From assembly GCA_902617895.1 (NCBI GenBank), contig CACMYJ010000004.1, forward strand, positions 54,770 to 118,769: a DNA stretch of 64,000 nucleotides, read 5' to 3'. The stretch comes from an uncultured Pelagibacteraceae bacterium. GTDB lineage: Bacteria > Pseudomonadota > Alphaproteobacteria > Pelagibacterales > Pelagibacteraceae. The notes beneath the pieces were generated by a model. That model had not been told where the DNA came from and made no database searches. It saw nothing but the letters and a program-made list of their open reading frames with translations. Each line of letters starts with the position of its first letter. Within the stretch, counting starts at the first letter, position 1. The position numbers were made by a program, and so were the translations under genes. Positions 1-64,000 of this stretch are shown in pieces.

Positions 1-681
1 AAAAAAATTGGATTTCCATTAGTTGATAGTGTTGTTAGAAGATCTTTAGTTGCAACTGGAGGAACTGTGCTTGCTTCAAAACTCGCATTAAACTTCGGTA
101 TTGCTTGCAATACTGCCGGCGGCAGTCATCATGCAAACTATGACGAAGGTGCAGGGTTTTGTGTTTTTAATGATGTGGCAGTTGCTGCAAAATATTTAAC
201 ATCAAGAGGTTTAGCGCAAAAAATTTTAATTGTTGATTTAGATGTGCATCAAGGAAATGGAAGCTCAGATATTTTTAAAAATGATAGTAATGTTTTTACT
301 TTCAGTATGCATTCAAAGGTTAATTATCCACCTATAAAATCTACTAGTGATCTAGATGTTGAGCTAGAACAAAATATGGAGGATAACGAATATTTAGATA
401 TTCTTGAAGATAATTTAGAAAATTTAATTAATTATGAGTTTGACTTTGTATTTTATATAGCTGGAGTTGATATTCACAAAAATGATAGATTAGGAAAACT
501 ACATATATCTGACCAAGGTATAGAAAAAAGAGATCAACTAGTCATTAGAAGTTTTTATCAAAAAAAAATACCAATTTGTGGTGTTTTGGGAGGTGGATAT
601 AATAAAGATTTTGATAAACTTATTGAATTACACTCAAGTTTACATAAAAATTGTAAAAAAATTCTTAATGAAAAAAATTAA
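1..681 (+). CDS. Histone deacetylase family protein (5' end outside window)
   Basis: Zinc-dependent deacetylase of the HDAC/acetoin-utilisation/acetylpolyamine amidohydrolase fold, which removes acyl groups from amines. The reading frame is open from base 1, so the gene starts upstream; the GTG at 67 is an internal codon. Visible in the 226-residue fragment are the paired histidines with the loop HHANYDEGAGFCVFND (about residues 43-58), the zinc-ligand stretch DLDVHQGNG (about 79-87) and a later Asp in GVDIHKNDRLGKL, then the glycine-rich GGGYNKDF near the C terminus. These are the core residues of an active family member. The natural substrate cannot be told from sequence; in bacteria acetylpolyamines and other small acylamines are common. 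The 3' end overlaps the msrB start by 14 bp, indicating co-translation. Confidence 0.88.
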   Translation, partial: KKIGFPLVDSVVRRSLVATGGTVLASKLALNFGIACNTAGGSHHANYDEGAGFCVFNDVAVAAKYLTSRGLAQKILIVDLDVHQGNGSSDIFKNDSNVFTFSMHSKVNYPPIKSTSDLDVELEQNMEDNEYLDILEDNLENLINYEFDFVFYIAGVDIHKNDRLGKLHISDQGIEKRDQLVIRSFYQKKIPICGVLGGGYNKDFDKLIELHSSLHKNCKKILNEKN

Positions 682-1042
682 TCCAAATTTATCTAATACA
701 CAGAACAAAATTTTATTTGAAGAGGGCACTGAGCCACCAGGATCAAGTGAATTAAATAATGAAAAAAGAGAAGGTTCCTATCACTGTGCTAACTGTGGAG
801 TAAAATTATTTGAGTCTAATGCTAAATACGAAAGTGGATCAGGCTGGCCTTCATTTTACGAGTCTTTACCTGATGCGTTTGAAACTACAACTGATTATCA
901 TATTGGTTATGCTAGAACCGAGTATCATTGTAAGAACTGCGGAGGTCATCATGGCCATATATTTGATGATGGCCCACAACCTACAGGGAAGAGATATTGC
1001 AACAATGGAGTATGTCTAATTTTCAAGCAAAAAAATGTATAG
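668..1042 (+). CDS. msrB: Peptide-methionine (R)-S-oxide reductase MsrB
   Basis: Reduces the R epimer of methionine sulfoxide in oxidised proteins using thioredoxin. At 124 residues it has the usual MsrB length. Four zinc cysteines are present as CANC (Cys40, Cys43) and CKNC (Cys88, Cys91), with GSGWPSFY at 57-64, HHGH at 94-97 and the catalytic cysteine in RYCNNG (Cys111). The frame is open back to 578, but the ATG at 668 gives a normal N terminus (MKKINPNLS), and an upstream start would overlap the HDAC gene by about 100 bp, so 668 is preferred. No clear Shine-Dalgarno is seen, fitting translational coupling to the preceding gene. A separate MsrA lies at 51542 in this window. Confidence 0.95.
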   Translation: MKKINPNLSNTQNKILFEEGTEPPGSSELNNEKREGSYHCANCGVKLFESNAKYESGSGWPSFYESLPDAFETTTDYHIGYARTEYHCKNCGGHHGHIFDDGPQPTGKRYCNNGVCLIFKQKNV

Positions 1043-1088
1043 TTAAAAAAAACTTGTCCAAAATGGGTTTATTTTGTAAAAAGTTTTT

Positions 1089-1925
1089 ATGAAGAAGTTT
1101 TTAATTTTTTTGACGGTTATGCTATTTGCGACTGGATTAAAAGCCGATGTTTCAGAAAATATTTCAGCGTATTTATCCAATCTTGTCCCAGGTGAGGGTG
1201 ATACAGAAGTAAGTATTGATTTACGTGAGAACTATAAACCTGATTACAGTATTCTTGCTGTTAGAGAAATTGAAAAAACAGATAATGGAAATTATTTTAC
1301 TCAACTTTCATTATTCAATACTGAAAAAGATAATGATGAAAGAATAGTTGCAAATTTAGGAATTGGTAAAAGAATTTTAAGCGAAGATAAAACATTGCTT
1401 ACAGGATTTAATGCTTTTATTGATTATGACGATAACGACAACGCAAGAACAAGTATAGGATTTGAAATGAGAAGTGCAGTCCTAGAATTAACATATAACA
1501 AATACATCAGACTAGATGATGGAGATAAAGAAAAAGTTTTAGATGGATATGATCTAAGACTAGACTCTCAAATACCATATATGCACTGGGCAAAAGTATT
1601 TGTTAATTCATATGAATGGGATGGAAGAGATAGAGCCGATATTAAAGGTAGGCAGATTGGATCAGATCTTACATTATCTCCTAGTTTACAATTTGAGTTT
1701 TCTCATGATGACAAAGATTTATCAGGATTAGAAGATGAATGGTCAGCGCAGTTAACTTTTGTGCATCCTCCTAGAAAAGGACCATCATTACAAGACGGTT
1801 TGTTGAGTACCTCAGCCTTTAGTGAAAGTAGAGATATGTCTGACAGTCTACTTACAAAAGTTAAGAGAGATAACAAAATTTTTGTAGAATTTTCTGGAAA
1901 AACAACCATATCGAGGGCTGATTAA
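1089..1925 (+). CDS. Standalone inverse-autotransporter beta-domain outer-membrane protein
   Basis: Predicted outer-membrane beta-barrel related to the translocator domain of intimin and invasin (IAT_beta family). Residues 1-19 form a signal peptide (MKKFLIFLTVMLFATGLKA). Residues about 65-205 follow the family pattern: YFTQLSLFNT (69-78), ANLGIGKRIL (88-97), LLTGFNAFIDYD (103-114), RTSIGFEMRS (120-129), LDGYDLRLD (151-159) and a later LTLSPSLQFEFSHD strand. Classical members carry Ig-like or lectin passenger domains after the barrel; here only about 50 hydrophilic residues follow, so no passenger is encoded in the same chain. A secreted protein starts 2 bp downstream and is a candidate partner. 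The fold call is by motif recall; barrel function (adhesion, export or porin) is unknown. Confidence 0.75.
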   Translation: MKKFLIFLTVMLFATGLKADVSENISAYLSNLVPGEGDTEVSIDLRENYKPDYSILAVREIEKTDNGNYFTQLSLFNTEKDNDERIVANLGIGKRILSEDKTLLTGFNAFIDYDDNDNARTSIGFEMRSAVLELTYNKYIRLDDGDKEKVLDGYDLRLDSQIPYMHWAKVFVNSYEWDGRDRADIKGRQIGSDLTLSPSLQFEFSHDDKDLSGLEDEWSAQLTFVHPPRKGPSLQDGLLSTSAFSESRDMSDSLLTKVKRDNKIFVEFSGKTTISRAD

Positions 1926-1927
1926 TA

Positions 1928-2686
1928 ATGTTTAAAATTTTTAAATATATAATAACTTTATCGTTGATAGGTTTTCATTACAGCTCTTTACAAGCAGCAA
2001 ATTTTACTCCAAGCACATACATTGTAACGATCCAACAAGTAGAAATGTGTACAGGTACAGATGGTTCAGGTTCATGCGAAAATGCAAAAATAGTTGGAAA
2101 CGCAACAGAAGAAATGGATATTGCAAGTGTTGATATATTGGAAGTGGTGTCTGAATATGGTTCTACGGCTATTTTAGAAGTTGGAACTACTTATACACAT
2201 ATGAAAACAACCATGTTACGAACTATTCAAATGACAGGCACTGCAGATGTTGGAGGCGTAACTTGTAATACAGCAGCAGTCACAGATGATAATTATGCAG
2301 GAACTGAAGCCGATCAAAAATATTCTCATATTCCTGTAATAAATAATGGTCAAACTATGGCTCTCACTGAAGTTAGAATGCAAAATGAATCTGTAACAAA
2401 ATGCTTAAACGACGATTGTACCACAACTGAAACAGATAGTTCATGGATGAGTTATGGAGCAAAAGATCAAGGAGCTTTATATGCAATACATAATGCTATA
2501 TCAGGAGACTCTATGATACTAATTCATGCATTAACAAAACCTTGGACAGTAACATTAGATACGCCAACATTAGATATGGCTTTTGGTACAGAAAATGTAG
2601 GGCAGGTGTTTGCAATAGATACGGGCGGAACGAAATATTGTAGATTTGATGCATTAGAGCCAACAGTGTCAATTACGATTGAATAA
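1928..2686 (+). CDS. Secreted hypothetical protein, partner of the beta-domain protein
   Basis: I do not recognise the family. A signal peptide is clear (about residues 1-24, ending SSLQAA). The mature part of about 228 residues is rich in Thr, Ser and Asp, low in Lys/Arg, and has several cysteines (for example Cys41 and Cys50 near the N terminus, a CLNDDC motif in the middle and YCRFD near the end), suggesting disulfides and an extracytoplasmic location. Hydrophobic/polar alternation suggests a beta-rich fold. It starts 2 bp after the beta-domain gene, so the two form one transcription unit. It may be a surface-exposed passenger or a periplasmic accessory supplied in trans; that is inference from position only. 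Confidence 0.6.
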   Translation: MFKIFKYIITLSLIGFHYSSLQAANFTPSTYIVTIQQVEMCTGTDGSGSCENAKIVGNATEEMDIASVDILEVVSEYGSTAILEVGTTYTHMKTTMLRTIQMTGTADVGGVTCNTAAVTDDNYAGTEADQKYSHIPVINNGQTMALTEVRMQNESVTKCLNDDCTTTETDSSWMSYGAKDQGALYAIHNAISGDSMILIHALTKPWTVTLDTPTLDMAFGTENVGQVFAIDTGGTKYCRFDALEPTVSITIE

Positions 2687-2724
2687 AAAAATATTTTTTC
2701 TCTCATTTTTCTAGTTTAATATCT

Positions 2725-2730
2725 TATAAT
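2725..2730 (+). promoter_or_regulatory. Candidate -10 box for a near-leaderless DUF1479 transcript
   Basis: A perfect TATAAT ends 5 bases before the ATG at 2736 in a 49-bp gap after the secreted protein gene. A normal -10 to +1 distance would place the transcript start at or within a base or two of the start codon. No Shine-Dalgarno is present between them. No convincing -35 box is seen. In such AT-rich DNA a chance match is possible. Confidence 0.35.
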
Positions 2731-2735
2731 TAGAT

Positions 2736-3959
2736 ATGGACAAAATTATTCAAGTAAAAGAAATTTTAAGAAAAAAATCTAAAAACTATAATAATAATTT
2801 TCAAAATATTGAAGATTTTATAAAAAAAGAAATTTATGAAATTAAAAAATTAAAACAAAATTCAGAGAATATTATCCCTGAAATTAGCTTTGATAAATTA
2901 TCTAATGACACCCATTCTATTGTAAAATTAATTAAAAAAAGAGGCTGTGTAATTATTAGAGATGTCTTTGATGATAATAGAGTATTGGAATTAGATAAAA
3001 GTCTAGAAAATTATATAATTCAAAATAATTATTATGAACACCAAAAGAAAAAAGTGGGACTTGATAATTATTTTAGCGATTTGAAATCGGGAAAGCCACA
3101 AATATATGGATTATACTGGTCTAATTCACAATCTGAGATAAGACATTCTGAGGAAATGCAAACAGTAAAGGCTTTTCTCAATAATTTGTGGATCTATGAA
3201 AATGATGAATATAAAGTTTTTGATCCTAATCGAGAGCTTTGTTACGCAGATAGAGTTCGAAGAAGAGAACCTGGTGACAATAGTTTGGGATTATCTCCTC
3301 ATTGTGATGCAGGATCTGTAGAAAGATGGACAGATCCCTCATATCAAATAATTTATAATAATATTTTTTCAGACAATTTTAATAATTATGACCCATTTAA
3401 TGCAAAATATAGAGATAGAACTATTGAATTCGAGTCACCTGCGGTGGCGCATGTATTTAGAACATTTCAAGGATGGACTGCTTTAACAGAACAAGGCCCT
3501 AAAGATGGAACATTACAGTTGATTCCAATTGCAAAAGCAATGGCATATGTTTTAACCAGAGCATTGTTAGATGATGTTCCAGAAAATGAACTCTGTGGTT
3601 CAAAAGTTGGAAAAGCTTTATCGGTAAATGAAACTTATCATAGCTTACTTTTAGAAGGATTGATTTCAATTCCTAAAATGTATCCAGGGGATACAATTTG
3701 GTGGCACCCTGATGTTATTCATGCGGTTGAAGACATACATTTAGGAAAAAATTATTCTAATGTTATTTATGTAGGATCAACTCCATATTGTAAAAAAAAT
3801 CTAGATTATATTAAAAATCAATCAAAAAAGTTTTTAGATGGAAAAAGTCCACCAGATTTTGCAGCAGAAGACTTTGAAGTTAATTATAAAGGAAGGGTAA
3901 CTGAAAAAGATTTAAGTCTTCTTGCAAAAAAACAGTTAGGCCTAATTGATTGGAATTAA
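2736..3959 (+). CDS. DUF1479 (YbiU-like) Fe(II)/2OG oxygenase-superfamily protein
   Basis: Member of the DUF1479 family, whose E. coli representative is YbiU; it has the double-stranded beta-helix of Fe(II)/2-oxoglutarate oxygenases but no established substrate. The 407-residue length fits. An N-terminal helical region (1-60) precedes KRGCVIIRDVF (68-78). The iron-binding HxD is visible as SPHCDAGSVERW (His189, Asp191), and the distal histidine is in WWHPDVIHAVED (His329 probable). The family block GTLQLIPIAKAMAYVLTRALL (258 onward) and a C-terminal KSPPDFAAEDFE also fit. It ends 2 bp before the convergent glutaredoxin gene. Enzymatic function remains unassigned. Confidence 0.85.
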   Translation: MDKIIQVKEILRKKSKNYNNNFQNIEDFIKKEIYEIKKLKQNSENIIPEISFDKLSNDTHSIVKLIKKRGCVIIRDVFDDNRVLELDKSLENYIIQNNYYEHQKKKVGLDNYFSDLKSGKPQIYGLYWSNSQSEIRHSEEMQTVKAFLNNLWIYENDEYKVFDPNRELCYADRVRRREPGDNSLGLSPHCDAGSVERWTDPSYQIIYNNIFSDNFNNYDPFNAKYRDRTIEFESPAVAHVFRTFQGWTALTEQGPKDGTLQLIPIAKAMAYVLTRALLDDVPENELCGSKVGKALSVNETYHSLLLEGLISIPKMYPGDTIWWHPDVIHAVEDIHLGKNYSNVIYVGSTPYCKKNLDYIKNQSKKFLDGKSPPDFAAEDFEVNYKGRVTEKDLSLLAKKQLGLIDWN

Positions 3960-3961
3960 AT

Positions 3962-4216
3962 TTACTTTAACGATGCTTCTAATGTACCATTTTTTTCAAG
4001 TTCTCTTAGTTCTTGATAACCACCAATATGCTCATCGTTAAAAAAGATTTGTGGAATTGTTCTTTTCCCGTTTGCTTTTTTAATCATTTCATCCCTTAAT
4101 TCTGGTCCTGTAGATACATCAATCACTTTATATTCAAGATTATTTCTACTTAATAATCTTTTCGCTGCATCACAAAAAGCACACATTGGTCCTGAATACA
4201 TAATAATATTTTTCAT
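3962..4216 (-). CDS. grxC: Glutaredoxin, GrxC type
   Basis: Small thiol-disulfide oxidoreductase that reduces protein disulfides with glutathione. The 84-residue protein begins MKNIIMYSG and carries the active site CAFC at residues 12-15, the cis-proline motif RTIPQIFFND and the glutathione-binding GGYQELREL. The usual dithiol motif is CPYC; here Pro-Tyr is replaced by Ala-Phe, a tolerated variant. It sits downstream of the DUF2805 gene on the same strand with a 28-bp gap and faces the DUF1479 gene tail to tail. Confidence 0.93.
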   Translation of the reverse strand: MKNIIMYSGPMCAFCDAAKRLLSRNNLEYKVIDVSTGPELRDEMIKKANGKRTIPQIFFNDEHIGGYQELRELEKNGTLEASLK

Positions 4217-4244
4217 ACTTTAGATATAATTATATTTTATAAAT

Positions 4245-4544
4245 TTACCAGTTAAGAATTTCATTTTTCTTTATTTTTACTCTTATTTGTTTTCTTGAAT
4301 ATTCAAATTTTTTTCTATGCTTAATACTTTGTGAATTTACTCTTTTTCTCCATAATCTAAAAGATGAAGGTTTAAGACTTCTTCTCATTATCTTAATTAC
4401 ATCAGATTCAGTTTTGCCTGTTTTTTTTTCTATCTCCTCAAATGTTATTCGATCAGCCCAAGCTGCCCAGATAACCCAGTCTGGACTTCCTGGTTTTGGC
4501 TCAGGATTTTTGACTTTGGTTGTAGGCCTGTGACTTTTTTTCAT
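4245..4544 (-). CDS. DUF2805 / TIGR03643 family small protein
   Basis: Short basic protein (99 residues) of a widely conserved but uncharacterised family. The signature is seen as PDWVIWAAWADRITFEEI (residues about 20-37) followed by KKTGKTESDVIKIMRRSLKPSS and FRLWRKRV. The central part reads like a helix-turn-helix (recognition of an EKKTG-type turn), and the C terminus is strongly basic, so nucleic-acid binding is plausible; that is inference. It is divergent from the LysE exporter at 4665 across a 120-bp region containing a large inverted repeat, and cotranscribed with grxC. Confidence 0.8.
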   Translation of the reverse strand: MKKSHRPTTKVKNPEPKPGSPDWVIWAAWADRITFEEIEKKTGKTESDVIKIMRRSLKPSSFRLWRKRVNSQSIKHRKKFEYSRKQIRVKIKKNEILNW

Positions 4545-4610
4545 AGATTTTTCAGCAAAACTCTAAATAAATTTTAATGCAAATTTTAATGCCTATGATA
4601 TTATCACTTT

Positions 4611-4662
4611 TAGATAGTCCTATCTAGCCATCTTTAGCTCCCGGTTTTTTAGGACTATCCTA
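4611..4662. promoter_or_regulatory. Inverted-repeat leader/operator upstream of LysE exporter
   Basis: In the 120-bp divergent gap, GATAGTCCTA (4613-4622) is perfectly complementary to TAGGACTATC (4650-4659), with a 27-base loop. Each arm is also self-complementary: TAGATA-GTCC-TATCTA at 4611-4626 and TAGGA-CTA-TCCTA at 4650-4662. As RNA, the long hairpin and the two local hairpins are mutually exclusive, and the only purine-rich ribosome-binding candidate (AGGA, 4651-4654) lies in the right arm, 10 bases before the ATG at 4665. As DNA, the arms could be two copies of an operator. Either role would control the exporter; I cannot decide between them. Confidence 0.5.
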
Positions 4663-4664
4663 AA

Positions 4665-5279
4665 ATGCTCCCATTAAACTATTTCCTTTTTCTACAAATT
4701 ATTCTCTTTATGTTTATTACTCCTGGAACACCAAGGATTGTAATCATTTCATATTCAATGAATTATGGAGTAAAGAAATGTGTATGGACAGCATTAGGAG
4801 ATGTTACTGCAAATATTATTCAAGCAACTCTTGTTATATTTGTTATTGGCTCATTTATTTCTGATAACCCTAAGTTGCTTAATACAATTAAGTGGATAGG
4901 AATAATTTATATTCTATATCTTGCTTATGATATTTATAAATCTCGACCAAAAAGTATAAACTCTGATAAAAAATCAGAAAAAACTTTTTTATCTTTTTAT
5001 AAAGATGGTTTTTTAGTTGCTGGAACAAGCCCTAAAGCTTGGATGTTTTTTCCTTTTATTTTTCCACAATTTATTGATTTCAACTCTAATTATGTTGCTC
5101 AATTCATTATTTTAATAACTACATATGTAATTTTAGATTTTTTATCTTTAATCGGTTACGCCATTCTAGCAAATAAAATGATTACCTGGGTTAAAGCTAA
5201 TGCAAAGATTATAAACACAATTTCTGCGTGCGTTTTAATTGTAATTGCAGCAATAATTGCATTTATGCAACAATATTAG
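4665..5279 (+). CDS. LysE/RhtB family amino-acid exporter
   Basis: Inner-membrane exporter of the LysE/RhtB family, which lowers toxic or surplus intracellular amino acids. The 204-residue protein has about six hydrophobic segments, the N-terminal family motif as TPGTPRIVIISYSMNYG (about residues 18-34, with TPGTP instead of the more usual TPGPN) and a middle loop SFYKDGFLVAGTSPKAWMFF, matching the G...NPK(A/x) region. It lies directly upstream of a complete branched-chain-type ABC importer on the same strand. The start codon is tied to the inverted repeat at 4611-4662. Substrate not determinable from sequence. Confidence 0.85.
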   Translation: MLPLNYFLFLQIILFMFITPGTPRIVIISYSMNYGVKKCVWTALGDVTANIIQATLVIFVIGSFISDNPKLLNTIKWIGIIYILYLAYDIYKSRPKSINSDKKSEKTFLSFYKDGFLVAGTSPKAWMFFPFIFPQFIDFNSNYVAQFIILITTYVILDFLSLIGYAILANKMITWVKANAKIINTISACVLIVIAAIIAFMQQY

Positions 5280-5360
5280 TCTTTAATGCGATACTACTGT
5301 TACTTGCAAAAAAATTAATTTCTTAGTTTAATAAGGTTTAAATTAATTAATTAATAATAA

Positions 5361-5368
5361 AGAGGAGA
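5361..5368 (+). promoter_or_regulatory. Strong Shine-Dalgarno of the SBP gene
   Basis: AGAGGAGA ends 3 bases before the ATG at 5372 after a leader rich in TTAATTAA repeats. It fixes the start of the substrate-binding-protein gene. Similar strong sites precede the other periplasmic binding protein genes at 19093, 41580 and 59827 but few other genes in the window. Confidence 0.7.
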
Positions 5369-5371
5369 TAA

Positions 5372-6610
5372 ATGAAAATTAAAAACATTATAATTACATT
5401 TGTTTCTGCAATAGCAATTTTATTTTCAACTTCAGTTGTTTCTTTAGCAAAAGTTGTTGGAGATAAAATTATTTTAGGTGCTGCAATTTCTTTAACTGGA
5501 AAATATTCATCTAATGGAGTTCATACTCAAAATGGTTACAATATGGCCGTTGACAGAATTAACGACATGGGTGGTATTAAAGTTGGAGGAAAAACTTATA
5601 AGTTTGATATTATCTATTATGATGATGAGTCAAATCCTAAAAGAGCAGCGCAACTTGCAGAAAGATTAATTTCACAAGATGGTGTTGAGTTTATGCTTGG
5701 ACCTTACAGTTCAGGATTAACTAAAGCGATTGCACCTGTAACAGAGAAATATGGTGTTCCAATGGTTGAAGCTAATGGTGCATCAAGATCTTTGTTTACA
5801 AAAGGTTATAAATATTTATTCGCAGTGCTTGCCCCAGCGAACTTATATTTAGATGTTGCGATTGAAACAGCTGTGGAGTTAAACGGTGGAAAAGGCGTAA
5901 GAATAGCACAAGCTTTTGAGCAAGATGCATTCTCACAAGACGTTAGATTAGGTATTTTAGATGCTGCAGAGAGAACTGGATCTAAAATTATAATCGATGA
6001 TAAACTTCCAAAAGAGCTAAACGACATGGCTGCAACTTTAGCAAAAGTTAAAGCTGTTAAACCAGATGTTTTAGTTGTATCTGGACACACAAAAGGTGCA
6101 TTAACGGCTATTAGACAAATTGCTGAAATGAAAGTTGACGTTCCAATGTTAGCAATGACACACTGTGATGCTGCTAAATTATCTAAGCAACATGGTAAGA
6201 ACTCACAGTACGCTTTATGTGCATCTCAATGGCATAAAACATTAACTTATAAAGATGATTTCTTCAAAGATGGCATGACATACGCTGCAGACTTTGAAAA
6301 ATTATTTGGTTATGATCCGCCATATCAATCAGCAGAGTCTTCAGCTGCTTTGTTAGTTTTTAAAGATGCATTTGAAAGAGCAAATTCTTTTGATCAAAAG
6401 AAAGTAAGAGATGCACTTGCTGATACTAATATGCAAACATTCTATGGAAATATCAAATTTGCAGAAGGTGGTCAAAATGTTGACAAACCAATGGTATTGT
6501 TCCAAGTTATGTGTGACGATGCAGGAAAATGTGAAAATAAAGTTGTAGCTCCATTAAAATGGGCTTCAGCAGAATTAATTCACCCAATTCCTAAGTGGTC
6601 TGAAAGATAA
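5372..6610 (+). CDS. livJ: Branched-chain amino-acid-type ABC substrate-binding protein (system 1)
   Basis: Periplasmic binding protein of the LivJ/LivK type (peripla_BP_6 fold) that hands its ligand to the LivHM permease. It has a cleavable signal (about residues 1-26, ending VVSLAKV), then the family start KIILGAAISLTGKYSSNG and the block YDDESNPKRAAQLAERLI, then GPYSSGLTKA. At 412 residues it is normal length. A strong Shine-Dalgarno and a rho-independent terminator just after the stop suggest it is made in excess over the downstream permease genes, as is usual for binding proteins. Exact ligand is unknown; branched-chain amino acids, amides or other amino acids are possible. Gene symbol is by family only. 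Confidence 0.85.
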   Translation: MKIKNIIITFVSAIAILFSTSVVSLAKVVGDKIILGAAISLTGKYSSNGVHTQNGYNMAVDRINDMGGIKVGGKTYKFDIIYYDDESNPKRAAQLAERLISQDGVEFMLGPYSSGLTKAIAPVTEKYGVPMVEANGASRSLFTKGYKYLFAVLAPANLYLDVAIETAVELNGGKGVRIAQAFEQDAFSQDVRLGILDAAERTGSKIIIDDKLPKELNDMAATLAKVKAVKPDVLVVSGHTKGALTAIRQIAEMKVDVPMLAMTHCDAAKLSKQHGKNSQYALCASQWHKTLTYKDDFFKDGMTYAADFEKLFGYDPPYQSAESSAALLVFKDAFERANSFDQKKVRDALADTNMQTFYGNIKFAEGGQNVDKPMVLFQVMCDDAGKCENKVVAPLKWASAELIHPIPKWSER

Positions 6611-6624
6611 TTAAAAATAATGTT

Positions 6625-6652
6625 AGCCCCCTAGTAATAGGGGGCTTTTTTT
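6625..6652 (+). terminator. Rho-independent terminator / attenuator after SBP gene
   Basis: AGCCCCCTA (6625-6633) pairs with TAGGGGGCT (6638-6646) around a 4-base loop and is followed by a run of T. The GC-rich stem stands out in this AT-rich DNA. It lies 14 bases after the SBP stop and 20 bases before the LivH start, so it probably lets only part of the transcription enter the permease genes. Confidence 0.88.
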
Positions 6653-6671
6653 TATATAGCATTTAGAAATT

Positions 6672-7565
6672 ATGGATTTTTTAATTTTCCAAGTTCCGAT
6701 GTTAACTTTACAAGCTGTACTAGATGGTTTGTTACTTGGAGTTTTATTTGCTTTAATCGCCTACGGAATGGCTCTCCAGTGGGGAGTAATGAATATTATT
6801 AACATTGCGCAAGGTGATTTAGTTATATTAGGAGGATACATTGCATACTTTATGTATCTGTATGGAATTCATCCAGCGTGGGGAGTAATAGTTTCACCAA
6901 TAATAATGTATTTTGTTGGAGTTATTATTTACAAATTAGTTATTAACAAAGTTGTTGATAGAGACTTATTCATTTCGATTTTAGCAACGTTTGGAATAAG
7001 CATTTTATTTATGCAATTAATGAATTTTGCATTTGGTGCAGATGTAGTTCTTGCAAACTCTGGATATGGAACAACGATGTTGTTTGATAATTCAGTTACA
7101 TTGCCAAATTCAAAGATTTTTTCAGCATTTATAAGTATTGTTTTTGCTATCGGACTTGTGATTTATATGAAAAAATCAAAGCTTGGAAGGGCTATTAGAG
7201 CTACAGCTCAAAATGCTAGAGCCGCAAAAATATTAGGCGTAGATACTGAAAAAGTTTATGCAGCAACTTTTGGAATAAATGCTGCTCTTTGTGGAGTAGC
7301 TGGAGCACTTATTTCTATTACATTTACTATACACCCTTATATGGGCTTACCTTACACAATTAGATCTTTTATGATTGTAATTGTTGCTGGACTTGGAAAT
7401 TTACCTGGTGTTGCAATGTCAGGTATGGGACTGGGTGTATTTGAGGAGTTTGCAGATTATATTTTAGGAACAGAATTTAGAATTGGATCAGTATTTTTAC
7501 TATTGGTTTTAATACTTGTTTATAGAAGATTTAAACTTTCAAGAAAAAGAGAATATCTAAAATAA
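6672..7565 (+). CDS. livH: Branched-chain-type ABC permease LivH (system 1)
   Basis: One of the two inner-membrane channel subunits of the Liv-type importer. The 297-residue protein has about eight hydrophobic segments, the family motif LLGVLFALIAYGMALQWGVMNIINIAQGDLVILGGY (residues about 20-55, given here as its well-known GL.YGLxxxGLxxxxGxxxxxNxAhG pattern) and the cytoplasmic ATPase-contact region RAIRATAQNARAAKILGVD. The stop codon overlaps the start of LivM by 1 bp. It follows the SBP gene across the terminator at 6625. Confidence 0.92.
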   Translation: MDFLIFQVPMLTLQAVLDGLLLGVLFALIAYGMALQWGVMNIINIAQGDLVILGGYIAYFMYLYGIHPAWGVIVSPIIMYFVGVIIYKLVINKVVDRDLFISILATFGISILFMQLMNFAFGADVVLANSGYGTTMLFDNSVTLPNSKIFSAFISIVFAIGLVIYMKKSKLGRAIRATAQNARAAKILGVDTEKVYAATFGINAALCGVAGALISITFTIHPYMGLPYTIRSFMIVIVAGLGNLPGVAMSGMGLGVFEEFADYILGTEFRIGSVFLLLVLILVYRRFKLSRKREYLK

Positions 7566-8614
7566 TGAACAAAAATATTATTTTATATAGTGCTATTTTA
7601 ATATTTGGTATTGCAGCCCCTTTTATTTTTCCAGCATTTAAAGTTCAATTATCAATTCTTTGTATATTAATAATTCTAGCTATCACTTGGAACGTACAAG
7701 GTGGTGAAATGGGTTATAATACTTTTGGAAATATTTTATTTTATGGACTGGGAATGTATTTATGTGCCTCAGTTCAAGTTGGAATGTTTTTTCCTCTAGG
7801 AGAGTGGACTGAGGGTGGCGGAGAAAAAACTTTTGTTCATACTCCCGCTCAATTCTTTCAAGGGTTTGCAGTTGGTTTGGCAGTTGCAGCAGTAGTTCCA
7901 GCAATTATTGCAGGTTTAATTGGTTATTCAATTTTAGGTTTAAGAGGACATTACTTTGCAATTTGCACATTAGGTTTAGGGGTTGCAGCCGGAGAAATTT
8001 CTGGTGGAATAGAAATCATTGGAGCAGGACAAGGTTTTACAACACCTCCATTTCCTAATGTCGATAGGTTAGAAGCAAGAGGTGAGTTTTTCTACTTTTG
8101 CAGTTTTGTAGTTTTGGTATTCACCTTTCTTGCAGTTAAAGCAATTTATTCAACAAGATTTAAACTTGTTCTTAATGCAATTAGAGATAATGAGGATAAA
8201 GCAGAAGCAATGGGTATTCAAACAATGAAATATAAAATTATTGGTTGGATGATTTCTGCGTTTTTCTGTGGATTGGCTGGAGGTATTATGGGTGGATTAG
8301 TTGGATATATAGACTCAACTGATGTTGCATTTGATGGAAGAGAAATGGGAGTATTCATGGTCTTGATGGCTATACTTGGAGGAAAAGGAACCTTGTGGGG
8401 CCCAGTAATTGGTGCAACTTTATTTCATATATTTAAAGAAGGTTTTTGGACTTTCTTCTTAGGTTGGCAGTATGTTGCTCTTGGAGTTTTGATTGTTGTA
8501 ATTGTTATCTATTTCCCAGAGGGGATTATGGGTTGGTTGAGAGAAAAGTATCCAGAGAGATTTGGTGAAGTTGTGGATGAAGCAGATCGGAAAGCACAGG
8601 TTACACTTAAATGA
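7565..8614 (+). CDS. livM: Branched-chain-type ABC permease LivM (system 1)
   Basis: Second channel subunit of the importer, 349 residues. Family features are the N-terminal transmembrane pair, GYNTFGNILFYGLGMYLCA, the loop GLRGHYFAICTLGLGVAAGE, and the ATPase-contact motif KLVLNAIRDNEDKAEAMGI about two thirds along, followed by GGKGTLWGPVIGA. A hydrophilic glycine/glutamate insert (EWTEGGGEKTFVHTPAQFF) lies between early membrane segments. It overlaps livH by 1 bp and livG by 4 bp, indicating translational coupling. Confidence 0.92.
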   Translation: MNKNIILYSAILIFGIAAPFIFPAFKVQLSILCILIILAITWNVQGGEMGYNTFGNILFYGLGMYLCASVQVGMFFPLGEWTEGGGEKTFVHTPAQFFQGFAVGLAVAAVVPAIIAGLIGYSILGLRGHYFAICTLGLGVAAGEISGGIEIIGAGQGFTTPPFPNVDRLEARGEFFYFCSFVVLVFTFLAVKAIYSTRFKLVLNAIRDNEDKAEAMGIQTMKYKIIGWMISAFFCGLAGGIMGGLVGYIDSTDVAFDGREMGVFMVLMAILGGKGTLWGPVIGATLFHIFKEGFWTFFLGWQYVALGVLIVVIVIYFPEGIMGWLREKYPERFGEVVDEADRKAQVTLK

Positions 8615-9351
8615 GTATTTTAGAGGTAAGCAATGTCAGTAAGTCATTTGGTGGGGTTAAAGCCAATGTTGATATATCTATGTCAGTTGAAAAAGGAAAA
8701 ATCGTAGGTTTAATTGGGCCAAATGGATCTGGAAAAACTACATTGTTTAATTCTATAGTTGGAACGTATCCTATTGACCAAGGATCAATTAAATTTAATG
8801 GTAAAGAAGTATCTGAATTACCAGTTCCAGTAATAGCTAAACTTGGTTTGCTTAGAACTTTCCAGCAAACAAGAATTTATGGAAAATTGAATTGCGTAGA
8901 TAATATGCTTATAAGTCACAAAGCGAGCGATGAAAGTTTAGTTTCTATATTTTCCCAGATACCACAAAATCTTACAGAAAAAGCTGAAAATTTATTAAAT
9001 TTTGTTGGATTATATCAAAAAAGAAAACTAAGAGCGGGAGATTTATCATTTGGTCAGCAGAAGTTATTAGAATTAGCAATGGCATTAATGAATGAGCCTG
9101 AGATGTTATTACTGGACGAGCCAACTGCAGGTATCAACCCTACATTAATAAATGGAATTATTGATAGATTGATAAAAGTAAATCAAGATTTTGGAATTAC
9201 TCTGCTTGTTATTGAACATAATATGAGAGTAATAATGCAATTAGCTGAAAGTATCTTTTGTCTTGCGCATGGAAAAATGCTTGCAAATGGAACACCTGAC
9301 GAAATTAAAAATGATAAGCGTGTGATTGACGCTTATTTAGGAGCTCAATAA
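8611..9351 (+). CDS. livG: Branched-chain-type ABC ATPase LivG (system 1)
   Basis: Cytoplasmic ATPase powering the Liv-type importer; 246 residues, typical for LivG. Walker A is GPNGSGKTT (about residues 36-44), the LivG-specific RTFQQTRIY follows, the ABC signature is LSFGQQKLLELA and Walker B is LLLDEPTAGI, with the switch histidine in VIEHNM. The signature has Phe in place of the more common Gly (LSFGQ versus LSGGQ), which is common in LivG proteins. Overlaps both neighbours by 1-4 bp. Confidence 0.93.
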   Translation: MSILEVSNVSKSFGGVKANVDISMSVEKGKIVGLIGPNGSGKTTLFNSIVGTYPIDQGSIKFNGKEVSELPVPVIAKLGLLRTFQQTRIYGKLNCVDNMLISHKASDESLVSIFSQIPQNLTEKAENLLNFVGLYQKRKLRAGDLSFGQQKLLELAMALMNEPEMLLLDEPTAGINPTLINGIIDRLIKVNQDFGITLLVIEHNMRVIMQLAESIFCLAHGKMLANGTPDEIKNDKRVIDAYLGAQ

Positions 9352-10136
9352 TGGCAAATCAATACGAAGTTCTTGGTAAAGCTCCTGTAGCAGAGGATTT
9401 AAAAAAACTATCATCTGAAAATGTTCACCTAACTATCAAAGGTTTATCAGCTGGTTATGGTAAGATGGAAATACTACACAATTTTGATTTATTTGTAAGT
9501 AAAGCACAATCTCTCTGTTTGATTGGTCCAAATGGCGCAGGAAAATCAACTATACTTCATTCAATATATGGTTTTACAAATATCTTTTCTGGAAAAATAG
9601 AAATTGATGGAAAAGAAATAACCAACCTTAGTCCTGCAGAAAAACTTAAATCTGAGGGGATAGCATATATTTTACAGGATAATTCGGTTTTTCCAGATAT
9701 GACTGTAGAAGAAAATCTTCTAATGGGCGGATACATTAAAGATAAAACAGAAGAATCTTTTGAAGAAGCAGAGAGAGTTCTTCAAAAATATGAAAGATTA
9801 AGAAACAGAAGAAATCAACCTGCAAAAGTATTATCGGGTGGAGAAAGAAGACTTTTAGAAATTTCTAGAGCCCTAGTAATGAAACCTTCTATTTTACTTG
9901 TTGATGAACCATCAATTGGGCTTGAGCCTAGATATATTCAAATGGTTTTTGAGATTTTAGACGATCTTCAAAAAAATGAAAAAAAAACAATTATATTAGT
10001 TGAGCAGAATGCAAAAAAAGGTTTAGAGTTTGCTGATATTGGCTATGTTTTAGTTTCAGGAGAAACAGCTATTGCAGGTAAAGGAGATGATCTTTTAAAT
10101 AATCCAGATGTCGGCCGTCTATTTTTAGGCGGTTAA
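9351..10136 (+). CDS. livF: Branched-chain-type ABC ATPase LivF (system 1)
   Basis: Second ATPase of the importer, 261 residues. Walker A GPNGAGKST, signature LSGGERRLLEISRAL, Walker B ILLVDEPSIGL and switch region LVEQNAKKGLEFAD are all intact. It has an N-terminal extension of about 28 residues (MANQYEVLGKAPVAEDL...) compared with usual LivF, the function of which is unknown. The stop overlaps the AzlC start by 1 bp, placing the exporter pair in the same operon. Confidence 0.92.
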   Translation: MANQYEVLGKAPVAEDLKKLSSENVHLTIKGLSAGYGKMEILHNFDLFVSKAQSLCLIGPNGAGKSTILHSIYGFTNIFSGKIEIDGKEITNLSPAEKLKSEGIAYILQDNSVFPDMTVEENLLMGGYIKDKTEESFEEAERVLQKYERLRNRRNQPAKVLSGGERRLLEISRALVMKPSILLVDEPSIGLEPRYIQMVFEILDDLQKNEKKTIILVEQNAKKGLEFADIGYVLVSGETAIAGKGDDLLNNPDVGRLFLGG

Positions 10137-10840
10137 TGATAAACCTAAAATATTTTATCAAAGGAATTGTCTGCTCAAAAAAATTTGATAGTCCAGCAAT
10201 CGCATTAGGAGCTAGTTTCATTGCTATAGGTGCCTTATTAAAAAATTTAGGGTTTAATATACAAGAAAGTATTTTTTCAACATTTTTAACCTACGCCCTT
10301 CCAGGATCATTAGTTATGGCAGAGTCAATGCTTATTGGCGCTTCACTTGTAAATATTTTTTTAGCAGTATGGTTGGTAAATTCTAGACTATTTCCAATGA
10401 CAGTTTCAATTATGCCATTACTTAAACATGATAGTCAACCTAGATGGAAATATTATATATCTTGTCACTTTGTAGCTGTTTCGTCGTGGTTGATTTTAAA
10501 AAGTAATTATGAGGAAATTAATAGGAAATATAGAATAGATTTTTGGATTGGTATAGGAACAGCTACTTGGTTAATTGCCATTTTTTCAACAGTATTAGGA
10601 TTTTATGCTGCCGACTTTTTAAGCAAAGATATGATAATTGGACTTGCTATAGTAAATCCAATTTATTTTATGTGTGCAATGATAGGAGTTATGAAAACTA
10701 TACAACTTTCCTCTGCAATTATTCTGGGCGCTTTTTTAGGTCCAATTTTTTATTTTTTTTCACCAGAATGGAGTGTTTTACTTGGTGGGTTGGTAGCTGG
10801 TTCAATTGCTTACTTTATAGGAGAGGTTTATGACAGCTAA
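10136..10840 (+). CDS. azlC: AzlC family amino-acid exporter, large subunit
   Basis: Large inner-membrane subunit of a two-component AzlCD (YgaZH-like) exporter for branched-chain or related amino acids. The 234-residue protein shows the family start PAIALGASFIAIGALLKNLGF and the block LTYALPGSLVMAESML, which corresponds to the usual S.l.faG..Q region though the glutamine is replaced. Several further hydrophobic segments follow. It begins inside the livF stop codon and overlaps azlD by 11 bp, so importer and exporter are made together. Confidence 0.85.
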   Translation: MINLKYFIKGIVCSKKFDSPAIALGASFIAIGALLKNLGFNIQESIFSTFLTYALPGSLVMAESMLIGASLVNIFLAVWLVNSRLFPMTVSIMPLLKHDSQPRWKYYISCHFVAVSSWLILKSNYEEINRKYRIDFWIGIGTATWLIAIFSTVLGFYAADFLSKDMIIGLAIVNPIYFMCAMIGVMKTIQLSSAIILGAFLGPIFYFFSPEWSVLLGGLVAGSIAYFIGEVYDS

Positions 10841-11156
10841 TATTGTTTTAGCAATTTTAGTAACTTCTCTTGCAACTTATATTTCAAGATTTCTTGGTGC
10901 TTTAACTTCAGAAAAGATAGGAGAGACATCTAAAATTTATAAATGGTTTAATTGTGTAGCATATTCAACTCTTGCAGCTTTAATCTCAAGAATGTTAATT
11001 TTTCCATCTGGAGATCTTTCAGATGTACATTATATTTTAAGGATAATTGTCATTTTATTATCAATATTAATTTTTTATGTCACTAAAAGAAATTTAGTTT
11101 ATCCGACCATATTATCTGCTATAATTTTGGCTACATTAAATAGTTTTGCTATATGA
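10830..11156 (+). CDS. azlD: AzlD family amino-acid exporter, small subunit
   Basis: Small membrane partner of AzlC (108 residues, usual size). About four hydrophobic segments; the family block is seen as ATYISRFLGALTSEKI near the N terminus and VAYSTLAALISRMLIFPSG in the middle. It overlaps azlC by 11 bp and the pentapeptide-repeat gene by 4 bp. Confidence 0.82.
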   Translation: MTANIVLAILVTSLATYISRFLGALTSEKIGETSKIYKWFNCVAYSTLAALISRMLIFPSGDLSDVHYILRIIVILLSILIFYVTKRNLVYPTILSAIILATLNSFAI

Positions 11157-11659
11157 AAAAACTTTTTTTTATTATATTTTTTCTAATACTTTCTAGTAAT
11201 GCAAATGCTGGATGTGATGATCCAATAGCTGATGGAGTAGACTATTCTAAATGTAAATTTTCAGATGGTCAGGATTTACAAGGAACCTTTCTTCCTAACT
11301 CTAATCTCTCATTTGCTAGTTTTATCCAAGTAAATTTTGATAAAAGTATAATGATGAATTCAGATTTAACATTTGGAACTTTTTCAGAGTCATCTTTTAT
11401 AAGATCTAATTTATATGAGTCAAATTTAGGTGGTGGAAATTTTGAGCAATCAAATTTTACAAGTGCTAACTTAACAAGAGTTGATTTTACAGGTTCTACC
11501 CTCATAGATGCAAATTTTCAGAATTCCAATCTAATGGAGGCAAACTTTACGTCATCAAATATTTTAAATGCAAATTTCGATGGTGCGAATTTAATTGGAG
11601 CTACTTGGACAATGGGAGAAATTTGTGGACCAGAGTCTATAGGTATTTGTAATAAATAA
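11153..11659 (+). CDS. Secreted pentapeptide-repeat protein
   Basis: Exported protein of 168 residues with a signal peptide (about 1-19, ending SNANA) and then a run of pentapeptide repeats of the A(N/D)(L/F)xx type from about residue 48 to 150 (for example SNLSFASF, SNLYESNL, ANLTRVDF, ANFTSSN, ANFDGANL). Such repeats form a right-handed four-sided beta-helix. Four cysteines flank the repeat region, two at the mature N terminus and two near the C terminus (CGPESIGIC), which may clamp the ends with disulfides. Role unknown. It overlaps azlD by 4 bp and so belongs to the importer/exporter operon. Confidence 0.8.
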   Translation: MKKLFFIIFFLILSSNANAGCDDPIADGVDYSKCKFSDGQDLQGTFLPNSNLSFASFIQVNFDKSIMMNSDLTFGTFSESSFIRSNLYESNLGGGNFEQSNFTSANLTRVDFTGSTLIDANFQNSNLMEANFTSSNILNANFDGANLIGATWTMGEICGPESIGICNK

Positions 11660-11663
11660 ATTC

Positions 11664-12584
11664 GTGAAGAATCTTCTTAAATTAGATGGATTTGAAATTT
11701 CCTTTCATGAAAAATCTAAGAGAATAATAAATATAAAAATTGAGGATCAAATTATTGATCGATTAGTGTTTCCATTTAAAAAATTTAATATTACAGCATT
11801 AGAATATAAACCATTTACAAGGTTCACTATTGCAAAAAGTTTAGATGAAACTGCATCTAATAAATTAAGTAATTTTTTAAACGAAATTATTAAAGATAGA
11901 GATACTGGTTGTTTTATAATTGGTCCAAAAAATAAGTCTTCTAAAATAGATCAAACATTTTTAGTTAAACTATCAACTGCAATAACTCACTTAATTGGAA
12001 ATCCAAATCACGACTCAATGGCTGGAAAATACTATGCAAGATTTCACGTTAAACATGAAGATCATAGTGACTCATATCTTCGTAAGGCATATATAAATAT
12101 GGATTTACATACTGATGGAACATATGTACGAGAAATAACTGATTGGATATTAATGTCAAAGCTTGAGGAGGAGAATGTGATTGGTGGAGAGACCGCCTTA
12201 CTACATCTTGATGATTGGGAACATTTGTCTGATCTCTCAGATGATAAAATTGGACAGCAAAAATTTATTTGGGGATCTCCAAAAAGTAAAAATATTGATT
12301 ATAAAGTTGAACATCCTGTGTTTTCTAAAGATAGTGATGGAAAACCCATTATTTCTTACATCGATCAATTTCCTGAACCAAAAAATATGGATCAAGGATT
12401 GTTTTTACAAAGACTATCTGATGCTCTTGAGGGTAGTAAAAATAAGATAATAACATCTTTGCCGGTTGGAAGTGCTGTTGTGGCGAATAATTATTTTTGG
12501 CTTCATGGTCGAAAACCTTTTAAAGAAAATAAAAATTTATCAAGAGAATTACTAAGAATAAGAGGTTCCTTTTTTAACAATTAA
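11664..12584 (+). CDS. glaH: Glutarate 2-hydroxylase family protein (CsiD/GlaH)
   Basis: Fe(II)/2-oxoglutarate oxygenase of the CsiD family, which in E. coli converts glutarate to L-2-hydroxyglutarate in lysine catabolism. The family core is plainly recognisable: YYARFHVKHEDHSDSYLRK (residues 123-141), then the iron motif LHTDGTYVREITD (His149, Asp151), LLHLDDWEHL (179-188), SYIDQFPEPK and the distal histidine in FWLHGRKPF (His281), with the RELLRIRG arginines for 2-oxoglutarate. Start is GTG at 11664, 4 bases after the previous stop. The usual partner LhgO is not seen nearby; a ProC-like gene follows instead, so the substrate could differ from glutarate. Confidence 0.9.
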   Translation: MKNLLKLDGFEISFHEKSKRIINIKIEDQIIDRLVFPFKKFNITALEYKPFTRFTIAKSLDETASNKLSNFLNEIIKDRDTGCFIIGPKNKSSKIDQTFLVKLSTAITHLIGNPNHDSMAGKYYARFHVKHEDHSDSYLRKAYINMDLHTDGTYVREITDWILMSKLEEENVIGGETALLHLDDWEHLSDLSDDKIGQQKFIWGSPKSKNIDYKVEHPVFSKDSDGKPIISYIDQFPEPKNMDQGLFLQRLSDALEGSKNKIITSLPVGSAVVANNYFWLHGRKPFKENKNLSRELLRIRGSFFNN

Positions 12585-12601
12585 GTGTAGAAAATACACT
12601 T
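12583..12601 (+). promoter_or_regulatory. Hairpin spanning glaH stop and proC-like start
   Basis: AAGTGTA (12583-12589) pairs perfectly with TACACTT (12595-12601) around a GAAAA loop. The left arm includes the last bases of the glaH stop codon and the right arm touches the next ATG (12602). There is no Shine-Dalgarno for the downstream gene. It may set translational coupling between the two genes; too short and too AT-rich for a terminator. Confidence 0.4.
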
Positions 12602-13372
12602 ATGAAACTTGGATTTATAGGAACCGGTAAAATTACTTCAGCAGTGGTGACGGGTATATGCAAGTCTAAAATTAAATATACCAAAATTATATTATCTGAA
12701 AGAAATAAAAAAATTTCAAAACAACTTAAAAAAAGTTTTAAAAAAATTTATATTGAAAAAAATAATCAAGATATTGTTAATGATTGTAACTGGATTTTTC
12801 TAGCTGTAACACCTACTGTGGCTAATCAAATTATACATAAGCTAAAATTTAAAAAAAGTCAGGTAATTGTAAGTTTCATATCAACAATGAATCTTCAAAA
12901 CATTAAGAAGGCAGTCAAAGTAAAAGCAAATATTTCGAGAGTAATTCCTTTACCACCTATTTCTTTTAAAAAAGGACCAATTCCTATTTTTCCACCAAAC
13001 AGGAAAGTTAAAAACTTTTTTAAACATCTTGGAACAGTTGTTGAAATTAAAAACGAAAAATTGTCTAAAAATTTTTGGTCAACATCTGGAATGATGGCAC
13101 CTTTTTATGAATTATTAAGAACAATGTCTGAATGGTTAAATAAAAGGGGAATTCAAAAAGACCAATCTCGGAGATATATAACATCTCTTTTTTTAGCACT
13201 TTCAGAAGATGCTGTAGTTAATTCAAATAGAGATTTAAAAATACTTGTCAAAGACTCCCAAACACCAAAAGGATTAAATGAGCAAGGTGTAAATGAATTA
13301 AAAAAAGCTGGTTTCTATAAAGCCACTAACAAAACCCTAAATAGTATTCTTAAAAGATTAAATAAAGTATAA
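12602..13372 (+). CDS. Pyrroline-5-carboxylate reductase-like NAD(P)-binding protein
   Basis: Rossmann-fold reductase of the ProC/F420-oxidoreductase superfamily, 256 residues. The N-terminal dinucleotide motif GFIGTGKITSAVV (4-16) and the middle segment ISRVIPLPPISFKKGPIPIFP (about 116-136) resemble P5C reductase (RxMPNxP). The C-terminal helical domain ends DSQTPKGLNEQGVNELKKAG, where true ProC has a GGTT motif; here the position reads TPKG. This change argues for a related but different imine or keto substrate. It is very lysine-rich, typical of this AT-rich genome. It follows glaH closely and precedes the second Liv importer. Confidence 0.65.
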   Translation: MKLGFIGTGKITSAVVTGICKSKIKYTKIILSERNKKISKQLKKSFKKIYIEKNNQDIVNDCNWIFLAVTPTVANQIIHKLKFKKSQVIVSFISTMNLQNIKKAVKVKANISRVIPLPPISFKKGPIPIFPPNRKVKNFFKHLGTVVEIKNEKLSKNFWSTSGMMAPFYELLRTMSEWLNKRGIQKDQSRRYITSLFLALSEDAVVNSNRDLKILVKDSQTPKGLNEQGVNELKKAGFYKATNKTLNSILKRLNKV

Positions 13373-13378
13373 TTTTAC

Positions 13379-14155
13379 ATGCAGCAATCATCAAACATTC
13401 TGCAAATTGATAACTTATCAAAATATTTTGGTGGTTTGGCAGCTGTATCAAATTGCTCATTAAAAATAAAAGAGGGTTCAATTACAGGAATAATTGGTCC
13501 AAATGGATCAGGCAAAACTACTTTATTTAATCTTATAGCAGGCAATCTCAAATCATCTGACGGAAAAGTATTATTTAATAAAGAAGATATAACAAATGTT
13601 CCCTCTCATGAACTTTTCTCAAAAGGTTTACTAAGAACTTTTCAAATAGCTCACGAATTTTCGAATATGACCGTTCTTGAAAATTTAATGATGGTACCAG
13701 GCAATCAAACAGGAGAAATTTTAATAAACGCTCTTTTAAAACCAAATTTAATTAAAAAAGAAGAAGATTTAATTAGAGCAAAAGCGTATGAAGTAACTGA
13801 GTTTTTAAATCTTAAACATCTTGCCAATGAACGTGCTGGTAATTTATCCGGAGGGCAAAAAAAGTTGCTAGAACTTGGAAGAACAATGATGGTTGATGCA
13901 AAACTTGTATTATTGGATGAGGTAGGGGCAGGGGTTAATAGAACATTATTAAAAGAATTAGGAACAGCAATCTTAAGACTTAATAAAGAAAAAAACTATA
14001 CTTTTTGTATGATTGAACATGATATGGATTTTATAAGCAGAATGTGTGATCCAGTTATTGTAATGTCAGAAGGATCTGTTCTTTTTGAGGGAACTTCAGA
14101 TGAAGTCAAGAAAAACGAAAAAGTTATAGATAGTTATTTAGGTAGAAAGAAGTAA
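13379..14155 (+). CDS. livG: Branched-chain-type ABC ATPase LivG (system 2)
   Basis: ATPase of the second Liv-type importer, 258 residues. Walker A GPNGSGKTT, LivG-specific RTFQIAHEF, signature LSGGQKKLLELG and Walker B LVLLDEVGAGV are seen; the residue after the Walker B glutamate is Val instead of Pro (DEVGAG versus DEPTAG), a small departure from consensus. Switch histidine in IEHDMDF. Gene order of this system is GFHM, the reverse of system 1, and its SBP is on the opposite strand at 17903. Confidence 0.92.
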   Translation: MQQSSNILQIDNLSKYFGGLAAVSNCSLKIKEGSITGIIGPNGSGKTTLFNLIAGNLKSSDGKVLFNKEDITNVPSHELFSKGLLRTFQIAHEFSNMTVLENLMMVPGNQTGEILINALLKPNLIKKEEDLIRAKAYEVTEFLNLKHLANERAGNLSGGQKKLLELGRTMMVDAKLVLLDEVGAGVNRTLLKELGTAILRLNKEKNYTFCMIEHDMDFISRMCDPVIVMSEGSVLFEGTSDEVKKNEKVIDSYLGRKK

Positions 14156-14863
14156 ATGGCATTTTTTGAGGGAAATAAAATGACAGGAGGATACGGCGAT
14201 GGTCCTGATATTATTAGCTCATGTACTATCAATGTTAATAGAGGAGAGATAGTTGCTATTCTTGGACCAAATGGAGCTGGAAAATCTACAGCAATGAAAG
14301 CAATGCTAGGATTGTTAAATCTAAAATCAGGTAATATTTCAATTGATGGAGAAGATATTTCTAAACTATCTCCTCAAGAAAGAGTAAAAAAGGGAATATC
14401 ATTTGTACCACAAACTAGAAATGTTTTTGCAGAACTTACTGTAAAAGAAAATTTAGAAGTTGGTGCTTTTTTAAGAACAGATAATGTAAATAATGTTATC
14501 GAAGAAATATATGATCTATTTCCAATTTTAAGAGAAAAAAAAGATCAAGTGGTAGGACAATTATCGGGAGGGCAAAGACAACAAGTAGCTTTGGGACGTG
14601 CTCTAATGATAAAACCATCTGTTCTTATGTTAGATGAGCCTACAGCAGGTGTTTCCCCAATAGTTATGGATGAATTATTTGAACACATTATTAGAGTTAA
14701 AAATACAAAAGTAGCAATCATCATGGTCGAGCAAAATGCAAAACAGGCTTTAAGCATTTCTGATCGAGGATATGTGCTTGTTACTGGTGAAAATAAGTTT
14801 GAGGGGTCTGGTAAGGAATTATTAAATGATCCAGAAGTTAGGAGATCTTTCTTAGGAGCTTAG
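14156..14863 (+). CDS. livF: Branched-chain-type ABC ATPase LivF (system 2)
   Basis: Second ATPase of importer 2, 235 residues, without the N-terminal extension found in system 1. Walker A GPNGAGKST, signature LSGGQRQQVALGRAL, Walker B VLMLDEPTAGVSP and switch MVEQNAKQALSISD are intact. The ATG directly follows the previous stop codon with no gap, and the next gene starts after a single base, indicating coupled translation. Confidence 0.93.
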   Translation: MAFFEGNKMTGGYGDGPDIISSCTINVNRGEIVAILGPNGAGKSTAMKAMLGLLNLKSGNISIDGEDISKLSPQERVKKGISFVPQTRNVFAELTVKENLEVGAFLRTDNVNNVIEEIYDLFPILREKKDQVVGQLSGGQRQQVALGRALMIKPSVLMLDEPTAGVSPIVMDELFEHIIRVKNTKVAIIMVEQNAKQALSISDRGYVLVTGENKFEGSGKELLNDPEVRRSFLGA

Positions 14864-14864
14864 A

Positions 14865-15875
14865 ATGGATTTAATTAATGCAGTAATAGTTTTATTGAAT
14901 TATACAATTATTCCAGCCTTAACTTATGGCTCTCAGTTAGCTCTTGGAGCAATTTTTGTAACTTTAATATACGGTATTTTAAGATTTGCTAACTTTGCAA
15001 CTGGAGACATGATGTCATTTGGTACAATGTTTGCTGTACTTTTGACTTATTACTTTCAATCAATAGGAATTAGCTTTGGTTTTCTTCCCACTGCTTTGCT
15101 CACTATTCCTTTTGCAATTTTTATGATGATTTTATACATGCTTTTAATTGATCAAACAGTTTTTAAATATTACAGAATTAAAAAAAGTCCACCAGTTCAG
15201 CTTGCTATGGTTAGTGTTGGGGTAATGTTTGTGACCCAAGCAGTAATAAGGATTATAATTGGACCAACTGATCGAAGGTTTTTAGATGGTGAAAAATTCA
15301 TTTTAAAAGCAACTGAATTTAAAGAAATGACAGGTCTTGCAGAAGGTTTGACAATTAAATCTACGCAAATGATAACAATTGTAGTTACTATTATTGTTGT
15401 TGCTATTATGTTTTGGTTTTTAAATAAAACTAAGACTGGAACTAGTATGAGGGCCTATTCAGATAATGAAGATTTAGCACTTCTTTCTGGAATAGATCCA
15501 AAAAAAGTAGTTCTAATTACTTGGATCATTGCTGGGATATTAGCAACAATTGGTGGGATTCTTTATGGTTTAGACAAAAGTTATAGACCGTTTGTGTATT
15601 TTAATAATATGCTACCGATTTTTGCTGCTGCGATAGTTGGTGGAATTGGAAATCCATATGGAGCGTTCTTTGGAGGTTATGTTATAGCATTTGCTGAAAT
15701 ATTTTTGACTTATGCATATAAAAGATTTTTAGTTTATATTTTGCCAGAGTCATTAGAACCAAATTCATTGATGCAATTATTATCAACCGATTACAAATTT
15801 GCTATTTCATTTTCGATATTAGTAATTGTTTTAATATTTAGGCCGTCAGGCATATTTGAAGGAAAACGTATATGA
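14865..15875 (+). CDS. livH: Branched-chain-type ABC permease LivH (system 2)
   Basis: Inner-membrane channel subunit, 336 residues. The family start GSQLALGAIFVTLIYGILRF and FANFATGDMMSFGTM is present, followed by multiple hydrophobic segments and the ATPase-contact loop TSMRAYSDNEDLALLSGID, then FAAAIVGGIGNPYGAFFGGY. It is about 40 residues longer than LivH of system 1, mostly from a loop before TM5 (around residues 140-165). Overlaps livM by 4 bp. Confidence 0.92.
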   Translation: MDLINAVIVLLNYTIIPALTYGSQLALGAIFVTLIYGILRFANFATGDMMSFGTMFAVLLTYYFQSIGISFGFLPTALLTIPFAIFMMILYMLLIDQTVFKYYRIKKSPPVQLAMVSVGVMFVTQAVIRIIIGPTDRRFLDGEKFILKATEFKEMTGLAEGLTIKSTQMITIVVTIIVVAIMFWFLNKTKTGTSMRAYSDNEDLALLSGIDPKKVVLITWIIAGILATIGGILYGLDKSYRPFVYFNNMLPIFAAAIVGGIGNPYGAFFGGYVIAFAEIFLTYAYKRFLVYILPESLEPNSLMQLLSTDYKFAISFSILVIVLIFRPSGIFEGKRI

Positions 15876-17242
15876 GAAATTATTTAAATATAATTGTAGC
15901 ATATTCGATAATGATGCTTTTAATAATTTTAGTTGGAATCTTTCAATCCTGGTCTATTGCACTAACAATTTTTAATTATTGTATGATTTCTGCAGTAATG
16001 ACCTTGGGAGCAAATATTCAATGGGGTTATGCTGGTTTAATAAATTTTGGAATCATGGGTTATACGGCATTAGGAGGTTTAGCAGTAGTATTAGTGTCTG
16101 TAGCACCTGTTCCAGAAGCCTGGAGTGTGGGCGGAGTAAATATGATGACTTGTTTAGGAATAATTATAATAATGATATTTTCTACAAGGTATATTTTAAA
16201 AAATATTCAAAAATCTAAAAAAAAAAATTATTTAATAGCTGGAATAATTATAGTTGGATTAATCCTAATAAAAATAATTGCTGGACCTGCAATTGAACAA
16301 ATAGAAGCTGTTGATCCTGCAAAGACAGGGTTTCTTGGAGGACTTGGGTTACCAGTTTTATTCTCATGGATAGTTGGAGGTCTTTTTGCTGCTGGGTTAG
16401 CATTTATTGTAGGGAAAGTTGCTTTAGGATTAAGAGCAGATTATTTAGCAATTGCTACATTATTAATAGCTGAAATTGTTGTTTCCATTATTAAACATGA
16501 AGATTGGTTGGCAAGAGGTGTAAAAAACGTTATTGGATTAAAAAGACCAGCCCCTTATGAAATTGACCTACAAACTTCTCCTTGGTTTATAAATTTAGTA
16601 GAAAAATTTCACTCAGCAAAATTAGATCTAGCAAATTCATTGTCAGAGAGACAAGATATTTTAAATCAGTTAGTGATTGATGCATCATCTGTTTATGTAA
16701 AACTATGTTTTGCAGGCATGTTTTTAGTTGTAGTTATAATTTTATTAATAATTACACAAAAGGCTCTTTACTCGCCTTGGGGTAGAATGATGAGAGCAAT
16801 AAGAGATAATGAAGAAGCTGCAAGTGCAATGGGTAAGAATGTAGTTAAACAACATTTATTTATATTTATTCTAGGATCAGCAATAGTTGGCATTGCTGGA
16901 GCTATGATGGTAACTAATGATGGGCTGTTTACCCCAGGAAGCTACAGACCAATGAGATATACTTTTGTAATTTGGGTCATGGTTATTGTTGGTGGTACAG
17001 GAAATAACTTTGGAGCAATTCTAGGAGGATTTGTTGTATGGTTTTTATGGGTAGAAGCAGCGCCAATTGCTTTGTTCTTTATAAATTTATTTACAGCTCA
17101 TTTACCTGAAACAAATGAAATCAAAGTTCATTTAATAAATAGTGCTCCATATTTTAGATTTTTGCTTGTTGGTATTGGGCTTCTTTTGATAATGAGATTT
17201 AGACCTCAAGGAATAATTCCAGAAAAAATTATAAAACAATAA
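15872..17242 (+). CDS. livM: Branched-chain-type ABC permease LivM, extended (system 2)
   Basis: Channel subunit of importer 2, 456 residues, about 100 longer than LivM of system 1. The core is normal: NIQWGYAGLINFGIMGYTALGG, ALGLRADYLAIATLLIAEI and the contact loop RMMRAIRDNEEAASAMGKN, then GGTGNNFGAILGG. The extra length comes from an additional hydrophobic pair with a lysine-rich loop (about residues 95-140) and a hydrophilic segment of about 50 residues (around 225-275, containing WFINLVEKFHSAKLDLANSL). Extended LivM proteins occur in other alphaproteobacteria; the purpose of the insert is unknown. Confidence 0.9.
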   Translation: MRNYLNIIVAYSIMMLLIILVGIFQSWSIALTIFNYCMISAVMTLGANIQWGYAGLINFGIMGYTALGGLAVVLVSVAPVPEAWSVGGVNMMTCLGIIIIMIFSTRYILKNIQKSKKKNYLIAGIIIVGLILIKIIAGPAIEQIEAVDPAKTGFLGGLGLPVLFSWIVGGLFAAGLAFIVGKVALGLRADYLAIATLLIAEIVVSIIKHEDWLARGVKNVIGLKRPAPYEIDLQTSPWFINLVEKFHSAKLDLANSLSERQDILNQLVIDASSVYVKLCFAGMFLVVVIILLIITQKALYSPWGRMMRAIRDNEEAASAMGKNVVKQHLFIFILGSAIVGIAGAMMVTNDGLFTPGSYRPMRYTFVIWVMVIVGGTGNNFGAILGGFVVWFLWVEAAPIALFFINLFTAHLPETNEIKVHLINSAPYFRFLLVGIGLLLIMRFRPQGIIPEKIIKQ

Positions 17243-17248
17243 CTTATA

Positions 17249-17857
17249 ATGAGTTTTTTTATTTTAGGGTTCTTTACAGGACTGAGTTTAATATTAGCTA
17301 TTGGTGCTCAAAATATATTTGTAATTGAGCAAGGTTTAAAAAAACAATTCGTTTTTATTGTGTGTGCAATTTGTGCATTTTCAGATTTCCTTCTTATTTT
17401 TTTAGGAATATTCCTATTTCACTATTTTGAAAGTTTTTTTTCACCTTTTGCTGAGCTAATTTTAAATATTCTTTTGCTTTTATTTTTAATACATTTTGTA
17501 TGGAAAAAAATAAAAAGTATAAATACTAATTTTGAAATAAATCAAAAAAATCTAACAGCAAGTCTAGGCTCAATAATAATTAAAACTCTAGGTTTTACTT
17601 ATTTAAACGCCCATGTTTATTCTGATACTGTATTTTTTTTAGGAAACTTTTCGAAAAGTTTTTTAATTAATCAAAAATTATTATTTGGATTTGGTGCAAC
17701 CTTTTCCTCAATAATATTTTTTTTTACATTAGGATTCTTATCTAAGTTTTTATCTAATTACTTGAAAAGCAATAAAGTTTGGAGAATTATAAATATCTTA
17801 ATAATTTTATTTATGTCTGCTCTTAGTATTTACGTATTAATCAATATTTTAGGATAA
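17249..17857 (+). CDS. LysE/ArgO family amino-acid exporter
   Basis: Six-segment inner-membrane exporter, 202 residues. The N-terminal AIGAQNIFVIEQGLKKQF (about residues 17-34) is the hallmark of the LysE/ArgO branch that exports basic amino acids. It begins 6 bp after livM of importer 2, so it is probably the terminal gene of that operon. The different subfamily from the RhtB-like exporter at 4665 suggests a different substrate. Phe and Ile content is extreme because of AT bias. Confidence 0.87.
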   Translation: MSFFILGFFTGLSLILAIGAQNIFVIEQGLKKQFVFIVCAICAFSDFLLIFLGIFLFHYFESFFSPFAELILNILLLLFLIHFVWKKIKSINTNFEINQKNLTASLGSIIIKTLGFTYLNAHVYSDTVFFLGNFSKSFLINQKLLFGFGATFSSIIFFFTLGFLSKFLSNYLKSNKVWRIINILIILFMSALSIYVLINILG

Positions 17858-17889
17858 AAAAAACTCCAGCGATTTTCACCGCTGGAGTT
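17858..17889 (-). terminator. Rho-independent terminator of the system 2 SBP gene
   Basis: AACTCCAGCG (17862-17871) pairs with CGCTGGAGTT (17880-17889) around an 8-base loop. On the minus strand the stem is followed by a T run (the A run at 17856-17863 on the plus strand), so it terminates the minus-strand SBP transcript; it may also slow the convergent plus-strand operon. Confidence 0.88.
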
Positions 17890-17902
17890 AAATAATTAAA
17901 TA

Positions 17903-19093
17903 TTATCTTTGTTTCTTGTCTTTAAACTTACCGCCTTTAATTTCTTTTTCTATAAAGGCACCTGCTGCTTCTCCAACATCAGTAAATTCAACACTAGATG
18001 CTCCTTCGTAGTTAACTGCTTTACCACTAGCAAGTAAATCTAATGCTTTTTTCAATTCTCCTGGATAAATTTTTTCTCCTGGAGCATTTGCAACAGACAT
18101 TACATTTGCTTGAACAGTAGCTCTATCAGCTTTTCCACCAGCTTGCATTGCAAGTACTATCAAAGCTGCAGCATCATAAGACTCTGAAGTATAAGGTCCA
18201 GATGAATCGATTCCTGCTCCACCAGCTACACCTTTAAATATTGTAGCACCTTTACCCATTGATCCTGGCAAAGATCCAAAAGATTTGTTTAGATCATTTC
18301 CGAATCTGTCAGTTAAAGAGTCACCAATCATTCCATCAGATAAAACAAATACGTCAAACGCACCTGAGTCTAATGAACCATCAATGATACTTCCACCAGC
18401 TTGGTCTAAGTAACCTAACACAGCTAAAGCATCGCCACCTGCTGCTGCCAATGTTGCAACTTCAGCACCGTAGTCTCCTTTACCTTCTTCATGAGCTGTA
18501 ACAACTGTTACGTTTATTCCATGAGCTTTAACAGCTGCAACATATACATCTGCTAAACCTTTACCGTAGTCGTTGTTAGTGTGTGTAACTGCAATACTTT
18601 TAACTTTTCTATCTTTAGTAATATCTGCTAATACTTGACCACCTCTTGCGTCAGATGGAGCAGTTCTAAAGAAATATCCATTATCATTAAGATCAGTTAA
18701 TCCTGGAGAAGTAGCTGATGGTGAAATCATAACTACACCATTTGGAACAGCAACGTTAGTCGCAATAGCTCCAGTTACACCAGAACAATCAGCACCCATA
18801 ATTGCTACTACACCGCCAGATATTAAACCTTCTGCAGCAGCTGTTGCAGCAGCTGAGTCAACACAAGTTGAATCTGCTCTCTCAACAGAAATCTTCTTTC
18901 CTCCAAGTAATGAACCTGAATCTGAAGCTTCTTTAAATGCAAGCTCTGCTGATGCAGCCATTGCTGGAGTTAGGGATTCAATAGGACCTGTAAATCCTAA
19001 AATAATTCCCATTTTAATGCCATGTCCATCTGAATATGCTTTAGTTGCAAAGCAAGAAACAAATACAAACATCGCTAATACTAGTTTTTTCAT
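17903..19093 (-). CDS. livK: Branched-chain-type ABC substrate-binding protein (system 2)
   Basis: Periplasmic ligand-binding protein of the peripla_BP_6 type, 396 residues, with a signal peptide (about 1-20, ending FATKAYS). Family blocks are KMGIILGFTGPIESLTPAMA, then ADSTCVDSAAATAAAEGLI and GADCSGVTGAIATNVAVP, and PSATSPGLTDLNDNGYFFRT. Asp-Cys pairs (STCVDS, ADCSG) suggest a disulfide. It faces the system 2 LivGFHM genes tail to tail and is the likely binding partner, transcribed on its own from a promoter at about 19100-19166. Ligand unknown; gene symbol is by family only. Confidence 0.84.
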   Translation of the reverse strand: MKKLVLAMFVFVSCFATKAYSDGHGIKMGIILGFTGPIESLTPAMAASAELAFKEASDSGSLLGGKKISVERADSTCVDSAAATAAAEGLISGGVVAIMGADCSGVTGAIATNVAVPNGVVMISPSATSPGLTDLNDNGYFFRTAPSDARGGQVLADITKDRKVKSIAVTHTNNDYGKGLADVYVAAVKAHGINVTVVTAHEEGKGDYGAEVATLAAAGGDALAVLGYLDQAGGSIIDGSLDSGAFDVFVLSDGMIGDSLTDRFGNDLNKSFGSLPGSMGKGATIFKGVAGGAGIDSSGPYTSESYDAAALIVLAMQAGGKADRATVQANVMSVANAPGEKIYPGELKKALDLLASGKAVNYEGASSVEFTDVGEAAGAFIEKEIKGGKFKDKKQR

Positions 19094-19098
19094 ATATT

Positions 19099-19104
19099 CC
19101 CTCT
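19099..19104 (-). promoter_or_regulatory. Shine-Dalgarno of the system 2 SBP gene
   Basis: On the minus strand AGAGGG lies 5 bases before the ATG at 19093. It supports that start, which gives a proper signal peptide. Confidence 0.6.
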
Positions 19105-19118
19105 AATTGTTAACAATT
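19105..19118. promoter_or_regulatory. 14-bp perfect palindrome in the SBP leader
   Basis: AATTGTTAACAATT reads the same on both strands and abuts the Shine-Dalgarno of the SBP gene. Its size and place between promoter and ribosome-binding site fit an operator for a dimeric repressor. Chance palindromes are more common in AT-rich DNA, so confidence is limited. Confidence 0.4.
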
Positions 19119-19166
19119 TATATAAACAAAATTAAATCCTATTGATTTTAATTTTCAATGAGAAAA

Positions 19167-20024
19167 TTATCTCATTTTTTGAGCAAAAAACACTGAAGTA
19201 ATGACAATTATTCCTCCAATTACTGTTACTAGAGATGGAATCTCACCAAAAATAAAAAAAGTAAGGATTAAACCAAATACAGGGAATAAAGCGTAGAATG
19301 GCAATACCATATCAAGAGGATAAAATTTATAAAGATAGAACATCATTAAATGTCCAAGCAAAGAAATAATTGCTCCAGCGTATAAAACTGTGAACCAACT
19401 TCCTAAACTAATATTTTTTATTGTTTGAAATGTATTTCCCTCAAATATTGCAGATAATATTATTAAAATTATAAATCCTGTGAAGCTCATTATAGTATTT
19501 GTAAATTTAACATCTAATTCTTTTAAATATCTAGAAAATACTTGGGATAGTCCGTAGAAAAAAGCCATACCACAAATAAGAAGTGATCCTATTATTTCGT
19601 CTACTACTTTTGGGTCGAATGCGAGTATGACAATACCAAAAAAAGAAATCATAATTAATATCCATTTCTTATAACTTATTTTTTCATCTAAAAATATTGA
19701 GCTTAATATAATTCCAAAAGGAATTGAAAGTTGAGCCCCTATTGTAATTGGCGCAAGTATACTTGATGCATTTATAGATAAATATAAAAACATATTTACC
19801 GCAACACCAAAACATAATGAAAACCCAATTAAAGGAATAACATATTTTTTGTCTATTATTTGAATTTTAAAAAATGGGATTAAACAAATAAAAACAACAG
19901 CCATTCTTAATGAGCCAAAAAGAATTGGTGGAATAGTGTCGTTTAATCCAAGCTTGCCAGTTGGATATGCACTTCCTAATAAAAATACAACAAATAAAAT
20001 AAGTAAAGTATGTTTTGCAGACAA
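19167..20024 (-). CDS. EamA/DMT family transporter
   Basis: Ten-segment drug/metabolite-type transporter of 285 residues, probably an exporter. Two EamA halves are visible: GSAYPTGKLGLNDTIPPILFG at the N terminus and GMAFFYGLSQVFSRYLK at the second half, with the end-of-half motif LDEKISYKKWILIMISFFGI and FGEIPSLVTVIGGIIVI. It starts 3 bases after the aldehyde dehydrogenase gene stop and is the last gene of the LLM/ThDP/hydrolase operon, so it may move a product or by-product of that pathway. Confidence 0.88.
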   Translation of the reverse strand: MSAKHTLLILFVVFLLGSAYPTGKLGLNDTIPPILFGSLRMAVVFICLIPFFKIQIIDKKYVIPLIGFSLCFGVAVNMFLYLSINASSILAPITIGAQLSIPFGIILSSIFLDEKISYKKWILIMISFFGIVILAFDPKVVDEIIGSLLICGMAFFYGLSQVFSRYLKELDVKFTNTIMSFTGFIILIILSAIFEGNTFQTIKNISLGSWFTVLYAGAIISLLGHLMMFYLYKFYPLDMVLPFYALFPVFGLILTFFIFGEIPSLVTVIGGIIVITSVFFAQKMR

Positions 20025-20027
20025 AAA

Positions 20028-21509
20028 TTATCTTATAGAGAAAGGATCTAAAGTTGGTTCATCAGATGTGTAATACCAAGTTGTCTTAACTCTAGTGTAA
20101 TCTTTAATTGAGTCCATTCCCGCTTCCTTTCCATATCCACTATCTTTAATACCACCAAAAGGTGCTGATGGAGAAATCAATCGATAAGTATTTACAAATG
20201 TTATACCTGCTCTTATTGCATTAGAAACTCTTAGACCTCTGGAGAAGTCACTTGTATAGACCCCAGAAGATAATCCATATTGATTATCGTTCATTTTCTC
20301 TATTACCTCTTTTTCCGTATCAAATTTCATAACTGACAAAACTGGTCCAAAAAGCTCGTTTTCTGCAGTTGGAAGATTATGATTATCACATTCAATTATT
20401 GTAGGAGGAAAGTAGTATCCCTCATTTGAAAATGAATGCCTTTCACCACCACACTTTATTTTTCCACCTTGTTCTGTGGTTTTTTTTATGTTTTTTTCAA
20501 TAGTTTCTAATTGTTTATAATTACTTAATGGTCCCATTTCTGTGTCTGGATCCATGGGAGCGCCAATTTTTATTTTTTCAGCTCTTTTTGTGAGTTTGTC
20601 AAGGAACTCATCGTAAATTCCTTTTTGTAGATATAACCTTGAACCAGCAATACAACTCTGTCCGCTAGCTCCAAATATTCCTGCAGTAATTCCATTAATA
20701 GCATTTTCTTGATGAGCATCATCAAATACTGCAACAGGACTTTTTCCTCCTAGTTCTAAGCTTACTTCTGATAAATTTTCCGCTGAATTTCTAATTATGT
20801 GTCTTGCAGTTTCGGGTCCGCCTGTAAAAGCAACTTTTTCAACTAAATTATGTGTAGTTAAAGCCTTTCCACATGGGTCTCCAAATCCTGTAATAACATT
20901 AACAACTCCTTTAGGAATACCAGTTTCTTCAATAAGTTTTGCAAATTCAAACATTACTGCTGGGGCAAGTTCTGATGATTTAATAACCACCGTGTTTCCC
21001 ATAGCTAAAGCAGGCGCAAGTTTTGTAGCTGTTAAAAACATTTGAGAATTCCATGGAACAATCGCAGCGATAACACCAATAGGTATTCTTGAAGTTATGG
21101 CTTGAATGTTTGGTTTATCTATTGGCAGAACTGTGCCTTCGACCTTGTCTGCCATACCTGCATAATAATCATAATACTCAGCAATATAATTTGCTTGTTT
21201 ATTTGTTTCTCTATAAAGTTTTCCAGTATCTATAGTTTCAATTTTTCCAAGTAATTCTGCGTTATCTCTAAGCTTATTTCCAATAGCTCTCAGAAACTTT
21301 GCTCTTTCACGCGGTAATATTTTAGGCCAATCTCCTTCAAAGGCTTTTTGAGCTGCTTGAACTGCTTTATCTACGTCAGAAGCACTTGCCTCAGGAACAA
21401 CTGCCCAGGGTTTATTATCTTCCGGATTTAAAGTTTCAAAAGTTTTTTTAGTATCAGAGTCAATCCATTGTCCCCCTATAAACATTTTATATTTTTTTAA
21501 TTCAGGCAT
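20028..21509 (-). CDS. NAD(P)-dependent aldehyde dehydrogenase
   Basis: Oxidises an aldehyde to the acid with NAD(P). At 493 residues it is a full-length class 1/2-like ALDH. The cofactor region IVPWNSQMFL (150-159), VIKSSELAP, FTGGPETARH (228-237), the general base in LELGGKSP (Glu252) and the nucleophile in SGQSCIAGS (Cys286) are seen, with ENELFGPVLSVMKF later. Betaine-aldehyde-like and hydroxymuconic-semialdehyde-like members share these motifs, so substrate is open. The start overlaps the upstream hydrolase stop by 8 bp, in an operon with an LLM oxidoreductase and a ThDP enzyme. Confidence 0.92.
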   Translation of the reverse strand: MPELKKYKMFIGGQWIDSDTKKTFETLNPEDNKPWAVVPEASASDVDKAVQAAQKAFEGDWPKILPRERAKFLRAIGNKLRDNAELLGKIETIDTGKLYRETNKQANYIAEYYDYYAGMADKVEGTVLPIDKPNIQAITSRIPIGVIAAIVPWNSQMFLTATKLAPALAMGNTVVIKSSELAPAVMFEFAKLIEETGIPKGVVNVITGFGDPCGKALTTHNLVEKVAFTGGPETARHIIRNSAENLSEVSLELGGKSPVAVFDDAHQENAINGITAGIFGASGQSCIAGSRLYLQKGIYDEFLDKLTKRAEKIKIGAPMDPDTEMGPLSNYKQLETIEKNIKKTTEQGGKIKCGGERHSFSNEGYYFPPTIIECDNHNLPTAENELFGPVLSVMKFDTEKEVIEKMNDNQYGLSSGVYTSDFSRGLRVSNAIRAGITFVNTYRLISPSAPFGGIKDSGYGKEAGMDSIKDYTRVKTTWYYTSDEPTLDPFSIR

Positions 21510-22275
21510 TTTGTATATGATCTTTAATTGCTTTATTTACATCATATGAGCATTCAATACTACATAGATGTTTGCCTACAGGTATTATTTTTACTTCAGA
21601 GTTTTTAATTTTTTTACTCAGATTATCAGACATTTCTGGAGTTGAGCCTACATCACCTTCTCCAGTCATCACAAGTGTTTTGACATTAATATTTTCAAAT
21701 TTTTCGTTATCTTTATGATTTACAAACAACGAGTAAACTTTAATAAAGTTGTCCATATTATTATTGTTAAGTATTGAGAAAATTTTATCTGAAATTAGAG
21801 GATTTTTCTCAATAAAATCCTTATTAAACCATCTATTAAGTGCGTCTTTTGTTAGTTTTTTATCTTTCTTTGTCTGTTCAAACCTATCATTTACTATCTT
21901 CTGTTCGTTATCAGATCTATTAAATATTGAGCACAACAATGTTAGGGATTTCAATCTATCACTAAATCTCGTTGCAAAGTTTCTTGCAATCAAAGAGCCT
22001 ATTGAAAATCCAATGAGGTGAATTTTACTAAAATTTAATTCATCAATAAGATCAATAATTTGATCTGAAAAATCATCAAAACTTATTTTTTCTTTATTTA
22101 AAGGTGTTCTACCGTGTCCAAGGATATCATAAATTAAAACTGTATTATCAAATTCATTAATTTGTGGATCCCATATATTATGATCAAGACCCACACCATG
22201 AATAAATACTATTGGAATTCCTTTTTTTTGATTTAGTTTATAGAATGTTCCTTTAGAGTCTGTTGCATTGATCAT
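21502..22275 (-). CDS. Alpha/beta hydrolase (enol-lactonase-like)
   Basis: Alpha/beta-fold hydrolase, 257 residues. Oxyanion motif FIHGVGLDHNIW (24-35), YDILGHGRT, nucleophile elbow GFSIGS (Ser91), acid in MTGEGDVGSTPEM and histidine in PVGKHLCSIE. It resembles 3-oxoadipate enol-lactonase/RutD-type enzymes. A block NRWFNKDFIEKNP in the cap is shared with the hydrolase at 35177 (NRWFTDNFIEKNP), showing the two are paralogues, and both lie in clusters with an LLM flavin oxidoreductase. It is 2 bp downstream of the DUF1185 gene. The substrate may be a lactone, ester or beta-keto compound. Confidence 0.85.
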   Translation of the reverse strand: MINATDSKGTFYKLNQKKGIPIVFIHGVGLDHNIWDPQINEFDNTVLIYDILGHGRTPLNKEKISFDDFSDQIIDLIDELNFSKIHLIGFSIGSLIARNFATRFSDRLKSLTLLCSIFNRSDNEQKIVNDRFEQTKKDKKLTKDALNRWFNKDFIEKNPLISDKIFSILNNNNMDNFIKVYSLFVNHKDNEKFENINVKTLVMTGEGDVGSTPEMSDNLSKKIKNSEVKIIPVGKHLCSIECSYDVNKAIKDHIQNA

Positions 22276-22277
22276 TG

Positions 22278-22865
22278 TTATTTTGGATCAATGCCCATCT
22301 CCTTCATATCTTGGTATCTATCGCCAGTTCTCGCATGAGCTCTACCTGTCGAGGCGCCACCAATTGCAATAACAATTTCATCATCAAATGGAGCATCATG
22401 AATTGTAAAGTCATGTGTAAGATAATATGGTCTTAAACCAGAGTCGGTTTTGTGCATCATTGGAATAGATATTTTTGATCCAGCCGGACCTCTTGTATTC
22501 GTAAAACTTAAATAAGAAGTTCCTCCAACAGCATCTCTGAACTTATTTCCAAATCTTAAGGTATGAATAAATGCTGATGCATGTTCTATTTCTCCATTCA
22601 GTCCAACCACACCTGCTTTCCCATATGCTAATATTTTATCAGGAGAGCCTATTTCTTTTATAAGTTCAGGAACTAATAAATCTCCAAGTTTAGGAGCTAG
22701 ATCTAAAATAATTGGTTTTAAGTCCTCCACAAAACCTTTTCCATCCCAAGGATTTTTAAAAACTGCAGCAACAGAAACCATCAAAACGGGTTCTTTAGCT
22801 TCTTTTCCACCTTCAATAAAAGTTTTATCTACAAATTTAGTAAACTTACGTAATTCTAATTTCAT
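22278..22865 (-). CDS. DUF1185 family protein (annotated 'amino acid synthesis')
   Basis: Protein of the DUF1185/AA_synth family, 195 residues, whose biochemical role is not established. Conserved features visible are KEPVLMVSVAAVFKNPW (residues about 24-40), YGKAGVVGLNGEIEHASAFIH (a 21-residue block beginning about 82, described by its Glu-His pair), and the C-terminal IAIGGASTGRAHARTGD. Conserved Glu, His and Asp suggest an enzyme. It overlaps the ThDP enzyme gene by 4 bp and precedes the hydrolase. Its recurrence beside LLM oxidoreductases is a context clue only. Confidence 0.8.
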   Translation of the reverse strand: MKLELRKFTKFVDKTFIEGGKEAKEPVLMVSVAAVFKNPWDGKGFVEDLKPIILDLAPKLGDLLVPELIKEIGSPDKILAYGKAGVVGLNGEIEHASAFIHTLRFGNKFRDAVGGTSYLSFTNTRGPAGSKISIPMMHKTDSGLRPYYLTHDFTIHDAPFDDEIVIAIGGASTGRAHARTGDRYQDMKEMGIDPK

Positions 22866-24562
22866 TTTTTAATTCTATGTGTAAAGCTATCTCTCCTAAA
22901 ACTGTATAACGCTTTTGGATCTACATCAACATCTATAACAACTGGTTTATTTACTTTTAATGCACTTATTACGGCCTCATTAACTTCTGATAATTTTTTA
23001 ACTTTAATTCCTTTAGCACCGTATAGTTTCGCAACTTCATCAAAAGGAGGACTTTGAATATCAGCTCCTAAATATCTTTCACCATAGAAATCTTTTTGAT
23101 AAGCTTTTTCTGCTCCCCAACTCTTATTATTCATTACAATTGTAATTGTGTTAATGCCATGCTCTACAGCTGTACTTAATTCAGAAATAGTCATTCCAAA
23201 TCCACCATCACCCATTAAACTAACAACTGTTTTATTAGGTTTTGCAACCTTTATTCCCAAACCACATGCAAATGAGAAGCCTACTAAACCAAAATCAAGG
23301 GGTGTGAAAAGGGAAGGAGGATTGTAATATTCTAAAGCATCTGTTGCTTGAAGACAAAGTGTTCCAGCATCAAGTGTTATTGCAGTATTTTTTGGTAGTA
23401 CTTTTCTTAATTCTCTGAATAGACCGTTCGGTTGGATTGGAAAATTTTTTGACATTATATTATCTCTATCTTTAAGAAATTTTGATCTCTCTAATAAAAA
23501 GCTATTTGTCCATTCTTTGTAATTGAAAATTTTTTTTTGTTTTCTTAATTCAGCTAAAATTTGATCTGTCACAAGTGCAGCATCGCCATGAATACCTACA
23601 TTAATTGGAAAGTATCTTCCTATCATTGTTTTTTCCAACTCAATTTGTACAATTTTTGCGTTTTTATTTATATTGTCATACGAATAGAAAGTGGAATTGA
23701 AACCAAGTCTTGTACCGATTGCAATAATTAGCTCTGCCTCTTTGACTAATCTTGATGCAACAATATTTCCTCTAGGTCCCATTTGTCCGGCATTTAACTT
23801 ATGACTAAAGGGAATTGCATCTCCATGTCCCGCTGCAGTTACAATTGGAATATTTAAAAATTCAGCAAGCCTTGTTACAGATTTGAATTTCGAATTATAT
23901 TTTATTCCTCCTCCAGCAACAATTACTGTTTTTTTTGAGTTGAGAATAAGTTTTATAGTTCTATCAATTAAATTCTTTTTACTTTTTAAGTCACTTTCAG
24001 CTTTATAAGATTTTTTATTTTCATTAATCTTAAACTTTGAAGTATCAGAAAGAACATTTCTTGGAAGGTTTATACAAACTGGTCCTCTGCGTGGTGACAT
24101 TGCAAGATTAAAAGCATCTTTAAAGGCTGTTGGTATATGACTTGTCTTTTTTACTGTCCATGTTTTTTTTGTTATAGGATCAAAAAGTGATTGTTGATCA
24201 AGTCCTTGAAAGGCGTCCTCCATCTTATCTTTAGTAGAATATAAACCTGCAATAGATACCACAGGAGAAAATGCTGCTTTTGCTTGTGCTATGCCTGTAA
24301 CGAGATTAGTTGCTCCTGGACCGTTTTGGCCGGCAATTATTACACCTGGTTGATTAGAAGCTCTTGCATATCCATCTGCCATATGCGTTCCAGTTCTTTC
24401 GTCTCTTACACCTATAAACTTGATTTTCTTTTCATGATATAATGCATCAAACATCTCCATTGTAGCTGAACCAATTAAACCAAATACGTGTTTTACTTTT
24501 TCTTTTTTTAAGGATTTCACTGCCGCTTGACCACCGGTCAAGGTATTCTTGGTCTTGATCAC
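22862..24562 (-). CDS. Thiamine-diphosphate-dependent enzyme (acetolactate synthase/Xsc-like)
   Basis: ThDP enzyme of the acetohydroxyacid-synthase superfamily, 566 residues with the usual three domains. The N-terminal domain has FGLIGSATMEMFDAL (27-41) and the ThDP-activating glutamate in VRDERTG (Glu55); GQNGPGATN follows; the C-terminal cofactor site is MGDGGFGMTISEL...MNNKSWG. The GxIGSA and GQNGPG motifs recall sulfoacetaldehyde acetyltransferase and oxalyl-CoA-type members more than biosynthetic IlvB. There is no IlvN subunit nearby, so a catabolic lyase or decarboxylase role is likely. Starts with GTG overlapping the LLM stop (GTGA). Confidence 0.85.
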   Translation of the reverse strand: MIKTKNTLTGGQAAVKSLKKEKVKHVFGLIGSATMEMFDALYHEKKIKFIGVRDERTGTHMADGYARASNQPGVIIAGQNGPGATNLVTGIAQAKAAFSPVVSIAGLYSTKDKMEDAFQGLDQQSLFDPITKKTWTVKKTSHIPTAFKDAFNLAMSPRRGPVCINLPRNVLSDTSKFKINENKKSYKAESDLKSKKNLIDRTIKLILNSKKTVIVAGGGIKYNSKFKSVTRLAEFLNIPIVTAAGHGDAIPFSHKLNAGQMGPRGNIVASRLVKEAELIIAIGTRLGFNSTFYSYDNINKNAKIVQIELEKTMIGRYFPINVGIHGDAALVTDQILAELRKQKKIFNYKEWTNSFLLERSKFLKDRDNIMSKNFPIQPNGLFRELRKVLPKNTAITLDAGTLCLQATDALEYYNPPSLFTPLDFGLVGFSFACGLGIKVAKPNKTVVSLMGDGGFGMTISELSTAVEHGINTITIVMNNKSWGAEKAYQKDFYGERYLGADIQSPPFDEVAKLYGAKGIKVKKLSEVNEAVISALKVNKPVVIDVDVDPKALYSFRRDSFTHRIKK

Positions 24563-25728
24563 GATACTTTTTTAACTTCAGTATCTAGATCATCTTTAAA
24601 GTTAGGCATTACTTTTTCAGTGAATAGCTTAATACTTTTCATACAATCTTCATGTTTAACACCAGGAAAGTTAGACCAAACTTGAAGATTTTGAAGATTA
24701 AGCTCTGATTGAAGTTCTTTAATCTTATCTGTTACATATTCAGGAGTACCAAATAACATATTTCGCTTATGTAAAAACTCGTAATTAAGAAGATCTAATT
24801 TACCCTTTGTTTCTGGAAGCTCTTCACCAGGATCCATGTGATTACCAAGACCTCTCCAATGACAAACCCATTTCATATAATTTACCATATGTTGCCCAGC
24901 TTTCTCTTTGGCCTCTTCCATAGTATCAGCAACAAACATATCTCTAACGAGAGTAACGCCTTCACCTAAAGGAACATTTTTTTTAGTAACTTCCGATCTT
25001 TTATTTTTGTATGCTTCAAATCTTATTTTCAATGCTTTAACTGTAGGTATCCACATAATTACATTTATATTATTTTCTGCAGCCCACTCTATAGATCTTA
25101 TACCATCAACAACTTGATGTATTGGAGGGTGTGGATTTTGATAAGGCTTTGGAAGAACACTAATTTTTTTCATAGTGCTATCCTCCATATTCATAAATTC
25201 TTCACTTGGTGGGCTCATGTCATGCTGCCAAACATAGTTTGGTGATGGGTAAGTATAAAATTCTCCATCATGATTAAAAAATTTCTCTGACCATGCTTTT
25301 TTCAAAATTTCCAATGTTTCAGCAAATAATCTAAAATTTTTTGCTTGATCTTTTAGATCTGCTTCTTTATTTAAATTAATTGCTTCTCTTCCATAAACAC
25401 CTCTTGCAACACCAACTTCTACTCTTCCTTTTGAAAGTTGATCAAGTGTAGCAATATCTTCTGCTAATCTTATAGGATTATGAAAAGTTATTACATTTGC
25501 TGCTTGTCCTATTCTTATATTTTTTGTTCTTGCTGCAGCATCTGCTCCTAACATTAGGGGATTGGTACACGATTCCATTCCTTCATGGTTAAAATGGTGT
25601 TCAGTAAACCAAATTGAATTCCAACTGTTTTGATCACAATATTCGGTGATCTGTTTAGTTTCATCTAATAATTTATGATACGGTTTGTGTGTCCAATTTG
25701 TAGTATTACAAAAATAACCAAACTTCAT
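24559..25728 (-). CDS. LLM class (bacterial-luciferase-like) flavin oxidoreductase
   Basis: FMN- or F420-dependent enzyme of the luciferase-like monooxygenase class, 389 residues. N-terminal strand MKFGYFCNTTNW, WFTEHHFNHEGM (the EHH motif), RIGQAANVITFHNPIRLAEDIATLD and the flavin-contact GRVEVGVARGVYGREA are seen. The frame is open 14 codons further upstream, but the ATG at 25728 has a strong AAAGGAGG site 3-10 bases ahead and gives the normal family start, so it is chosen. It is the first gene of a six-gene operon with a ThDP enzyme, DUF1185, hydrolase, ALDH and exporter. Family members oxygenate sulfonates, EDTA-like amines, alkanes or aldehydes; substrate unknown. Confidence 0.9.
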   Translation of the reverse strand: MKFGYFCNTTNWTHKPYHKLLDETKQITEYCDQNSWNSIWFTEHHFNHEGMESCTNPLMLGADAAARTKNIRIGQAANVITFHNPIRLAEDIATLDQLSKGRVEVGVARGVYGREAINLNKEADLKDQAKNFRLFAETLEILKKAWSEKFFNHDGEFYTYPSPNYVWQHDMSPPSEEFMNMEDSTMKKISVLPKPYQNPHPPIHQVVDGIRSIEWAAENNINVIMWIPTVKALKIRFEAYKNKRSEVTKKNVPLGEGVTLVRDMFVADTMEEAKEKAGQHMVNYMKWVCHWRGLGNHMDPGEELPETKGKLDLLNYEFLHKRNMLFGTPEYVTDKIKELQSELNLQNLQVWSNFPGVKHEDCMKSIKLFTEKVMPNFKDDLDTEVKKVS

Positions 25729-25730
25729 TA

Positions 25731-25740
25731 AGCCTCCTTT
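25731..25740 (-). promoter_or_regulatory. Shine-Dalgarno that fixes the LLM start
   Basis: On the minus strand AAAGGAGGCT lies just before the ATG at 25728. It is one of the strongest sites in the window and rules out the upstream in-frame start at 25770. Confidence 0.75.
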
Positions 25741-25772
25741 AAAAATTAATTTAAAGACGACCGATCCCACTT

Positions 25773-25790
25773 TCGTATATGATTTTACGA
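25773..25790. promoter_or_regulatory. Candidate operator dyad upstream of the LLM operon
   Basis: TCGTA (25773-25777) and TACGA (25786-25790) form an inverted repeat with an 8-base spacer inside an unusually GC-containing 100-bp gap upstream of the LLM operon. The arrangement resembles a GntR- or TetR-type operator. No regulator gene is seen next to it. Weak evidence on its own. Confidence 0.3.
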
Positions 25791-25828
25791 CGAGTTATGT
25801 ATCGCTTTATGAAATAATATTATTATTC

Positions 25829-26800
25829 TTACCTTTGATATTCAATGAATTTTTTAAGGGATTTATTAAGAAATTTATCATATCTGATACCACTTTTTGC
25901 TAATTTCTTATTATTAAGAAATGAAAGATTCATTTTAAAGTCATATGAGGGTTCAAAAAAGAAAGGAACTGAAAGCCTTTTTTGCTTATTCCACAATACC
26001 CTGTGATTTGTTGCTTTAAACTTGCCTTTGCTTAAATATTCAAGCGCTCTTCCAGTATTTACAACTAAAGCATTTTTATCAAACGGAACATTGTGCCATT
26101 TTTTTGTTTTACGGTTTTGTACTTGTAAACCACCCTTTTTGTTTTGGTAAAGTACTGTGAAAATACCACTATCTACATGGGTTTCACATCCAAGAGCAAC
26201 TCCATCTTGCTTAGAAATTTCAACAGGCTTTGATTGATTAGGGTAATAATTAAAACGTAATGTGCTTAAAGTTTTTAATCTTGAAAATGCTTTTTTTGAT
26301 ATATCAGTATCCTTATTATAGATTTTAATAATACTTTTAAAAAGAATTTCACTTAAGTTAAATATATCTTCATAATAATCAGATAATTTAGAAATATTAT
26401 TTGTGGTAAATGACTGCTTAATATTTAAATATTCTATGTACTGATTTTTTATTCTTTTTGAATATTTCTTAGTTACTTTTAAATCCCCTAAGTCTAATCC
26501 TTCTTTACCATTTACGTAATTAGGAAAGTATCCTCTATAAACATTTTTATTTTTTTTATTCCATTTTTTTGGAGCTAATTTAAGTTTATTTTTTATATTT
26601 AATTTGAAAAAATTTTCCCCGACCTTGCAAATTTTATTTATATTTTTTAATTTTATACCATGACCTGTAATTTGAAAAAAACCAACATCTAAACAAGCTT
26701 TCTCAATTTCTTTAACTATTTTAAGTGTAGGTTTTGTATCAAAACTTTTTTCAAGAAGAGAAGAAATATTTATTGTTGGAATATAGTTTTTTTTTATCAT
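25829..26800 (-). CDS. Isopenicillin-N-synthase-family 2OG-Fe(II) oxygenase
   Basis: Fe(II)/2-oxoglutarate oxygenase with the IPNS/plant-hormone-oxygenase architecture: N-terminal DIOX_N domain (NISSLLEKSFDT... GFFQITGHGI, residues 10-65) and C-terminal 2OG-FeII_Oxy domain with HVDSGIFTVLYQ (iron His and Asp), GLQVQNRKTKKWHNVP, NTGRALEYLSKGKFKATNHRV (distal His) and RLSVPFFFEP. At 323 residues it is a normal length. Substrate cannot be inferred; members act on small amino-acid-like or secondary metabolites. It overlaps the EamA gene upstream by 4 bp (ATGA). Confidence 0.88.
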   Translation of the reverse strand: MIKKNYIPTINISSLLEKSFDTKPTLKIVKEIEKACLDVGFFQITGHGIKLKNINKICKVGENFFKLNIKNKLKLAPKKWNKKNKNVYRGYFPNYVNGKEGLDLGDLKVTKKYSKRIKNQYIEYLNIKQSFTTNNISKLSDYYEDIFNLSEILFKSIIKIYNKDTDISKKAFSRLKTLSTLRFNYYPNQSKPVEISKQDGVALGCETHVDSGIFTVLYQNKKGGLQVQNRKTKKWHNVPFDKNALVVNTGRALEYLSKGKFKATNHRVLWNKQKRLSVPFFFEPSYDFKMNLSFLNNKKLAKSGIRYDKFLNKSLKKFIEYQR

Positions 26801-27744
26801 CTATTAGGTGTATCAGATGCAATCATTTGGCCTCGAACTTTTTCTCTAAAATAAATATATACACCCGCACCAATAATTATTGCGGCTCCAAGAAAAGTTC
26901 TAGGTACTGGTATAGTTTCAAATAATATATAACCTGCTACCATTGCAAAAACTATATATGAATATTCAAACAGAGACACCACAGACGGGGAAGCAATACT
27001 ATATGCTGTAAAAACACAAAAAAAAGATATTGATGCAACTATACCCATTACAAAAACGTAAGGCCAAGAAACAGATGGATTTACAAACCATTCTCTAAAA
27101 ATAAACTGCATTGTAGGATCAGAAAAATTATTAAACTTACCATCACCACTTATTAAAAATATTATAACACTCGCAATTACTGCAAAAATATAAAGTAAAG
27201 TTAACTGAGTATAAATATTATCTTTTTCAGATGTATATTTTGTAATTGTCATAGAACATGCATAACAAAGTGAGCATGCAACTGGTGCCAATTTAAAAAA
27301 GTTAAAGTCCTCTAAAGTTGGATTTAGCACAACTAAAACGCCAATAAATCCTACGGTTATTGCACTCCATCTTCTAATTCCAATTTGTTCTTTTAAAAAT
27401 ACTTTAGCAAATATTGACATGAAAAAAGGACATGAAAAGAATAATGCGCTGACCATAGCTAAAGACATAAATGTAAGTGAAATGTAAAAGAAACTAAAAC
27501 CAAAGAAAAAACAAATTACTCTTAATAAAGTTAAAAAAGGATAATGTGTCTTTAGTGTAAATTTTTTCTTTGTTATTAAGAATATAGATATAAGAACTGT
27601 AGCTTGAACAATAGTTCTACCAAGATATAACTCAAACAAAGCAATTTCTTCAAATATATATTTTATAAGAGAGTCTTGAATTGAAAAAAAAGCCATCCCT
27701 ATCATAATAAATAGGATGCCTTTAGTATTATTATTTGCTTCCAT
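26797..27744 (-). CDS. EamA/DMT family transporter
   Basis: Ten-segment transporter of 315 residues with both EamA halves: GMAFFSIQDSLIKYIFEEIA at the start, FLKEQIGIRRWSAITVGFIGV ending the first half, and GIVASISFFCVFTAYSIASPSVVSLFEYS in the second half. Likely an exporter for a small metabolite. Sits 3 bp downstream of the GMC oxidoreductase gene and overlaps the IPNS-like oxygenase by 4 bp, so it belongs to a GMC-transporter-oxygenase operon. Confidence 0.88.
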   Translation of the reverse strand: MEANNNTKGILFIMIGMAFFSIQDSLIKYIFEEIALFELYLGRTIVQATVLISIFLITKKKFTLKTHYPFLTLLRVICFFFGFSFFYISLTFMSLAMVSALFFSCPFFMSIFAKVFLKEQIGIRRWSAITVGFIGVLVVLNPTLEDFNFFKLAPVACSLCYACSMTITKYTSEKDNIYTQLTLLYIFAVIASVIIFLISGDGKFNNFSDPTMQFIFREWFVNPSVSWPYVFVMGIVASISFFCVFTAYSIASPSVVSLFEYSYIVFAMVAGYILFETIPVPRTFLGAAIIIGAGVYIYFREKVRGQMIASDTPNR

Positions 27745-27747
27745 ATG

Positions 27748-29328
27748 TTAATTCAAAATAAAATCAGCAGCTCTCTCACCTATCATTAATGTTGGTGCAT
27801 TTAGATTTCCACTTGTAATTTCTGGCATCACAGATGCATCGGCTACCCTTATATTCTGAAGACCATGAATTTTTAATTTTTCATCTACCACTGCCATATC
27901 ATCTATACCCATCTTTAAAGTACATGATGGGTGATATGCTGTTTCTGCTTTTGATCTTACATATTCTTCAATTTCTTCATCTGAATTTGCATTATCACCT
28001 GGCCCAATTTCTTTACCAGCAAAAGGTTTCATAGAGTTTTGACATAAAATTTTTCTTGCTACTCGAACACATTTTATTGTTTCTTTAAGATCATAATCAT
28101 CCTTTAAATAATTAAATTGTATTTTTGGATAATCGTAAGGGTTTGAACTTTTCAAAGTAATTTCCCCTCTACTTTTAGGTTGGTTTAAACTTGCATGTAA
28201 TTGGTATCCGTGTCTATCAGGATCTACTAAACCATGGTCTATTACAAATGCTGGGAAAAAATGAAATTGTATATTTGGATATTTTTTATCTGGAGATGAT
28301 TTACAGAATCCACCAGCTTCTAAAAACGAGGTAGAGCAGGGACCACTTTTGTTTAAGAACCACTGGATACCCACCTTTACCATATTAAATTTATTTACAT
28401 ATGAATATAATGTATCTGGAGTTTTACATTCTTGTTGAATATAGGTTTCTAAATGATCTTGTAAATTTTTTCCAACTCCTTTTGAATCATGAATAACCTC
28501 AATTCCTTTTTCTTTAAGATGATTGCTTGGACCAATACCTGATAACATTAATAATTGTGGAGAATTAATTGATCCACCACTTAAAATAATTTCTTTATTT
28601 GCGTAAATAGTCTTCGTTTCATTTTTTATTTTAACTTTAATTCCAATAGCTTTTTTGCCATCAAAAATAATCTTTTCTACAAATGACTCAGTAAATACTT
28701 TTAAATTTTCCCTGCTTTTAGCTGGTTTTAAATAGTATTTTGAAGCACTTGCTCTCTGTCCTTTATGAATAGTAACATCGTACATTCCAAAGCCTTCTTG
28801 GTCTTCTCCATTCATATCACTATTTATTTTATGTCCTGCCTCTTTAGCCGAGTCCAAAAAAGCTTTAAAAAGGGGATTTTTGTTATTTGATTGATTTACA
28901 GGCAATATACCTTTTCCACCTCTGTAATTATTTTCTCCACCTGACCATGTCTCAATTTTTTTAAAAAAAGGTAGAACATTTTCGTAAGACCAATTTTTTA
29001 AACCAAATGAAGCCCATCTCTCATAATCATTTTTATTTCCTCTGACATAAACCATCCCATTATGCGCGGAACAACCACCAATCATCTTTCCCCTAGGACA
29101 AAATAATTTTCTATTGTTTAAGTGTGGCTCCGGTTCAGAATAATATTTATAATTATATTTTGGGTCATGCATTGCATAAAGTATTGCAAGGGGCATGTTT
29201 ACTTTCCATATATCACTATCTTTACCAGCTTCAAAAATTGCAACCTTATTTTTACTTTGTTCAGTTAGTCTATTAGCGAGAACGCATCCTGCTGTACCTG
29301 CTCCAATTATTAAATAATCAAATTTCAA
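27748..29328 (-). CDS. GMC family FAD-dependent oxidoreductase (choline dehydrogenase-like)
   Basis: Membrane-associated or soluble flavoprotein that oxidises an alcohol, 526 residues. FAD site YLIIGAGTAGCVLANRL at the very N terminus, GMC signature 1 as RGKMIGGCSAHNGMVYVRG (about 79-97), signature 2 as GSINSPQLLMLSGIGP, and the C-terminal catalytic pair in AYHPSCTLKMG (His) and SGNLNAPTLM (Asn). The start is TTG at 29328; the FAD motif begins at once, so no later start is possible. Members include choline dehydrogenase and various alcohol dehydrogenases. The quaternary-amine genes nearby make choline attractive, but sequence alone does not prove it. Confidence 0.9.
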   Translation of the reverse strand: MKFDYLIIGAGTAGCVLANRLTEQSKNKVAIFEAGKDSDIWKVNMPLAILYAMHDPKYNYKYYSEPEPHLNNRKLFCPRGKMIGGCSAHNGMVYVRGNKNDYERWASFGLKNWSYENVLPFFKKIETWSGGENNYRGGKGILPVNQSNNKNPLFKAFLDSAKEAGHKINSDMNGEDQEGFGMYDVTIHKGQRASASKYYLKPAKSRENLKVFTESFVEKIIFDGKKAIGIKVKIKNETKTIYANKEIILSGGSINSPQLLMLSGIGPSNHLKEKGIEVIHDSKGVGKNLQDHLETYIQQECKTPDTLYSYVNKFNMVKVGIQWFLNKSGPCSTSFLEAGGFCKSSPDKKYPNIQFHFFPAFVIDHGLVDPDRHGYQLHASLNQPKSRGEITLKSSNPYDYPKIQFNYLKDDYDLKETIKCVRVARKILCQNSMKPFAGKEIGPGDNANSDEEIEEYVRSKAETAYHPSCTLKMGIDDMAVVDEKLKIHGLQNIRVADASVMPEITSGNLNAPTLMIGERAADFILN

Positions 29329-29333
29329 GGTAT

Positions 29334-30167
29334 TTATTGTGGGTGGTCACCTTCAATAGCAATTCTATCCATTACTCTTTCATATCCTAATCCTCTACCT
29401 GGATAAAAATCTGCAATTGCAAAGTGAATAACACTTCTATTATCCCATATACAGACTGTATTTTCAGTCCAGCTAAATCTACAGGTTAATTCAAGTCGTG
29501 CTTGGTGTTCAAATATTTTTTTTAAAATTTCATCACTTTCTTCCTGTTCAAGTCCAATTATTTTTTTTGTGTATGTCCAATTGACAAATAGAATTTTTTT
29601 TCCAGTCTCAGGATGTGTTCTTACTATTGGATGTTCATTAGAATATTCACCAAAATTTCTTTTTTCATTTCCCTCCATTTTTTTATATTTTTCAATAAAA
29701 AATTCTGCCCCAAGAGAACTATGGATTGCTTTTTTATCTTTTATCTTTTCTTTTATATCTTCATCTAATGTTTCCCATGCAAGCTCCATGTTTGCAAAGC
29801 ATGTATCACCACCAACAGGAGGAATTTTAATTGATTTTAATATTACTGCTTTCGTTGGTTTTTCATTGTAACTAACATCACTATGCCAATTCTCACCCCA
29901 TTGGTTTTTTTCATCTTCTGCTTTAATTATTCTTACTATTTCGGGATGTTTACTTAATCCTTTTACATATGCATGTGTTTCTAATGGTCCAAATTTTTCA
30001 GCTAAGGCTATATGTTGTTCAGCATTAATTTTTTGGTCTCTAAAGAAAATAACTTTGTGTTCTAATAATAAATTATTAATTTCCTTGATGTTTTGATCAG
30101 ATGTATCTTTAAGATCTATCCCTGTTATTTCTGCACCTAGTGCTCCTGACAAAAGTTTTATTTCCAT
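29334..30167 (-). CDS. TauD/TfdA family 2OG-Fe(II) dioxygenase
   Basis: Taurine-dioxygenase-like enzyme, 277 residues. N-terminal LSGALGAEITGIDL (5-18), LLEHKVIFFRDQ, iron site WGENWHSDVSY (His and Asp), GGDTCFANMELAWE, NWTYTKKIIGL and the distal histidine/arginine block WDNRSVIHFAIADFYPGRG are all visible. Family substrates include taurine, other sulfonates, chlorophenoxyacids and alkyl amines. It lies between the thioesterase and GMC genes in one minus-strand run with gaps of 3-5 bp. Substrate unknown. Confidence 0.9.
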   Translation of the reverse strand: MEIKLLSGALGAEITGIDLKDTSDQNIKEINNLLLEHKVIFFRDQKINAEQHIALAEKFGPLETHAYVKGLSKHPEIVRIIKAEDEKNQWGENWHSDVSYNEKPTKAVILKSIKIPPVGGDTCFANMELAWETLDEDIKEKIKDKKAIHSSLGAEFFIEKYKKMEGNEKRNFGEYSNEHPIVRTHPETGKKILFVNWTYTKKIIGLEQEESDEILKKIFEHQARLELTCRFSWTENTVCIWDNRSVIHFAIADFYPGRGLGYERVMDRIAIEGDHPQ

Positions 30168-30170
30168 AAC

Positions 30171-30638
30171 TTATTTTTTTAGCTTACCAGAAAACACTAA
30201 ATTTTCTGAGTTAAAAGAAACCTTATTTTTATTTATAAAGTCATCCATTATTTGGATTTTATCTTGTTCAAATTCTGTGACCTTTCTTTTATCCAGATCT
30301 ATATAAAGCGAGAGGCTTTCAATAGTTGCAGCAAGTTTTTTTGACTTCTTTTCATACATTTCGCATTTTAAATGTAATCTTTTTTTATCATGATCAAAGA
30401 AGGTGCAGTAAACATCTACTTCATCATTTTCTTTCACTTCATTGTCATAGGTAGTTCTCGTATCTACAACCATAGTACTTCTTTTATTAATTTGTGCATT
30501 TGAACCACCCATATGAAACTTATTAAGCATTGTTTCCCATGCTTGATCAAAAATTAGAACATAGTATGCCATATTCATATGTTCATTATAGTCTGTCCAT
30601 TCCTTAATAACTTTTCTAGTGGCAAGATGAAATGTCAT
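30171..30638 (-). CDS. cdhB: Hotdog thioesterase, probable betainyl-CoA thioesterase
   Basis: Hotdog-fold acyl-CoA thioesterase, 155 residues. The N-terminal VIKEWTDYNEHMNMAYYVL (residues 10-28) with FDQAWETML is the diagnostic block of the thioesterase found with, or fused to, carnitine 3-dehydrogenase, where it hydrolyses glycine betainyl-CoA to betaine and CoA. HDKKRLHLKCEMYEKKSKKLAATIESL fits the same family. The dehydrogenase and cleavage enzyme of that pathway are 2-4 kb away at 33156 and 32269 on the other strand. Assignment to betainyl-CoA is by family recall and context; a general acyl-CoA thioesterase remains possible. Confidence 0.75.
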   Translation of the reverse strand: MTFHLATRKVIKEWTDYNEHMNMAYYVLIFDQAWETMLNKFHMGGSNAQINKRSTMVVDTRTTYDNEVKENDEVDVYCTFFDHDKKRLHLKCEMYEKKSKKLAATIESLSLYIDLDKRKVTEFEQDKIQIMDDFINKNKVSFNSENLVFSGKLKK

Positions 30639-30646
30639 AATTTAAT

Positions 30647-31507
30647 TTAAACTTTATTTATTTTATCTGCTATCAATATTTTCCTTTTCATTTCTCGAAG
30701 GACAGGTTTTTCTATAAGTTTACCGTCTATGACTACTAGACCTGTATTTGAATTATTAAATTCTTCTAAAATTTTTTTAGCCTTGATAATTTCATCTTGA
30801 GGTGGTGTAAATACTTCATTTAAAATTTTAATTTGTTTTGGATGAATGGAACCTTTTCCAGTAAAGCCTAAGTTTCTTACTTGTTCAGCCTCTTTCCTCA
30901 TTCCTTCCATATTCTCTAAGTCTAAATAAGGTACATCAATTACATCTACACCAACACTTGCACCTGCATGAACTAATTTAGATCTCGCATGGACAAGATT
31001 TTCCCATTTATTTTCAACTCTAAGTTCAGCTGCCATATCAACTCCACCAAAATATAAAGCAACTATTCTTTTACTGGCATGAGCAATATTATAAATATTT
31101 TCTAAAGCCTCATTTGTTTCCATTATCACATGAAGATCCGTATCTAAATTACAGTCTGTTAAAAGATCATCTATAAACGTTATTTCATCTGGAGTTTTAA
31201 CCTTTGGTAACATGATAGCCTTTAGATTTATTTTGCTAGATATGAAAGCTTCTAAATCTAAAAGACCAAACTTTGTTCTTTGATTATTAAATCTGACAAC
31301 TAACTCTACATCATTTTTTACTTCGAGAGTCTTTAGAGCCTCTATAGTATTTTTTCTAGCTTCTGCTTTATCATTGATTGCTATCCCATCCTCTAATTCA
31401 ATACAAACCATGTCTGCACCTGATGCAATTGCTTTAGGAAACATTTCTGGATGAAGTCCAGGTGTAAAAATAAAACTTCGTCTTACTTTTAATTTGTTCA
31501 AGTCCAT
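30647..31507 (-). CDS. HpcH/HpaI aldolase / CitE-like lyase
   Basis: TIM-barrel lyase of the CitE/malyl-CoA lyase family, 286 residues. The N-terminal RRSFIFTPGLHPEMFPKAIA (9-28), VCIELEDGIAINDKAEAR, LPKVKTPDEI, the metal region ALYFGGVDMAAEL and GKGSIHPKQI are seen. Family reactions cleave or form beta-hydroxyacyl-CoA or related esters with acetyl-CoA, glyoxylate or oxaloacetate. It sits between the thioesterase and the class II aldolase gene, all in the same direction with 0-8 bp gaps. The combination with acyl-CoA genes suggests CoA-ester chemistry. Confidence 0.88.
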   Translation of the reverse strand: MDLNKLKVRRSFIFTPGLHPEMFPKAIASGADMVCIELEDGIAINDKAEARKNTIEALKTLEVKNDVELVVRFNNQRTKFGLLDLEAFISSKINLKAIMLPKVKTPDEITFIDDLLTDCNLDTDLHVIMETNEALENIYNIAHASKRIVALYFGGVDMAAELRVENKWENLVHARSKLVHAGASVGVDVIDVPYLDLENMEGMRKEAEQVRNLGFTGKGSIHPKQIKILNEVFTPPQDEIIKAKKILEEFNNSNTGLVVIDGKLIEKPVLREMKRKILIADKINKV

Positions 31508-32239
31508 TTAATTTTTGTAATCAGGTTCTTCTTTATCTAAAATTAATCTTATTTGAGATAGGAATAGATTTGCAAAATCAGTTGGAAAGTTTGCATGTTC
31601 TTCTGCTGTTTTCTCTGCAACTTCATGGCTGACCACATTAAGTTTTTGGTTTGTTGAAAGAGCTGTAAGATATGTTTCCGCCGCTCTTTCAAAATAATAA
31701 AGGGAATTAAAACCTTCAGCTACAGTTTCTCCTGTTGTTAAAATTCCATGATTTGCGAGTAACATGTGCTGTTTGTTTCCAAGAGAATTCGCCATTTTAA
31801 TGGATTCGTCCTCAAGTCCTAAACCTCCAAATTCATTGTATGTAGATACTCTATTATAAAACATCATCGTATTTTGATCGATTGGTTTCAAGACTGGGTC
31901 TTTTAGCGTAGAAAGAGCAGTTGCATATTTAGAATGAACATGAAAAATACACCTTGCGTGTGGAGCTTTTTCATGAATTGCGCCATGGATATACAAAGCT
32001 GTCGGATCAATAACGTCTGGCTTATTCTTTAACTCATCTTTATTTTCTTTAGTAACTAAGATCAAATCACTAGCCTTCATTCTACTAAAATGAATACCTG
32101 CTTTATTGCAGTAAAAATCAGATGTACCAGGTATGCATGCACTAAAATGGTTTGCAACTCCCTCATGCATATTAAGTCTAGCCGTCCATCTAAAAGTTGC
32201 AGCTAAATCCTTCTGTAATTCTGATATTTCCATTTGCAT
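31508..32239 (-). CDS. Class II aldolase/adducin family protein
   Basis: Zinc-dependent aldolase or decarboxylase of the fuculose-aldolase fold, 243 residues. The N-terminal domain has MHEGVANHFSACIPG; the zinc histidines are in IFHVHSKYATALS (HxH) and LANHGILTTGETVAEGF. Family members cleave or decarboxylate sugar-phosphate or hydroxyacid substrates. ATG codons at 32239 and 32233 are both possible starts; the first is used. It is divergent from the BKACE gene across only 29 bp. Confidence 0.87.
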   Translation of the reverse strand: MQMEISELQKDLAATFRWTARLNMHEGVANHFSACIPGTSDFYCNKAGIHFSRMKASDLILVTKENKDELKNKPDVIDPTALYIHGAIHEKAPHARCIFHVHSKYATALSTLKDPVLKPIDQNTMMFYNRVSTYNEFGGLGLEDESIKMANSLGNKQHMLLANHGILTTGETVAEGFNSLYYFERAAETYLTALSTNQKLNVVSHEVAEKTAEEHANFPTDFANLFLSQIRLILDKEEPDYKN

Positions 32240-32268
32240 GATTTTAAAATATAGTTGAAAAATAATTT

Positions 32269-33156
32269 ATGAACAACAACGTTTTTGTATCATGTGCTGT
32301 AACAGGGTCAGGCGATACTGCAAGCAAACACCCTGACTTACCAAAAACTCCAGAACAAATAGCTAAATCAGCAATAGAGGCAGCAAAAGCTGGAGCAGCA
32401 ATTGCACATATTCATGTTAGAGAAGAAGATGGAACACCAAGTAGAAGGTTGGAATTATATAAAGAAGTAGTTGATAGAATTAGATCAAGTGAAACCGATG
32501 TAATTTTAAACTTAACTACTGGGATGGGTGGAGATTTGGACATAGGACAAGGAAAAAACCCACTAGAATTTGGTCCAATGACTGATATGGCAAATGTAAT
32601 GGAAAGAATAGCTAATGCAGAACAATTTTTACCAGAAATTTGTACATTAGATGCTGGAACATTAAACTTTGGTGATGGTTCAGTCATTACAGTTAATACT
32701 CCTAATGATTTAAGAAAAGCTGCAAAAAAATTACAGGAAATTAAAGTTAAACCAGAGATAGAGGCATTTGATTTAGGAAATATGTGGTTTGGCTCTCAAT
32801 TATATAAAGAAGGTTTGTTAGATGATCCTCCAATGTTTCAAATGTGTTTAGGTATTCCTTGGGGAGCTCCAGCTACTCCGTTAGCAATGCAAGCAATGAA
32901 AGATATAATGCCAGAGCAAGGAGTGTGGTCAGGCTTTGCAATATCAAAAAATGAAATGCCTTTTGTAGCACAAACAGTTGTTATGGGTGGAAACCCAAGA
33001 GTTGGTTTAGAAGATAATTTGTATGTATCAAAAGGTAAACTTGCAACCAATGCTCAGTTAGTTGAAAAAGCGATCAGAATTGTAACAGATCTTGGTGCAT
33101 CAATAATGACTGCAGAAGAAACAAGGAAAAAATTAAAGCTTGTTAAACACAAGTAA
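32269..33156 (+). CDS. cdhC: BKACE (DUF849) beta-keto acid cleavage enzyme, probable 3-dehydrocarnitine cleavage enzyme
   Basis: Zinc enzyme that condenses a beta-keto acid with acetyl-CoA to give acetoacetate and a new acyl-CoA. At 295 residues it is full length. Visible are VSCAVTGSGDTASKHPDLP (N terminus), the zinc motif AHIHVREEDGTPS (two histidines, about residues 46 and 48), NLTTGMGGDL, ICTLDAGTLNFGD and the C-terminal glutamate region KNEMPFVAQTVVMGGNPRVGLEDNL. In carnitine degraders the orthologue acts on 3-dehydrocarnitine. The next gene is a carnitine-dehydrogenase-like enzyme overlapping by 1 bp, which supports that substrate. Other BKACE substrates such as 3-keto-5-aminohexanoate cannot be excluded. 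Confidence 0.85.
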   Translation: MNNNVFVSCAVTGSGDTASKHPDLPKTPEQIAKSAIEAAKAGAAIAHIHVREEDGTPSRRLELYKEVVDRIRSSETDVILNLTTGMGGDLDIGQGKNPLEFGPMTDMANVMERIANAEQFLPEICTLDAGTLNFGDGSVITVNTPNDLRKAAKKLQEIKVKPEIEAFDLGNMWFGSQLYKEGLLDDPPMFQMCLGIPWGAPATPLAMQAMKDIMPEQGVWSGFAISKNEMPFVAQTVVMGGNPRVGLEDNLYVSKGKLATNAQLVEKAIRIVTDLGASIMTAEETRKKLKLVKHK

Positions 33157-34100
33157 TGTCCAAAATTAAAAAAGTTGCAGTAATTGGCACAGGAGTAATT
33201 GGAGTAGGGTGGACAATAAGACTCTTGGCTCACAACATAAAAGTTTTAGCATACGATAAAAATTTAATTCAAAGAAATAACTTTAATCAAGAAATAAAAA
33301 GAGCCATACCTTTTGTAAAAAAACTATTTAATAAAAAAAAAATAAATTTAAATAATTTAAAGTTTTTTTCTTCTTTAGAGAGTACTGTTAAAGATGCTGA
33401 TCTAATCCAAGAATGTGCTCCTGAAAACTATAAACTTAAAACTCAATTAATAAGTCAAATTTCAAATAATTGTAAACCTGAGGTTTTGATATCGTCAAGC
33501 TCATCTGGATTACTTCCTTCAAGAATTTTTTCAAAATGTAAAAATAATAAAAGGGGTATTATTGCCCATCCATTCAATCCTGTTTATTTACTACCTTTAG
33601 TTGAAATAGTTCCAGGAAAAAAAACAAGTTCTAAATCATTAAATGAAGCAAGCAAATTTTATAAATCGATCTCAATGAACCCAATTATCCTTAAAAAGGA
33701 ACTGCCAGGATATCTATCTGACAGACTGCAAGAAGCTTTATGGAGAGAAGCACTTCATATTATAAATGAAGGATATGCCTCAACAGAGGATTTAGATAGA
33801 GCTATTGAGGACGGCCCAGGCTTAAGATACTCATTAATGGGAACATTTTTAACTTTTCATTTGGCAGGAGGAAAAGCCGGAATGAAACATATGCTTGAAC
33901 AATTTGGGCCCGCATTAAAACTCCCATGGACTAAGCTTAAAGCACCAAAATTATCAAAAAAACTCTCAGAAAGATTGATTTCTGGTACAAAAAAGCAAGC
34001 AAAAGGAAAGTCAATCAATCAATTATCAAATATAAGAGATGAGTACTTAGTCAACTTACAAAACCTTAGAAAAAAATATGAAAATAAAATTAGAAAATAG
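33156..34100 (+). CDS. cdhA: L-carnitine 3-dehydrogenase-like 3-hydroxyacyl-CoA dehydrogenase family protein
   Basis: NAD-dependent dehydrogenase of the 3-HAD superfamily, 314 residues without a fused thioesterase. Rossmann motif VIGTGVIGVGWTIRLL (9-24), AYDKN, the catalytic region SSSSGLLPS and HPFNPVYLLPLVEIVPG, and the C-terminal domain start LPGYLSDRLQEALWREALHI are seen. The HPFNP..LPLVE motif is typical of L-carnitine dehydrogenases and lambda-crystallin relatives. It is 1 bp overlapped with the BKACE gene. In many bacteria this protein carries the thioesterase as a C-terminal domain; here the thioesterase is a separate gene at 30171. Confidence 0.82.
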   Translation: MSKIKKVAVIGTGVIGVGWTIRLLAHNIKVLAYDKNLIQRNNFNQEIKRAIPFVKKLFNKKKINLNNLKFFSSLESTVKDADLIQECAPENYKLKTQLISQISNNCKPEVLISSSSSGLLPSRIFSKCKNNKRGIIAHPFNPVYLLPLVEIVPGKKTSSKSLNEASKFYKSISMNPIILKKELPGYLSDRLQEALWREALHIINEGYASTEDLDRAIEDGPGLRYSLMGTFLTFHLAGGKAGMKHMLEQFGPALKLPWTKLKAPKLSKKLSERLISGTKKQAKGKSINQLSNIRDEYLVNLQNLRKKYENKIRK

Positions 34101-34135
34101 ATATCTAAAAAAACTTAAAATGGTAATTTAGTTGT

Positions 34136-35170
34136 ATGGATTTTAATCATTTTTTAACAAGTTACATGCCAGATACAAGTATTGGTTCAAGACAGCATTT
34201 TAAAAATATGCTTGAAGAATGTGTAACTGCTGAAAAACTTGGTTATGCAACGGTATCAATACCAGAGCATCATTTAATTAACTTACTAATGATGCCGTCA
34301 CCATTGCAGATGGCTGTAAAGATTGCATCAGTTACAAAAAATATTAAAATAACAACAGGGATAGTTGTTTTGCCTCTACACGATATGAGAACATATGCTG
34401 GTGAAGTAGCTACTGCTGATATATTAACTGATGGAAGATTAATCTTAGGTGTAGGAAGAGGAGCATTTCCATGGGAAATGAAGAGACTAGGCACACCAAT
34501 AGAACAATCGAAAGAAAAATTTGTAGAGTCTTTAGAGGTTCTACAATTATTATTAAAAAACAAAGAAGTTTCGTATAAAGGAAAATACTATGACTTCGAA
34601 CCATTAACCATAATGCCTCGACCCATAAGTAATCCAATACCAATGATGGTTGCCGCAATGAATTTAGAAAGTATAAAAGATGCGGCTTCAAGAGGATTTC
34701 ATGTTCAATCAACAGTATTATCAGGTACAAAAGATCTTTTATTAAGTAGAGTTAATGCATTTAAAGAAGGCTGTATTCAACTAGGTGAAAAAGGTAAGTT
34801 ACTCAAACTTTCAATGCAACGAATGGCTTACTTAGCAAAGGATGAAAATGAAGCTAGAGAGAAAACAAAACTTGCTTATGAATATTATAAAAGATTTGAC
34901 AATATGTTTACAGGACCAGGAAAAGTAAAAGAAGGGAATATTGAAGCTTTGCCAAGAAAACAAACTTTAGAAGAATTAAAAGAAAATCTTTTAATTTGCC
35001 CTTTAAATGAAATGATTGATAAACTTAGCGTTTATGCTGAAGCAGGAGTTGATGAGGTAATTCTTAGTTCAAGTTTTGGACAATCTCAAGAAGACCTAAT
35101 AGAGTCAATGTATAGAATTGGTGAAAACGTAATCCCATATTTCAAAAAATCTAATATACAAGTAGCTTAA
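34136..35170 (+). CDS. LLM class flavin oxidoreductase (second copy)
   Basis: Luciferase-like flavin oxidoreductase, 344 residues. MDFNHFLTSYMPD at the N terminus, SIPEHHLINLLM (EHH motif), IKITTGIVVLPLHD, GRLILGVGRGAFPWEM and PRPISNPIPMMVAAMN are seen. It is only distantly similar to the LLM protein at 24559, differing in N terminus and length, but the EHH and GRL..GVGRG motifs align. It is followed after 6 bp by a paralogue of the 21502 hydrolase, so the LLM/hydrolase pairing recurs. Preceded by a 35-bp gap from the dehydrogenase. Confidence 0.9.
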   Translation: MDFNHFLTSYMPDTSIGSRQHFKNMLEECVTAEKLGYATVSIPEHHLINLLMMPSPLQMAVKIASVTKNIKITTGIVVLPLHDMRTYAGEVATADILTDGRLILGVGRGAFPWEMKRLGTPIEQSKEKFVESLEVLQLLLKNKEVSYKGKYYDFEPLTIMPRPISNPIPMMVAAMNLESIKDAASRGFHVQSTVLSGTKDLLLSRVNAFKEGCIQLGEKGKLLKLSMQRMAYLAKDENEAREKTKLAYEYYKRFDNMFTGPGKVKEGNIEALPRKQTLEELKENLLICPLNEMIDKLSVYAEAGVDEVILSSSFGQSQEDLIESMYRIGENVIPYFKKSNIQVA

Positions 35171-35176
35171 ATATCT

Positions 35177-35947
35177 ATGAGCATCATAGATTGCAATTAC
35201 TCAGTCACAGGATCAGGGCCTGCAATATTTTTAACTCATGGAGTTGGAGGTGCTGAAGATGCATGGAGATTTATTACTCCAAAACTTAAAAGCATGTTTA
35301 CAGTTGTGACATATGATTTAAGAGGTCACGGAAAATCACCTGTAAATAATAAAGATTTTAATTTAGATGATCTTGTATTAGATCTTGAAAGAGTAAGAGA
35401 AAAGACAAACATCCAAAAAGCCCATTTTATGGGACATTCTTTGGGGGGCATGATTGCTCCTGCTTATGCTAAAAAGTTTCCAGAAAGAGTTTTGTCAGTT
35501 GGCTTATTATCAACAGTTGCAGGTAGATCTGATGAAGATAAACAAAAAGTTTGGAATGTTATTTCAGATCTAAAAGATAAAGGCGTTGAACAAACATTAA
35601 AAAATCTAACTAACCGATGGTTCACAGACAATTTTATTGAAAAAAATCCAGATCTTGTATCTAGGAGATTAAAACAAGTAATAGATACAGATAAAGATGT
35701 ATTTATAAATGTTTTTAAAATTTATGCGGAAACTGAGATGATTTCTTGGTTAAAGGATATAAAGAAACCATGCCTATTTATGACAGGTGAAAACGATGGT
35801 GGATGCACTCCTTCTCATAACAAAAAAATGTCAAATGAGGTAAAAGATTCTAAATTAGTTATTATACCAGAGGTAAAACACTCTTTTTTGATAGAGGCTC
35901 CTGAGCAAATTGCAAATAACTTAATAGAATTTATTGAAAATATTTAA
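35177..35947 (+). CDS. Alpha/beta hydrolase (second copy)
   Basis: Alpha/beta-fold hydrolase, 256 residues. FLTHGVGGAEDAW (18-30), YDLRGHGKSP, elbow MGHSLGG (Ser88), acid in TGENDGGCTPSHN and histidine in PEVKHSFLIEAP. The cap block NRWFTDNFIEKNP matches the hydrolase at 21502. Enol-lactonase-like by overall pattern. It is the last gene of a plus-strand run with BKACE, dehydrogenase and LLM oxidoreductase and ends 4 bp before the convergent SDR gene. Confidence 0.87.
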   Translation: MSIIDCNYSVTGSGPAIFLTHGVGGAEDAWRFITPKLKSMFTVVTYDLRGHGKSPVNNKDFNLDDLVLDLERVREKTNIQKAHFMGHSLGGMIAPAYAKKFPERVLSVGLLSTVAGRSDEDKQKVWNVISDLKDKGVEQTLKNLTNRWFTDNFIEKNPDLVSRRLKQVIDTDKDVFINVFKIYAETEMISWLKDIKKPCLFMTGENDGGCTPSHNKKMSNEVKDSKLVIIPEVKHSFLIEAPEQIANNLIEFIENI

Positions 35948-35951
35948 AGCT

Positions 35952-36737
35952 CTAATGCATTCTTAAAGTGTTACCATCAACGCCAACTACTTGACCAGAA
36001 ATTCTAGAAGACTCATCGGATATTAAATAGCAACACATTTTACCAATATCTTTCTCGTAAACCCAAGTATTAAGAGAAGTCATAGAAACGAATTCACTCT
36101 CTACAGCTTTTTTTGAAATTTTCAAAAATTTAGCTTTATCTCTAATAACTCTTCCCATTCTATCTCCTTTAACAGTTCCTGGACAAATTGCGTTCACTCT
36201 AATTTTAAACTTGCCTAATTCCATTGCTAAAGTTTTAGTCATTCCAACTACCGCCCATTTACTGGCTGAGTAGGGAGATCTTAATGGAAACCCAAATATA
36301 CCTGCTGTAGAAGACAGATTGACGACTGATCCACCTTTATTTTTTTTTAACATTGGGATTGCTAACTTTGAAAAAATAAAATGACTAATTACGTTTATCT
36401 TTAACGTTTGTTCCCAATCTTTTGTTTTAAGTTTGTCCATAGTTCCTGTTGGGCCTGCAACTCCAACATTATTAATTAGTGCATCAATCTTTTGTGTTTT
36501 TTTTTTAATTTCTTTAAAAAAATTTATTACATCATTTTCATTTGAGGCATCGCAATGAAAAGAAAACAACCTTTTATTATTCAAAGGATTTTTTTTTAAT
36601 TTATTTATAGATTTTTTATCGACATCACAAACGAATACCTTCGCACCTTTGTCAAGACACTCCTTTGCTGTTGCCCACCCAATTCCTGATGCTCCAGCAG
36701 AGATAATTATTTTTTTATTTTTGAAATTGTATGACAT
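35952..36737 (-). CDS. SDR family NAD(P)-dependent oxidoreductase
   Basis: Classical short-chain dehydrogenase, 261 residues. Cofactor motif SAGASGIGWATAKE (13-26), NNVGVAGPTG, catalytic SSTAGIFGF with YSASKWAVV (Tyr and Lys) and the family PG motif ICPGTVKGDRM, ending SGQVVGVDGNTLRMH. Residues after the second strand (VCDVDK) suggest NAD preference. It starts within the stop codon of the upstream 2OG oxygenase (1-bp overlap), so hydroxylation and alcohol oxidation may act in sequence. Substrate unknown. Confidence 0.93.
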   Translation of the reverse strand: MSYNFKNKKIIISAGASGIGWATAKECLDKGAKVFVCDVDKKSINKLKKNPLNNKRLFSFHCDASNENDVINFFKEIKKKTQKIDALINNVGVAGPTGTMDKLKTKDWEQTLKINVISHFIFSKLAIPMLKKNKGGSVVNLSSTAGIFGFPLRSPYSASKWAVVGMTKTLAMELGKFKIRVNAICPGTVKGDRMGRVIRDKAKFLKISKKAVESEFVSMTSLNTWVYEKDIGKMCCYLISDESSRISGQVVGVDGNTLRMH

Positions 36738-37588
36738 TAATCTGTTAATCCATCGGATCTAACTTTATTTCTTTCTAAATGTATGGGCAATACTTTTCCA
36801 TAAATTGCTTTTGAATGTTCAGGTGTATTTACTCTCCAGGGATCCAATACATACGCAGGTATGCACATAAAACGTGATGTTTTTCCAATAACTTTAGTTA
36901 CTCTATGCATAGTAAATCTACCTTTAAATATTTGTAAATCACCTGGTTCAAGTTCAAGTCGTTTTACTCTTGTTCGATCTCCATCTAGTACTTTTTTAAC
37001 ATCGTCAAATTTTTCGTTACCTGGTTCTCTTATGTTTGGACAATATTCAAATATTCCTCCTTCTTCTGGTTTTTGGATCATGAGGCTTAAAGTAAATTCA
37101 CAGCTATCAAAATGCCAAGGTAATATTCCATCTGGTTCCATAACGTTATATGCATGACAGGCTAAAGGATCAGCCCATCTATATATAGGTGCGATCCCTA
37201 AGCATGCAGATACAAATTTTAATAATTCCTCAGTTTCATAAAGAAATTTCATCTCCGAATTTTTTTCAAAACAGTCAGAATTTAAATATCCATTAAATCT
37301 ATCCATAAATATTCTTTTTGGGTGATCTTTAGGAAGAGTAGGATCGTCTTTTGCATAAAGATATGCGTTGATACTTTCTTTAGACATATAAACTTCATTA
37401 ATCTGTTGCTCTAATTCTTTTTTCATTACATTTAAAGAATTTGGTAAAATAAAATTAGGAATTACTGAACAACTATCGCTATCTAATTCAGTTTTACATT
37501 TTTCAATTATTTTCTTGATCTTTGGTGATTGTAAATCATGAATTGGGTATTTAACTAAATTAACGATGTTACTTAAATTTTTTTTCAT
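36737..37588 (-). CDS. BesD/HalD-like Fe(II)/2OG oxygenase
   Basis: Non-heme iron enzyme, 283 residues. It resembles the HalD/BesD/ArpA-like group that contains free-amino-acid halogenases and hydroxylases. The core is WADPLACHAYNVMEPDG (138-154), then LPWHFDSCEFTLSLMIQKP with His159 and Asp161, EGGIFEYCPNIR, LEPGDLQIFKGRFTMHRV (His228) and KTSRFMCIPAY (Arg239). Because the iron site is HxD with an Asp, it should hydroxylate; the halogenases of the group have Gly or Ala in that position. A 1-bp overlap couples it to the SDR. The amino-acid substrate is a guess from family; trimethyllysine or lysine-like compounds would suit the nearby genes. Confidence 0.72.
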   Translation of the reverse strand: MKKNLSNIVNLVKYPIHDLQSPKIKKIIEKCKTELDSDSCSVIPNFILPNSLNVMKKELEQQINEVYMSKESINAYLYAKDDPTLPKDHPKRIFMDRFNGYLNSDCFEKNSEMKFLYETEELLKFVSACLGIAPIYRWADPLACHAYNVMEPDGILPWHFDSCEFTLSLMIQKPEEGGIFEYCPNIREPGNEKFDDVKKVLDGDRTRVKRLELEPGDLQIFKGRFTMHRVTKVIGKTSRFMCIPAYVLDPWRVNTPEHSKAIYGKVLPIHLERNKVRSDGLTD

Positions 37589-37603
37589 AACTATTTAATC
37601 TAA

Positions 37604-38629
37604 TTATGAGTTTGAAAGTGATTCTTGCAATTCTTTATTAGAAATATAGCCTTTAGCATTTCCTTGTTTATCAACTACCTCACAATTAGAGTTACTACAA
37701 ACAACTTGAGGTAGAAATTCCTCTATAAATTGGTCTTCTTCAACTTTTATCAAGTTTGATTTGTCAATATCATCTGATTGATTTACTGGTTTCATAATAA
37801 TTTTTGCTTTTATAACCTTTGTTCTATTTACGTCTTTAACAAATGCCTCAACATATTCATCAGCAGGGTTCATTATGATTTCTACAGGTGTTCCTACCTG
37901 CACAAGTTTTCCTGCATTCAAAATTCCAATATGATCTCCTAACCTTAATGACTCATCAAGATCATGAGTAATAAATACTATTGTCTTTTTTAATTCTGAT
38001 TGGAGGTCTATAAGTTGTTTCTGCATATCACTTCTAATTAAAGGATCTAATGCAGAAAAAGCTTCATCCATTAACATTATGTCTGTATCTGTAGCCAAGG
38101 CTCTTGCAAGACCTACTCTTTGTTGCATACCTCCAGAAAGTTGCGCAGGATATTGATTTTCAAATCCACTTAATCCAACTGACTCAATTTTTTCCATAGC
38201 AACAGAATTTCTTTTTTCAATCTCCATACCTTGCATTTCGAGTCCGTAACCAACATTTTGTAAAACTGTTTTGTGTGGGAATAGCCCAAATCGTTGAAAT
38301 ACCATACTCATTTTTTGCCTTCTAAATTCAATTAATTGTTCTTTGTTTAGAGTAGTAACATCTTTGCCTTCTACTAAAATTTCTCCTGAGGTTGGGTCTA
38401 TTAATCTATTTAAATGTCTAATTAGTGTTGATTTTCCTGATCCAGACAAACCCATACAAACAAATGTTTCTCCTTCTTCAATTTTTAGAGACACATTATC
38501 TAATCCAACTGTATGTCCAGTTTTTTCTAGAACATCTTCTTTTGTAGCTCCTTCTTGCACCATTTTAAGAACGCTAGAAGGTTTTGGACCAAAAATTTTG
38601 TAGACGTTGTTGATTTCGATTTTAGACAT
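37604..38629 (-). CDS. proV: Glycine betaine/proline-type ABC ATPase ProV (copy 1)
   Basis: ATPase of an OpuA/ProU-type importer, 341 residues. The typical ProV N terminus is KIFGPKPSSVLKMVQEGATK with DVLEKTGHTVGLDNVSL; Walker A is GLSGSGKST, Q-loop KMSMVFQRFGLFPHKTVL, signature LSGGMQQRVGLARALA and Walker B IMLMDEAFSALDPL. A C-terminal CBS-like tail (about 275-341) ends with CSNSNCEVVDKQGNAKGYISN. It has no permease or SBP beside it and is divergent from the gamma-butyrobetaine dioxygenase gene. A second ProV is at 43867. Confidence 0.93.
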   Translation of the reverse strand: MSKIEINNVYKIFGPKPSSVLKMVQEGATKEDVLEKTGHTVGLDNVSLKIEEGETFVCMGLSGSGKSTLIRHLNRLIDPTSGEILVEGKDVTTLNKEQLIEFRRQKMSMVFQRFGLFPHKTVLQNVGYGLEMQGMEIEKRNSVAMEKIESVGLSGFENQYPAQLSGGMQQRVGLARALATDTDIMLMDEAFSALDPLIRSDMQKQLIDLQSELKKTIVFITHDLDESLRLGDHIGILNAGKLVQVGTPVEIIMNPADEYVEAFVKDVNRTKVIKAKIIMKPVNQSDDIDKSNLIKVEEDQFIEEFLPQVVCSNSNCEVVDKQGNAKGYISNKELQESLSNS

Positions 38630-38690
38630 TTATTTAAAGTTTAGTCCTTTTAGTACATCAAAGCAAATCAACAATAAAATAACTTTATTT

Positions 38691-38711
38691 AATTCAACTA
38701 TTAATTGAATT
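38691..38711. promoter_or_regulatory. Inverted repeat in the proV / dioxygenase divergent gap
   Basis: AATTCAA (38691-38697) and TTGAATT (38705-38711) form a 7-bp dyad with a 7-base spacer in the 114-bp divergent gap. It could be an operator acting on both genes. The bases are all A or T apart from one pair, so chance is a real possibility. Confidence 0.3.
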
Positions 38712-38729
38712 GAAATTTTTTGGTTTTTA

Positions 38730-38735
38730 TATAAT
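38730..38735 (+). promoter_or_regulatory. Candidate -10 box of the dioxygenase gene
   Basis: TATAAT ends 8 bases before the ATG at 38744. Transcription would start at or just before the start codon, giving a near-leaderless message as at 2725. No Shine-Dalgarno is seen in the gap. Confidence 0.35.
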
Positions 38736-38743
38736 TATTTATT

Positions 38744-39877
38744 ATGAATTCGATTTCTAAAATCGCAAAAAACAGCACTTATTTACAAATTACTTGGAAT
38801 GATGGTGAAGAAAGTAAATTTAATTACATGTGGTTAAGAGATAATTGTCCTACTGCACATGATAAAGACTCAAGACATAGAATGTTTAATATCTTAGAGG
38901 TATCAAAAGAAATAAATCCCAAAAAATATTCTTTAAATGGTGATGGCAAATTAGAAATAGAGTGGAGTGAGGGTGACCACACAAGTTATTATGATCCTAA
39001 GTGGTTGAGAGAAAATTGTTATACTATTAAAAATAAACAAGAATATGTCTCACCTTATCATCTTTGGGATAATAATTTGGAAAACGAATTTTCGTCGATA
39101 TGTATTGAACATGATGAAGTAATTAATTCTGATGAAGGATTAATAAAGTGGTTAGAATTATTACATCATAAAGGTATAGCAATAGTTAAAAATTCACCTA
39201 CAGAAAAAAAATCAGGCTTTGAAATTCTTCATAGAATAAGTCATGTAAGGGAAACCTTTTTTAAAACTCCTTTTGAAGTAATCAATATTCCAAAACCAAA
39301 TAATTCTGCATACACGGCGCATGCTCTAAGAAATCATATGGATTTACCTTGGTTTGAATTACCACCTGGTTATCAGTTTTTGCATTGTTTAGTAAATGAT
39401 GCAAAGGGTGGAGATTCCTCTGCGATTGATGGTTTTGCAGTTGCTGATTATTTGAGAAAAAATGAAAAAGATATTTTTGAAACATTAATCTCTGTACCTC
39501 TAAAGTTTAGAGATAAAGATTATACCCAAGAATCTCACCGAAGCTTCCATGCCCCAGCAATTAGTTTAACAAAAGATAAAGATTTTCATGATATTAGATT
39601 TAGTGTTGCAACTATGGATGCATTAGACTGTCATCCAGACCAAATGGACAAAGTTTATAAAGCCCACCATAGATTTGGAAATCTTCTACACGATGATAAG
39701 TTTCAGATTAAATTTAGATTAGGACCTGGAGACATATTTTCTTTTAATAATAGGCGTGTTTTACACGGCAGAACTGCTTTTGACCCAAATTCAGGTCATC
39801 GTCATCTTCAAGGATATTATTTAGATAGAGATGAAATACTTGGAAGATTGGAATATCTTAAAAAATATAAATCATAA
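38744..39877 (+). CDS. Gamma-butyrobetaine dioxygenase-like 2OG oxygenase
   Basis: Fe(II)/2-oxoglutarate oxygenase of the gamma-butyrobetaine/trimethyllysine dioxygenase family, 377 residues; the former makes L-carnitine. It has the N-terminal DUF971-type domain (WNDGEESKFNYMWLRDNCP, 18-36; WLRENC, 87-92) and a C-terminal TauD domain with NHMDLPWFELPPGYQFLHC (197-215: iron His198, Asp200), KGGDSSAIDGFAVADYL, FNNRRVLHGRTAFD (His341) and GHRHLQGYYLD (Arg353). The zinc site of the N-terminal domain usually needs several cysteines; here only Cys35 and Cys92 are evident. Next to transport and downstream carnitine genes. Trimethyllysine dioxygenase is the main alternative. Confidence 0.85.
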   Translation: MNSISKIAKNSTYLQITWNDGEESKFNYMWLRDNCPTAHDKDSRHRMFNILEVSKEINPKKYSLNGDGKLEIEWSEGDHTSYYDPKWLRENCYTIKNKQEYVSPYHLWDNNLENEFSSICIEHDEVINSDEGLIKWLELLHHKGIAIVKNSPTEKKSGFEILHRISHVRETFFKTPFEVINIPKPNNSAYTAHALRNHMDLPWFELPPGYQFLHCLVNDAKGGDSSAIDGFAVADYLRKNEKDIFETLISVPLKFRDKDYTQESHRSFHAPAISLTKDKDFHDIRFSVATMDALDCHPDQMDKVYKAHHRFGNLLHDDKFQIKFRLGPGDIFSFNNRRVLHGRTAFDPNSGHRHLQGYYLDRDEILGRLEYLKKYKS

Positions 39878-40510
39878 GTTTTCAAATATAAGATTGTTAT
39901 CTTTTTCATATTTCAAAAATTCCTTTTTGTTTTTAATCGTGTAATAATATTTCTCTTTATTAATTATTTGTATTCTTCGACTATTTAAAAACTTTTTATC
40001 TAATATTAGATATTTTATTTTTTTGTTTAGGCTACTTTTTAAAATAGATTTTATGCTAGATTTGTTGGAAAAAGATAAACCTACTGATAGTTTTGAGTTA
40101 AGTTTAAGAAGATTATAGATATTTTCATGCTTAAAAGAGATAAAAGTACATTTTTTAAAACTTCTAGTTTCTTTAATCAAATTAGATAAAAGTTCTTTAT
40201 TAAATAATGGCTTTATTTCAATAAAGATAGGAAATTTTTTTTTTGAAATTTTTAGAACCTCTTTTAATGGTGGTATTTGAAAGTTTTTATTTTTAATTTT
40301 TTTTAGATCTTCATAATTAATATTTTTGATACTTTTGCTTATTTTAAAAATTCTCTTTAAAGTAAAATCATGAAAGCATACAAACTTTTTATCTTTGGTT
40401 GAATGAATATCTGTTTCAATCCCAAATCTTTTTTTAAATGATGCTCGAAAAGACTCTAAGCAGTTTTCTTTGTAACTCTTATTTACAATTCCTCTATGTA
40501 TTATATGCAT
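39872..40510 (-). CDS. ugpQ: Glycerophosphodiester phosphodiesterase
   Basis: Hydrolyses glycerophosphodiesters such as glycerophosphocholine to an alcohol and glycerol-3-phosphate. The 212-residue protein has HIIHRGIVNKSYKENCLESF (2-21; catalytic His, then ENCLESF for ENT..AF), FGIETDIHSTKDKKFVCFHD (Glu, Asp and second His) and LKRIF, then PIFIEIKP. It is shorter than many GDPDs (about 240) and very lysine-rich. Lies 3' of the ProX terminator and overlaps the dioxygenase tail to tail by 6 bp. Glycerophosphocholine would feed choline into the surrounding betaine genes, which is inference. Cytoplasmic, as no signal is seen. Symbol by family. Confidence 0.85.
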   Translation of the reverse strand: MHIIHRGIVNKSYKENCLESFRASFKKRFGIETDIHSTKDKKFVCFHDFTLKRIFKISKSIKNINYEDLKKIKNKNFQIPPLKEVLKISKKKFPIFIEIKPLFNKELLSNLIKETRSFKKCTFISFKHENIYNLLKLNSKLSVGLSFSNKSSIKSILKSSLNKKIKYLILDKKFLNSRRIQIINKEKYYYTIKNKKEFLKYEKDNNLIFENL

Positions 40511-40511
40511 G

Positions 40512-40546
40512 TAAAAAAAAAGGGCTCTGTTTCCACAAAGCCCTTA
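40512..40546 (-). terminator. Rho-independent terminator of proX
   Basis: Reading the minus strand, AAGGGCT pairs with AGCCCTT (plus-strand arms 40520-40526 and 40539-40545) around a 12-base loop, followed by a run of T (the A run 40513-40520). It ends the proX transcript 24 bases after its stop and lies 2 bases before the GDPD start, so GDPD is probably read at a lower level or from its own promoter. Confidence 0.85.
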
Positions 40547-40569
40547 ATTATTTTTTTGAAGTTTAATTA

Positions 40570-41580
40570 TTAGTTAGGTAACCAACTTTTCCATTTATCT
40601 GGATTGTTGTCTAACCACTCATTTACAACTTCTTTAACGTCTCTTTTTTTGATGTCAACTTCAACAAGCATCTTAGCTTGGTCTAAGTTTTCTAATTTCA
40701 TTCTTTCAAAAAAAGCTTTTGCTTTAGCATGTTCTGGTTTAGCAAATGTGTCAGGATTTCCATAATTCATAGTGTAATCTTTATCCCAACCAGTTGCTGG
40801 CCATCCATCTGTACCGCAAGTTTTCCAGTTGTTTGCTTCAGTAAATGTGTCTCCTTCACAAGTTTTGTATTCAGGAAGTTGAACTCCTACCATGTCAAAC
40901 TCACCAAAGAACCAGTGTGGTGACCATAAGTATAACAAGAACGGCTCTTTTCTCATGTAAGCAGCTTTTGCTTCTGCAATTGCAGCCGCTTCAGTACCTA
41001 GCTCATCTGCTTGGAAATCAATTCCTAAAAGATCAAGTCTTTTTTGGTCATGACAGTTCCAACCAGCTACAGGACATCCAATTAATCTTCCTTTACCGCC
41101 GGTTTCAATAGTTGCAAATTTAGCTTTATGTTTGTTTAGGTCTCTCCAAGTTTTAATGCCCATTTCTTCTGCAGCATATCTAGGTATCCAGTAATCTGAC
41201 ATACCGATGATTCCAGTAGTTCCTAAAAGATCAACTGTTCCATCTCCTTTATAAGACTTTACTACTTTGCCGTCATAAATTAAATCTTCATTAAACATTA
41301 CATCGTCTGCCTCTGCATAACTTGGCCAACTCTCGCAAGCGAAATCAAGTTCTCCAGCTGCAATTGCTTCCCATAATCCAGTACCAGACGGGAAAACTGT
41401 TTGTTTAATTTTATAGCCCATTTCTCGTTCAAGAATTGCTACTGCAACTTCACAAGTGATTATTCCACCTGTCCAGTCAGCAATAGCAGCATGTAATCTT
41501 TTTGCATTTGCCTGAGTAAGACTAGCAAGTAAAATTACGAAAGATAAGAATAGAGCTGATATTGTTTTTGATAACCTCAT
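40570..41580 (-). CDS. proX: Glycine betaine/quaternary amine ABC substrate-binding protein ProX/OpuAC
   Basis: Periplasmic ligand-binding protein of the OpuAC family, 336 residues, with a signal peptide (about 1-26, ending TQANA). Key features are ADWTGGIITCEVAVAILERE (33-52), FPSGTGLWEAIAAGELDFACESW and the aromatic-rich second lobe LYLWSPHWFFGEFDMV. Four tryptophans and tyrosines are positioned to form an aromatic cage for a trimethylammonium group. It is preceded by AGAGGAAATAA Shine-Dalgarno and followed by its own terminator. The ligand may be betaine, carnitine, gamma-butyrobetaine, choline or TMAO; it cannot be resolved here. Confidence 0.9.
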   Translation of the reverse strand: MRLSKTISALFLSFVILLASLTQANAKRLHAAIADWTGGIITCEVAVAILEREMGYKIKQTVFPSGTGLWEAIAAGELDFACESWPSYAEADDVMFNEDLIYDGKVVKSYKGDGTVDLLGTTGIIGMSDYWIPRYAAEEMGIKTWRDLNKHKAKFATIETGGKGRLIGCPVAGWNCHDQKRLDLLGIDFQADELGTEAAAIAEAKAAYMRKEPFLLYLWSPHWFFGEFDMVGVQLPEYKTCEGDTFTEANNWKTCGTDGWPATGWDKDYTMNYGNPDTFAKPEHAKAKAFFERMKLENLDQAKMLVEVDIKKRDVKEVVNEWLDNNPDKWKSWLPN

Positions 41581-41584
41581 TTAT

Positions 41585-41592
41585 TTCCTCTC
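41585..41592 (-). promoter_or_regulatory. Shine-Dalgarno of proX
   Basis: On the minus strand GAGAGGAA lies 4 bases before the ATG at 41580. The leader ending TTTAATTAATTAAAAGAGAGG resembles the leader of the 5372 SBP gene (AATTAATTAATAATAAAGAGG). Confidence 0.65.
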
Positions 41593-41669
41593 TTTTAATT
41601 AATTAAAGTCTTATCTTAAAACAAAAATTACTAGTTTGTAAACTGTGAATAATGATGCTTTTACTTGAC

Positions 41670-43787
41670 TTATAAACCTAGAGCTTCTCTCTGTTTTTTA
41701 GTCCAAGCAAGTGAAATTCTGTCTATAATTATTGCTAATAATACAATTCCTATACCTGCTGCTAATCCTCTACCAGTATCTGATCTTGCCAATCCATTAA
41801 ATACTTCCAAACCTAATCCTTTTCCACCAATTAAAGGTGTAACAATCTGCATTGCGAAAGCCATAATTACTGTTTGATTAAATCCAATAACTAAACTTGG
41901 AATAGCTAATGGAAATTTAATTTTATTTAGAGTTTGTAATAAAGTACCACCAAATGAACGTGAAACCTCTGAGTAAGTTCCGGATACTTGAGTTAAACCT
42001 AAAGATGTTAATCGAATGATGGGTGGTATGGAGTATATTACTGTTGCTAGTACAGCAGATACTATTCCTCCTCCAAAAAACATTAAAACAGGAATTAAAT
42101 AACAGAAGTAAGGTAAAGTCTGCATGGCATCTAAAACCACGTTTTGAACATTTCTAAATCTCTCATTATAAGAAGCAATAATTCCAAGAGGAACTCCAAT
42201 TATAAAACATAAAGCTACAGATACTAAAACAGATGATAGTGTTATCATTGATTGTGGCCATATCCCACAAGCACCAATAAAAAGTAATAATATTGCTGTA
42301 ATAATTGCAAATCTGATACCAACAGTAAAATATCCAATTGCTGCAAATACACCTAGTGTATACCACCACGGCACATGAGTTAGGAATATATCAAGTGGTC
42401 TTAAAAGTTTAAGATATACAAATCCTCTAAGAGCTTTTGTAAATGCAATAAAACCAGGATTAACAGTTAAAGACTCTACACTATTAGAAATTGGTTGTCT
42501 TATTGATAATCTCCACTCTTCAGGAAATGATCCAATACTTATCATATAAGAATCAACGAATGATATAGTCAGAACAAGTAAAAAAGATGGAATTATATAA
42601 TATCTTCTAGAAATTATTTCACCAATATCTCTTGCTGTTTGTCTATTTGCTAACGAAATACAAAATTCAAATACATATGCAATAATTTTTGTCAAATTTG
42701 TACAAACAAAATTAATTAAACCACCTAAAAATTCTAAAGGCTTTTCTATAATTCTTGCTAGAGTAAATTTTTCCCAAGATTGAGGAAGCAAATAAAATTT
42801 TTGAACGTTCGATGGAAGTATTTGTTTCGTTTTACTAAATGACATACTAAATCTATCAAACATTATTGCCATGAAAAGAATACAGAGTCCTCCTTCCATT
42901 GCCCATCCAACATCAAGTCTTCTAATTGCTTGCCATACTTGACCACCGATCCCTTCAGCTCCAATAAAACATGCCAAAACTACAAGTGCTAAAGCCATCA
43001 TTATCACCTGATTAATTCCCATCATTATACTTGGTAGCGAGAGTGGAATTTTAATTTTAAATAGTAGTTGTAACTTACTTGATCCAAATGAGGTAGCAGA
43101 CTCAATTGTTTCTGCTGAAACTTGTCTTATACCAGTATTTGTTAATCTTATTATTGGAGGCATTGAGTAAATCATAGTGGCTAATATTGCTGGCGCTCCT
43201 CCAATTCCAAAAAAGAAAAGAGCTGGAAAAAGATAAACAAACGCAGGCATTACTTGCATTGTATCTAAAATAGGCTTCATAAAATTTTCAAACCTGTCAC
43301 TTTGTGAACAAAGCACACCTAGAGTCACTCCAACTACGACACATAGTAAAACCGATAAACCCATCAATGCTACCGTTTGCAGAGATGGTTCCCACATTCC
43401 TGTTGCACCCCAAAAATAAATGACAAATAAAGAGTACAATCCTAATCTTAAACCACCTGCAATTAAGCAAGGCAAAAATATTAATGCTGCAATTAATAGC
43501 CAAGGTGAGTCGATAAGGAAATCTTCAACAAAGTAATATACATTTTTAATATAACTGGCTATTATTTTGGTAATCCATCTATAATTTTTTTTTAAATAAT
43601 CTTCACCTTCATTAACCCATGCTGTAAATGTAAATTGATCAGTGACGACCTTTGGCATTTTTGAAGGACCATCGCTTTGAAAAGATAACCACAGTGCAAC
43701 TAAAAATGTTATTAAGATTACAGAATATGTAATAATATTTTTTGATGAATTTGGCTTTCCTTGGATACTTGCTACTTCAGAAGACAT
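41670..43787 (-). CDS. proW: Double ProW-type ABC permease (two fused permease domains)
   Basis: Inner-membrane channel for quaternary amines, 705 residues, about twice the length of ProW. Two complete permease domains are present: the first around residues 85-310 with the ATPase-contact loop TSFGSSKLQLLFKIKIPLSL, the second around 465-695 with RSFGGTLLQTLNKIKFPLAI. The block DAMQTLPYFCYLIPVLMFFG in the second half matches DTMQVMPAFVYLFPALFFFG in the first. One chain can thus supply both halves of the channel. A 79-bp divergent gap separates it from proV copy 2, and proX follows 89 bp downstream. Confidence 0.93.
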   Translation of the reverse strand: MSSEVASIQGKPNSSKNIITYSVILITFLVALWLSFQSDGPSKMPKVVTDQFTFTAWVNEGEDYLKKNYRWITKIIASYIKNVYYFVEDFLIDSPWLLIAALIFLPCLIAGGLRLGLYSLFVIYFWGATGMWEPSLQTVALMGLSVLLCVVVGVTLGVLCSQSDRFENFMKPILDTMQVMPAFVYLFPALFFFGIGGAPAILATMIYSMPPIIRLTNTGIRQVSAETIESATSFGSSKLQLLFKIKIPLSLPSIMMGINQVIMMALALVVLACFIGAEGIGGQVWQAIRRLDVGWAMEGGLCILFMAIMFDRFSMSFSKTKQILPSNVQKFYLLPQSWEKFTLARIIEKPLEFLGGLINFVCTNLTKIIAYVFEFCISLANRQTARDIGEIISRRYYIIPSFLLVLTISFVDSYMISIGSFPEEWRLSIRQPISNSVESLTVNPGFIAFTKALRGFVYLKLLRPLDIFLTHVPWWYTLGVFAAIGYFTVGIRFAIITAILLLFIGACGIWPQSMITLSSVLVSVALCFIIGVPLGIIASYNERFRNVQNVVLDAMQTLPYFCYLIPVLMFFGGGIVSAVLATVIYSIPPIIRLTSLGLTQVSGTYSEVSRSFGGTLLQTLNKIKFPLAIPSLVIGFNQTVIMAFAMQIVTPLIGGKGLGLEVFNGLARSDTGRGLAAGIGIVLLAIIIDRISLAWTKKQREALGL

Positions 43788-43846
43788 ATTATCTAAAATT
43801 TAAAATAAATAATTTTACTTTTAAAGAAAAATATTGTCTATTTTTG

Positions 43847-43862
43847 TGTTATTAAAATAACA
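43847..43862. promoter_or_regulatory. Dyad just upstream of proV copy 2
   Basis: TGTTATT (43847-43853) and AATAACA (43856-43862) form a 7-bp inverted repeat with a 2-base centre, 4 bases before the proV ATG and in the divergent gap with proW. It could be an operator for both genes or obstruct initiation as a hairpin. No Shine-Dalgarno is present. Confidence 0.4.
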
Positions 43863-43866
43863 AAAT

Positions 43867-44913
43867 ATGAATAATCAACCAAAAATAACGTGTTCAAATG
43901 TTTGGAAATTATTTGGTTCTGACGAACAAAGAATAATTAAAGATTTAGATAAAAGTTTATCAATAAAAGAAGTTCAAGAAAAAACCGGACATGTGGTTGC
44001 AGTAAAAGATGTTAGCTTTTCAATTGAGAAAGGTGAGACATTTGTTGTAATGGGTTTATCGGGAAGCGGAAAATCAACCTTAGTTAGATGTATTTCAAGA
44101 TTAATTGAACCAACGTCTGGAACAGTAAAAATGGATGATGTTGACGTAACGAAAATGAGCGGAAAAGAATTATTAGATTTAAGAAGAAATAAAATGAGCA
44201 TGGTTTTTCAACATTTTGGTTTATTTCCACATAGAACAGTTGTGGAGAATATTGGATATGGTTTAGAGATTAGAGGAAATAAAAAAAATGATAGAGTAGA
44301 AAAATCAATGGAAGTTTTAAAAATGGTTGGTTTAGAAGGTTGGCACAATAATTATCCAAGAGAACTATCAGGAGGAATGCAACAAAGGGTGGGTTTAGCT
44401 CGTGCATTAGCTGTAGATCCAGAAATTTTAATTTTTGATGAACCCTTTTCAGCATTAGATCCATTAATTAGAAGAGAAATGCAGGATGAACTTTTAAAGA
44501 TTCAAGAAAAGTTACAGAAGACTATGGTATTTATTACTCATGATTTCTTAGAGGCAATTAAAATGGGTGATCATATTGCAATTATGAAAGATGGAGAAGT
44601 TTCTCAAGTAGGGACACCAGAGGAAATAGTTGCTAACCCCAAAGATCAATATGTAAAAGATTTTTGCGAAGATGTGCCAAAATACAAAGTCCTTAGTGCA
44701 AGCAAAGTAATGAGGGAAGAATGTTGTGACGATACAAAAAAAATGTTTGAAAACGGATCAAATAATATTCCTCACAATTCAAAAATAGAAACTTTAATTG
44801 ATAAGCTTGTAGATACAGATCAGAAATTTCCAGTGGTTAATAGTGAGACAGGTGAGCTTATTGGTGAAATTGATAGAGCAATAGTTATGAAATCAATGAA
44901 ATCTGCTAGTTAA
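43867..44913 (+). CDS. proV: Glycine betaine/proline-type ABC ATPase ProV (copy 2)
   Basis: ATPase of a ProU/OpuA importer, 348 residues. N-terminal NVWKLFGSDEQRIIKDLDKS with EVQEKTGHVVAVKDVSF, Walker A GLSGSGKST, KMSMVFQHFGLFPHRTVV, signature LSGGMQQRVGLARALA and Walker B ILIFDEPFSALDPL, with a CBS-like C-terminal tail (about 280-348). Divergent from the double ProW and ProX genes, it is the more likely partner of that permease. The copy at 37604 is clearly diverged in the tail. Overlaps the convergent EamA gene by 8 bp. Confidence 0.94.
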   Translation: MNNQPKITCSNVWKLFGSDEQRIIKDLDKSLSIKEVQEKTGHVVAVKDVSFSIEKGETFVVMGLSGSGKSTLVRCISRLIEPTSGTVKMDDVDVTKMSGKELLDLRRNKMSMVFQHFGLFPHRTVVENIGYGLEIRGNKKNDRVEKSMEVLKMVGLEGWHNNYPRELSGGMQQRVGLARALAVDPEILIFDEPFSALDPLIRREMQDELLKIQEKLQKTMVFITHDFLEAIKMGDHIAIMKDGEVSQVGTPEEIVANPKDQYVKDFCEDVPKYKVLSASKVMREECCDDTKKMFENGSNNIPHNSKIETLIDKLVDTDQKFPVVNSETGELIGEIDRAIVMKSMKSAS

Positions 44914-45838
44914 TTTCTCTACTCACCTTAGTTTTTTTTTGTTTTACTTTATCTCTCCAAATTATAATCATTCCAGCAAACACAATTACGAAAACTCCTG
45001 GAAATAATTGTTCCCAAGGAGCTTCATTAAAAAATAACCAGCCCAAAACAAATGATGAAGGAATGCCAAAATATTCAAACGAAGCCATCTTACTTGCAGA
45101 GATTAATCTGTAAGAATAGATAAAAAGTATTGCTGCAGTACCTCCAAGAATACCAGTCAATGTCATAAGAAAAAAATCTTGAGTATTTTTTATTTCTGCA
45201 TGTCCAGTGGTCAATAAAAACAGTACAACACCACCAATTACATTAAATATTAAAGTATATAATTGAATTTTTGCTGTTGAGTGACCATCAGGTATAAATT
45301 TTAAAATTATCACACTTAATGCCCAAGCTATCGCAGTTAGAATTGGAAATATTGAGTAAAAACTAAATATGTCACTTCCTGGCTGAACAATTAAAACAAC
45401 TCCAAAAAAACCTATAAAAATTGCAGACCATCTATAAATACCAACCTTATCCTTTAAAAAAATTATCGATAAAATTACAATGAAAAATGGTGAAGAAAAT
45501 GTAAGAACCATAGCAGTAGCAAATTCTAAGTTAATTACAGAAATAAATATAAATATATTCATTGATAAGAAAGCCAAACCTCTAAAAAAGCTTAAGATAA
45601 TGAATTTATTGTTTAGGTTCCTAAAAACTGAAATGTACTCTTTAGTAAATAAAATAAGTATAAATAAAGGGATTACCCCCGCAATATTTCTGAATACTGC
45701 TAACTGAATTACAGTATATTCATTACCCAAAAACTTTATTACAACCATATACATATCCACACATAGTATTGCTAAGAGCATGGTAAATATTGCTAAATAT
45801 GTTTTTTTTAAATCTGTTTTTTCTGAAGAAATATTCAT
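44906..45838 (-). CDS. EamA/DMT family transporter
   Basis: Ten-segment transporter of 310 residues. First half AILCVDMYMVVIKFLGNEYTVIQLAVFRNIAGVI, ending FLKDKVGIYRWSAIFIGFFGV; second half AIAWALSVIILKFIPDGHS and LISASKMASFEYFGIPSSFVLG, ending FNEAPWEQLFPGVFVIV. It is similar in style to the EamA protein at 26797 (FLKEQIGIRRWSAI), suggesting a recent family expansion. Divergent from the Fe-alcohol dehydrogenase gene across 36 bp and tail-to-tail with proV. Substrate unknown. Confidence 0.88.
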   Translation of the reverse strand: MNISSEKTDLKKTYLAIFTMLLAILCVDMYMVVIKFLGNEYTVIQLAVFRNIAGVIPLFILILFTKEYISVFRNLNNKFIILSFFRGLAFLSMNIFIFISVINLEFATAMVLTFSSPFFIVILSIIFLKDKVGIYRWSAIFIGFFGVVLIVQPGSDIFSFYSIFPILTAIAWALSVIILKFIPDGHSTAKIQLYTLIFNVIGGVVLFLLTTGHAEIKNTQDFFLMTLTGILGGTAAILFIYSYRLISASKMASFEYFGIPSSFVLGWLFFNEAPWEQLFPGVFVIVFAGMIIIWRDKVKQKKTKVSREIN

Positions 45839-45874
45839 TTATAATTTTTTAAAATTGTATACTTTATAAAAGAA

Positions 45875-47065
45875 ATGCAAAGTTTTAAACTTAACGAAAC
45901 CGATATTCTATCCAATCAAGATTGGACGTTTCCGACTAATATTGCATACGGTCCAGGTAGATTGAAAGAAATAGGTGGTATCTGTAATAATTTAAATATT
46001 AAAAACCCTTTAATTGTTACAGATAAAGGTAGCACAAAATTACCATTTATAATTAATTTACAAAATTATTTAAAAAGTTCTGATGTAAAATCCGATTTAT
46101 TTTTTGATATATCTCCAAATCCAAGAGAAGATGAAGTTTCAAATGGTGTTAGTAAATTTAAAGATGGAAACCATGATGCTATAATTGCAATCGGTGGAGG
46201 CAGTGCCATGGATGGAGGAAAATTAATTTGCCTCACAGCAAACAATGACGTTCCATTAAGAGATTTTGAGTTTGAATTAACTCCGCCTAACATTAGTAAG
46301 GATAACCCGTTCCCAAAAATTATAACTATTCCAACAACTGCTGGAACTGGAGCTGAAACAGAAATTTCAGCTATGGTTACTTATTTAAAAGAAGGCATGA
46401 AATTTTGTATGTGGCATCCAGATGTTAGACCTTCCTTAGCATTGTTAGATCCAGAACTAACTATTGGATTGCCAGCAAATTTAACGGCATGGACTGGTGC
46501 AGATGCTTTAATCCATGGTATAGAGGGTTATTGTGTTCCTGGTTTCAATCCAATGTGTGATGGTGCTGCTTTAGAGGGTTTATCTTTGATATCAAAATCT
46601 TTAATCACAGCTGTAGAAGATCCTAGCAATATAGTTGCAAGAGGTGGAATGCATGTTGGATCTTGTTTAGCGGGAATTTCTTTTTTAAAAGGTTTAGGAT
46701 TAGTACATGCTATTGCTCATATGGTTGGAGCCGAATACAATACTCATCACGGACTAACGAATGCAATAATATTACCTGTAGTTTTAAAATATAATTTACC
46801 AGGTATGGAAGAAAAAGTTAAAAGAATGTCAGAGGCTATGCAATTTAAAGATCATTCTGTAGATGCATTTATATCAAACATTGAAAACATTCTTGATAGA
46901 ATTAAAATTCCAAAAAGTTTGAGCGAAATTGGAGTCCCCGAGGATTGTGTTGATAGAATTGCTGAAAAATCAATGAAAGATCAAGCCTATGGACAAAATC
47001 CTAGAAAAGCAACTTTAGAAGAAATAAAGGAAATTACTCTAGCATCCATTAAAAAAGCTAGGTAA
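45875..47065 (+). CDS. Iron-containing alcohol dehydrogenase
   Basis: Group III, Fe-type alcohol dehydrogenase, 396 residues. NAD-binding IAIGGGSAMDGGKLI (about 109-123), TIPTTAGTGAETE, metal ligands in TGADALIHGIEGY (Asp and His), GLGLVHAIAHMVGAEYNTHHG (His residues) and ALLDPELT are visible. Members use alcohols, 4-hydroxybutyrate, 1,3-propanediol or methanol. It begins 36 bp from the divergent EamA start and is followed by an amidase after 12 bp. The start ATG at 45875 has no Shine-Dalgarno. Confidence 0.93.
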   Translation: MQSFKLNETDILSNQDWTFPTNIAYGPGRLKEIGGICNNLNIKNPLIVTDKGSTKLPFIINLQNYLKSSDVKSDLFFDISPNPREDEVSNGVSKFKDGNHDAIIAIGGGSAMDGGKLICLTANNDVPLRDFEFELTPPNISKDNPFPKIITIPTTAGTGAETEISAMVTYLKEGMKFCMWHPDVRPSLALLDPELTIGLPANLTAWTGADALIHGIEGYCVPGFNPMCDGAALEGLSLISKSLITAVEDPSNIVARGGMHVGSCLAGISFLKGLGLVHAIAHMVGAEYNTHHGLTNAIILPVVLKYNLPGMEEKVKRMSEAMQFKDHSVDAFISNIENILDRIKIPKSLSEIGVPEDCVDRIAEKSMKDQAYGQNPRKATLEEIKEITLASIKKAR

Positions 47066-47077
47066 TAGTAAATTCCC

Positions 47078-48496
47078 ATGCTTGAAAATAAATCAGTTAA
47101 AGAAATTATTTCTTTAATTAAGAAAAAGGATGTTTCAGTAAAAGAAATAGTTGGCTTATATTTTGAAAGAATAAAAAAATTTAATCCATCTTTGAATGCT
47201 ATTGTTTCAATTAAGAATGAAGAGGAAATAATTAAAGAAGCTGAGATTAAGGACAAAAATTTTGAACAGAATAAGCCGTTATTTGGCTTACCTCTTGCCT
47301 CTAAAGATTTGCTAGATGTAGTTGGTTTTCCAACCACTTATGGTTTTCCTGGATATAAAGATTATTTTCCAAAAAAAAATTCTATAATTGTTGATCGTCA
47401 GATAGATGCTGGTGGATTAATAATTGGAAAGACAAATACTGCTGAATTAGGAGTGGGTGCTCATACAGCTAATAGATTATTTGGAATAACACCAAACATA
47501 TATGGAAATAGTCAATCATCAGGTGGATCGAGTGGTGGAGCTGGTGTTGCAGTTGCAGCAAATTTACTGCCATTTGCTGATGGTACAGATATGATGGGTT
47601 CTTGTAGAACACCTGCTGCTTACGCAAATGTTTATGGTTTTAGACCAACACCAGGATTACTTCCCGATTATCGAACAAATGAAAAAAAGAAAAATCTTCC
47701 AGTTATTTCAACACCAGGATGTCTAGCCAGAACACCTGAAGATATGTCTATTTTTTTAGATGTCATAGTTGGAGAACATAAAGAAGATCCAATTTCTTTC
47801 AGTTTAGATAATTCTTTTAGTGAGGTTAATTTAAGTGACCAGGAATTTTCAAAAATAAAAATTGGATGGTTATCTGATATGAATGGTAATTATCAATATG
47901 ATCCTGAGATAATTGAAATATGCAACAAACAACTTAACAATCTTGAAAAGTATAAAGTTATAATTGAAAACTTAAAACCAAAAATAGATGCTCATAAATT
48001 ATGGAATTGCTGGGGAACGTTGAGAGCAAAAAGTATTTATGAGGATATTATTACAATGAATATAAAAGATGTTAATGAAATGACTCCTCAAGCGATATGG
48101 GAATACAATAAAGGTATCAAACTTACAGATGAAGATGTAAAATCTGCTCTTAACTTAAGAATTGAATTATCAAATGATGTAAATAGTTTGTTTGGTGATT
48201 TTGATTTTTTAGCTTTACCATCTCAACAATCATTTCCTTTTGATAAAAATTTAAGACATCCAGAAAAAATAAATGAAAAATTAATGGACACTTATCATAG
48301 ATGGATTGAAATACATATATTTGCTAGTCTTTTTTACTTGCCATCAATTTCTTTACCTATTGGTTTTAATAAAGATGGATTTCCAATAGGTATTCAAATT
48401 ATAGCTAAAGAAAAAGAAGATTTAAAAGTGATATCTTTTGCAAAAAGATATGAAGAAATTTTTAATTTTTCTAAAATTAAACCAAAATTAAACTAA
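47078..48496 (+). CDS. Amidase signature family enzyme
   Basis: Amide hydrolase of the GatA/fatty-acid-amide family, 472 residues. The Ser-cisSer-Lys triad is readable: lysine in LPLASKDLLDVVG, cis-serine in QSSGGSSGGAGVAVAA and the nucleophile in GTDMMGSCRTPAA. Surrounding sequence NPNIYGN fits the amidase fold. The nucleophile neighbourhood (MMGS rather than GGS) is slightly unusual. Sits between an alcohol dehydrogenase and an EamA exporter in one plus-strand run, and its stop overlaps the exporter start by 1 bp. Not GatA, as no GatB or GatC is present. Confidence 0.9.
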   Translation: MLENKSVKEIISLIKKKDVSVKEIVGLYFERIKKFNPSLNAIVSIKNEEEIIKEAEIKDKNFEQNKPLFGLPLASKDLLDVVGFPTTYGFPGYKDYFPKKNSIIVDRQIDAGGLIIGKTNTAELGVGAHTANRLFGITPNIYGNSQSSGGSSGGAGVAVAANLLPFADGTDMMGSCRTPAAYANVYGFRPTPGLLPDYRTNEKKKNLPVISTPGCLARTPEDMSIFLDVIVGEHKEDPISFSLDNSFSEVNLSDQEFSKIKIGWLSDMNGNYQYDPEIIEICNKQLNNLEKYKVIIENLKPKIDAHKLWNCWGTLRAKSIYEDIITMNIKDVNEMTPQAIWEYNKGIKLTDEDVKSALNLRIELSNDVNSLFGDFDFLALPSQQSFPFDKNLRHPEKINEKLMDTYHRWIEIHIFASLFYLPSISLPIGFNKDGFPIGIQIIAKEKEDLKVISFAKRYEEIFNFSKIKPKLN

Positions 48497-49389
48497 TGGT
48501 CAGACACAAACATCATTTTAAAATAGCTTTTGCGTTAGCAATAGCTGCTGGGTCATGGGGAGTTTATTGGCTACCTCAAAGAATTTTAGAAGATGGGGGA
48601 CTCACTGGAGGTTGGGGAACAATTTCTCAAATGATGATCGGAATTTTATTACTTACACCCATCTCTTTGTGGAGAAAGTATAAAGGTCGTACATCTGGTT
48701 TAGAAATTCCTTTTGTTGGTTTTTTAACGGGCAGTGGTTTTATATGTTACGCATTAAGTTTCTTGCTTACAGATGTTGTGCGAGCATTGATCATGTTTTA
48801 CATGATACCTGTCTGGACGACTATTTTTGAAATATATTTTTTAAAAAAAAGACCAGGTTTAGAAAGAGTTTTAACTTTAAGCTTAGCACTAGGGGGTTTG
48901 TGGGTAGTTTTTAGTCAATCTAACATTATACCGTTACCACAAAATGCAGGAGATTGGTTGGCATTGGTAGGTGGTGTGCTATTTGGGGCTGGGTTGGTAC
49001 GTTTAGAAATTTCCAAAACAGACGGTGTCTTTCCTGTAATCTTTTCCTTCTTCGTTTATGGGACAATATTTAATATTTTTGCTGGCTTTATTTTAAAAGA
49101 TTACTTAGGACCTATGCCGCCGATTGAAGCTTTTACATCAATGTTTACTTTTTTAGTTCTTATTTCAGTATTTTATTTTATTCCTACTGGAGTAGTTATA
49201 ATGTGGTCTCCATCTGTTTTAGGTGCAGGCCTTTGTGCAATATTATATTTAAGCGAAATAGTAGTTGGAGTTATATCAGCTGGCATTCTGACTGACGAAA
49301 CATTTGGTTGGAGAGAAGTTGTTGGAAGTACAATGATTGTTGTAGGAGGAGTATTAGCTGTTGTTCTAGCACCAAAAGAAGAAAAGTAG
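48496..49389 (+). CDS. EamA/DMT family transporter
   Basis: Ten-segment transporter of 297 residues. AAGSWGVYWLPQRILEDGGL at the N terminus, LLTDVVRALIMFYMIPVWTTIFEIYFL in the first half and GVLFGAGLVRLEISKTDGVF and SVLGAGLCAILYLSEIVVGVISAGIL in the second. It resembles RhaT-free EamA proteins of other marine alphaproteobacteria rather than the neighbours at 44906 or 55757. Starts in the amidase stop codon and ends 1 base before the methyltransferase ATG, so these genes are co-translated. Confidence 0.87.
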   Translation: MVRHKHHFKIAFALAIAAGSWGVYWLPQRILEDGGLTGGWGTISQMMIGILLLTPISLWRKYKGRTSGLEIPFVGFLTGSGFICYALSFLLTDVVRALIMFYMIPVWTTIFEIYFLKKRPGLERVLTLSLALGGLWVVFSQSNIIPLPQNAGDWLALVGGVLFGAGLVRLEISKTDGVFPVIFSFFVYGTIFNIFAGFILKDYLGPMPPIEAFTSMFTFLVLISVFYFIPTGVVIMWSPSVLGAGLCAILYLSEIVVGVISAGILTDETFGWREVVGSTMIVVGGVLAVVLAPKEEK

Positions 49390-50379
49390 ATGCTGTTTAA
49401 AGAAAAGTTTAAATCAAATTCAAAAATATTCTTAGATGGTGGAAATGGTTCTGAGATTGCAAACTTAGGAGGTGAGATGACACCAGCTTTTTCTGCATTA
49501 GCAACAATCACAGCACCAGAAATTGTAAGACAAGTTCATGAAAATTTTATGGATGCAGGCTGTGATGTTATTACAGCAAATACTTTTAGCACTACAAGAC
49601 ACAATATGAATAGTATTAACAAAGGTAATGAAACAAAAGATTTTATTATTAGATCTGTCGATATAGCCAAAAAGGCAATTAAGAATAAGGGAAAAGAAAA
49701 TATAGTTGGAATAGCAGGGAGTATGTCGAATTTTTTCTCACTAAAGGAAAATGAATTTGTTCCAAACCCAAAATACATACCTTCATTTAGAGAGGAAGAG
49801 AGAAACTATAAAGAGGCTGCTAAAATCTTAAAAGAAGAGGGAGTTGATCTTTTAATTCTAGAAATGATATTAGATATAGATCACTCAAAAATCTTACTTA
49901 ACTCTGCATTAGAAACTGGTTTACCTGTTTGGGTTGGACTTAGTTGCTGTATAAGCAAGTTTGATAATAAGGTTATTGGAAGAAATTTTAGAGCTGAAAA
50001 AGAAAAATCACTTATTTATGATGAAAGTATATACAAAGAGCAACCAAAATTTATTCCTGATGATAAGATTGTTCTTTTAGATGATATTATGAAATCTCTA
50101 ACAAATATCGGCGGAGATGTTTATGGTATTATGCATACTTGGCTTGTTGATGCCTTTGATGGATTGAAGGTGATTAAAAATAATTGGCAGGGTCCAATTA
50201 TGTTTTATCCAGAGATACATAAGTTTGATACAAAAACACATAAGGCAACAGTGACATACGCAGAGGATGAATTTGCTGATGAATGTGGAAAATTAATTGA
50301 TGACCAAATTCAAATTATTGGAGGGTGTTGTGGTGTCACAGATAATCATCTCAAAAAATTAATTTCAAGGTATTCTTAA
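49390..50379 (+). CDS. Homocysteine S-methyltransferase family protein
   Basis: Zinc-dependent methyltransferase with a TIM-barrel, 329 residues, which moves a methyl group to homocysteine to make methionine. DGGNGSEIANLGGE (16-29), HENFMDAGCDVITANTFSTTR (family core) and the zinc cysteines in SCCISKFDNK and IIGGCCGVTDNHL are visible. The donor may be betaine, S-methylmethionine or dimethylsulfoniopropionate. It is shorter than BHMT (about 400) and nearer MmuM in size. Located after EamA with a 0-bp gap; a paralogue is at 52013. No riboswitch-like leader is possible here because there is no gap. Confidence 0.88.
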   Translation: MLFKEKFKSNSKIFLDGGNGSEIANLGGEMTPAFSALATITAPEIVRQVHENFMDAGCDVITANTFSTTRHNMNSINKGNETKDFIIRSVDIAKKAIKNKGKENIVGIAGSMSNFFSLKENEFVPNPKYIPSFREEERNYKEAAKILKEEGVDLLILEMILDIDHSKILLNSALETGLPVWVGLSCCISKFDNKVIGRNFRAEKEKSLIYDESIYKEQPKFIPDDKIVLLDDIMKSLTNIGGDVYGIMHTWLVDAFDGLKVIKNNWQGPIMFYPEIHKFDTKTHKATVTYAEDEFADECGKLIDDQIQIIGGCCGVTDNHLKKLISRYS

Positions 50380-50387
50380 TTTTAATA

Positions 50388-51545
50388 TTAATTTTTAACT
50401 AAGTTTATCAACATATTAATCATATCAACTTTATAACTCTCTTTTGTTGCAGATTTTGTTTCCAATACTGAAAAAAATGCTGCGACTTTGCCAGTTTTAA
50501 AATTTGTTGCCAAAAACTGACCTCCATATCCAGAGTGTCCAATCATGTTACCTGATACCATTGTTGAATTTGAGTAATACAAATATTTATTTTTTGATAA
50601 TTCCATGTATTTAGGTCCTAAATTTTTAATCGTTTTATCAAAATAAGAAGGTGATCCAACTTTTCTATTTCCAACCCCCATACCTTTTCTTGCAAAAAGT
50701 AAACCCATTCTTAAAAAATCTCTTGTAATTAAACAACCACCACCAGACATCCATGGCATCCCATATCTATCAGAGGCAATATATAAGCCCTCTTCAAAGC
50801 CAGCAGCTTCAACTGCTGATAAAACCCAATCTCTTAAAGTTCTTCCACTTACCTTTTCTACAATTAATCCCACCACATCAGTATTTGCAGATTTATAAAA
50901 TGCATATTCAGAACTATTTATTAAACTTTTGTTTTTAATTTTTTTAATTGTATTTAAATATTCTTCTTGGCTTAAATGATTTTTTAAATTTTTTGGAAGT
51001 CTCCAACCCCCAACAGGCTCATGTAAAAAAGAAGAAGAATATGCTTTAGTATAATCTTCGGTATAGGAATTTATAATATTCATATTTAAAACATCTTGCA
51101 CTTTTGCATTAGCATAACCACTTCCAATTTTAGGCAAATAATGTGAAACTTTTTTATTCAAATCTATCGATTTTTTTTTAACCAGTTCTCCAACAAATAA
51201 GTTAATAAACATTTTAGTTATTGACATAATTGTCTGTGGTTGATTTCTTTTGAAGTCTTTAGCGTATTTTTCAAATAATATATTTTGACCTTTGCCAACA
51301 ATTAATGAGCAAAAAGATTTATTTTTGATCATTTTTTTAACCAATGGTATTTTACTAATTTTATTATTAGGTTTTGACTTTAGTCTTAATACTAGATCAG
51401 ATCTTAAATAAAGACTGTATCTATTTATTTTATGTAGATTTCTGTAACCTAATCTTCTAGTTTTTGGAAGATTCCATAAAGCCTTATTGTCTCTAATTGT
51501 CTCTAATTCAGGATTTTTAACAGAAGCTAATTTTTTTATTTTCAA
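50388..51545 (-). CDS. Class C beta-lactamase-like serine hydrolase
   Basis: Serine hydrolase of the beta-lactamase/6-aminohexanoate-dimer-hydrolase group, 385 residues. The SxxK motif is TIMSITKMFINL (Ser and Lys), the second motif is in SSEYAFYKSANTDVVGLIVEK and HxG is GHSGYGGQF. No signal peptide is seen, so it is probably cytoplasmic and not a true beta-lactamase. It overlaps msrA by 4 bp and is convergent with the methyltransferase at 49390 across 8 bp. Substrate unknown; esters, D-amino peptides or amide oligomers are typical. Confidence 0.82.
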   Translation of the reverse strand: MKIKKLASVKNPELETIRDNKALWNLPKTRRLGYRNLHKINRYSLYLRSDLVLRLKSKPNNKISKIPLVKKMIKNKSFCSLIVGKGQNILFEKYAKDFKRNQPQTIMSITKMFINLFVGELVKKKSIDLNKKVSHYLPKIGSGYANAKVQDVLNMNIINSYTEDYTKAYSSSFLHEPVGGWRLPKNLKNHLSQEEYLNTIKKIKNKSLINSSEYAFYKSANTDVVGLIVEKVSGRTLRDWVLSAVEAAGFEEGLYIASDRYGMPWMSGGGCLITRDFLRMGLLFARKGMGVGNRKVGSPSYFDKTIKNLGPKYMELSKNKYLYYSNSTMVSGNMIGHSGYGGQFLATNFKTGKVAAFFSVLETKSATKESYKVDMINMLINLVKN

Positions 51546-51994
51546 TATTTCAATGATTTTTTTTGTTCATATTTCTGGTGATATCCTTCTGCTTTACAAT
51601 AATTTTTTTCCTTGGATATTTTTGTTGATACCTTACCGTCTAATTTCTTATTAACCTCGTTTAATACTTTTTCAGCAATCTTTTTTTCCTCATCAGTATT
51701 ATAAAAAATTTCCGATCTATATTGAATTCCTACATAAGTACCCTGTCGATTTACTTGTGTTGAGTCGTGTAGTTCAAAAAATAGATTTACCATGTCCTCA
51801 TATGATTTTTCTTTTTCATCATATTCAACTTTTACAACTTCAATATGGCCAGTGTCACCACCGCACACAGCTTTATAGGTTACATTGGGATCATCCCCTC
51901 CACAGTAACCACATTCGGTAGAGATTATACCTTTAATACCTTCGTACTTAGTTTCATCCCAAAAACAACCAATACCACCAATAAATGTTTTCAT
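51542..51994 (-). CDS. msrA: Peptide-methionine (S)-S-oxide reductase MsrA
   Basis: Reduces the S epimer of methionine sulfoxide. The 150-residue protein has the catalytic motif GIGCFWDETKYEGIKG (catalytic Cys10 in GCFW), CGYCGGDDPNVTYKAVCGGDTGHIEVVKV, HDSTQVNRQGTYVGIQYRS and YCKAEGYHQKY. The usual HDPT reads HDST here. Short N terminus, no signal, so cytosolic. Downstream of a homocysteine methyltransferase gene by 18 bp, with MsrB elsewhere at 668, so both epimers can be repaired. Confidence 0.95.
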   Translation of the reverse strand: MKTFIGGIGCFWDETKYEGIKGIISTECGYCGGDDPNVTYKAVCGGDTGHIEVVKVEYDEKEKSYEDMVNLFFELHDSTQVNRQGTYVGIQYRSEIFYNTDEEKKIAEKVLNEVNKKLDGKVSTKISKEKNYCKAEGYHQKYEQKKSLKY

Positions 51995-52012
51995 TATTTT
52001 TTAATTTATACT

Positions 52013-52927
52013 TTAGTTTTTTAAAATTGAAATGGCTTTAATCTCATCAACTCCTATTCCACAACAACCACCTATAATTTGAGCTCCATCTTTAATCCAC
52101 GTTTTTACCTCATTCAAATAATCATCTGGAGTCATGTCATCTATAAATCTCCAATGTGGTTTTTCATAATATCCTTTATTTGGATATGCTCCTATAACTC
52201 CATTATAATTTTGTCTCGCAGTTTCGATTGCTTTTCCTGTAATATTTATATCTGAATGAGCAACCAATATTGGCCCACTGTGTAATTTTTTAAAATTATT
52301 TATGGATGTCTCAAAGTTTTCATAGACATGTGTATCAGAATCAATTGTATCATTATATCCAAGCATTATATTTTTTTGATCATCCATTACGCATGACACA
52401 GATAACCAAACAGGTATATTTACTTTTGTGGAACAATTTAACATTGCTTCAACTATGTCAGCTTGTGAAGACATAGCTTCTAAAATAATTAAGTCTACTC
52501 CAGCATCAGATAAAATTTTTAGTTGTTCATGAAAACCAGGTATCATTGCTTTGATACCAAGTTTATAAAAGTTTCCAAAAGTTGATACACTTCCAGCTAA
52601 TGCAGTTTTGTTGTTAGTATTTTCTATTGCTTCTCTTGCAACCTTAACACTTTTTTGATTGAATTTTTCTATAGAGTCTTCATAACCATATTGTCTCATT
52701 GATATAGGAGTAGTACTATAAGTATTAGTTGTAATTACATCGGCTCCAGCATTTATATAATCCTCATGCACTTTTCTAACTAATTCAGGATGATCAACAG
52801 AACACTTCCCACACCACATATGCTTATCCATTTCAGCACCATTTTTTTCTAGTTCTGCGCCCATACCTCCATCTAAAATAATGATTCTATTGTTTTCTAA
52901 TCTTGTCTTGATTGGGTCGTATGACAT
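52013..52927 (-). CDS. Homocysteine S-methyltransferase family protein (second)
   Basis: Zinc-dependent methyltransferase, 304 residues. DGGMGAELEKNGAEMDKHMW (19-38), HEDYINAGADVITTNTYSTTP and the zinc cysteines SVSCVMDD and IIGGCCGIGVDEI are seen. Similar to the copy at 49390 but not a close duplicate. The N-terminal DPIKTRLENN region is shorter. It is one gene of a minus-strand operon with ALDH, a VOC protein and MsrA. The methyl donor is unknown; the clustering with betaine genes elsewhere makes betaine or DMSP plausible. Confidence 0.87.
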   Translation of the reverse strand: MSYDPIKTRLENNRIIILDGGMGAELEKNGAEMDKHMWCGKCSVDHPELVRKVHEDYINAGADVITTNTYSTTPISMRQYGYEDSIEKFNQKSVKVAREAIENTNNKTALAGSVSTFGNFYKLGIKAMIPGFHEQLKILSDAGVDLIILEAMSSQADIVEAMLNCSTKVNIPVWLSVSCVMDDQKNIMLGYNDTIDSDTHVYENFETSINNFKKLHSGPILVAHSDINITGKAIETARQNYNGVIGAYPNKGYYEKPHWRFIDDMTPDDYLNEVKTWIKDGAQIIGGCCGIGVDEIKAISILKN

Positions 52928-52932
52928 AAATT

Positions 52933-53319
52933 TTATTCTTTACTATTTGTAAATGCACAAATTTTATTTCCATCTAAATCACGAAGATAAGAATAATAAA
53001 CTCCTGAGCCTTCTGGTCTTTCACCACCAGATCCCTCACTAGTTCCTCCAGCTTTTAAACCTACCTCATGAAATTTGTCTACTTGAGATCTTGATGAAGT
53101 TAAAAATGTGATTTGTGTTCCATTTCCAAAGGTAGCATCTTTTTTGTTGAAAGGTTTAGTGACGTAAAACTCAATATCTTTGGTGCCTTTTGCTCCATAT
53201 GCAGCATAATCATCTTCTATTGTCTCGTTTCTATCTAAACCAATTACTTCTAAAACTTTGTCGTAAAATGTAATAGCATCATTTAAATTATTAGTACCTA
53301 CCATCACATAACCAATCAT
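52933..53319 (-). CDS. VOC family (glyoxalase/dioxygenase-like) protein
   Basis: Small vicinal-oxygen-chelate fold protein, 128 residues. MVGTNNLNDAITFYDKVLEVIGL (5-27) is the family N-terminal pattern, and YYSYLRDLDGNKICAF the C-terminal metal half, with AYGAKGTKDIEFYV between. Glu and His metal ligands of true glyoxalase I are not all visible, so it may be a resistance or binding member. It follows the ALDH gene after 44 bp and precedes the methyltransferase by 5 bp. Confidence 0.82.
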   Translation of the reverse strand: MIGYVMVGTNNLNDAITFYDKVLEVIGLDRNETIEDDYAAYGAKGTKDIEFYVTKPFNKKDATFGNGTQITFLTSSRSQVDKFHEVGLKAGGTSEGSGGERPEGSGVYYSYLRDLDGNKICAFTNSKE

Positions 53320-53363
53320 ATAAACCTCTATTAACTAATTCTGATTATAAGTTATTTAAACTA

Positions 53364-54794
53364 TTAATTCCAACCGGTAATTGCTTTTACTTCTAAAAAT
53401 TCAGTGAAACCCCAGACACCACCTTCACGACCATTACCAGATTGTTTATAGCCACCAAACGGCATTCCAGTATCTGTAGCTTGACCATTGATATAAACGG
53501 TTCCAGCTCTAACTTTTCTAGCAACTCTTTTGGCTTTTTCTTTATCTTCTGTTTGTAGATAATTACCTAGTCCATAAGATGTATCATTTGTAATTGCTAT
53601 AGCTTCTTCTTCAGTTTCAAAGGGTATAATTGAAAGCACAGGTCCAAAAATTTCAGTTCTTGCGATTTTCATGTCATTATTTACATCTGAAAAAATTGTT
53701 GGTTTAACAAAATAACCTTTGTTAAGTCCATTTGGCAAATCTGGTCCACCTGCAGCTAATGTTGCACCTTCTTTTATTCCCTCATTGATAAGATTTACAA
53801 CTTTATCATATTGTACTTTTGAAACTAAAGGTCCAATATGATCTCCTTTTTTAGAAGCCAGATCAACTTTAATTTTATTTGCTTCATCAACAGCTTCTTT
53901 AACAGCTCTTTCATAAATTGGTTTTTCAACCAACATTCTTGTTGGAGCATCACATGATTGTCCTGAGTTACTCATTATATTTCTTACACCATCTCTAACG
54001 GCATTTGGATAAGAGTCCGCAAAAACTATATTTCCACCTTTTCCACCCAATTCAAGGGTAACTTTTTTTATAGTATCTGCTGCATTTTTTTGAATTAATT
54101 TTCCAGCTCTTGTTGATCCTGTGAATGAAACCATATCAATATCAGGATGACCAGAAATATGATTTCCAACAACTTCTCCATTTCCATTAACTAAATTAAA
54201 AACTCCTGCAGGAAAACCAGCTTCATCAATCATTTCTGCAAACAATACTGCTGACACTGGAGCAATTTCGGATGGTTTTAAAATCATTGTACAACCAGCA
54301 GCTAAAGCAGGAATAACCTTTAATACGATTTGATTCATAGGAAAATTCCATGGCGTAATTAATCCACAAACTCCAATTGGTTCATATCTTATATGATTAT
54401 TAGATTTAGGATCAAATTGATGTTCAAAATTAAAATCTTTTAAAATTTCAATGTTATTTCTGCAAATATCAGCACCCATTTTAGTGTGTGTTTCGGAAGC
54501 AAAATCTAATGGGGCGCCCATTTCTTTAGATTGTGCCTCAACCATTTCATCCCATCTTCTATTATAAATTTCATCAAACTTCTCAAGTAAAGCTAATCTT
54601 TCTTCCTTTGTAGTTTCTCTCCAAGTCTCAAATGCGATCTTGGCAGCGTTTATTGCTTTATCAGCATCTTCTGTCGAGCCCAAAGATATTATTGCAAAAG
54701 GTTCCTCGGTTGAGGGATTTATTACTTCAAAGTCATTTGGCTTAGCAGGCGAAACCCACTTTCCATTTATATAAAAATCTTTCTTTTCAATCAT
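53364..54794 (-). CDS. NAD(P)-dependent aldehyde dehydrogenase (second)
   Basis: Aldehyde dehydrogenase, 476 residues. ITPWNFPMNQIVLKVIPALA (146-165), LKPSEIAP, FTGSTRAGKLI (224-234), LELGGKGGNI (Glu248), SNSGQSCDAP (Cys281) and RTEIFGPVLSII are present. General substrate is an aldehyde; betaine-aldehyde, 4-trimethylaminobutyraldehyde or lactaldehyde cannot be separated by motif. It precedes a VOC protein and follows an HIBADH-like gene by 21 bp, all on the minus strand. It is divergent enough from the 20028 ALDH to have a separate role. Confidence 0.92.
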   Translation of the reverse strand: MIEKKDFYINGKWVSPAKPNDFEVINPSTEEPFAIISLGSTEDADKAINAAKIAFETWRETTKEERLALLEKFDEIYNRRWDEMVEAQSKEMGAPLDFASETHTKMGADICRNNIEILKDFNFEHQFDPKSNNHIRYEPIGVCGLITPWNFPMNQIVLKVIPALAAGCTMILKPSEIAPVSAVLFAEMIDEAGFPAGVFNLVNGNGEVVGNHISGHPDIDMVSFTGSTRAGKLIQKNAADTIKKVTLELGGKGGNIVFADSYPNAVRDGVRNIMSNSGQSCDAPTRMLVEKPIYERAVKEAVDEANKIKVDLASKKGDHIGPLVSKVQYDKVVNLINEGIKEGATLAAGGPDLPNGLNKGYFVKPTIFSDVNNDMKIARTEIFGPVLSIIPFETEEEAIAITNDTSYGLGNYLQTEDKEKAKRVARKVRAGTVYINGQATDTGMPFGGYKQSGNGREGGVWGFTEFLEVKAITGWN

Positions 54795-54815
54795 AATTTT
54801 ATTGTAGCATAAAAT

Positions 54816-55757
54816 TTAAATTTCATAACCTTTTTCTTCAGGTTCATTGTCAATTAACTCCTCAGGAAAACCTTCAACTCTAAAATTAATTTTATTTAAG
54901 TCTTCCATTCTTTTTACTATCATCGAGGACCAAGCTCTTGAGCCATATTTTTTTTGACCATCTTTAAATATTTCAACTATCTTAGGTGAAATTTCCAAAG
55001 GTGCATTTAATTTTTTTGCGAGTTCATCAAATAGACCAGTATCTTTTAAGACAAGATCCATCGTAAAATTTATATTATAAGAGCCATTTAAAATAACTTG
55101 GCTCTCGGTTTCATGAACAAATGAATTTCCTGATGACACAGCAATTCCTTTATAAGCTTTTGTAAGATCTAGGTTTGATTTTTTGGCTACTGTCCATGCC
55201 TCCCCAAGGGCAACCAAATGTGTAGAGGCTAAATAATTTGTAATTACTTTGAGAATAGAAGCAGTGCCTAATTCCCCTGTATGTAATATTTTTCGCCCCA
55301 TTACAGTTAAGGCAGGTAATATCTTTTCAAATGCATCTCTTTCTCCACCAACAAATATTGCTATATTTCCTGACGCTGCTCTATGGCATCCACCACTTAC
55401 TGGACCATCTAGGGGTATTGCCTTTTTTTCAATTACTTTTCTACCAATCCTTTTTACCTCTGCCTCATCTGTTGTACTCATTTCCAACCATATTTTATTT
55501 TCTGAAATACCTTTAAGAATCCCGTTCTCTCCCTCCATAACTTCTGCACAAATTTCAGGAGAAGGAAGACAAGTTATTATTAAATCAACTTCCTCAGCCA
55601 GCTCTTTAGCAGATTTTGCAATTTTAGCCCCCATGCTCTCAAATTGTTTTGTTAAATTTTTATCTAAATCTCTAACTGTTAAATTAAATTTATTCCTCAA
55701 TAAACTCCCAGCTAGTTTCCCTCCAACATTTCCTAAACCAATAAATCCTATATTCAT
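54816..55757 (-). CDS. 3-hydroxyisobutyrate dehydrogenase-like oxidoreductase
   Basis: Beta-hydroxyacid dehydrogenase, 313 residues, which oxidises or reduces a 3-hydroxyacid with NAD(P). N-terminal dinucleotide motif IGFIGLGNVGGKLAGSLL (3-20), substrate loop DGPVSGGCHRAASGNIAIFVGG (starts about 117; given as its known DGPVSGG signature), catalytic lysine in ILKVITNYLAST and LMKDTGL-type LVLKDTGLFDE. Family includes HIBADH, tartronate semialdehyde reductase and glyoxylate reductases. Overlaps the EamA gene by 1 bp. Confidence 0.9.
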   Translation of the reverse strand: MNIGFIGLGNVGGKLAGSLLRNKFNLTVRDLDKNLTKQFESMGAKIAKSAKELAEEVDLIITCLPSPEICAEVMEGENGILKGISENKIWLEMSTTDEAEVKRIGRKVIEKKAIPLDGPVSGGCHRAASGNIAIFVGGERDAFEKILPALTVMGRKILHTGELGTASILKVITNYLASTHLVALGEAWTVAKKSNLDLTKAYKGIAVSSGNSFVHETESQVILNGSYNINFTMDLVLKDTGLFDELAKKLNAPLEISPKIVEIFKDGQKKYGSRAWSSMIVKRMEDLNKINFRVEGFPEELIDNEPEEKGYEI

Positions 55758-56620
55758 TAATTTACCTCCTCTTTCTTTTTATATAATATCATTATGACAC
55801 CAAATATTATTACTATTCCTCCAATAAATAATTCACTTGTTGGTTTCTCACCTAATAAAAAAATTGCTGCAAGCAATCCAGTTGGTGGTATACCCATAGT
55901 CACTATGGGTAACACTTTATATAATGGATTATTTTTAAGAACATAATAAAAGCAGCCATAAGTTATAGGTTGCATTATAAATCCAATGTAAAATGCTATT
56001 AACCAATGATTAAATTTAGCAGTTGATAGATATGATATGGTATCACCTTCAATTACTGCAGAAATTAAAATTAAAGTGGGTCCAGAAAATAATGCAAGCC
56101 ACGCAACTAAAGCTAAAGGATTAATTTCTTTACTCAAAGGTTTAACAATTACTTGGCCAAGTGCCCATATTGCTGAACCTAAAATCGTAAGAGTGATACC
56201 AAATATTTTTCCATCTAAATTAGGTGAGCCAGTTAAAATATAAACTCCTACAAATGCAACTCCTATACCAATCAAAGCTCTTAAAGTTGGCTTCTCTTTC
56301 AACATGAAAAAAGCAAATATTACTCCAAATGGAACTTCTGTTTGTACTAATAATACCGCTGCAGATGCATCAATAAAATTTAAACCAGTATAGGTAATAC
56401 TGTATTGCAAAGTGTTTGCTATAAACGAAGCGATAAAAATTTTTTTTAAGAAAACTTTTGGAATTGGAAACCACCAAATTAAAATAGAAGCAGCAAAAAT
56501 AAATCTTATTCCCATTAGAAGTATTGGAGGAAAAGACTCAAAAGCAGGTTTGGCAATTACAAAACCAAAACCTAAAAAGATAGGAACAAGTGATGCAACT
56601 AGAGTGTCTTTAAAATTCAT
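55757..56620 (-). CDS. EamA/DMT family transporter
   Basis: Ten-segment transporter of 287 residues. FGFVIAKPAFESFPPILLMGIR in the first half, FLKEKPT-like FFMLKEKPTLRALIGIGVAFVGVY ending it, and GSAIWALGQVIVKPLSKEINPLAL in the second half, with FLLGEKPTSELFIGGIVIIFGV at the end. Both half-ends carry the LxEKP motif. It begins the minus-strand operon with the HIBADH-like and ALDH genes and is divergent from the Asp/Glu racemase-like gene across 60 bp. Confidence 0.9.
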   Translation of the reverse strand: MNFKDTLVASLVPIFLGFGFVIAKPAFESFPPILLMGIRFIFAASILIWWFPIPKVFLKKIFIASFIANTLQYSITYTGLNFIDASAAVLLVQTEVPFGVIFAFFMLKEKPTLRALIGIGVAFVGVYILTGSPNLDGKIFGITLTILGSAIWALGQVIVKPLSKEINPLALVAWLALFSGPTLILISAVIEGDTISYLSTAKFNHWLIAFYIGFIMQPITYGCFYYVLKNNPLYKVLPIVTMGIPPTGLLAAIFLLGEKPTSELFIGGIVIIFGVIMILYKKKEEVN

Positions 56621-56680
56621 TCAATTCATTTAATATTAATGATTATTCAAGAACTTATGATATATTCACTTTTTTAAAAT

Positions 56681-57421
56681 ATGAATTCAACAAAAATAGA
56701 ACCAAAATACATAAGTAAATCAAATCCACGAGTTGGCCTTATTGCTCTTGCAAGTGATTTTATGATTGAGAGAGATTTTATTAATGTAATAAAGGATAGA
56801 GAAATTGATTTTTTTGTTAATAGAATAGAGTGTTATAATCCTTTAACAAAAGAAAATCTCATTAAAATGTCAGATAAAGTAACCAGTGTAACAAAAGATA
56901 TTTTGCCAGATCAAGATATTGATTGCGTAGTCTACGGATGCACATCTGGAACTATTGCAGCAGGTTATAACTCTATTAAGCAAAAGGTAAAAGCAGCAAA
57001 ACCAATGGCTGAAGTTACAACGCCAAGTACAGCCGCAATAAAAGCATTAAAAAAGTTAAACATTAAAAAGCTTTCACTATTTACACCCTACAGCAAAAAA
57101 CTTAATGATGATGTTATGGGTTATTTTAAGTCAGAGGGATTTGAGATAACATCTAATTCATACTTTGATATAGAGGCAGATTACGACATAGGAAAAGTAG
57201 ACCAAAATTATTTGTATGATGTCTTGTCTAAAATAGATTTAAATGGAGCAGATGCATTATTCGTATCTTGTACAGCTCTTCCTGTATTGCCAATAATTGA
57301 TAAACTTGAAAAAAAACTTAACACGATTGTTTTATCAAGTAATCAGACATTAATTTGGGATACCCTAGTCCAAATAAATAAAAATAACCTTGTAGAAGGT
57401 TTTGGTAAATTATTTAGATAG
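56681..57421 (+). CDS. Asp/Glu racemase superfamily protein, EutA/maleate isomerase-like
   Basis: Two-cysteine enzyme of the Asp/Glu/hydantoin racemase superfamily, 246 residues. The two catalytic cysteines are in VVYGCTSGTIAAG (Cys87) and FVSCTALPV (Cys197), with AEVTTPSTAAIKALK and LFTPYSKKLND between them. The layout matches maleate isomerase, arylmalonate decarboxylase and the EutA protein of ectoine utilisation clusters. The following gene is DoeA/EutD-like, so the EutA reading is favoured. It may act on a hydroxyectoine-derived intermediate; this is inference. Starts 60 bp from the divergent EamA gene. Confidence 0.8.
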   Translation: MNSTKIEPKYISKSNPRVGLIALASDFMIERDFINVIKDREIDFFVNRIECYNPLTKENLIKMSDKVTSVTKDILPDQDIDCVVYGCTSGTIAAGYNSIKQKVKAAKPMAEVTTPSTAAIKALKKLNIKKLSLFTPYSKKLNDDVMGYFKSEGFEITSNSYFDIEADYDIGKVDQNYLYDVLSKIDLNGADALFVSCTALPVLPIIDKLEKKLNTIVLSSNQTLIWDTLVQINKNNLVEGFGKLFR

Positions 57422-57427
57422 AAATCC

Positions 57428-58597
57428 ATGTCATTTACTAAAGACGAATATAAACAAAGATTAAAAAAAGTTCAGTCGATGATGCAGGATAAAGGAATTG
57501 AACTATTAATTTCTCACGACACAAATAACATGAATTATTTAACTGGTTATGATGCATGGTCTTTTTATTATGCTCAGTGTGCAATTGTTCATGTTAATGC
57601 TGATGAACCTTTATGTTTTGTAAGAGCTCAAGATTCAGGAGGTGCGTATATAAAAACTTATCTCAAAGATGAAAATATAATTGTGTACGATGAAAATTAT
57701 ATTCATACATGGCCAAAACATCCTTATGATTATTTAGTTCAAATTATAAAAGATAGAAATTGGGATAAACTTTCAATCGGAGTTGAGATGGATGCTCATT
57801 ACTTCACCGCTTTTTGCTATGAAAAGATAAAACAAGGTTTACCTAATGCAAAAATAAAAGATTCAGAAAGATTAGTAAATTGGGCAAGATATGCAAAATC
57901 TGATGCAGAAATTAATTACATGAAAACTGCTGCACTAATTTCAGAAAAAGGAATGAAGACTGCAATGGAGGTAATTAAACCGGGTGTCAGACAATGCGAT
58001 GCAGTAGGTGATATACAAAAAACTTTATTTTATGGGACACCTGAGTTTGGTGGAGAGTATTCTAGTATCGCAACACTCTTACCAACAGGAAAAGGGACAT
58101 CTGCATCTCATTTAACAGCAACGCATGATAAGTTTGTAGAAGGTGAGGCGACAATCGTTGAGTTATCTGGAGTATATAAAAGATATCATGCGCCAATGGC
58201 TAGAACAGTCTTACTTGGAAAACCTGATCAACTAAAAATAGACACAATGAACAAAACTATCGAGGCTTTGCAAGCTGGAATAGATGTTACAAAACCTGGG
58301 AATACTGCAAATGATGTAGCTCAAGCCTTTTGGGGTATTCTAGATAAATATGGCATAGAAAAAAAATCAAGAACCGGTTACTCAATTGGAATAGGTTACC
58401 CACCAGATTGGGGCGAGCATACTCTTAACATCTATAAAGGAGAAATGACTGAACTAGTACCGAATGCGTGTTTTCATATGATAGCTGTAATGCAATTTGG
58501 TGATTGGGGAGTTGAAGCTTCAGAGGCTATAAGAGTTACAGAAAAAGGGTGTGAATTATTCTGCAATTTTCCAAAAGAGTTATACATTAAGAGCTAA
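57428..58597 (+). CDS. doeA: M24-fold hydrolase, ectoine hydrolase DoeA/EutD-like
   Basis: Creatinase-fold (M24) protein, 389 residues, with the N-terminal creatinase domain (NMNYLTGYDAWSFYYAQ, 34-50) and the C-terminal pita-bread domain. The metal ligands expected of an aminopeptidase are missing: where a metal Asp should sit the sequence has VELSGVYKRYHAPMARTV (Glu245, and APM instead of SDx). This replacement is a hallmark I recall for EutD/DoeA, which opens the ectoine ring via a covalent glutamate adduct without metal. The C-terminal half ends VEASEAIRVTEKG. With EutA-like upstream and a Pot-type importer downstream. The deacetylase DoeB is not seen in this window. Confidence 0.82.
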   Translation: MSFTKDEYKQRLKKVQSMMQDKGIELLISHDTNNMNYLTGYDAWSFYYAQCAIVHVNADEPLCFVRAQDSGGAYIKTYLKDENIIVYDENYIHTWPKHPYDYLVQIIKDRNWDKLSIGVEMDAHYFTAFCYEKIKQGLPNAKIKDSERLVNWARYAKSDAEINYMKTAALISEKGMKTAMEVIKPGVRQCDAVGDIQKTLFYGTPEFGGEYSSIATLLPTGKGTSASHLTATHDKFVEGEATIVELSGVYKRYHAPMARTVLLGKPDQLKIDTMNKTIEALQAGIDVTKPGNTANDVAQAFWGILDKYGIEKKSRTGYSIGIGYPPDWGEHTLNIYKGEMTELVPNACFHMIAVMQFGDWGVEASEAIRVTEKGCELFCNFPKELYIKS

Positions 58598-58642
58598 TTA
58601 ACTGTTGCAAACAACTTAACTAAATGTTTTAAAAACTAATCT

Positions 58643-59728
58643 ATGTCAAAAAAAGAAGATTTCGTAAAATTTGATAAAGTCGACAAAAGTTACGATGGAA
58701 AAGTATTAGTAGTTAAAGATTTAAATTTAGATATCGAAGAAGGTGAGTTCGTAACCATGCTAGGACCCTCTGGTTCAGGAAAAACTACATGCTTAATGAT
58801 GCTTGCAGGTTTTGAAACTCCAACTAATGGAGAAATTTATTTAGATAATAATCCAATTTCAAATATTCCTCCACACAAAAGAGGTATTGGAATGGTTTTT
58901 CAAAATTATGCTCTGTTTCCTCATATGACAGTTTTTGAAAATTTAGCATTTCCATTAAAGGTAAGAAAAATGTCTCAAGTGGAAATAGAAAAAAAAGTAG
59001 ATAAAGCTTTATCAATGGTTTCACTCGGTGGATTTGCAAATAGAATGCCAGGTCAGTTGTCTGGAGGTCAACAACAAAGAGTAGCAGTTGCAAGAGCATT
59101 AGTTTTCGATCCATCTGTTGTATTAATGGATGAGCCTTTAGGTGCCTTAGATAAAAATTTAAGAGAAAGTATGCAGTACGAAATTAAACACATTCATGAA
59201 AGTATAGGTGTAACAGTAGTTTATGTAACTCATGATCAAGGTGAAGCTTTAACTATGTCAAATAGAATCGCGGTATTTAATGATGGTAAAGTTCAACAAC
59301 TATCAAGTCCTGATAAGTTATATGAAGAACCTGTGAACTCCTTTGTTGCAGAATTTATTGGAGAAAATAATACCTTTGGTGGAGAGGTTTCTGAAATTTC
59401 AAATGGAACATGTAGAGTGAAATTAGAAAAGGGTGAAATAATTGCTAACCCGATTTCAGTAAAATCTGTTGGTGAAAAAACTACTGTATCAATTAGACCT
59501 GAGAGAGCATTAATTAATCCTAAAGATAAAATGGACAACAATCAAAAAGGAAAAATCGAAGAGATCATTTATCATGGGGATCATACTAGAGTTAGATTAA
59601 ATTTACTTGGTAATTCAGAATTTATATTGAAAGTTCCAAACAGTTCTCAAAACTTAGATATTAAACTTGGCAATGAAATTAATATCGGCTGGAACAGTCA
59701 TGATGCTCGAGCTTTAGACCCAAAATAA
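58643..59728 (+). CDS. potA: Polyamine/opine-type ABC ATPase PotA
   Basis: ATPase of a PotABCD-type importer, 361 residues. Walker A GPSGSGKTT, Q-loop IGMVFQNYALFPHMTV, signature LSGGQQQRVAVARAL, Walker B VVLMDEPLGALDK and switch VTHDQGEALTMS are intact. A TOBE domain follows (around 285-361: SIRPERALINPKDK, YHGDHTRVRLNLLGN). The NxxT-type GAEFIGENNTFGGEV linker is also typical. It follows DoeA by 45 bp and precedes the SBP by 98 bp, with a new promoter likely in that gap. Confidence 0.93.
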   Translation: MSKKEDFVKFDKVDKSYDGKVLVVKDLNLDIEEGEFVTMLGPSGSGKTTCLMMLAGFETPTNGEIYLDNNPISNIPPHKRGIGMVFQNYALFPHMTVFENLAFPLKVRKMSQVEIEKKVDKALSMVSLGGFANRMPGQLSGGQQQRVAVARALVFDPSVVLMDEPLGALDKNLRESMQYEIKHIHESIGVTVVYVTHDQGEALTMSNRIAVFNDGKVQQLSSPDKLYEEPVNSFVAEFIGENNTFGGEVSEISNGTCRVKLEKGEIIANPISVKSVGEKTTVSIRPERALINPKDKMDNNQKGKIEEIIYHGDHTRVRLNLLGNSEFILKVPNSSQNLDIKLGNEINIGWNSHDARALDPK

Positions 59729-59808
59729 GCTAAATTACTTCATTTTCGCCAAAATCACCTGTTGACTCTTATATTCTATGTTGCTGTACTTCTTTTTTTA
59801 TAAAAAAA

Positions 59809-59823
59809 CGTTTAAACGGAGGA
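59809..59823 (+). promoter_or_regulatory. Palindrome and Shine-Dalgarno of the Pot-type SBP
   Basis: CGTTTAAACG (59809-59818) is a perfect 10-bp palindrome that runs straight into GGAGGA (59818-59823), the Shine-Dalgarno of the ATG at 59827. A TTGACT at 59762 could be a -35 box, indicating a separate promoter for this SBP. The palindrome may be an operator, or a hairpin that limits access to the ribosome-binding site. Confidence 0.45.
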
Positions 59824-59826
59824 TAA

Positions 59827-60945
59827 ATGAAAAAATTAAGTAAATTATTACTTGCTTTAACATTTGCAGTTTCTGTATCTACATCCGCTTTTGCAGTAGT
59901 TGTTGCATCATGGGGTGGCGCATACACAGAAAGTCAAAAGTTAGGATATGGTGATCCAACATCTAAAGCATTAGGTGTACCGATTGAGTGGGTTGACTAT
60001 TCAGGTGGACTTTCAGAAATTAAAGCGCAAATAGAGGCAGGAGCAATCACATGGGATATCATAGACGTATTCGCTTATGATACTATTAATGGTTGTGACG
60101 AAGGAATTTTTGTTGAATTTGATTTTGACAAAGATTTCCCGCCAGCACCAGATGGTACACCAGCTAGTGAAGACTTCTTTACTGATATGCCAAGTAAATG
60201 TGCGGTAGGAAATATCTTATATTCTTGGAACTATGCTTACAACAGTGATTTATTAAAAAGCACACCCAAGACTTTAAAAGATTTCTTTAACACAAAAAGA
60301 TTTCCTGGAAAAAGAGCTATTTACAAAAGTGCATTAACTAACTTAGAAATTGCATTAGCAGCAGATGGCGTAAAAATGGGTAAAGGTGGAGAATTTATCT
60401 ACAAAAAATTAGAAGAACCAGGATATGTTGACAGAGCAATGAATAAAATCAAAGCACTTTGTGAGGATCCAAATGGCGGATGTGTATTCTGGTCAGCTGG
60501 AGCTCAACCACCAGAATTATTAATGAGTGGTGAAGTTGTAATGGCAACTGGTTGGAATGGTAGATTTTTCAATGCAGCAGTTGGAGAAGGTGCTCCAATA
60601 GTTCAAGTTTGGGATGGACAAGGTCTTGACTACGAATATTTTGCATTAGTTAAGGGTGGACCAAACCAAGAAGATGCTATGAAGGCTTTAGCAATGATGA
60701 CAAGTACTGAGATGTTAGCAGGAAGTGCAAAATATATTGCTTATGCTCCATGGAGAAAATCATCAATTGCAGTTATGCAAGCAGGAGAGCCTTGGTATAA
60801 AGATGGAAAAACTAATATGGTTCCACATATGCCAACAGCACCAGCTAACCTTAAAAGATACTTCTTAGTAGATGCTGAGTACTGGGCTGATAATGGTACA
60901 GAGCTTGGTGAAAAATGGGAAGCTATGAAAGCTAGTATTAAATAA
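59827..60945 (+). CDS. potD: Pot-type ABC substrate-binding protein
   Basis: Periplasmic binding protein of the PotD/PotF family, 372 residues, with a clear signal (1-23, ending SAFA). The family start VVVASWGGAYTESQKLGYG (24-42), WDIIDVFAYDT, SWNYAYNSDLLKS and the TGWNGRFF region are seen. Cysteine pairs (DGCDEGI... and EDPNGGCVFW) may form disulfides. Potential ligands are polyamines, opines, or ectoine-like solutes, given the EutA/DoeA genes upstream. Its own strong Shine-Dalgarno and downstream terminator indicate high expression. Confidence 0.88.
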   Translation: MKKLSKLLLALTFAVSVSTSAFAVVVASWGGAYTESQKLGYGDPTSKALGVPIEWVDYSGGLSEIKAQIEAGAITWDIIDVFAYDTINGCDEGIFVEFDFDKDFPPAPDGTPASEDFFTDMPSKCAVGNILYSWNYAYNSDLLKSTPKTLKDFFNTKRFPGKRAIYKSALTNLEIALAADGVKMGKGGEFIYKKLEEPGYVDRAMNKIKALCEDPNGGCVFWSAGAQPPELLMSGEVVMATGWNGRFFNAAVGEGAPIVQVWDGQGLDYEYFALVKGGPNQEDAMKALAMMTSTEMLAGSAKYIAYAPWRKSSIAVMQAGEPWYKDGKTNMVPHMPTAPANLKRYFLVDAEYWADNGTELGEKWEAMKASIK

Positions 60946-60980
60946 TTAAAGTTTTAAACATTTTAATTTTATATTATAGT

Positions 60981-61012
60981 AAGGGCGGTCAAATTGGCCG
61001 CCCTTTTTTTTT
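60981..61012 (+). terminator. Rho-independent terminator between SBP and permease
   Basis: AAGGGCGGTC (60981-60990) pairs with GGCCGCCCTT (60996-61005), with one G-T wobble, and a T run follows to 61012, directly before the permease ATG at 61013. It matches the arrangement after the SBP at 5372 and should reduce permease expression relative to the SBP. Confidence 0.88.
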
Positions 61013-62266
61013 ATGAGCTCAGAAACAGGAAAAATTTTAACAACAGATGGAATTCCCCTAGAGGAAAGTCTAAAACAGTCAGAAAAGAAAAACAAAATTA
61101 AAGCTTTTTTACTAGTTGCACCATTATTATTATTTTTAATTATCACATACATGATTCCAATTGGAGACATGTTCTCTAGAAGCATAGATGATAAGATGGT
61201 TACAAATATGCTTCCCAAAACTTATAAAGCAATGGAAAACTGGGATGGTAAAGAACTTCCACCAGAAGAAGTTTTTGAAGCATTTTATTTAGATTATAAA
61301 ATTTTAGTTAAGAATAAAACTGCAGGAAAATTACAGACACAATTAAATTATGAAAAAAATGGTTTTAAAAGTGTTTTAAAAAAACTTGCCAGAAAACAAA
61401 AGAAATTCGAGGAAGGAAACTACAAAGAACAAATAATGAAAGTTCACAAAAGATGGAGAAATGTTGAATATTGGAGAGCAATTAAAAGAAGAGCTCCATC
61501 TTATACATATTCAAAATATCTTAAGGGTATAGATATGTACTCAAATGAAGATGGAAAAATTGTTCAAGTATCTGAGGATAGACGAATTCACAGAATTTTA
61601 TGGATTAGAACAGTTGAGGTTGCTTTCTTTGTAACTTTGTTTTGTTTTTTAATGGCTTATCCAATTGCACATTTATTGGCAACTCTACCCATGAAATATA
61701 GTAATTTGCTAATGATTTGTGTCTTATTGCCTTTTTGGACTTCTTTACTTGTAAGAACTGCTAGTTGGATGATTCTTTTACAACAACAAGGTATTGTTAA
61801 TGACTTTTTTGTTTGGATAGGTCTCGTTGCAGACGATAACAGACCAGAAATGATGTACAATAAAACTGGTACTTATGTAGCAATGACACAAATATTATTA
61901 CCATTCATGGTGTTACCTTTGTACAGTGTTATGAAAACAATATCACCTAGTCTGATGAGAGCTGGCAAATCTTTAGGAGCAACACCAGCTACTGCTTTTT
62001 TTAAAGTTTATTTTCCGCTTACAATTCCAGGTATTGGGGCAGGTTGCTTATTAGTATTTATCCTTGCAATTGGGTATTACATAACCCCAGCCTTAGTAGG
62101 TGGAGCTTCTGGAACACTTATTAGTAACCAAATAGCATATCACATGAAGAGTACTTTAGATTGGAGTTTTGCATCTGCGATGGGTTTAATGCTTTTGACA
62201 GGAGTACTTGTAATCTATTGGATTTATAACAAACTTGTAGGAGTTGATAATATTAAACTAGGATAA
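61013..62266 (+). CDS. potB: Pot-type ABC permease PotB with large periplasmic insert
   Basis: Inner-membrane permease of a Pot-type importer, 417 residues, about 140 more than E. coli PotB. TM1 is IKAFLLVAPLLLFLIITYMIP (about 28-48); then a hydrophilic region of about 150 residues (50-195), lysine-rich and probably periplasmic, comes before the usual block of five segments starting IRTVEVAFFVTLFCFLMAYPIAHLL. The contact loop SLMRAGKSLGATPATAFFKVYFPLTI is intact. The start is just behind a terminator, with no Shine-Dalgarno visible except within the T run. Extended PotB-like permeases exist in other alphaproteobacteria. Confidence 0.9.
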   Translation: MSSETGKILTTDGIPLEESLKQSEKKNKIKAFLLVAPLLLFLIITYMIPIGDMFSRSIDDKMVTNMLPKTYKAMENWDGKELPPEEVFEAFYLDYKILVKNKTAGKLQTQLNYEKNGFKSVLKKLARKQKKFEEGNYKEQIMKVHKRWRNVEYWRAIKRRAPSYTYSKYLKGIDMYSNEDGKIVQVSEDRRIHRILWIRTVEVAFFVTLFCFLMAYPIAHLLATLPMKYSNLLMICVLLPFWTSLLVRTASWMILLQQQGIVNDFFVWIGLVADDNRPEMMYNKTGTYVAMTQILLPFMVLPLYSVMKTISPSLMRAGKSLGATPATAFFKVYFPLTIPGIGAGCLLVFILAIGYYITPALVGGASGTLISNQIAYHMKSTLDWSFASAMGLMLLTGVLVIYWIYNKLVGVDNIKLG

Positions 62267-62268
62267 TT

Positions 62269-63123
62269 ATGGCTTTACCGAAATATACAGAACCACATTA
62301 TAGAATTTGGCATTATTTTTATCTTTTTGTTTGTGGATGTGTTTTCTTCTTTTTAATTGCACCTTTATTTGTAATTTTTCCATTATCATTTAATGCGGAG
62401 GAATTTTTAGTCTTTACAGATGGAATGAAGAGACTGGATCCAGATGCTTTTTCATTAAGGTGGTATAATGATATGATTTATGGAACGAAAAATCCTTGGG
62501 GATTAGCAGCAAGAAATAGTTTTATAATTGCTATTTTTGCAACTTTAGGATCAATTATTTTGGGCACTCTTGCTGCATTGGGTTTAAGCAGCAGACATAT
62601 GCCATATAAAGGTTTGATAATGGCAATTTTAATTTCTCCAATGATAGTTCCACTGATTATTTCAGGTGTTGCAATATTCTTTTTTATGGCAAAAGTAGGT
62701 TTAGCAGCAACACACTTAGGTATTATATTAGCACACATTATTCTTGGAACTCCCTTTGTTGTAATAACAGTTACTGCAACATTATCAGGCTTTGATCATA
62801 GTATAACACGTGCAGCATCTAGTCTTGGAAGCAGTCCTTATAATACATTTATGAAAATTACCTTACCATTAATATTGCCAGGAGTAATTTCAGGTGGTTT
62901 ATTTGCTTTTGTAACATCATTTGATGAGGTTGTAGTCGTATTATTCTTAGCAGGCTTAGATAATACAACAATTCCAATTCAAATGTGGACAGGTCTTAGA
63001 GAGCAGCTTAGTCCTACAATTTTAGCTGTAGCAACTTGCTTAATAGTTTTATCAGTATTAATTTTACTAACTGCTGAACTTTTGAGAAGAAGATCTGAGA
63101 GATTAAGAGGAATAAATAGATAA
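62269..63123 (+). CDS. potC: Pot-type ABC permease PotC
   Basis: Second inner-membrane permease, 284 residues, normal length. Six hydrophobic segments; GCVFFFLIAPLFVIFPLSFNAEEFLVF near the start, LAARNSFIIAIFATLGSIILGTLAALGLS, and the contact loop ITRAASSLGSSPYNTFMKITLPLILP. The sequence after TM6 ends in arginine-rich ELLRRRSERLRGINR. It begins 2 bp after potB. It ends 1 base before the convergent thiolase gene. Confidence 0.93.
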   Translation: MALPKYTEPHYRIWHYFYLFVCGCVFFFLIAPLFVIFPLSFNAEEFLVFTDGMKRLDPDAFSLRWYNDMIYGTKNPWGLAARNSFIIAIFATLGSIILGTLAALGLSSRHMPYKGLIMAILISPMIVPLIISGVAIFFFMAKVGLAATHLGIILAHIILGTPFVVITVTATLSGFDHSITRAASSLGSSPYNTFMKITLPLILPGVISGGLFAFVTSFDEVVVVLFLAGLDNTTIPIQMWTGLREQLSPTILAVATCLIVLSVLILLTAELLRRRSERLRGINR

Positions 63124-63124
63124 A

Positions 63125-64000
63125 TTAGTTTACAGACTCAATCACTGTAGCAATTCCCATACCTAAACCAATACACTGAGTTGAAAGTGCATATTTTTTA
63201 TTTTCTCTTTTTAGTAATTCAGCAGCTTTGCCCGTAATTCTTGCGCCTGTTGCTCCAAGAGGATGTCCAAGGGCAAGCGCTCCGCCATCTAAATTAACTT
63301 TATCTTTATCAATACCTAAATCTTTAATACATGCTAAGGATTGCGACGCAAAAGCCTCATTCAATTCAACAATATCAATTTTATCTGCTGTCAATTTAGC
63401 TCTTTCCAAGGCTTTTTTTGATGCTCCAATTGGACCTAATCCCATATAGTCAGGGTCACAACCTTGCACTGCAGTAGATAAAATTCTTCCCAAAATATTT
63501 AAATTATTTTCTTTTGCATAACTTTCTTCACAAATTAATGTTGCAGCTGCACCATCGGTTAAAGGGGATGAAGTGGCTGCTGTAACAGTACCATTTTCAT
63601 CGAACGCGAGTTTTAATCCATCCAACTTTTCCATTGTGCTGCCTGGTCTAATATTTCCATCCGTATTACAATCTCCGATTGATACAATTTCATTTTTAAA
63701 ATTACCTTTTGTTTGTGCTTCATGTGCTTTTTGATGACTTGAGATTGCAAATTTCTGTTGTTCATTTCTTGAAATATTATATTTTTTGGCAACATTTTCA
63801 GCAGTAGTTCCCATTGAAAAATAAACGTGCGGATTATCATTTTTATTTTCTGGATAAGGTATTGGATCAAAACCTGTATTAACTCTAGTCATACTTTCAA
63901 CACCTCCACATATAAATACTTTTCCTGCTCCTAACGAAATTTTACCTGCAGCAATATGAATAGCTTCCATTGAGGAACCACACCATCTATCAACCGTCAT
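63125..64000 (-). CDS. Thiolase / acetyl-CoA acyltransferase (N terminus outside window)
   Basis: Biosynthetic/degradative thiolase, C-terminal 291 residues visible; the first about 85 residues lie beyond 64000, so the ATG at 63998-64000 is internal. Catalytic cysteine in TVDRWCGSSMEAIHIAAG, VFICGGVESMTRVNTGFDP, VELNEAFASQSLACIKDLG, GGALALGHPLGATGARI (catalytic His) and the second cysteine in STQCIGLGMGIATVIE are all present. The WCGSSM form is typical of acetyl-CoA acyltransferase (FadA-like/PcaF-like). The chemistry fits CoA-ester catabolism; no partner beta-oxidation gene lies in this window. Confidence 0.93.
   Translation of the reverse strand: MTVDRWCGSSMEAIHIAAGKISLGAGKVFICGGVESMTRVNTGFDPIPYPENKNDNPHVYFSMGTTAENVAKKYNISRNEQQKFAISSHQKAHEAQTKGNFKNEIVSIGDCNTDGNIRPGSTMEKLDGLKLAFDENGTVTAATSSPLTDGAAATLICEESYAKENNLNILGRILSTAVQGCDPDYMGLGPIGASKKALERAKLTADKIDIVELNEAFASQSLACIKDLGIDKDKVNLDGGALALGHPLGATGARITGKAAELLKRENKKYALSTQCIGLGMGIATVIESVN

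Follow-up and report, generated by a model that had tools for sequence, protein, structure and literature searches.

A SAR11 genomic island variant predicted to convert gamma-butyrobetaine or carnitine into glycine betaine

Introduction

Do the carnitine-type genes of a SAR11-like genome (1.17 Mb, 22 contigs, 84% complete) form one route from gamma-butyrobetaine through carnitine to glycine betaine, and does that route have an importer of its own? An earlier note on the window, i.e., the whole stretch of 64,000 nt analyzed here, had proposed a dispersed pathway of this kind, and all the genes that it named are found in the ORF list of the window where it placed them (Table 1). As it described, the four enzyme genes lie on both strands, interleaved with other enzymes, and the genes of BKACE and of the carnitine-dehydrogenase-like protein (CDH), both on the + strand, overlap by one shared base. 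The block has a close published counterpart: an island of 17-20 genes with the same enzymes is described for Arctic SAR11 subclade Ia.1 (PMC12421898). The window carries an extra oxygenase. Judging from sequence comparison, it probably contains one form of a genomic island of SAR11 for the conversion of gamma-butyrobetaine or carnitine into glycine betaine.

Table 1. Genes of the window considered here and the basis on which each was named
Feature	Coordinates	Strand	Basis
Choline-dehydrogenase-like GMC oxidoreductase	27748..29328	-	PRK02106 742.5 bits (cut-off 605, passed); betA 673 (cut-off 732, below)
TauD-family dioxygenase	29334..30167	-	PF02668 201 bits
4HBT_2 thioesterase (TE), candidate betainyl-CoA thioesterase	30171..30638	-	profile matches
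Class II aldolase family protein	31508..32239	-	NCBIfam PRK07490 298 bits (cut-off 260, passed)
BKACE, predicted 3-dehydrocarnitine:acetyl-CoA cleavage enzyme (to betainyl-CoA + acetoacetate)	32269..33156	+	PF05853; identity; tree
Carnitine-dehydrogenase-like protein (CDH)	33156..34100	+	NCBIfam L-carnitine dehydrogenase below cut-off; 1-base overlap with BKACE
Luciferase-like monooxygenase (LLM), inserted after CDH in window-type locus	34136..35170	+	PF00296
Alpha/beta hydrolase, next after luciferase-like gene	35177..35947	+	ORF list, profiles
Short-chain dehydrogenase (SDR), 1-bp overlap with HalD gene	35952..36737	-	ORF list, profiles
HalD/BesD-fold Fe/2OG oxygenase, intact H-x-D, CDH partner	36737..37588	-	PF23169; fold
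ProV-type ATPase, first	37604..38629	-	TIGR01186 370.5 bits (cut-off 326.6, passed)
Gamma-butyrobetaine-dioxygenase-like Fe/2OG oxygenase (GBBH)	38744..39877	+	TIGR02409 below cut-off; residues
Glycerophosphodiester-phosphodiesterase-like gene	39872..40510	-	named by eye and from published island's list
ProX/OpuAC substrate-binding protein	40570..41580	-	PF04069 146 bits
Permease, 705 aa, two BPD_transp stretches in single protein	41670..43787	-	profiles
ProV-type ATPase, second	43867..44913	+	TIGR01186 366 bits (cut-off 326.6, passed)
Aldehyde dehydrogenase, betaine-aldehyde/aminobutyraldehyde type	53364..54794	-	HpaE 431 and BADH 429 bits, both below cut-off

Gene order and co-occurrence

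Whereas the earlier note called the pathway dispersed, its arrangement is conserved. Of 80 CDH-bearing loci, 49 have the order TE-BKACE-CDH-LLM-hydrolase-SDR-HalD-ProV-GBBH, 77 have the SDR gene no more than 5 kb from CDH, and 57 have the luciferase-like gene after CDH, all counts referring to the best 80 of at least 366 loci, chosen by CDH similarity and thus giving no measure of CDH frequency, with L001 and L002 left out.

Co-occurrence was assessed in a separately drawn sample of 99 family genomes, the window's own included, which was drawn by species rather than by abundance and is 55-100% complete, so that absences are soft. CDH is found in 17 of these genomes and BKACE in 15; GBBH has some match in 34, comprising orthologs (71% identity or more) in 21 and, in the other 13, only paralogs of 29-36% identity, which were excluded as ortholog carriers. 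All 15 BKACE genomes carry a GBBH ortholog (Fisher 2.5e-13) and TE (1.4e-9), and 13 carry CDH (3.7e-11), the Fisher values taking no account of kinship among genomes. BKACE and GBBH share a contig in all 15, at a distance of 1.5-11.1 kb, and CDH is not near BKACE in 6 of the 13 genomes having both. CDH occurs without BKACE and a GBBH ortholog in G038, G046, G082 and G096 (62-66% complete), and BKACE without CDH in G025 and G068 (78% complete).

Some accessory genes of the window also recur elsewhere. Relatives of the class II aldolase (31-33% identical) lie between HalD-like and CDH genes in loci L140, L141, L142, L144 and L073, homologs of the glycerophosphodiester-phosphodiesterase-like gene adjoin GBBH in L056, L067 and L073, and L056 and L073 each have a homolog of the aldehyde dehydrogenase at most 2 kb from GBBH.

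The four enzymes

BKACE passes the PF05853 cut-off (306 bits; cut-off 24.8) and is nearest to the carnitine type by identity, with 51-59% to the BKACEs of nine reference carnitine clusters vs 26-46% to eight other BKACEs. The assignment to this type is less firm in the IQ-TREE tree (supports are from unrooted trees), where the SAR11 BKACEs form a group of their own (100) that is joined to the cluster BKACEs of Novosphingobium, Rhizobium, Sinorhizobium, Paracoccus and Leisingera at a moderate 70, with deeper branches at 21-61. A Mesorhizobium BKACE with no adjoining CDH groups with Burkholderiales cluster BKACEs at 65, and the second BKACE of the window's own genome (G000:C6, locus L002), which gave no blastp match, was left out of the tree. 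The earlier note had named a placement within another subfamily as evidence against its reading; Kce and four other types are separated from the SAR11 and five alphaproteobacterial cluster BKACEs at support 98, and the Kce profile scores 239 bits, under its cut-off of 382. Together with the identities, these results rule out the lysine-fermentation enzyme Kce.

The families proposed for CDH and the dioxygenase are likewise their best profile matches, but, unlike BKACE, both score below the cut-offs and are therefore named CDH-like and GBBH-like only. For CDH, the best NCBIfam match is L-carnitine dehydrogenase (349 bits; cut-off 414), and the fused carnitine 3-dehydrogenase model gives 296 bits (cut-off 592). 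CDH is 36-48% identical to the CDHs of the nine reference clusters, and in the tree the SAR11 CDHs branch separately as one group (97) outside the references, the reference side also containing one CDH-like protein (61).

GBBH best matches TIGR02409, gamma-butyrobetaine dioxygenase (322 bits; cut-off 414.75), followed by TmpA (274 bits), and among solved chains TmpA is a near-equal relative (172 vs 166 bits). When aligned to human BBOX, it keeps the Fe(II) ligands H202, D204 and H347, along with R360, and shows F/F/Y/Y at the positions of the aromatic cage for the trimethylammonium group, identical to the Burkholderia arboris cluster protein, vs Y/W/Y/Y in the human enzyme. At the human Zn-site positions, the alignment shows a single Cys retained, and these positions are also variable in GBBH-like proteins from other bacteria. 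Asn292 of human BBOX binds the gamma-butyrobetaine carboxylate, according to a passage of PMC12067446, and is replaced by Ser in GBBH and in all eight aligned SAR11 relatives, and by Ala in B. arboris. This position varies among bacterial GBBH-like proteins and is a weak basis for residue-level substrate assignment.

TE passes the 4HBT_2 cut-off (82 bits; cut-off 25.5), and its sole NCBIfam match is to PRK07531, the model for the fused form of carnitine 3-dehydrogenase, of which it covers the end part (positions 346-471; 59 bits, E 2.7e-16; whole-model cut-off 592). It is 29-31% identical to the TEs of three carnitine clusters, and in 14 of 15 genomes no more than 3.6 kb separate it from BKACE. 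The betainyl-CoA type suggested in the earlier note is consistent with this kinship to the end of carnitine dehydrogenase fusions, but TE is not specific to the pathway: it is present in 31 of the 99 family genomes, including 16 of the 84 that have no BKACE.

The importer genes

The importer genes are only putatively the carnitine pathway's own and are less specific than the earlier note had it. ProX has a match at E 1e-40 or better in just 4 of the 99 family genomes, which excludes the ProX/ProW/ProV set of the window as a core SAR11 betaine transporter; the nearest solved chain to ProX by sequence is 4xz6. In loci L056 and L073, a fuller ProV-ProW'-ProX' importer lies beside GBBH, and the first ProV of the window is read as a probable remnant of this importer, which adjoins GBBH in relatives. 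Compared with L056-type loci, the window keeps only the ATPase of this importer and has another ProX/ProW/ProV set alongside. By locus comparison, island forms carry differing importer types.

The HalD-fold oxygenase

The HalD-like protein passes PF23169 (43 bits; cut-off 26), and its predicted structure, a model of middling quality (mean pLDDT 68.7), matches the HalD/BesD/Hydrox fold. Its identity to solved members, whose crystals were obtained with lysine or ornithine, is about 12-16%, and neither sequence nor profile searches against solved chains gave a significant match. HalD/BesD-type halogenases are missing the carboxylate Fe ligand; since W-H-F-D, in which this ligand is present, is invariant across 28 aligned sequences, the protein is assigned to the hydroxylase type rather than to the halogenases.

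The HalD-like gene is found in 16 of the 17 CDH genomes, within 3 kb of CDH in 11 of the 17. In relatives it comes after a Rieske oxygenase and a DddP-like M24 protein; the window's own genome has its Rieske and M24 genes on contig 8, and the only HalD and CDH matches found are those of the island. As the gene travels with that of CDH, we infer that the HalD-fold oxygenase acts next to CDH. Its company with a predicted CDH gene in relatives is the new point of this locus, and it would likely be a second entry enzyme. A more specific proposal, offered tentatively, is that it hydroxylates a trimethylammonium acid (gamma-butyrobetaine or a lysine-derived relative) as a non-homologous second entry, its 3-hydroxy product passing to the adjacent CDH, and that HalD-CDH is a transferable pair moved between a betaine locus (with the Rieske oxygenase and DddP-like M24 genes) and the BKACE-GBBH island. 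Whereas the Fe/2OG enzymes of the HalD/BesD/Hydrox family act on free cationic amino acids, the genomic context here is that of quaternary amine genes.

Comparison with known systems

By gene name, and as far as the passages of its description go, the Arctic Ia.1 island has in common with the window BBOX, CDH, BKACE, ACOT thioesterase, class II aldolase, GPDP, glycine betaine ABC transporter, CHDH, ALDH, lactoylglutathione lyase, HADH and DMT, whereas the luciferase-like monooxygenase, the HalD-like oxygenase and an HpcH-like gene of the window are not among the names in that list (PMC12421898). Locus L056 (AH-324-N03), likened to the island by names, has homologs of most of its genes plus further ORFs, and the TauD-family dioxygenase is a possible counterpart, again by name, of the published 'BBOX(2)'. 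The same passages stress polar enrichment and interpret the island as a polar osmolyte trait (PMC12421898). Among the best 80 of at least 366 loci, the window order is found in numerous single-cell genomes with AG numbers, including two from plate AG-901 (L037, L040), and AG-901-N13 is named in a passage of PMC11247762 as a genome of GORG-Tropics, sampled 40N-40S. Given at least two window-order loci on a plate of this tropical/subtropical collection, the polar reading may be too narrow.

Like clusters of the caiX-cdhCAB type, the window has BKACE, CDH and the thioesterase together, with BKACE before CDH; unlike in those, a separate gene on the opposite strand encodes the thioesterase, and GBBH lies within the locus. 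In some reference clusters BKACE, CDH and TE are side by side and in others BKACE accompanies a long fused CDH, and the Leisingera cluster also has an acetoacetate-CoA ligase. The B. arboris cluster (L099; BKACE-CDH-TE-GBBH) has all four enzymes in one stretch, as in the window, but on one strand; the two GBBHs are 37% identical, and that of L099 has Cys/Cys/Cys/His at the human Zn-site positions.

Alternative readings

The use of both strands and the enzymes in between could suggest unrelated genes gathered by chance in a mixed region, but this is extremely improbable: the recurrence of the window order (49 of the best 80 of at least 366 loci by CDH similarity) and the co-occurrence in 99 genomes, with a Fisher value for BKACE and GBBH of 2.5e-13 (kinship ignored), indicate a grouping beyond chance. 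It is also very unlikely that the locus is mainly a glycine betaine/choline osmolyte island for import and choline oxidation, with the carnitine genes as a side branch, which is the reading of the published authors and agrees with the presence of ProX/ProW/ProV and choline-dehydrogenase-like genes; BKACE and GBBH are linked in 15 of 15 genomes, whereas the window ProX is in 4 of 99, and importer types vary between island forms.

Less remote, yet still on the unlikely side, is a beta-hydroxylation and beta-keto-cleavage route in which the same enzymes serve mainly a quaternary or cationic compound other than carnitine (e.g., another trimethylammonio acid). The sub-cut-off scores of GBBH and CDH, the change of Asn292 to Ser, the near-equal relationship of GBBH to TmpA among solved chains and the support of just 70 for the BKACE grouping point in this direction, as do the tie of CDH to an oxygenase whose solved relatives hold lysine or ornithine and the position of the HalD gene after Rieske oxygenase and DddP-like M24 genes in relatives. 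Against it stand the greater closeness of BKACE to the nine carnitine-cluster BKACEs than to the eight others and the BKACE-CDH-TE-GBBH cluster of B. arboris, whose GBBH likewise has F/F/Y/Y at the cage positions.

Proposed route and implications

In the preferred reading, a route from gamma-butyrobetaine or carnitine to glycine betaine, a quaternary amine would be imported, the GBBH-like oxygenase would hydroxylate gamma-butyrobetaine to carnitine, the CDH-like enzyme would oxidise carnitine to 3-dehydrocarnitine, and BKACE would cleave the latter with acetyl-CoA into betainyl-CoA and acetoacetate; glycine betaine would then be released from betainyl-CoA, if flux runs in this direction. Betaine and acetoacetate may be processed further by enzymes encoded elsewhere in the genome, namely an acetoacetyl-CoA synthetase (743 bits, past the cut-off of 521), which suits an acetoacetate product, and proteins of the dimethylglycine-dehydrogenase type, with three matches to PF16350, a domain of these dehydrogenases, suiting a betaine product. 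A CoA transferase (PF01144) was not found in this genome (84% complete), and the SDR, as a possible 3-hydroxybutyrate dehydrogenase for acetoacetate, scores 174 and 168 bits, both below cut-off, its best model being a FabG subfamily (217.5 bits; cut-off 222). The route of the earlier note gains from the closeness of BKACE, the co-occurrence of BKACE, GBBH and CDH and the synthetase and PF16350 genes, and loses from the sub-cut-off scores of CDH and the dioxygenase and from Ser at position 292. In a literature search for a marine source of butyrobetaine, none of the 12 papers listed out of 713 contained the word butyrobetaine.

With its HalD-CDH pair, the locus suggests an unassigned group of oxygenases that probably act on quaternary amines. 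If the preferred reading is right, gamma-butyrobetaine or carnitine could serve an accessory part of this family (17 of 99 SAR11 genomes with CDH, 15 of 99 with BKACE) as a source of glycine betaine and acetyl units.

Enzyme Identities and Reference Clusters

The earlier note proposed a pathway from gamma-butyrobetaine through carnitine and 3-dehydrocarnitine to glycine betaine, and its genes lie where it placed them, with one base common to the BKACE gene and the gene of the carnitine-dehydrogenase-like protein (CDH). Profile searches agree with it in part: the BKACE exceeds its family cut-off, and the carnitine-dehydrogenase and gamma-butyrobetaine-dioxygenase (BBOX) models rank top for CDH and for the Fe/2OG oxygenase (GBBH), respectively, each below its cut-off.

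Features in the window and related loci (G000, the window's own genome; other prefixes, loci of other genomes)
Feature	Position	Strand	Assignment
rhtB sRNA	4595-4670	+	Rfam, 76 bits; overlaps start of a gene LysE/RhtB-like by eye
Gene run	20028-25770	-	Betaine-aldehyde-type ALDH (469 bits, below cut-off), alpha/beta hydrolase, PF06684 'Amino acid synthesis' protein, TPP enzyme, luciferase-like monooxygenase
Thioesterase (TE)	30171-30638	-	Top NCBIfam model: end part of fused carnitine 3-dehydrogenase, 59 bits
BKACE	32269-33156	+	Above Pfam cut-off; lysine-enzyme model 239 bits (cut-off 382)
CDH	33156-34100	+	Top NCBIfam model: L-carnitine dehydrogenase, 349 bits (cut-off 414)
SDR	35952-36737	-	Short-chain dehydrogenase
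HalD-like	36737-37588	-	HalD-fold Fe/2OG oxygenase
GBBH	38744-39877	+	Top NCBIfam model: gamma-butyrobetaine dioxygenase, 322 bits (cut-off 414.75)
ProX	40570-41580	-	Substrate-binding protein
ProW-type permease	41670-43787	-	705 aa; two BPD_transp stretches in a single protein
Homocysteine-S-methyltransferase-like	49390-50379	+	Betaine-homocysteine methyltransferase weak, 59 bits (cut-off 338)
Homocysteine-S-methyltransferase-like	52013-52927	-	Same model weak, 90 bits
Thiolase-like	63125-64000	-	At window end; named by eye from translation
Second GBBH-like paralog	G000:C5:51297-52328		29-36% identical
DddP-like M24 protein	L140:5722-6984; G000:C8:30694-31923		SAR11; adjoins distantly GbcA-like Rieske oxygenase
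EgtD-type-methyltransferase-like	L149:7020-7925		By eye; between Rieske-like and HalD-like genes

In nine plasmid carnitine clusters (L083-L090, L099), whose genes were placed by blastp, BKACE directly precedes CDH, with the exception of Paracoccus, where a binding-protein gene lies in between. A separate thioesterase follows CDH in four of them, located by blastp in L083, L088 and L099 and taken from the annotation in Citricoccus L087; in the remaining five, CDH is long and, judging from its length and annotation, fused. The Burkholderia arboris cluster has the order BKACE-CDH-TE-GBBH. To the BKACEs of these nine clusters the window's BKACE shows 51-59% identity, versus 26-46% to those of eight other BKACE stretches (L091-L098), likewise placed by blastp. 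In unrooted IQ-TREE phylogenies, from which all BKACE and CDH support values were read, SAR11 BKACEs form a single group (support 100) that joins the cluster BKACEs of Novosphingobium, Paracoccus, Leisingera, Sinorhizobium and Rhizobium (support 70). The lysine enzyme Kce and four other BKACE types are separated from this assemblage at support 98, with weak intervening branches (21-61), and a Mesorhizobium BKACE that has no adjoining CDH groups with those of the Burkholderiales clusters (support 65). SAR11 CDHs form their own group (support 97) beside the reference CDHs, a placement that neither proves nor excludes carnitine as their substrate.

GBBH was aligned with human BBOX1, TmpA and a set of relatives, eight from SAR11 and six from plasmids. 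The iron ligands are preserved and the four cage positions are aromatic (F, F, Y, Y). Human Asn292, which binds the substrate carboxylate according to the accessible part of PMC12067446, is replaced by Ser in the window protein, as in Rhizobium leguminosarum and Thioclava, and by Ala in B. arboris; Asn is found in TmpA, Phyllobacterium, Halomonas and Jannaschia. Given this mixture among relatives, the position cannot decide the GBBH substrate. Paralogs 29-36% identical to GBBH occur in many SAR11 genomes, with or without the ortholog.

Conservation and Linkage

The window (G000:C4:54770-118769; GC 30-34%) belongs to a genome of 1,174,946 bases in 22 contigs (completeness 83.7%), and among the matches listed the closest CDH loci (99% identity) are from uncultured Pelagibacteraceae single-cell genomes. 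The best 80 of 366 loci by CDH similarity, taken with flanks of up to 10 kb, are labelled as Pelagibacteraceae, Pelagibacterales or Candidatus Pelagibacter, and contig ends fall within the region in part of them. BKACE is present in 70 of these 80 loci, TE in 71, GBBH and the HalD-like gene in 62 each, and the SDR lies within 5 kb of CDH in 77; TE, BKACE, CDH and GBBH occur together in 59, and the TE-to-GBBH order of the window is preserved in 49.

Among 99 family genomes, own genome included, CDH occurs in 17, BKACE in 15, TE in 31, the HalD-like gene in 22, ProX in 4 and a GBBH ortholog (at least 71% identity) in 21. In Fisher tests that count every genome as independent regardless of relatedness, so that the values are only indicative, BKACE co-occurs with GBBH (15/15; 2.5e-13) and TE (15/15; 1.4e-9), and CDH with the HalD-like gene (16/17; 1e-12), BKACE (13/17; 3.7e-11) and GBBH (13/17; 5.4e-8). 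BKACE and GBBH share a contig in all 15 genomes, 1.5-11.1 kb apart, and TE lies within 3.6 kb of BKACE in 14 of 15. BKACE and CDH are at most 10 bp apart in five of 13 genomes and at most 7 kb apart in seven. The HalD-like gene lies within 3 kb of CDH in 11 of 17 genomes, nine of these close pairs being same-strand tandems.

Fate of the Predicted Products

The own genome encodes an acetoacetyl-CoA synthetase that scores 743 bits against a cut-off of 521. A search of this 83.7% complete assembly for a CoA transferase of family PF01144 gave no match. Three PF16350 stretches, which we take to mark dimethylglycine-dehydrogenase-type proteins, lie within long frames. Together, the synthetase and the PF16350 stretches offer plausible next steps for both predicted products, and we infer that acetoacetate and betaine plausibly have onward routes in this genome. 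The thiolase-like gene is a possible user of acetoacetyl-CoA. Separately, the run at 20028-25770 looks like a degradation operon, its substrate perhaps an N-methylated compound, and the DddP-like M24/Rieske pair may act on a betaine or a sulfonium compound.

Relation to Known SAR11 Islands

The available text of PMC12421898 describes an island of 17-20 genes, carried by Arctic SAR11 genomes (8 of 16) and enriched at high latitudes, which holds BBOX, CDH, BKACE, ACOT and betaine transport genes and which its authors read as serving glycine betaine uptake and production. Excerpts of other reports describe carnitine metabolism genes unique to offshore SAR11 genera (PMC12636525) and CdhABC for carnitine in Ruegeria pomeroyi (PMC12478193). 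The island itself is already known, and the window represents a variant. The HalD-like gene, present here, does not appear by name among the 17 island genes that the available text of PMC12421898 lists, and the literature searched yielded no published link between such a gene and SAR11, the only hit concerning Cr(VI)-polluted soil. The gamma-butyrobetaine-to-betaine route put forward in the earlier note holds up as a genomic prediction, best carried by the BKACE and its linkage to GBBH. The link between the HalD-like gene and CDH is the part that goes beyond the published work found.
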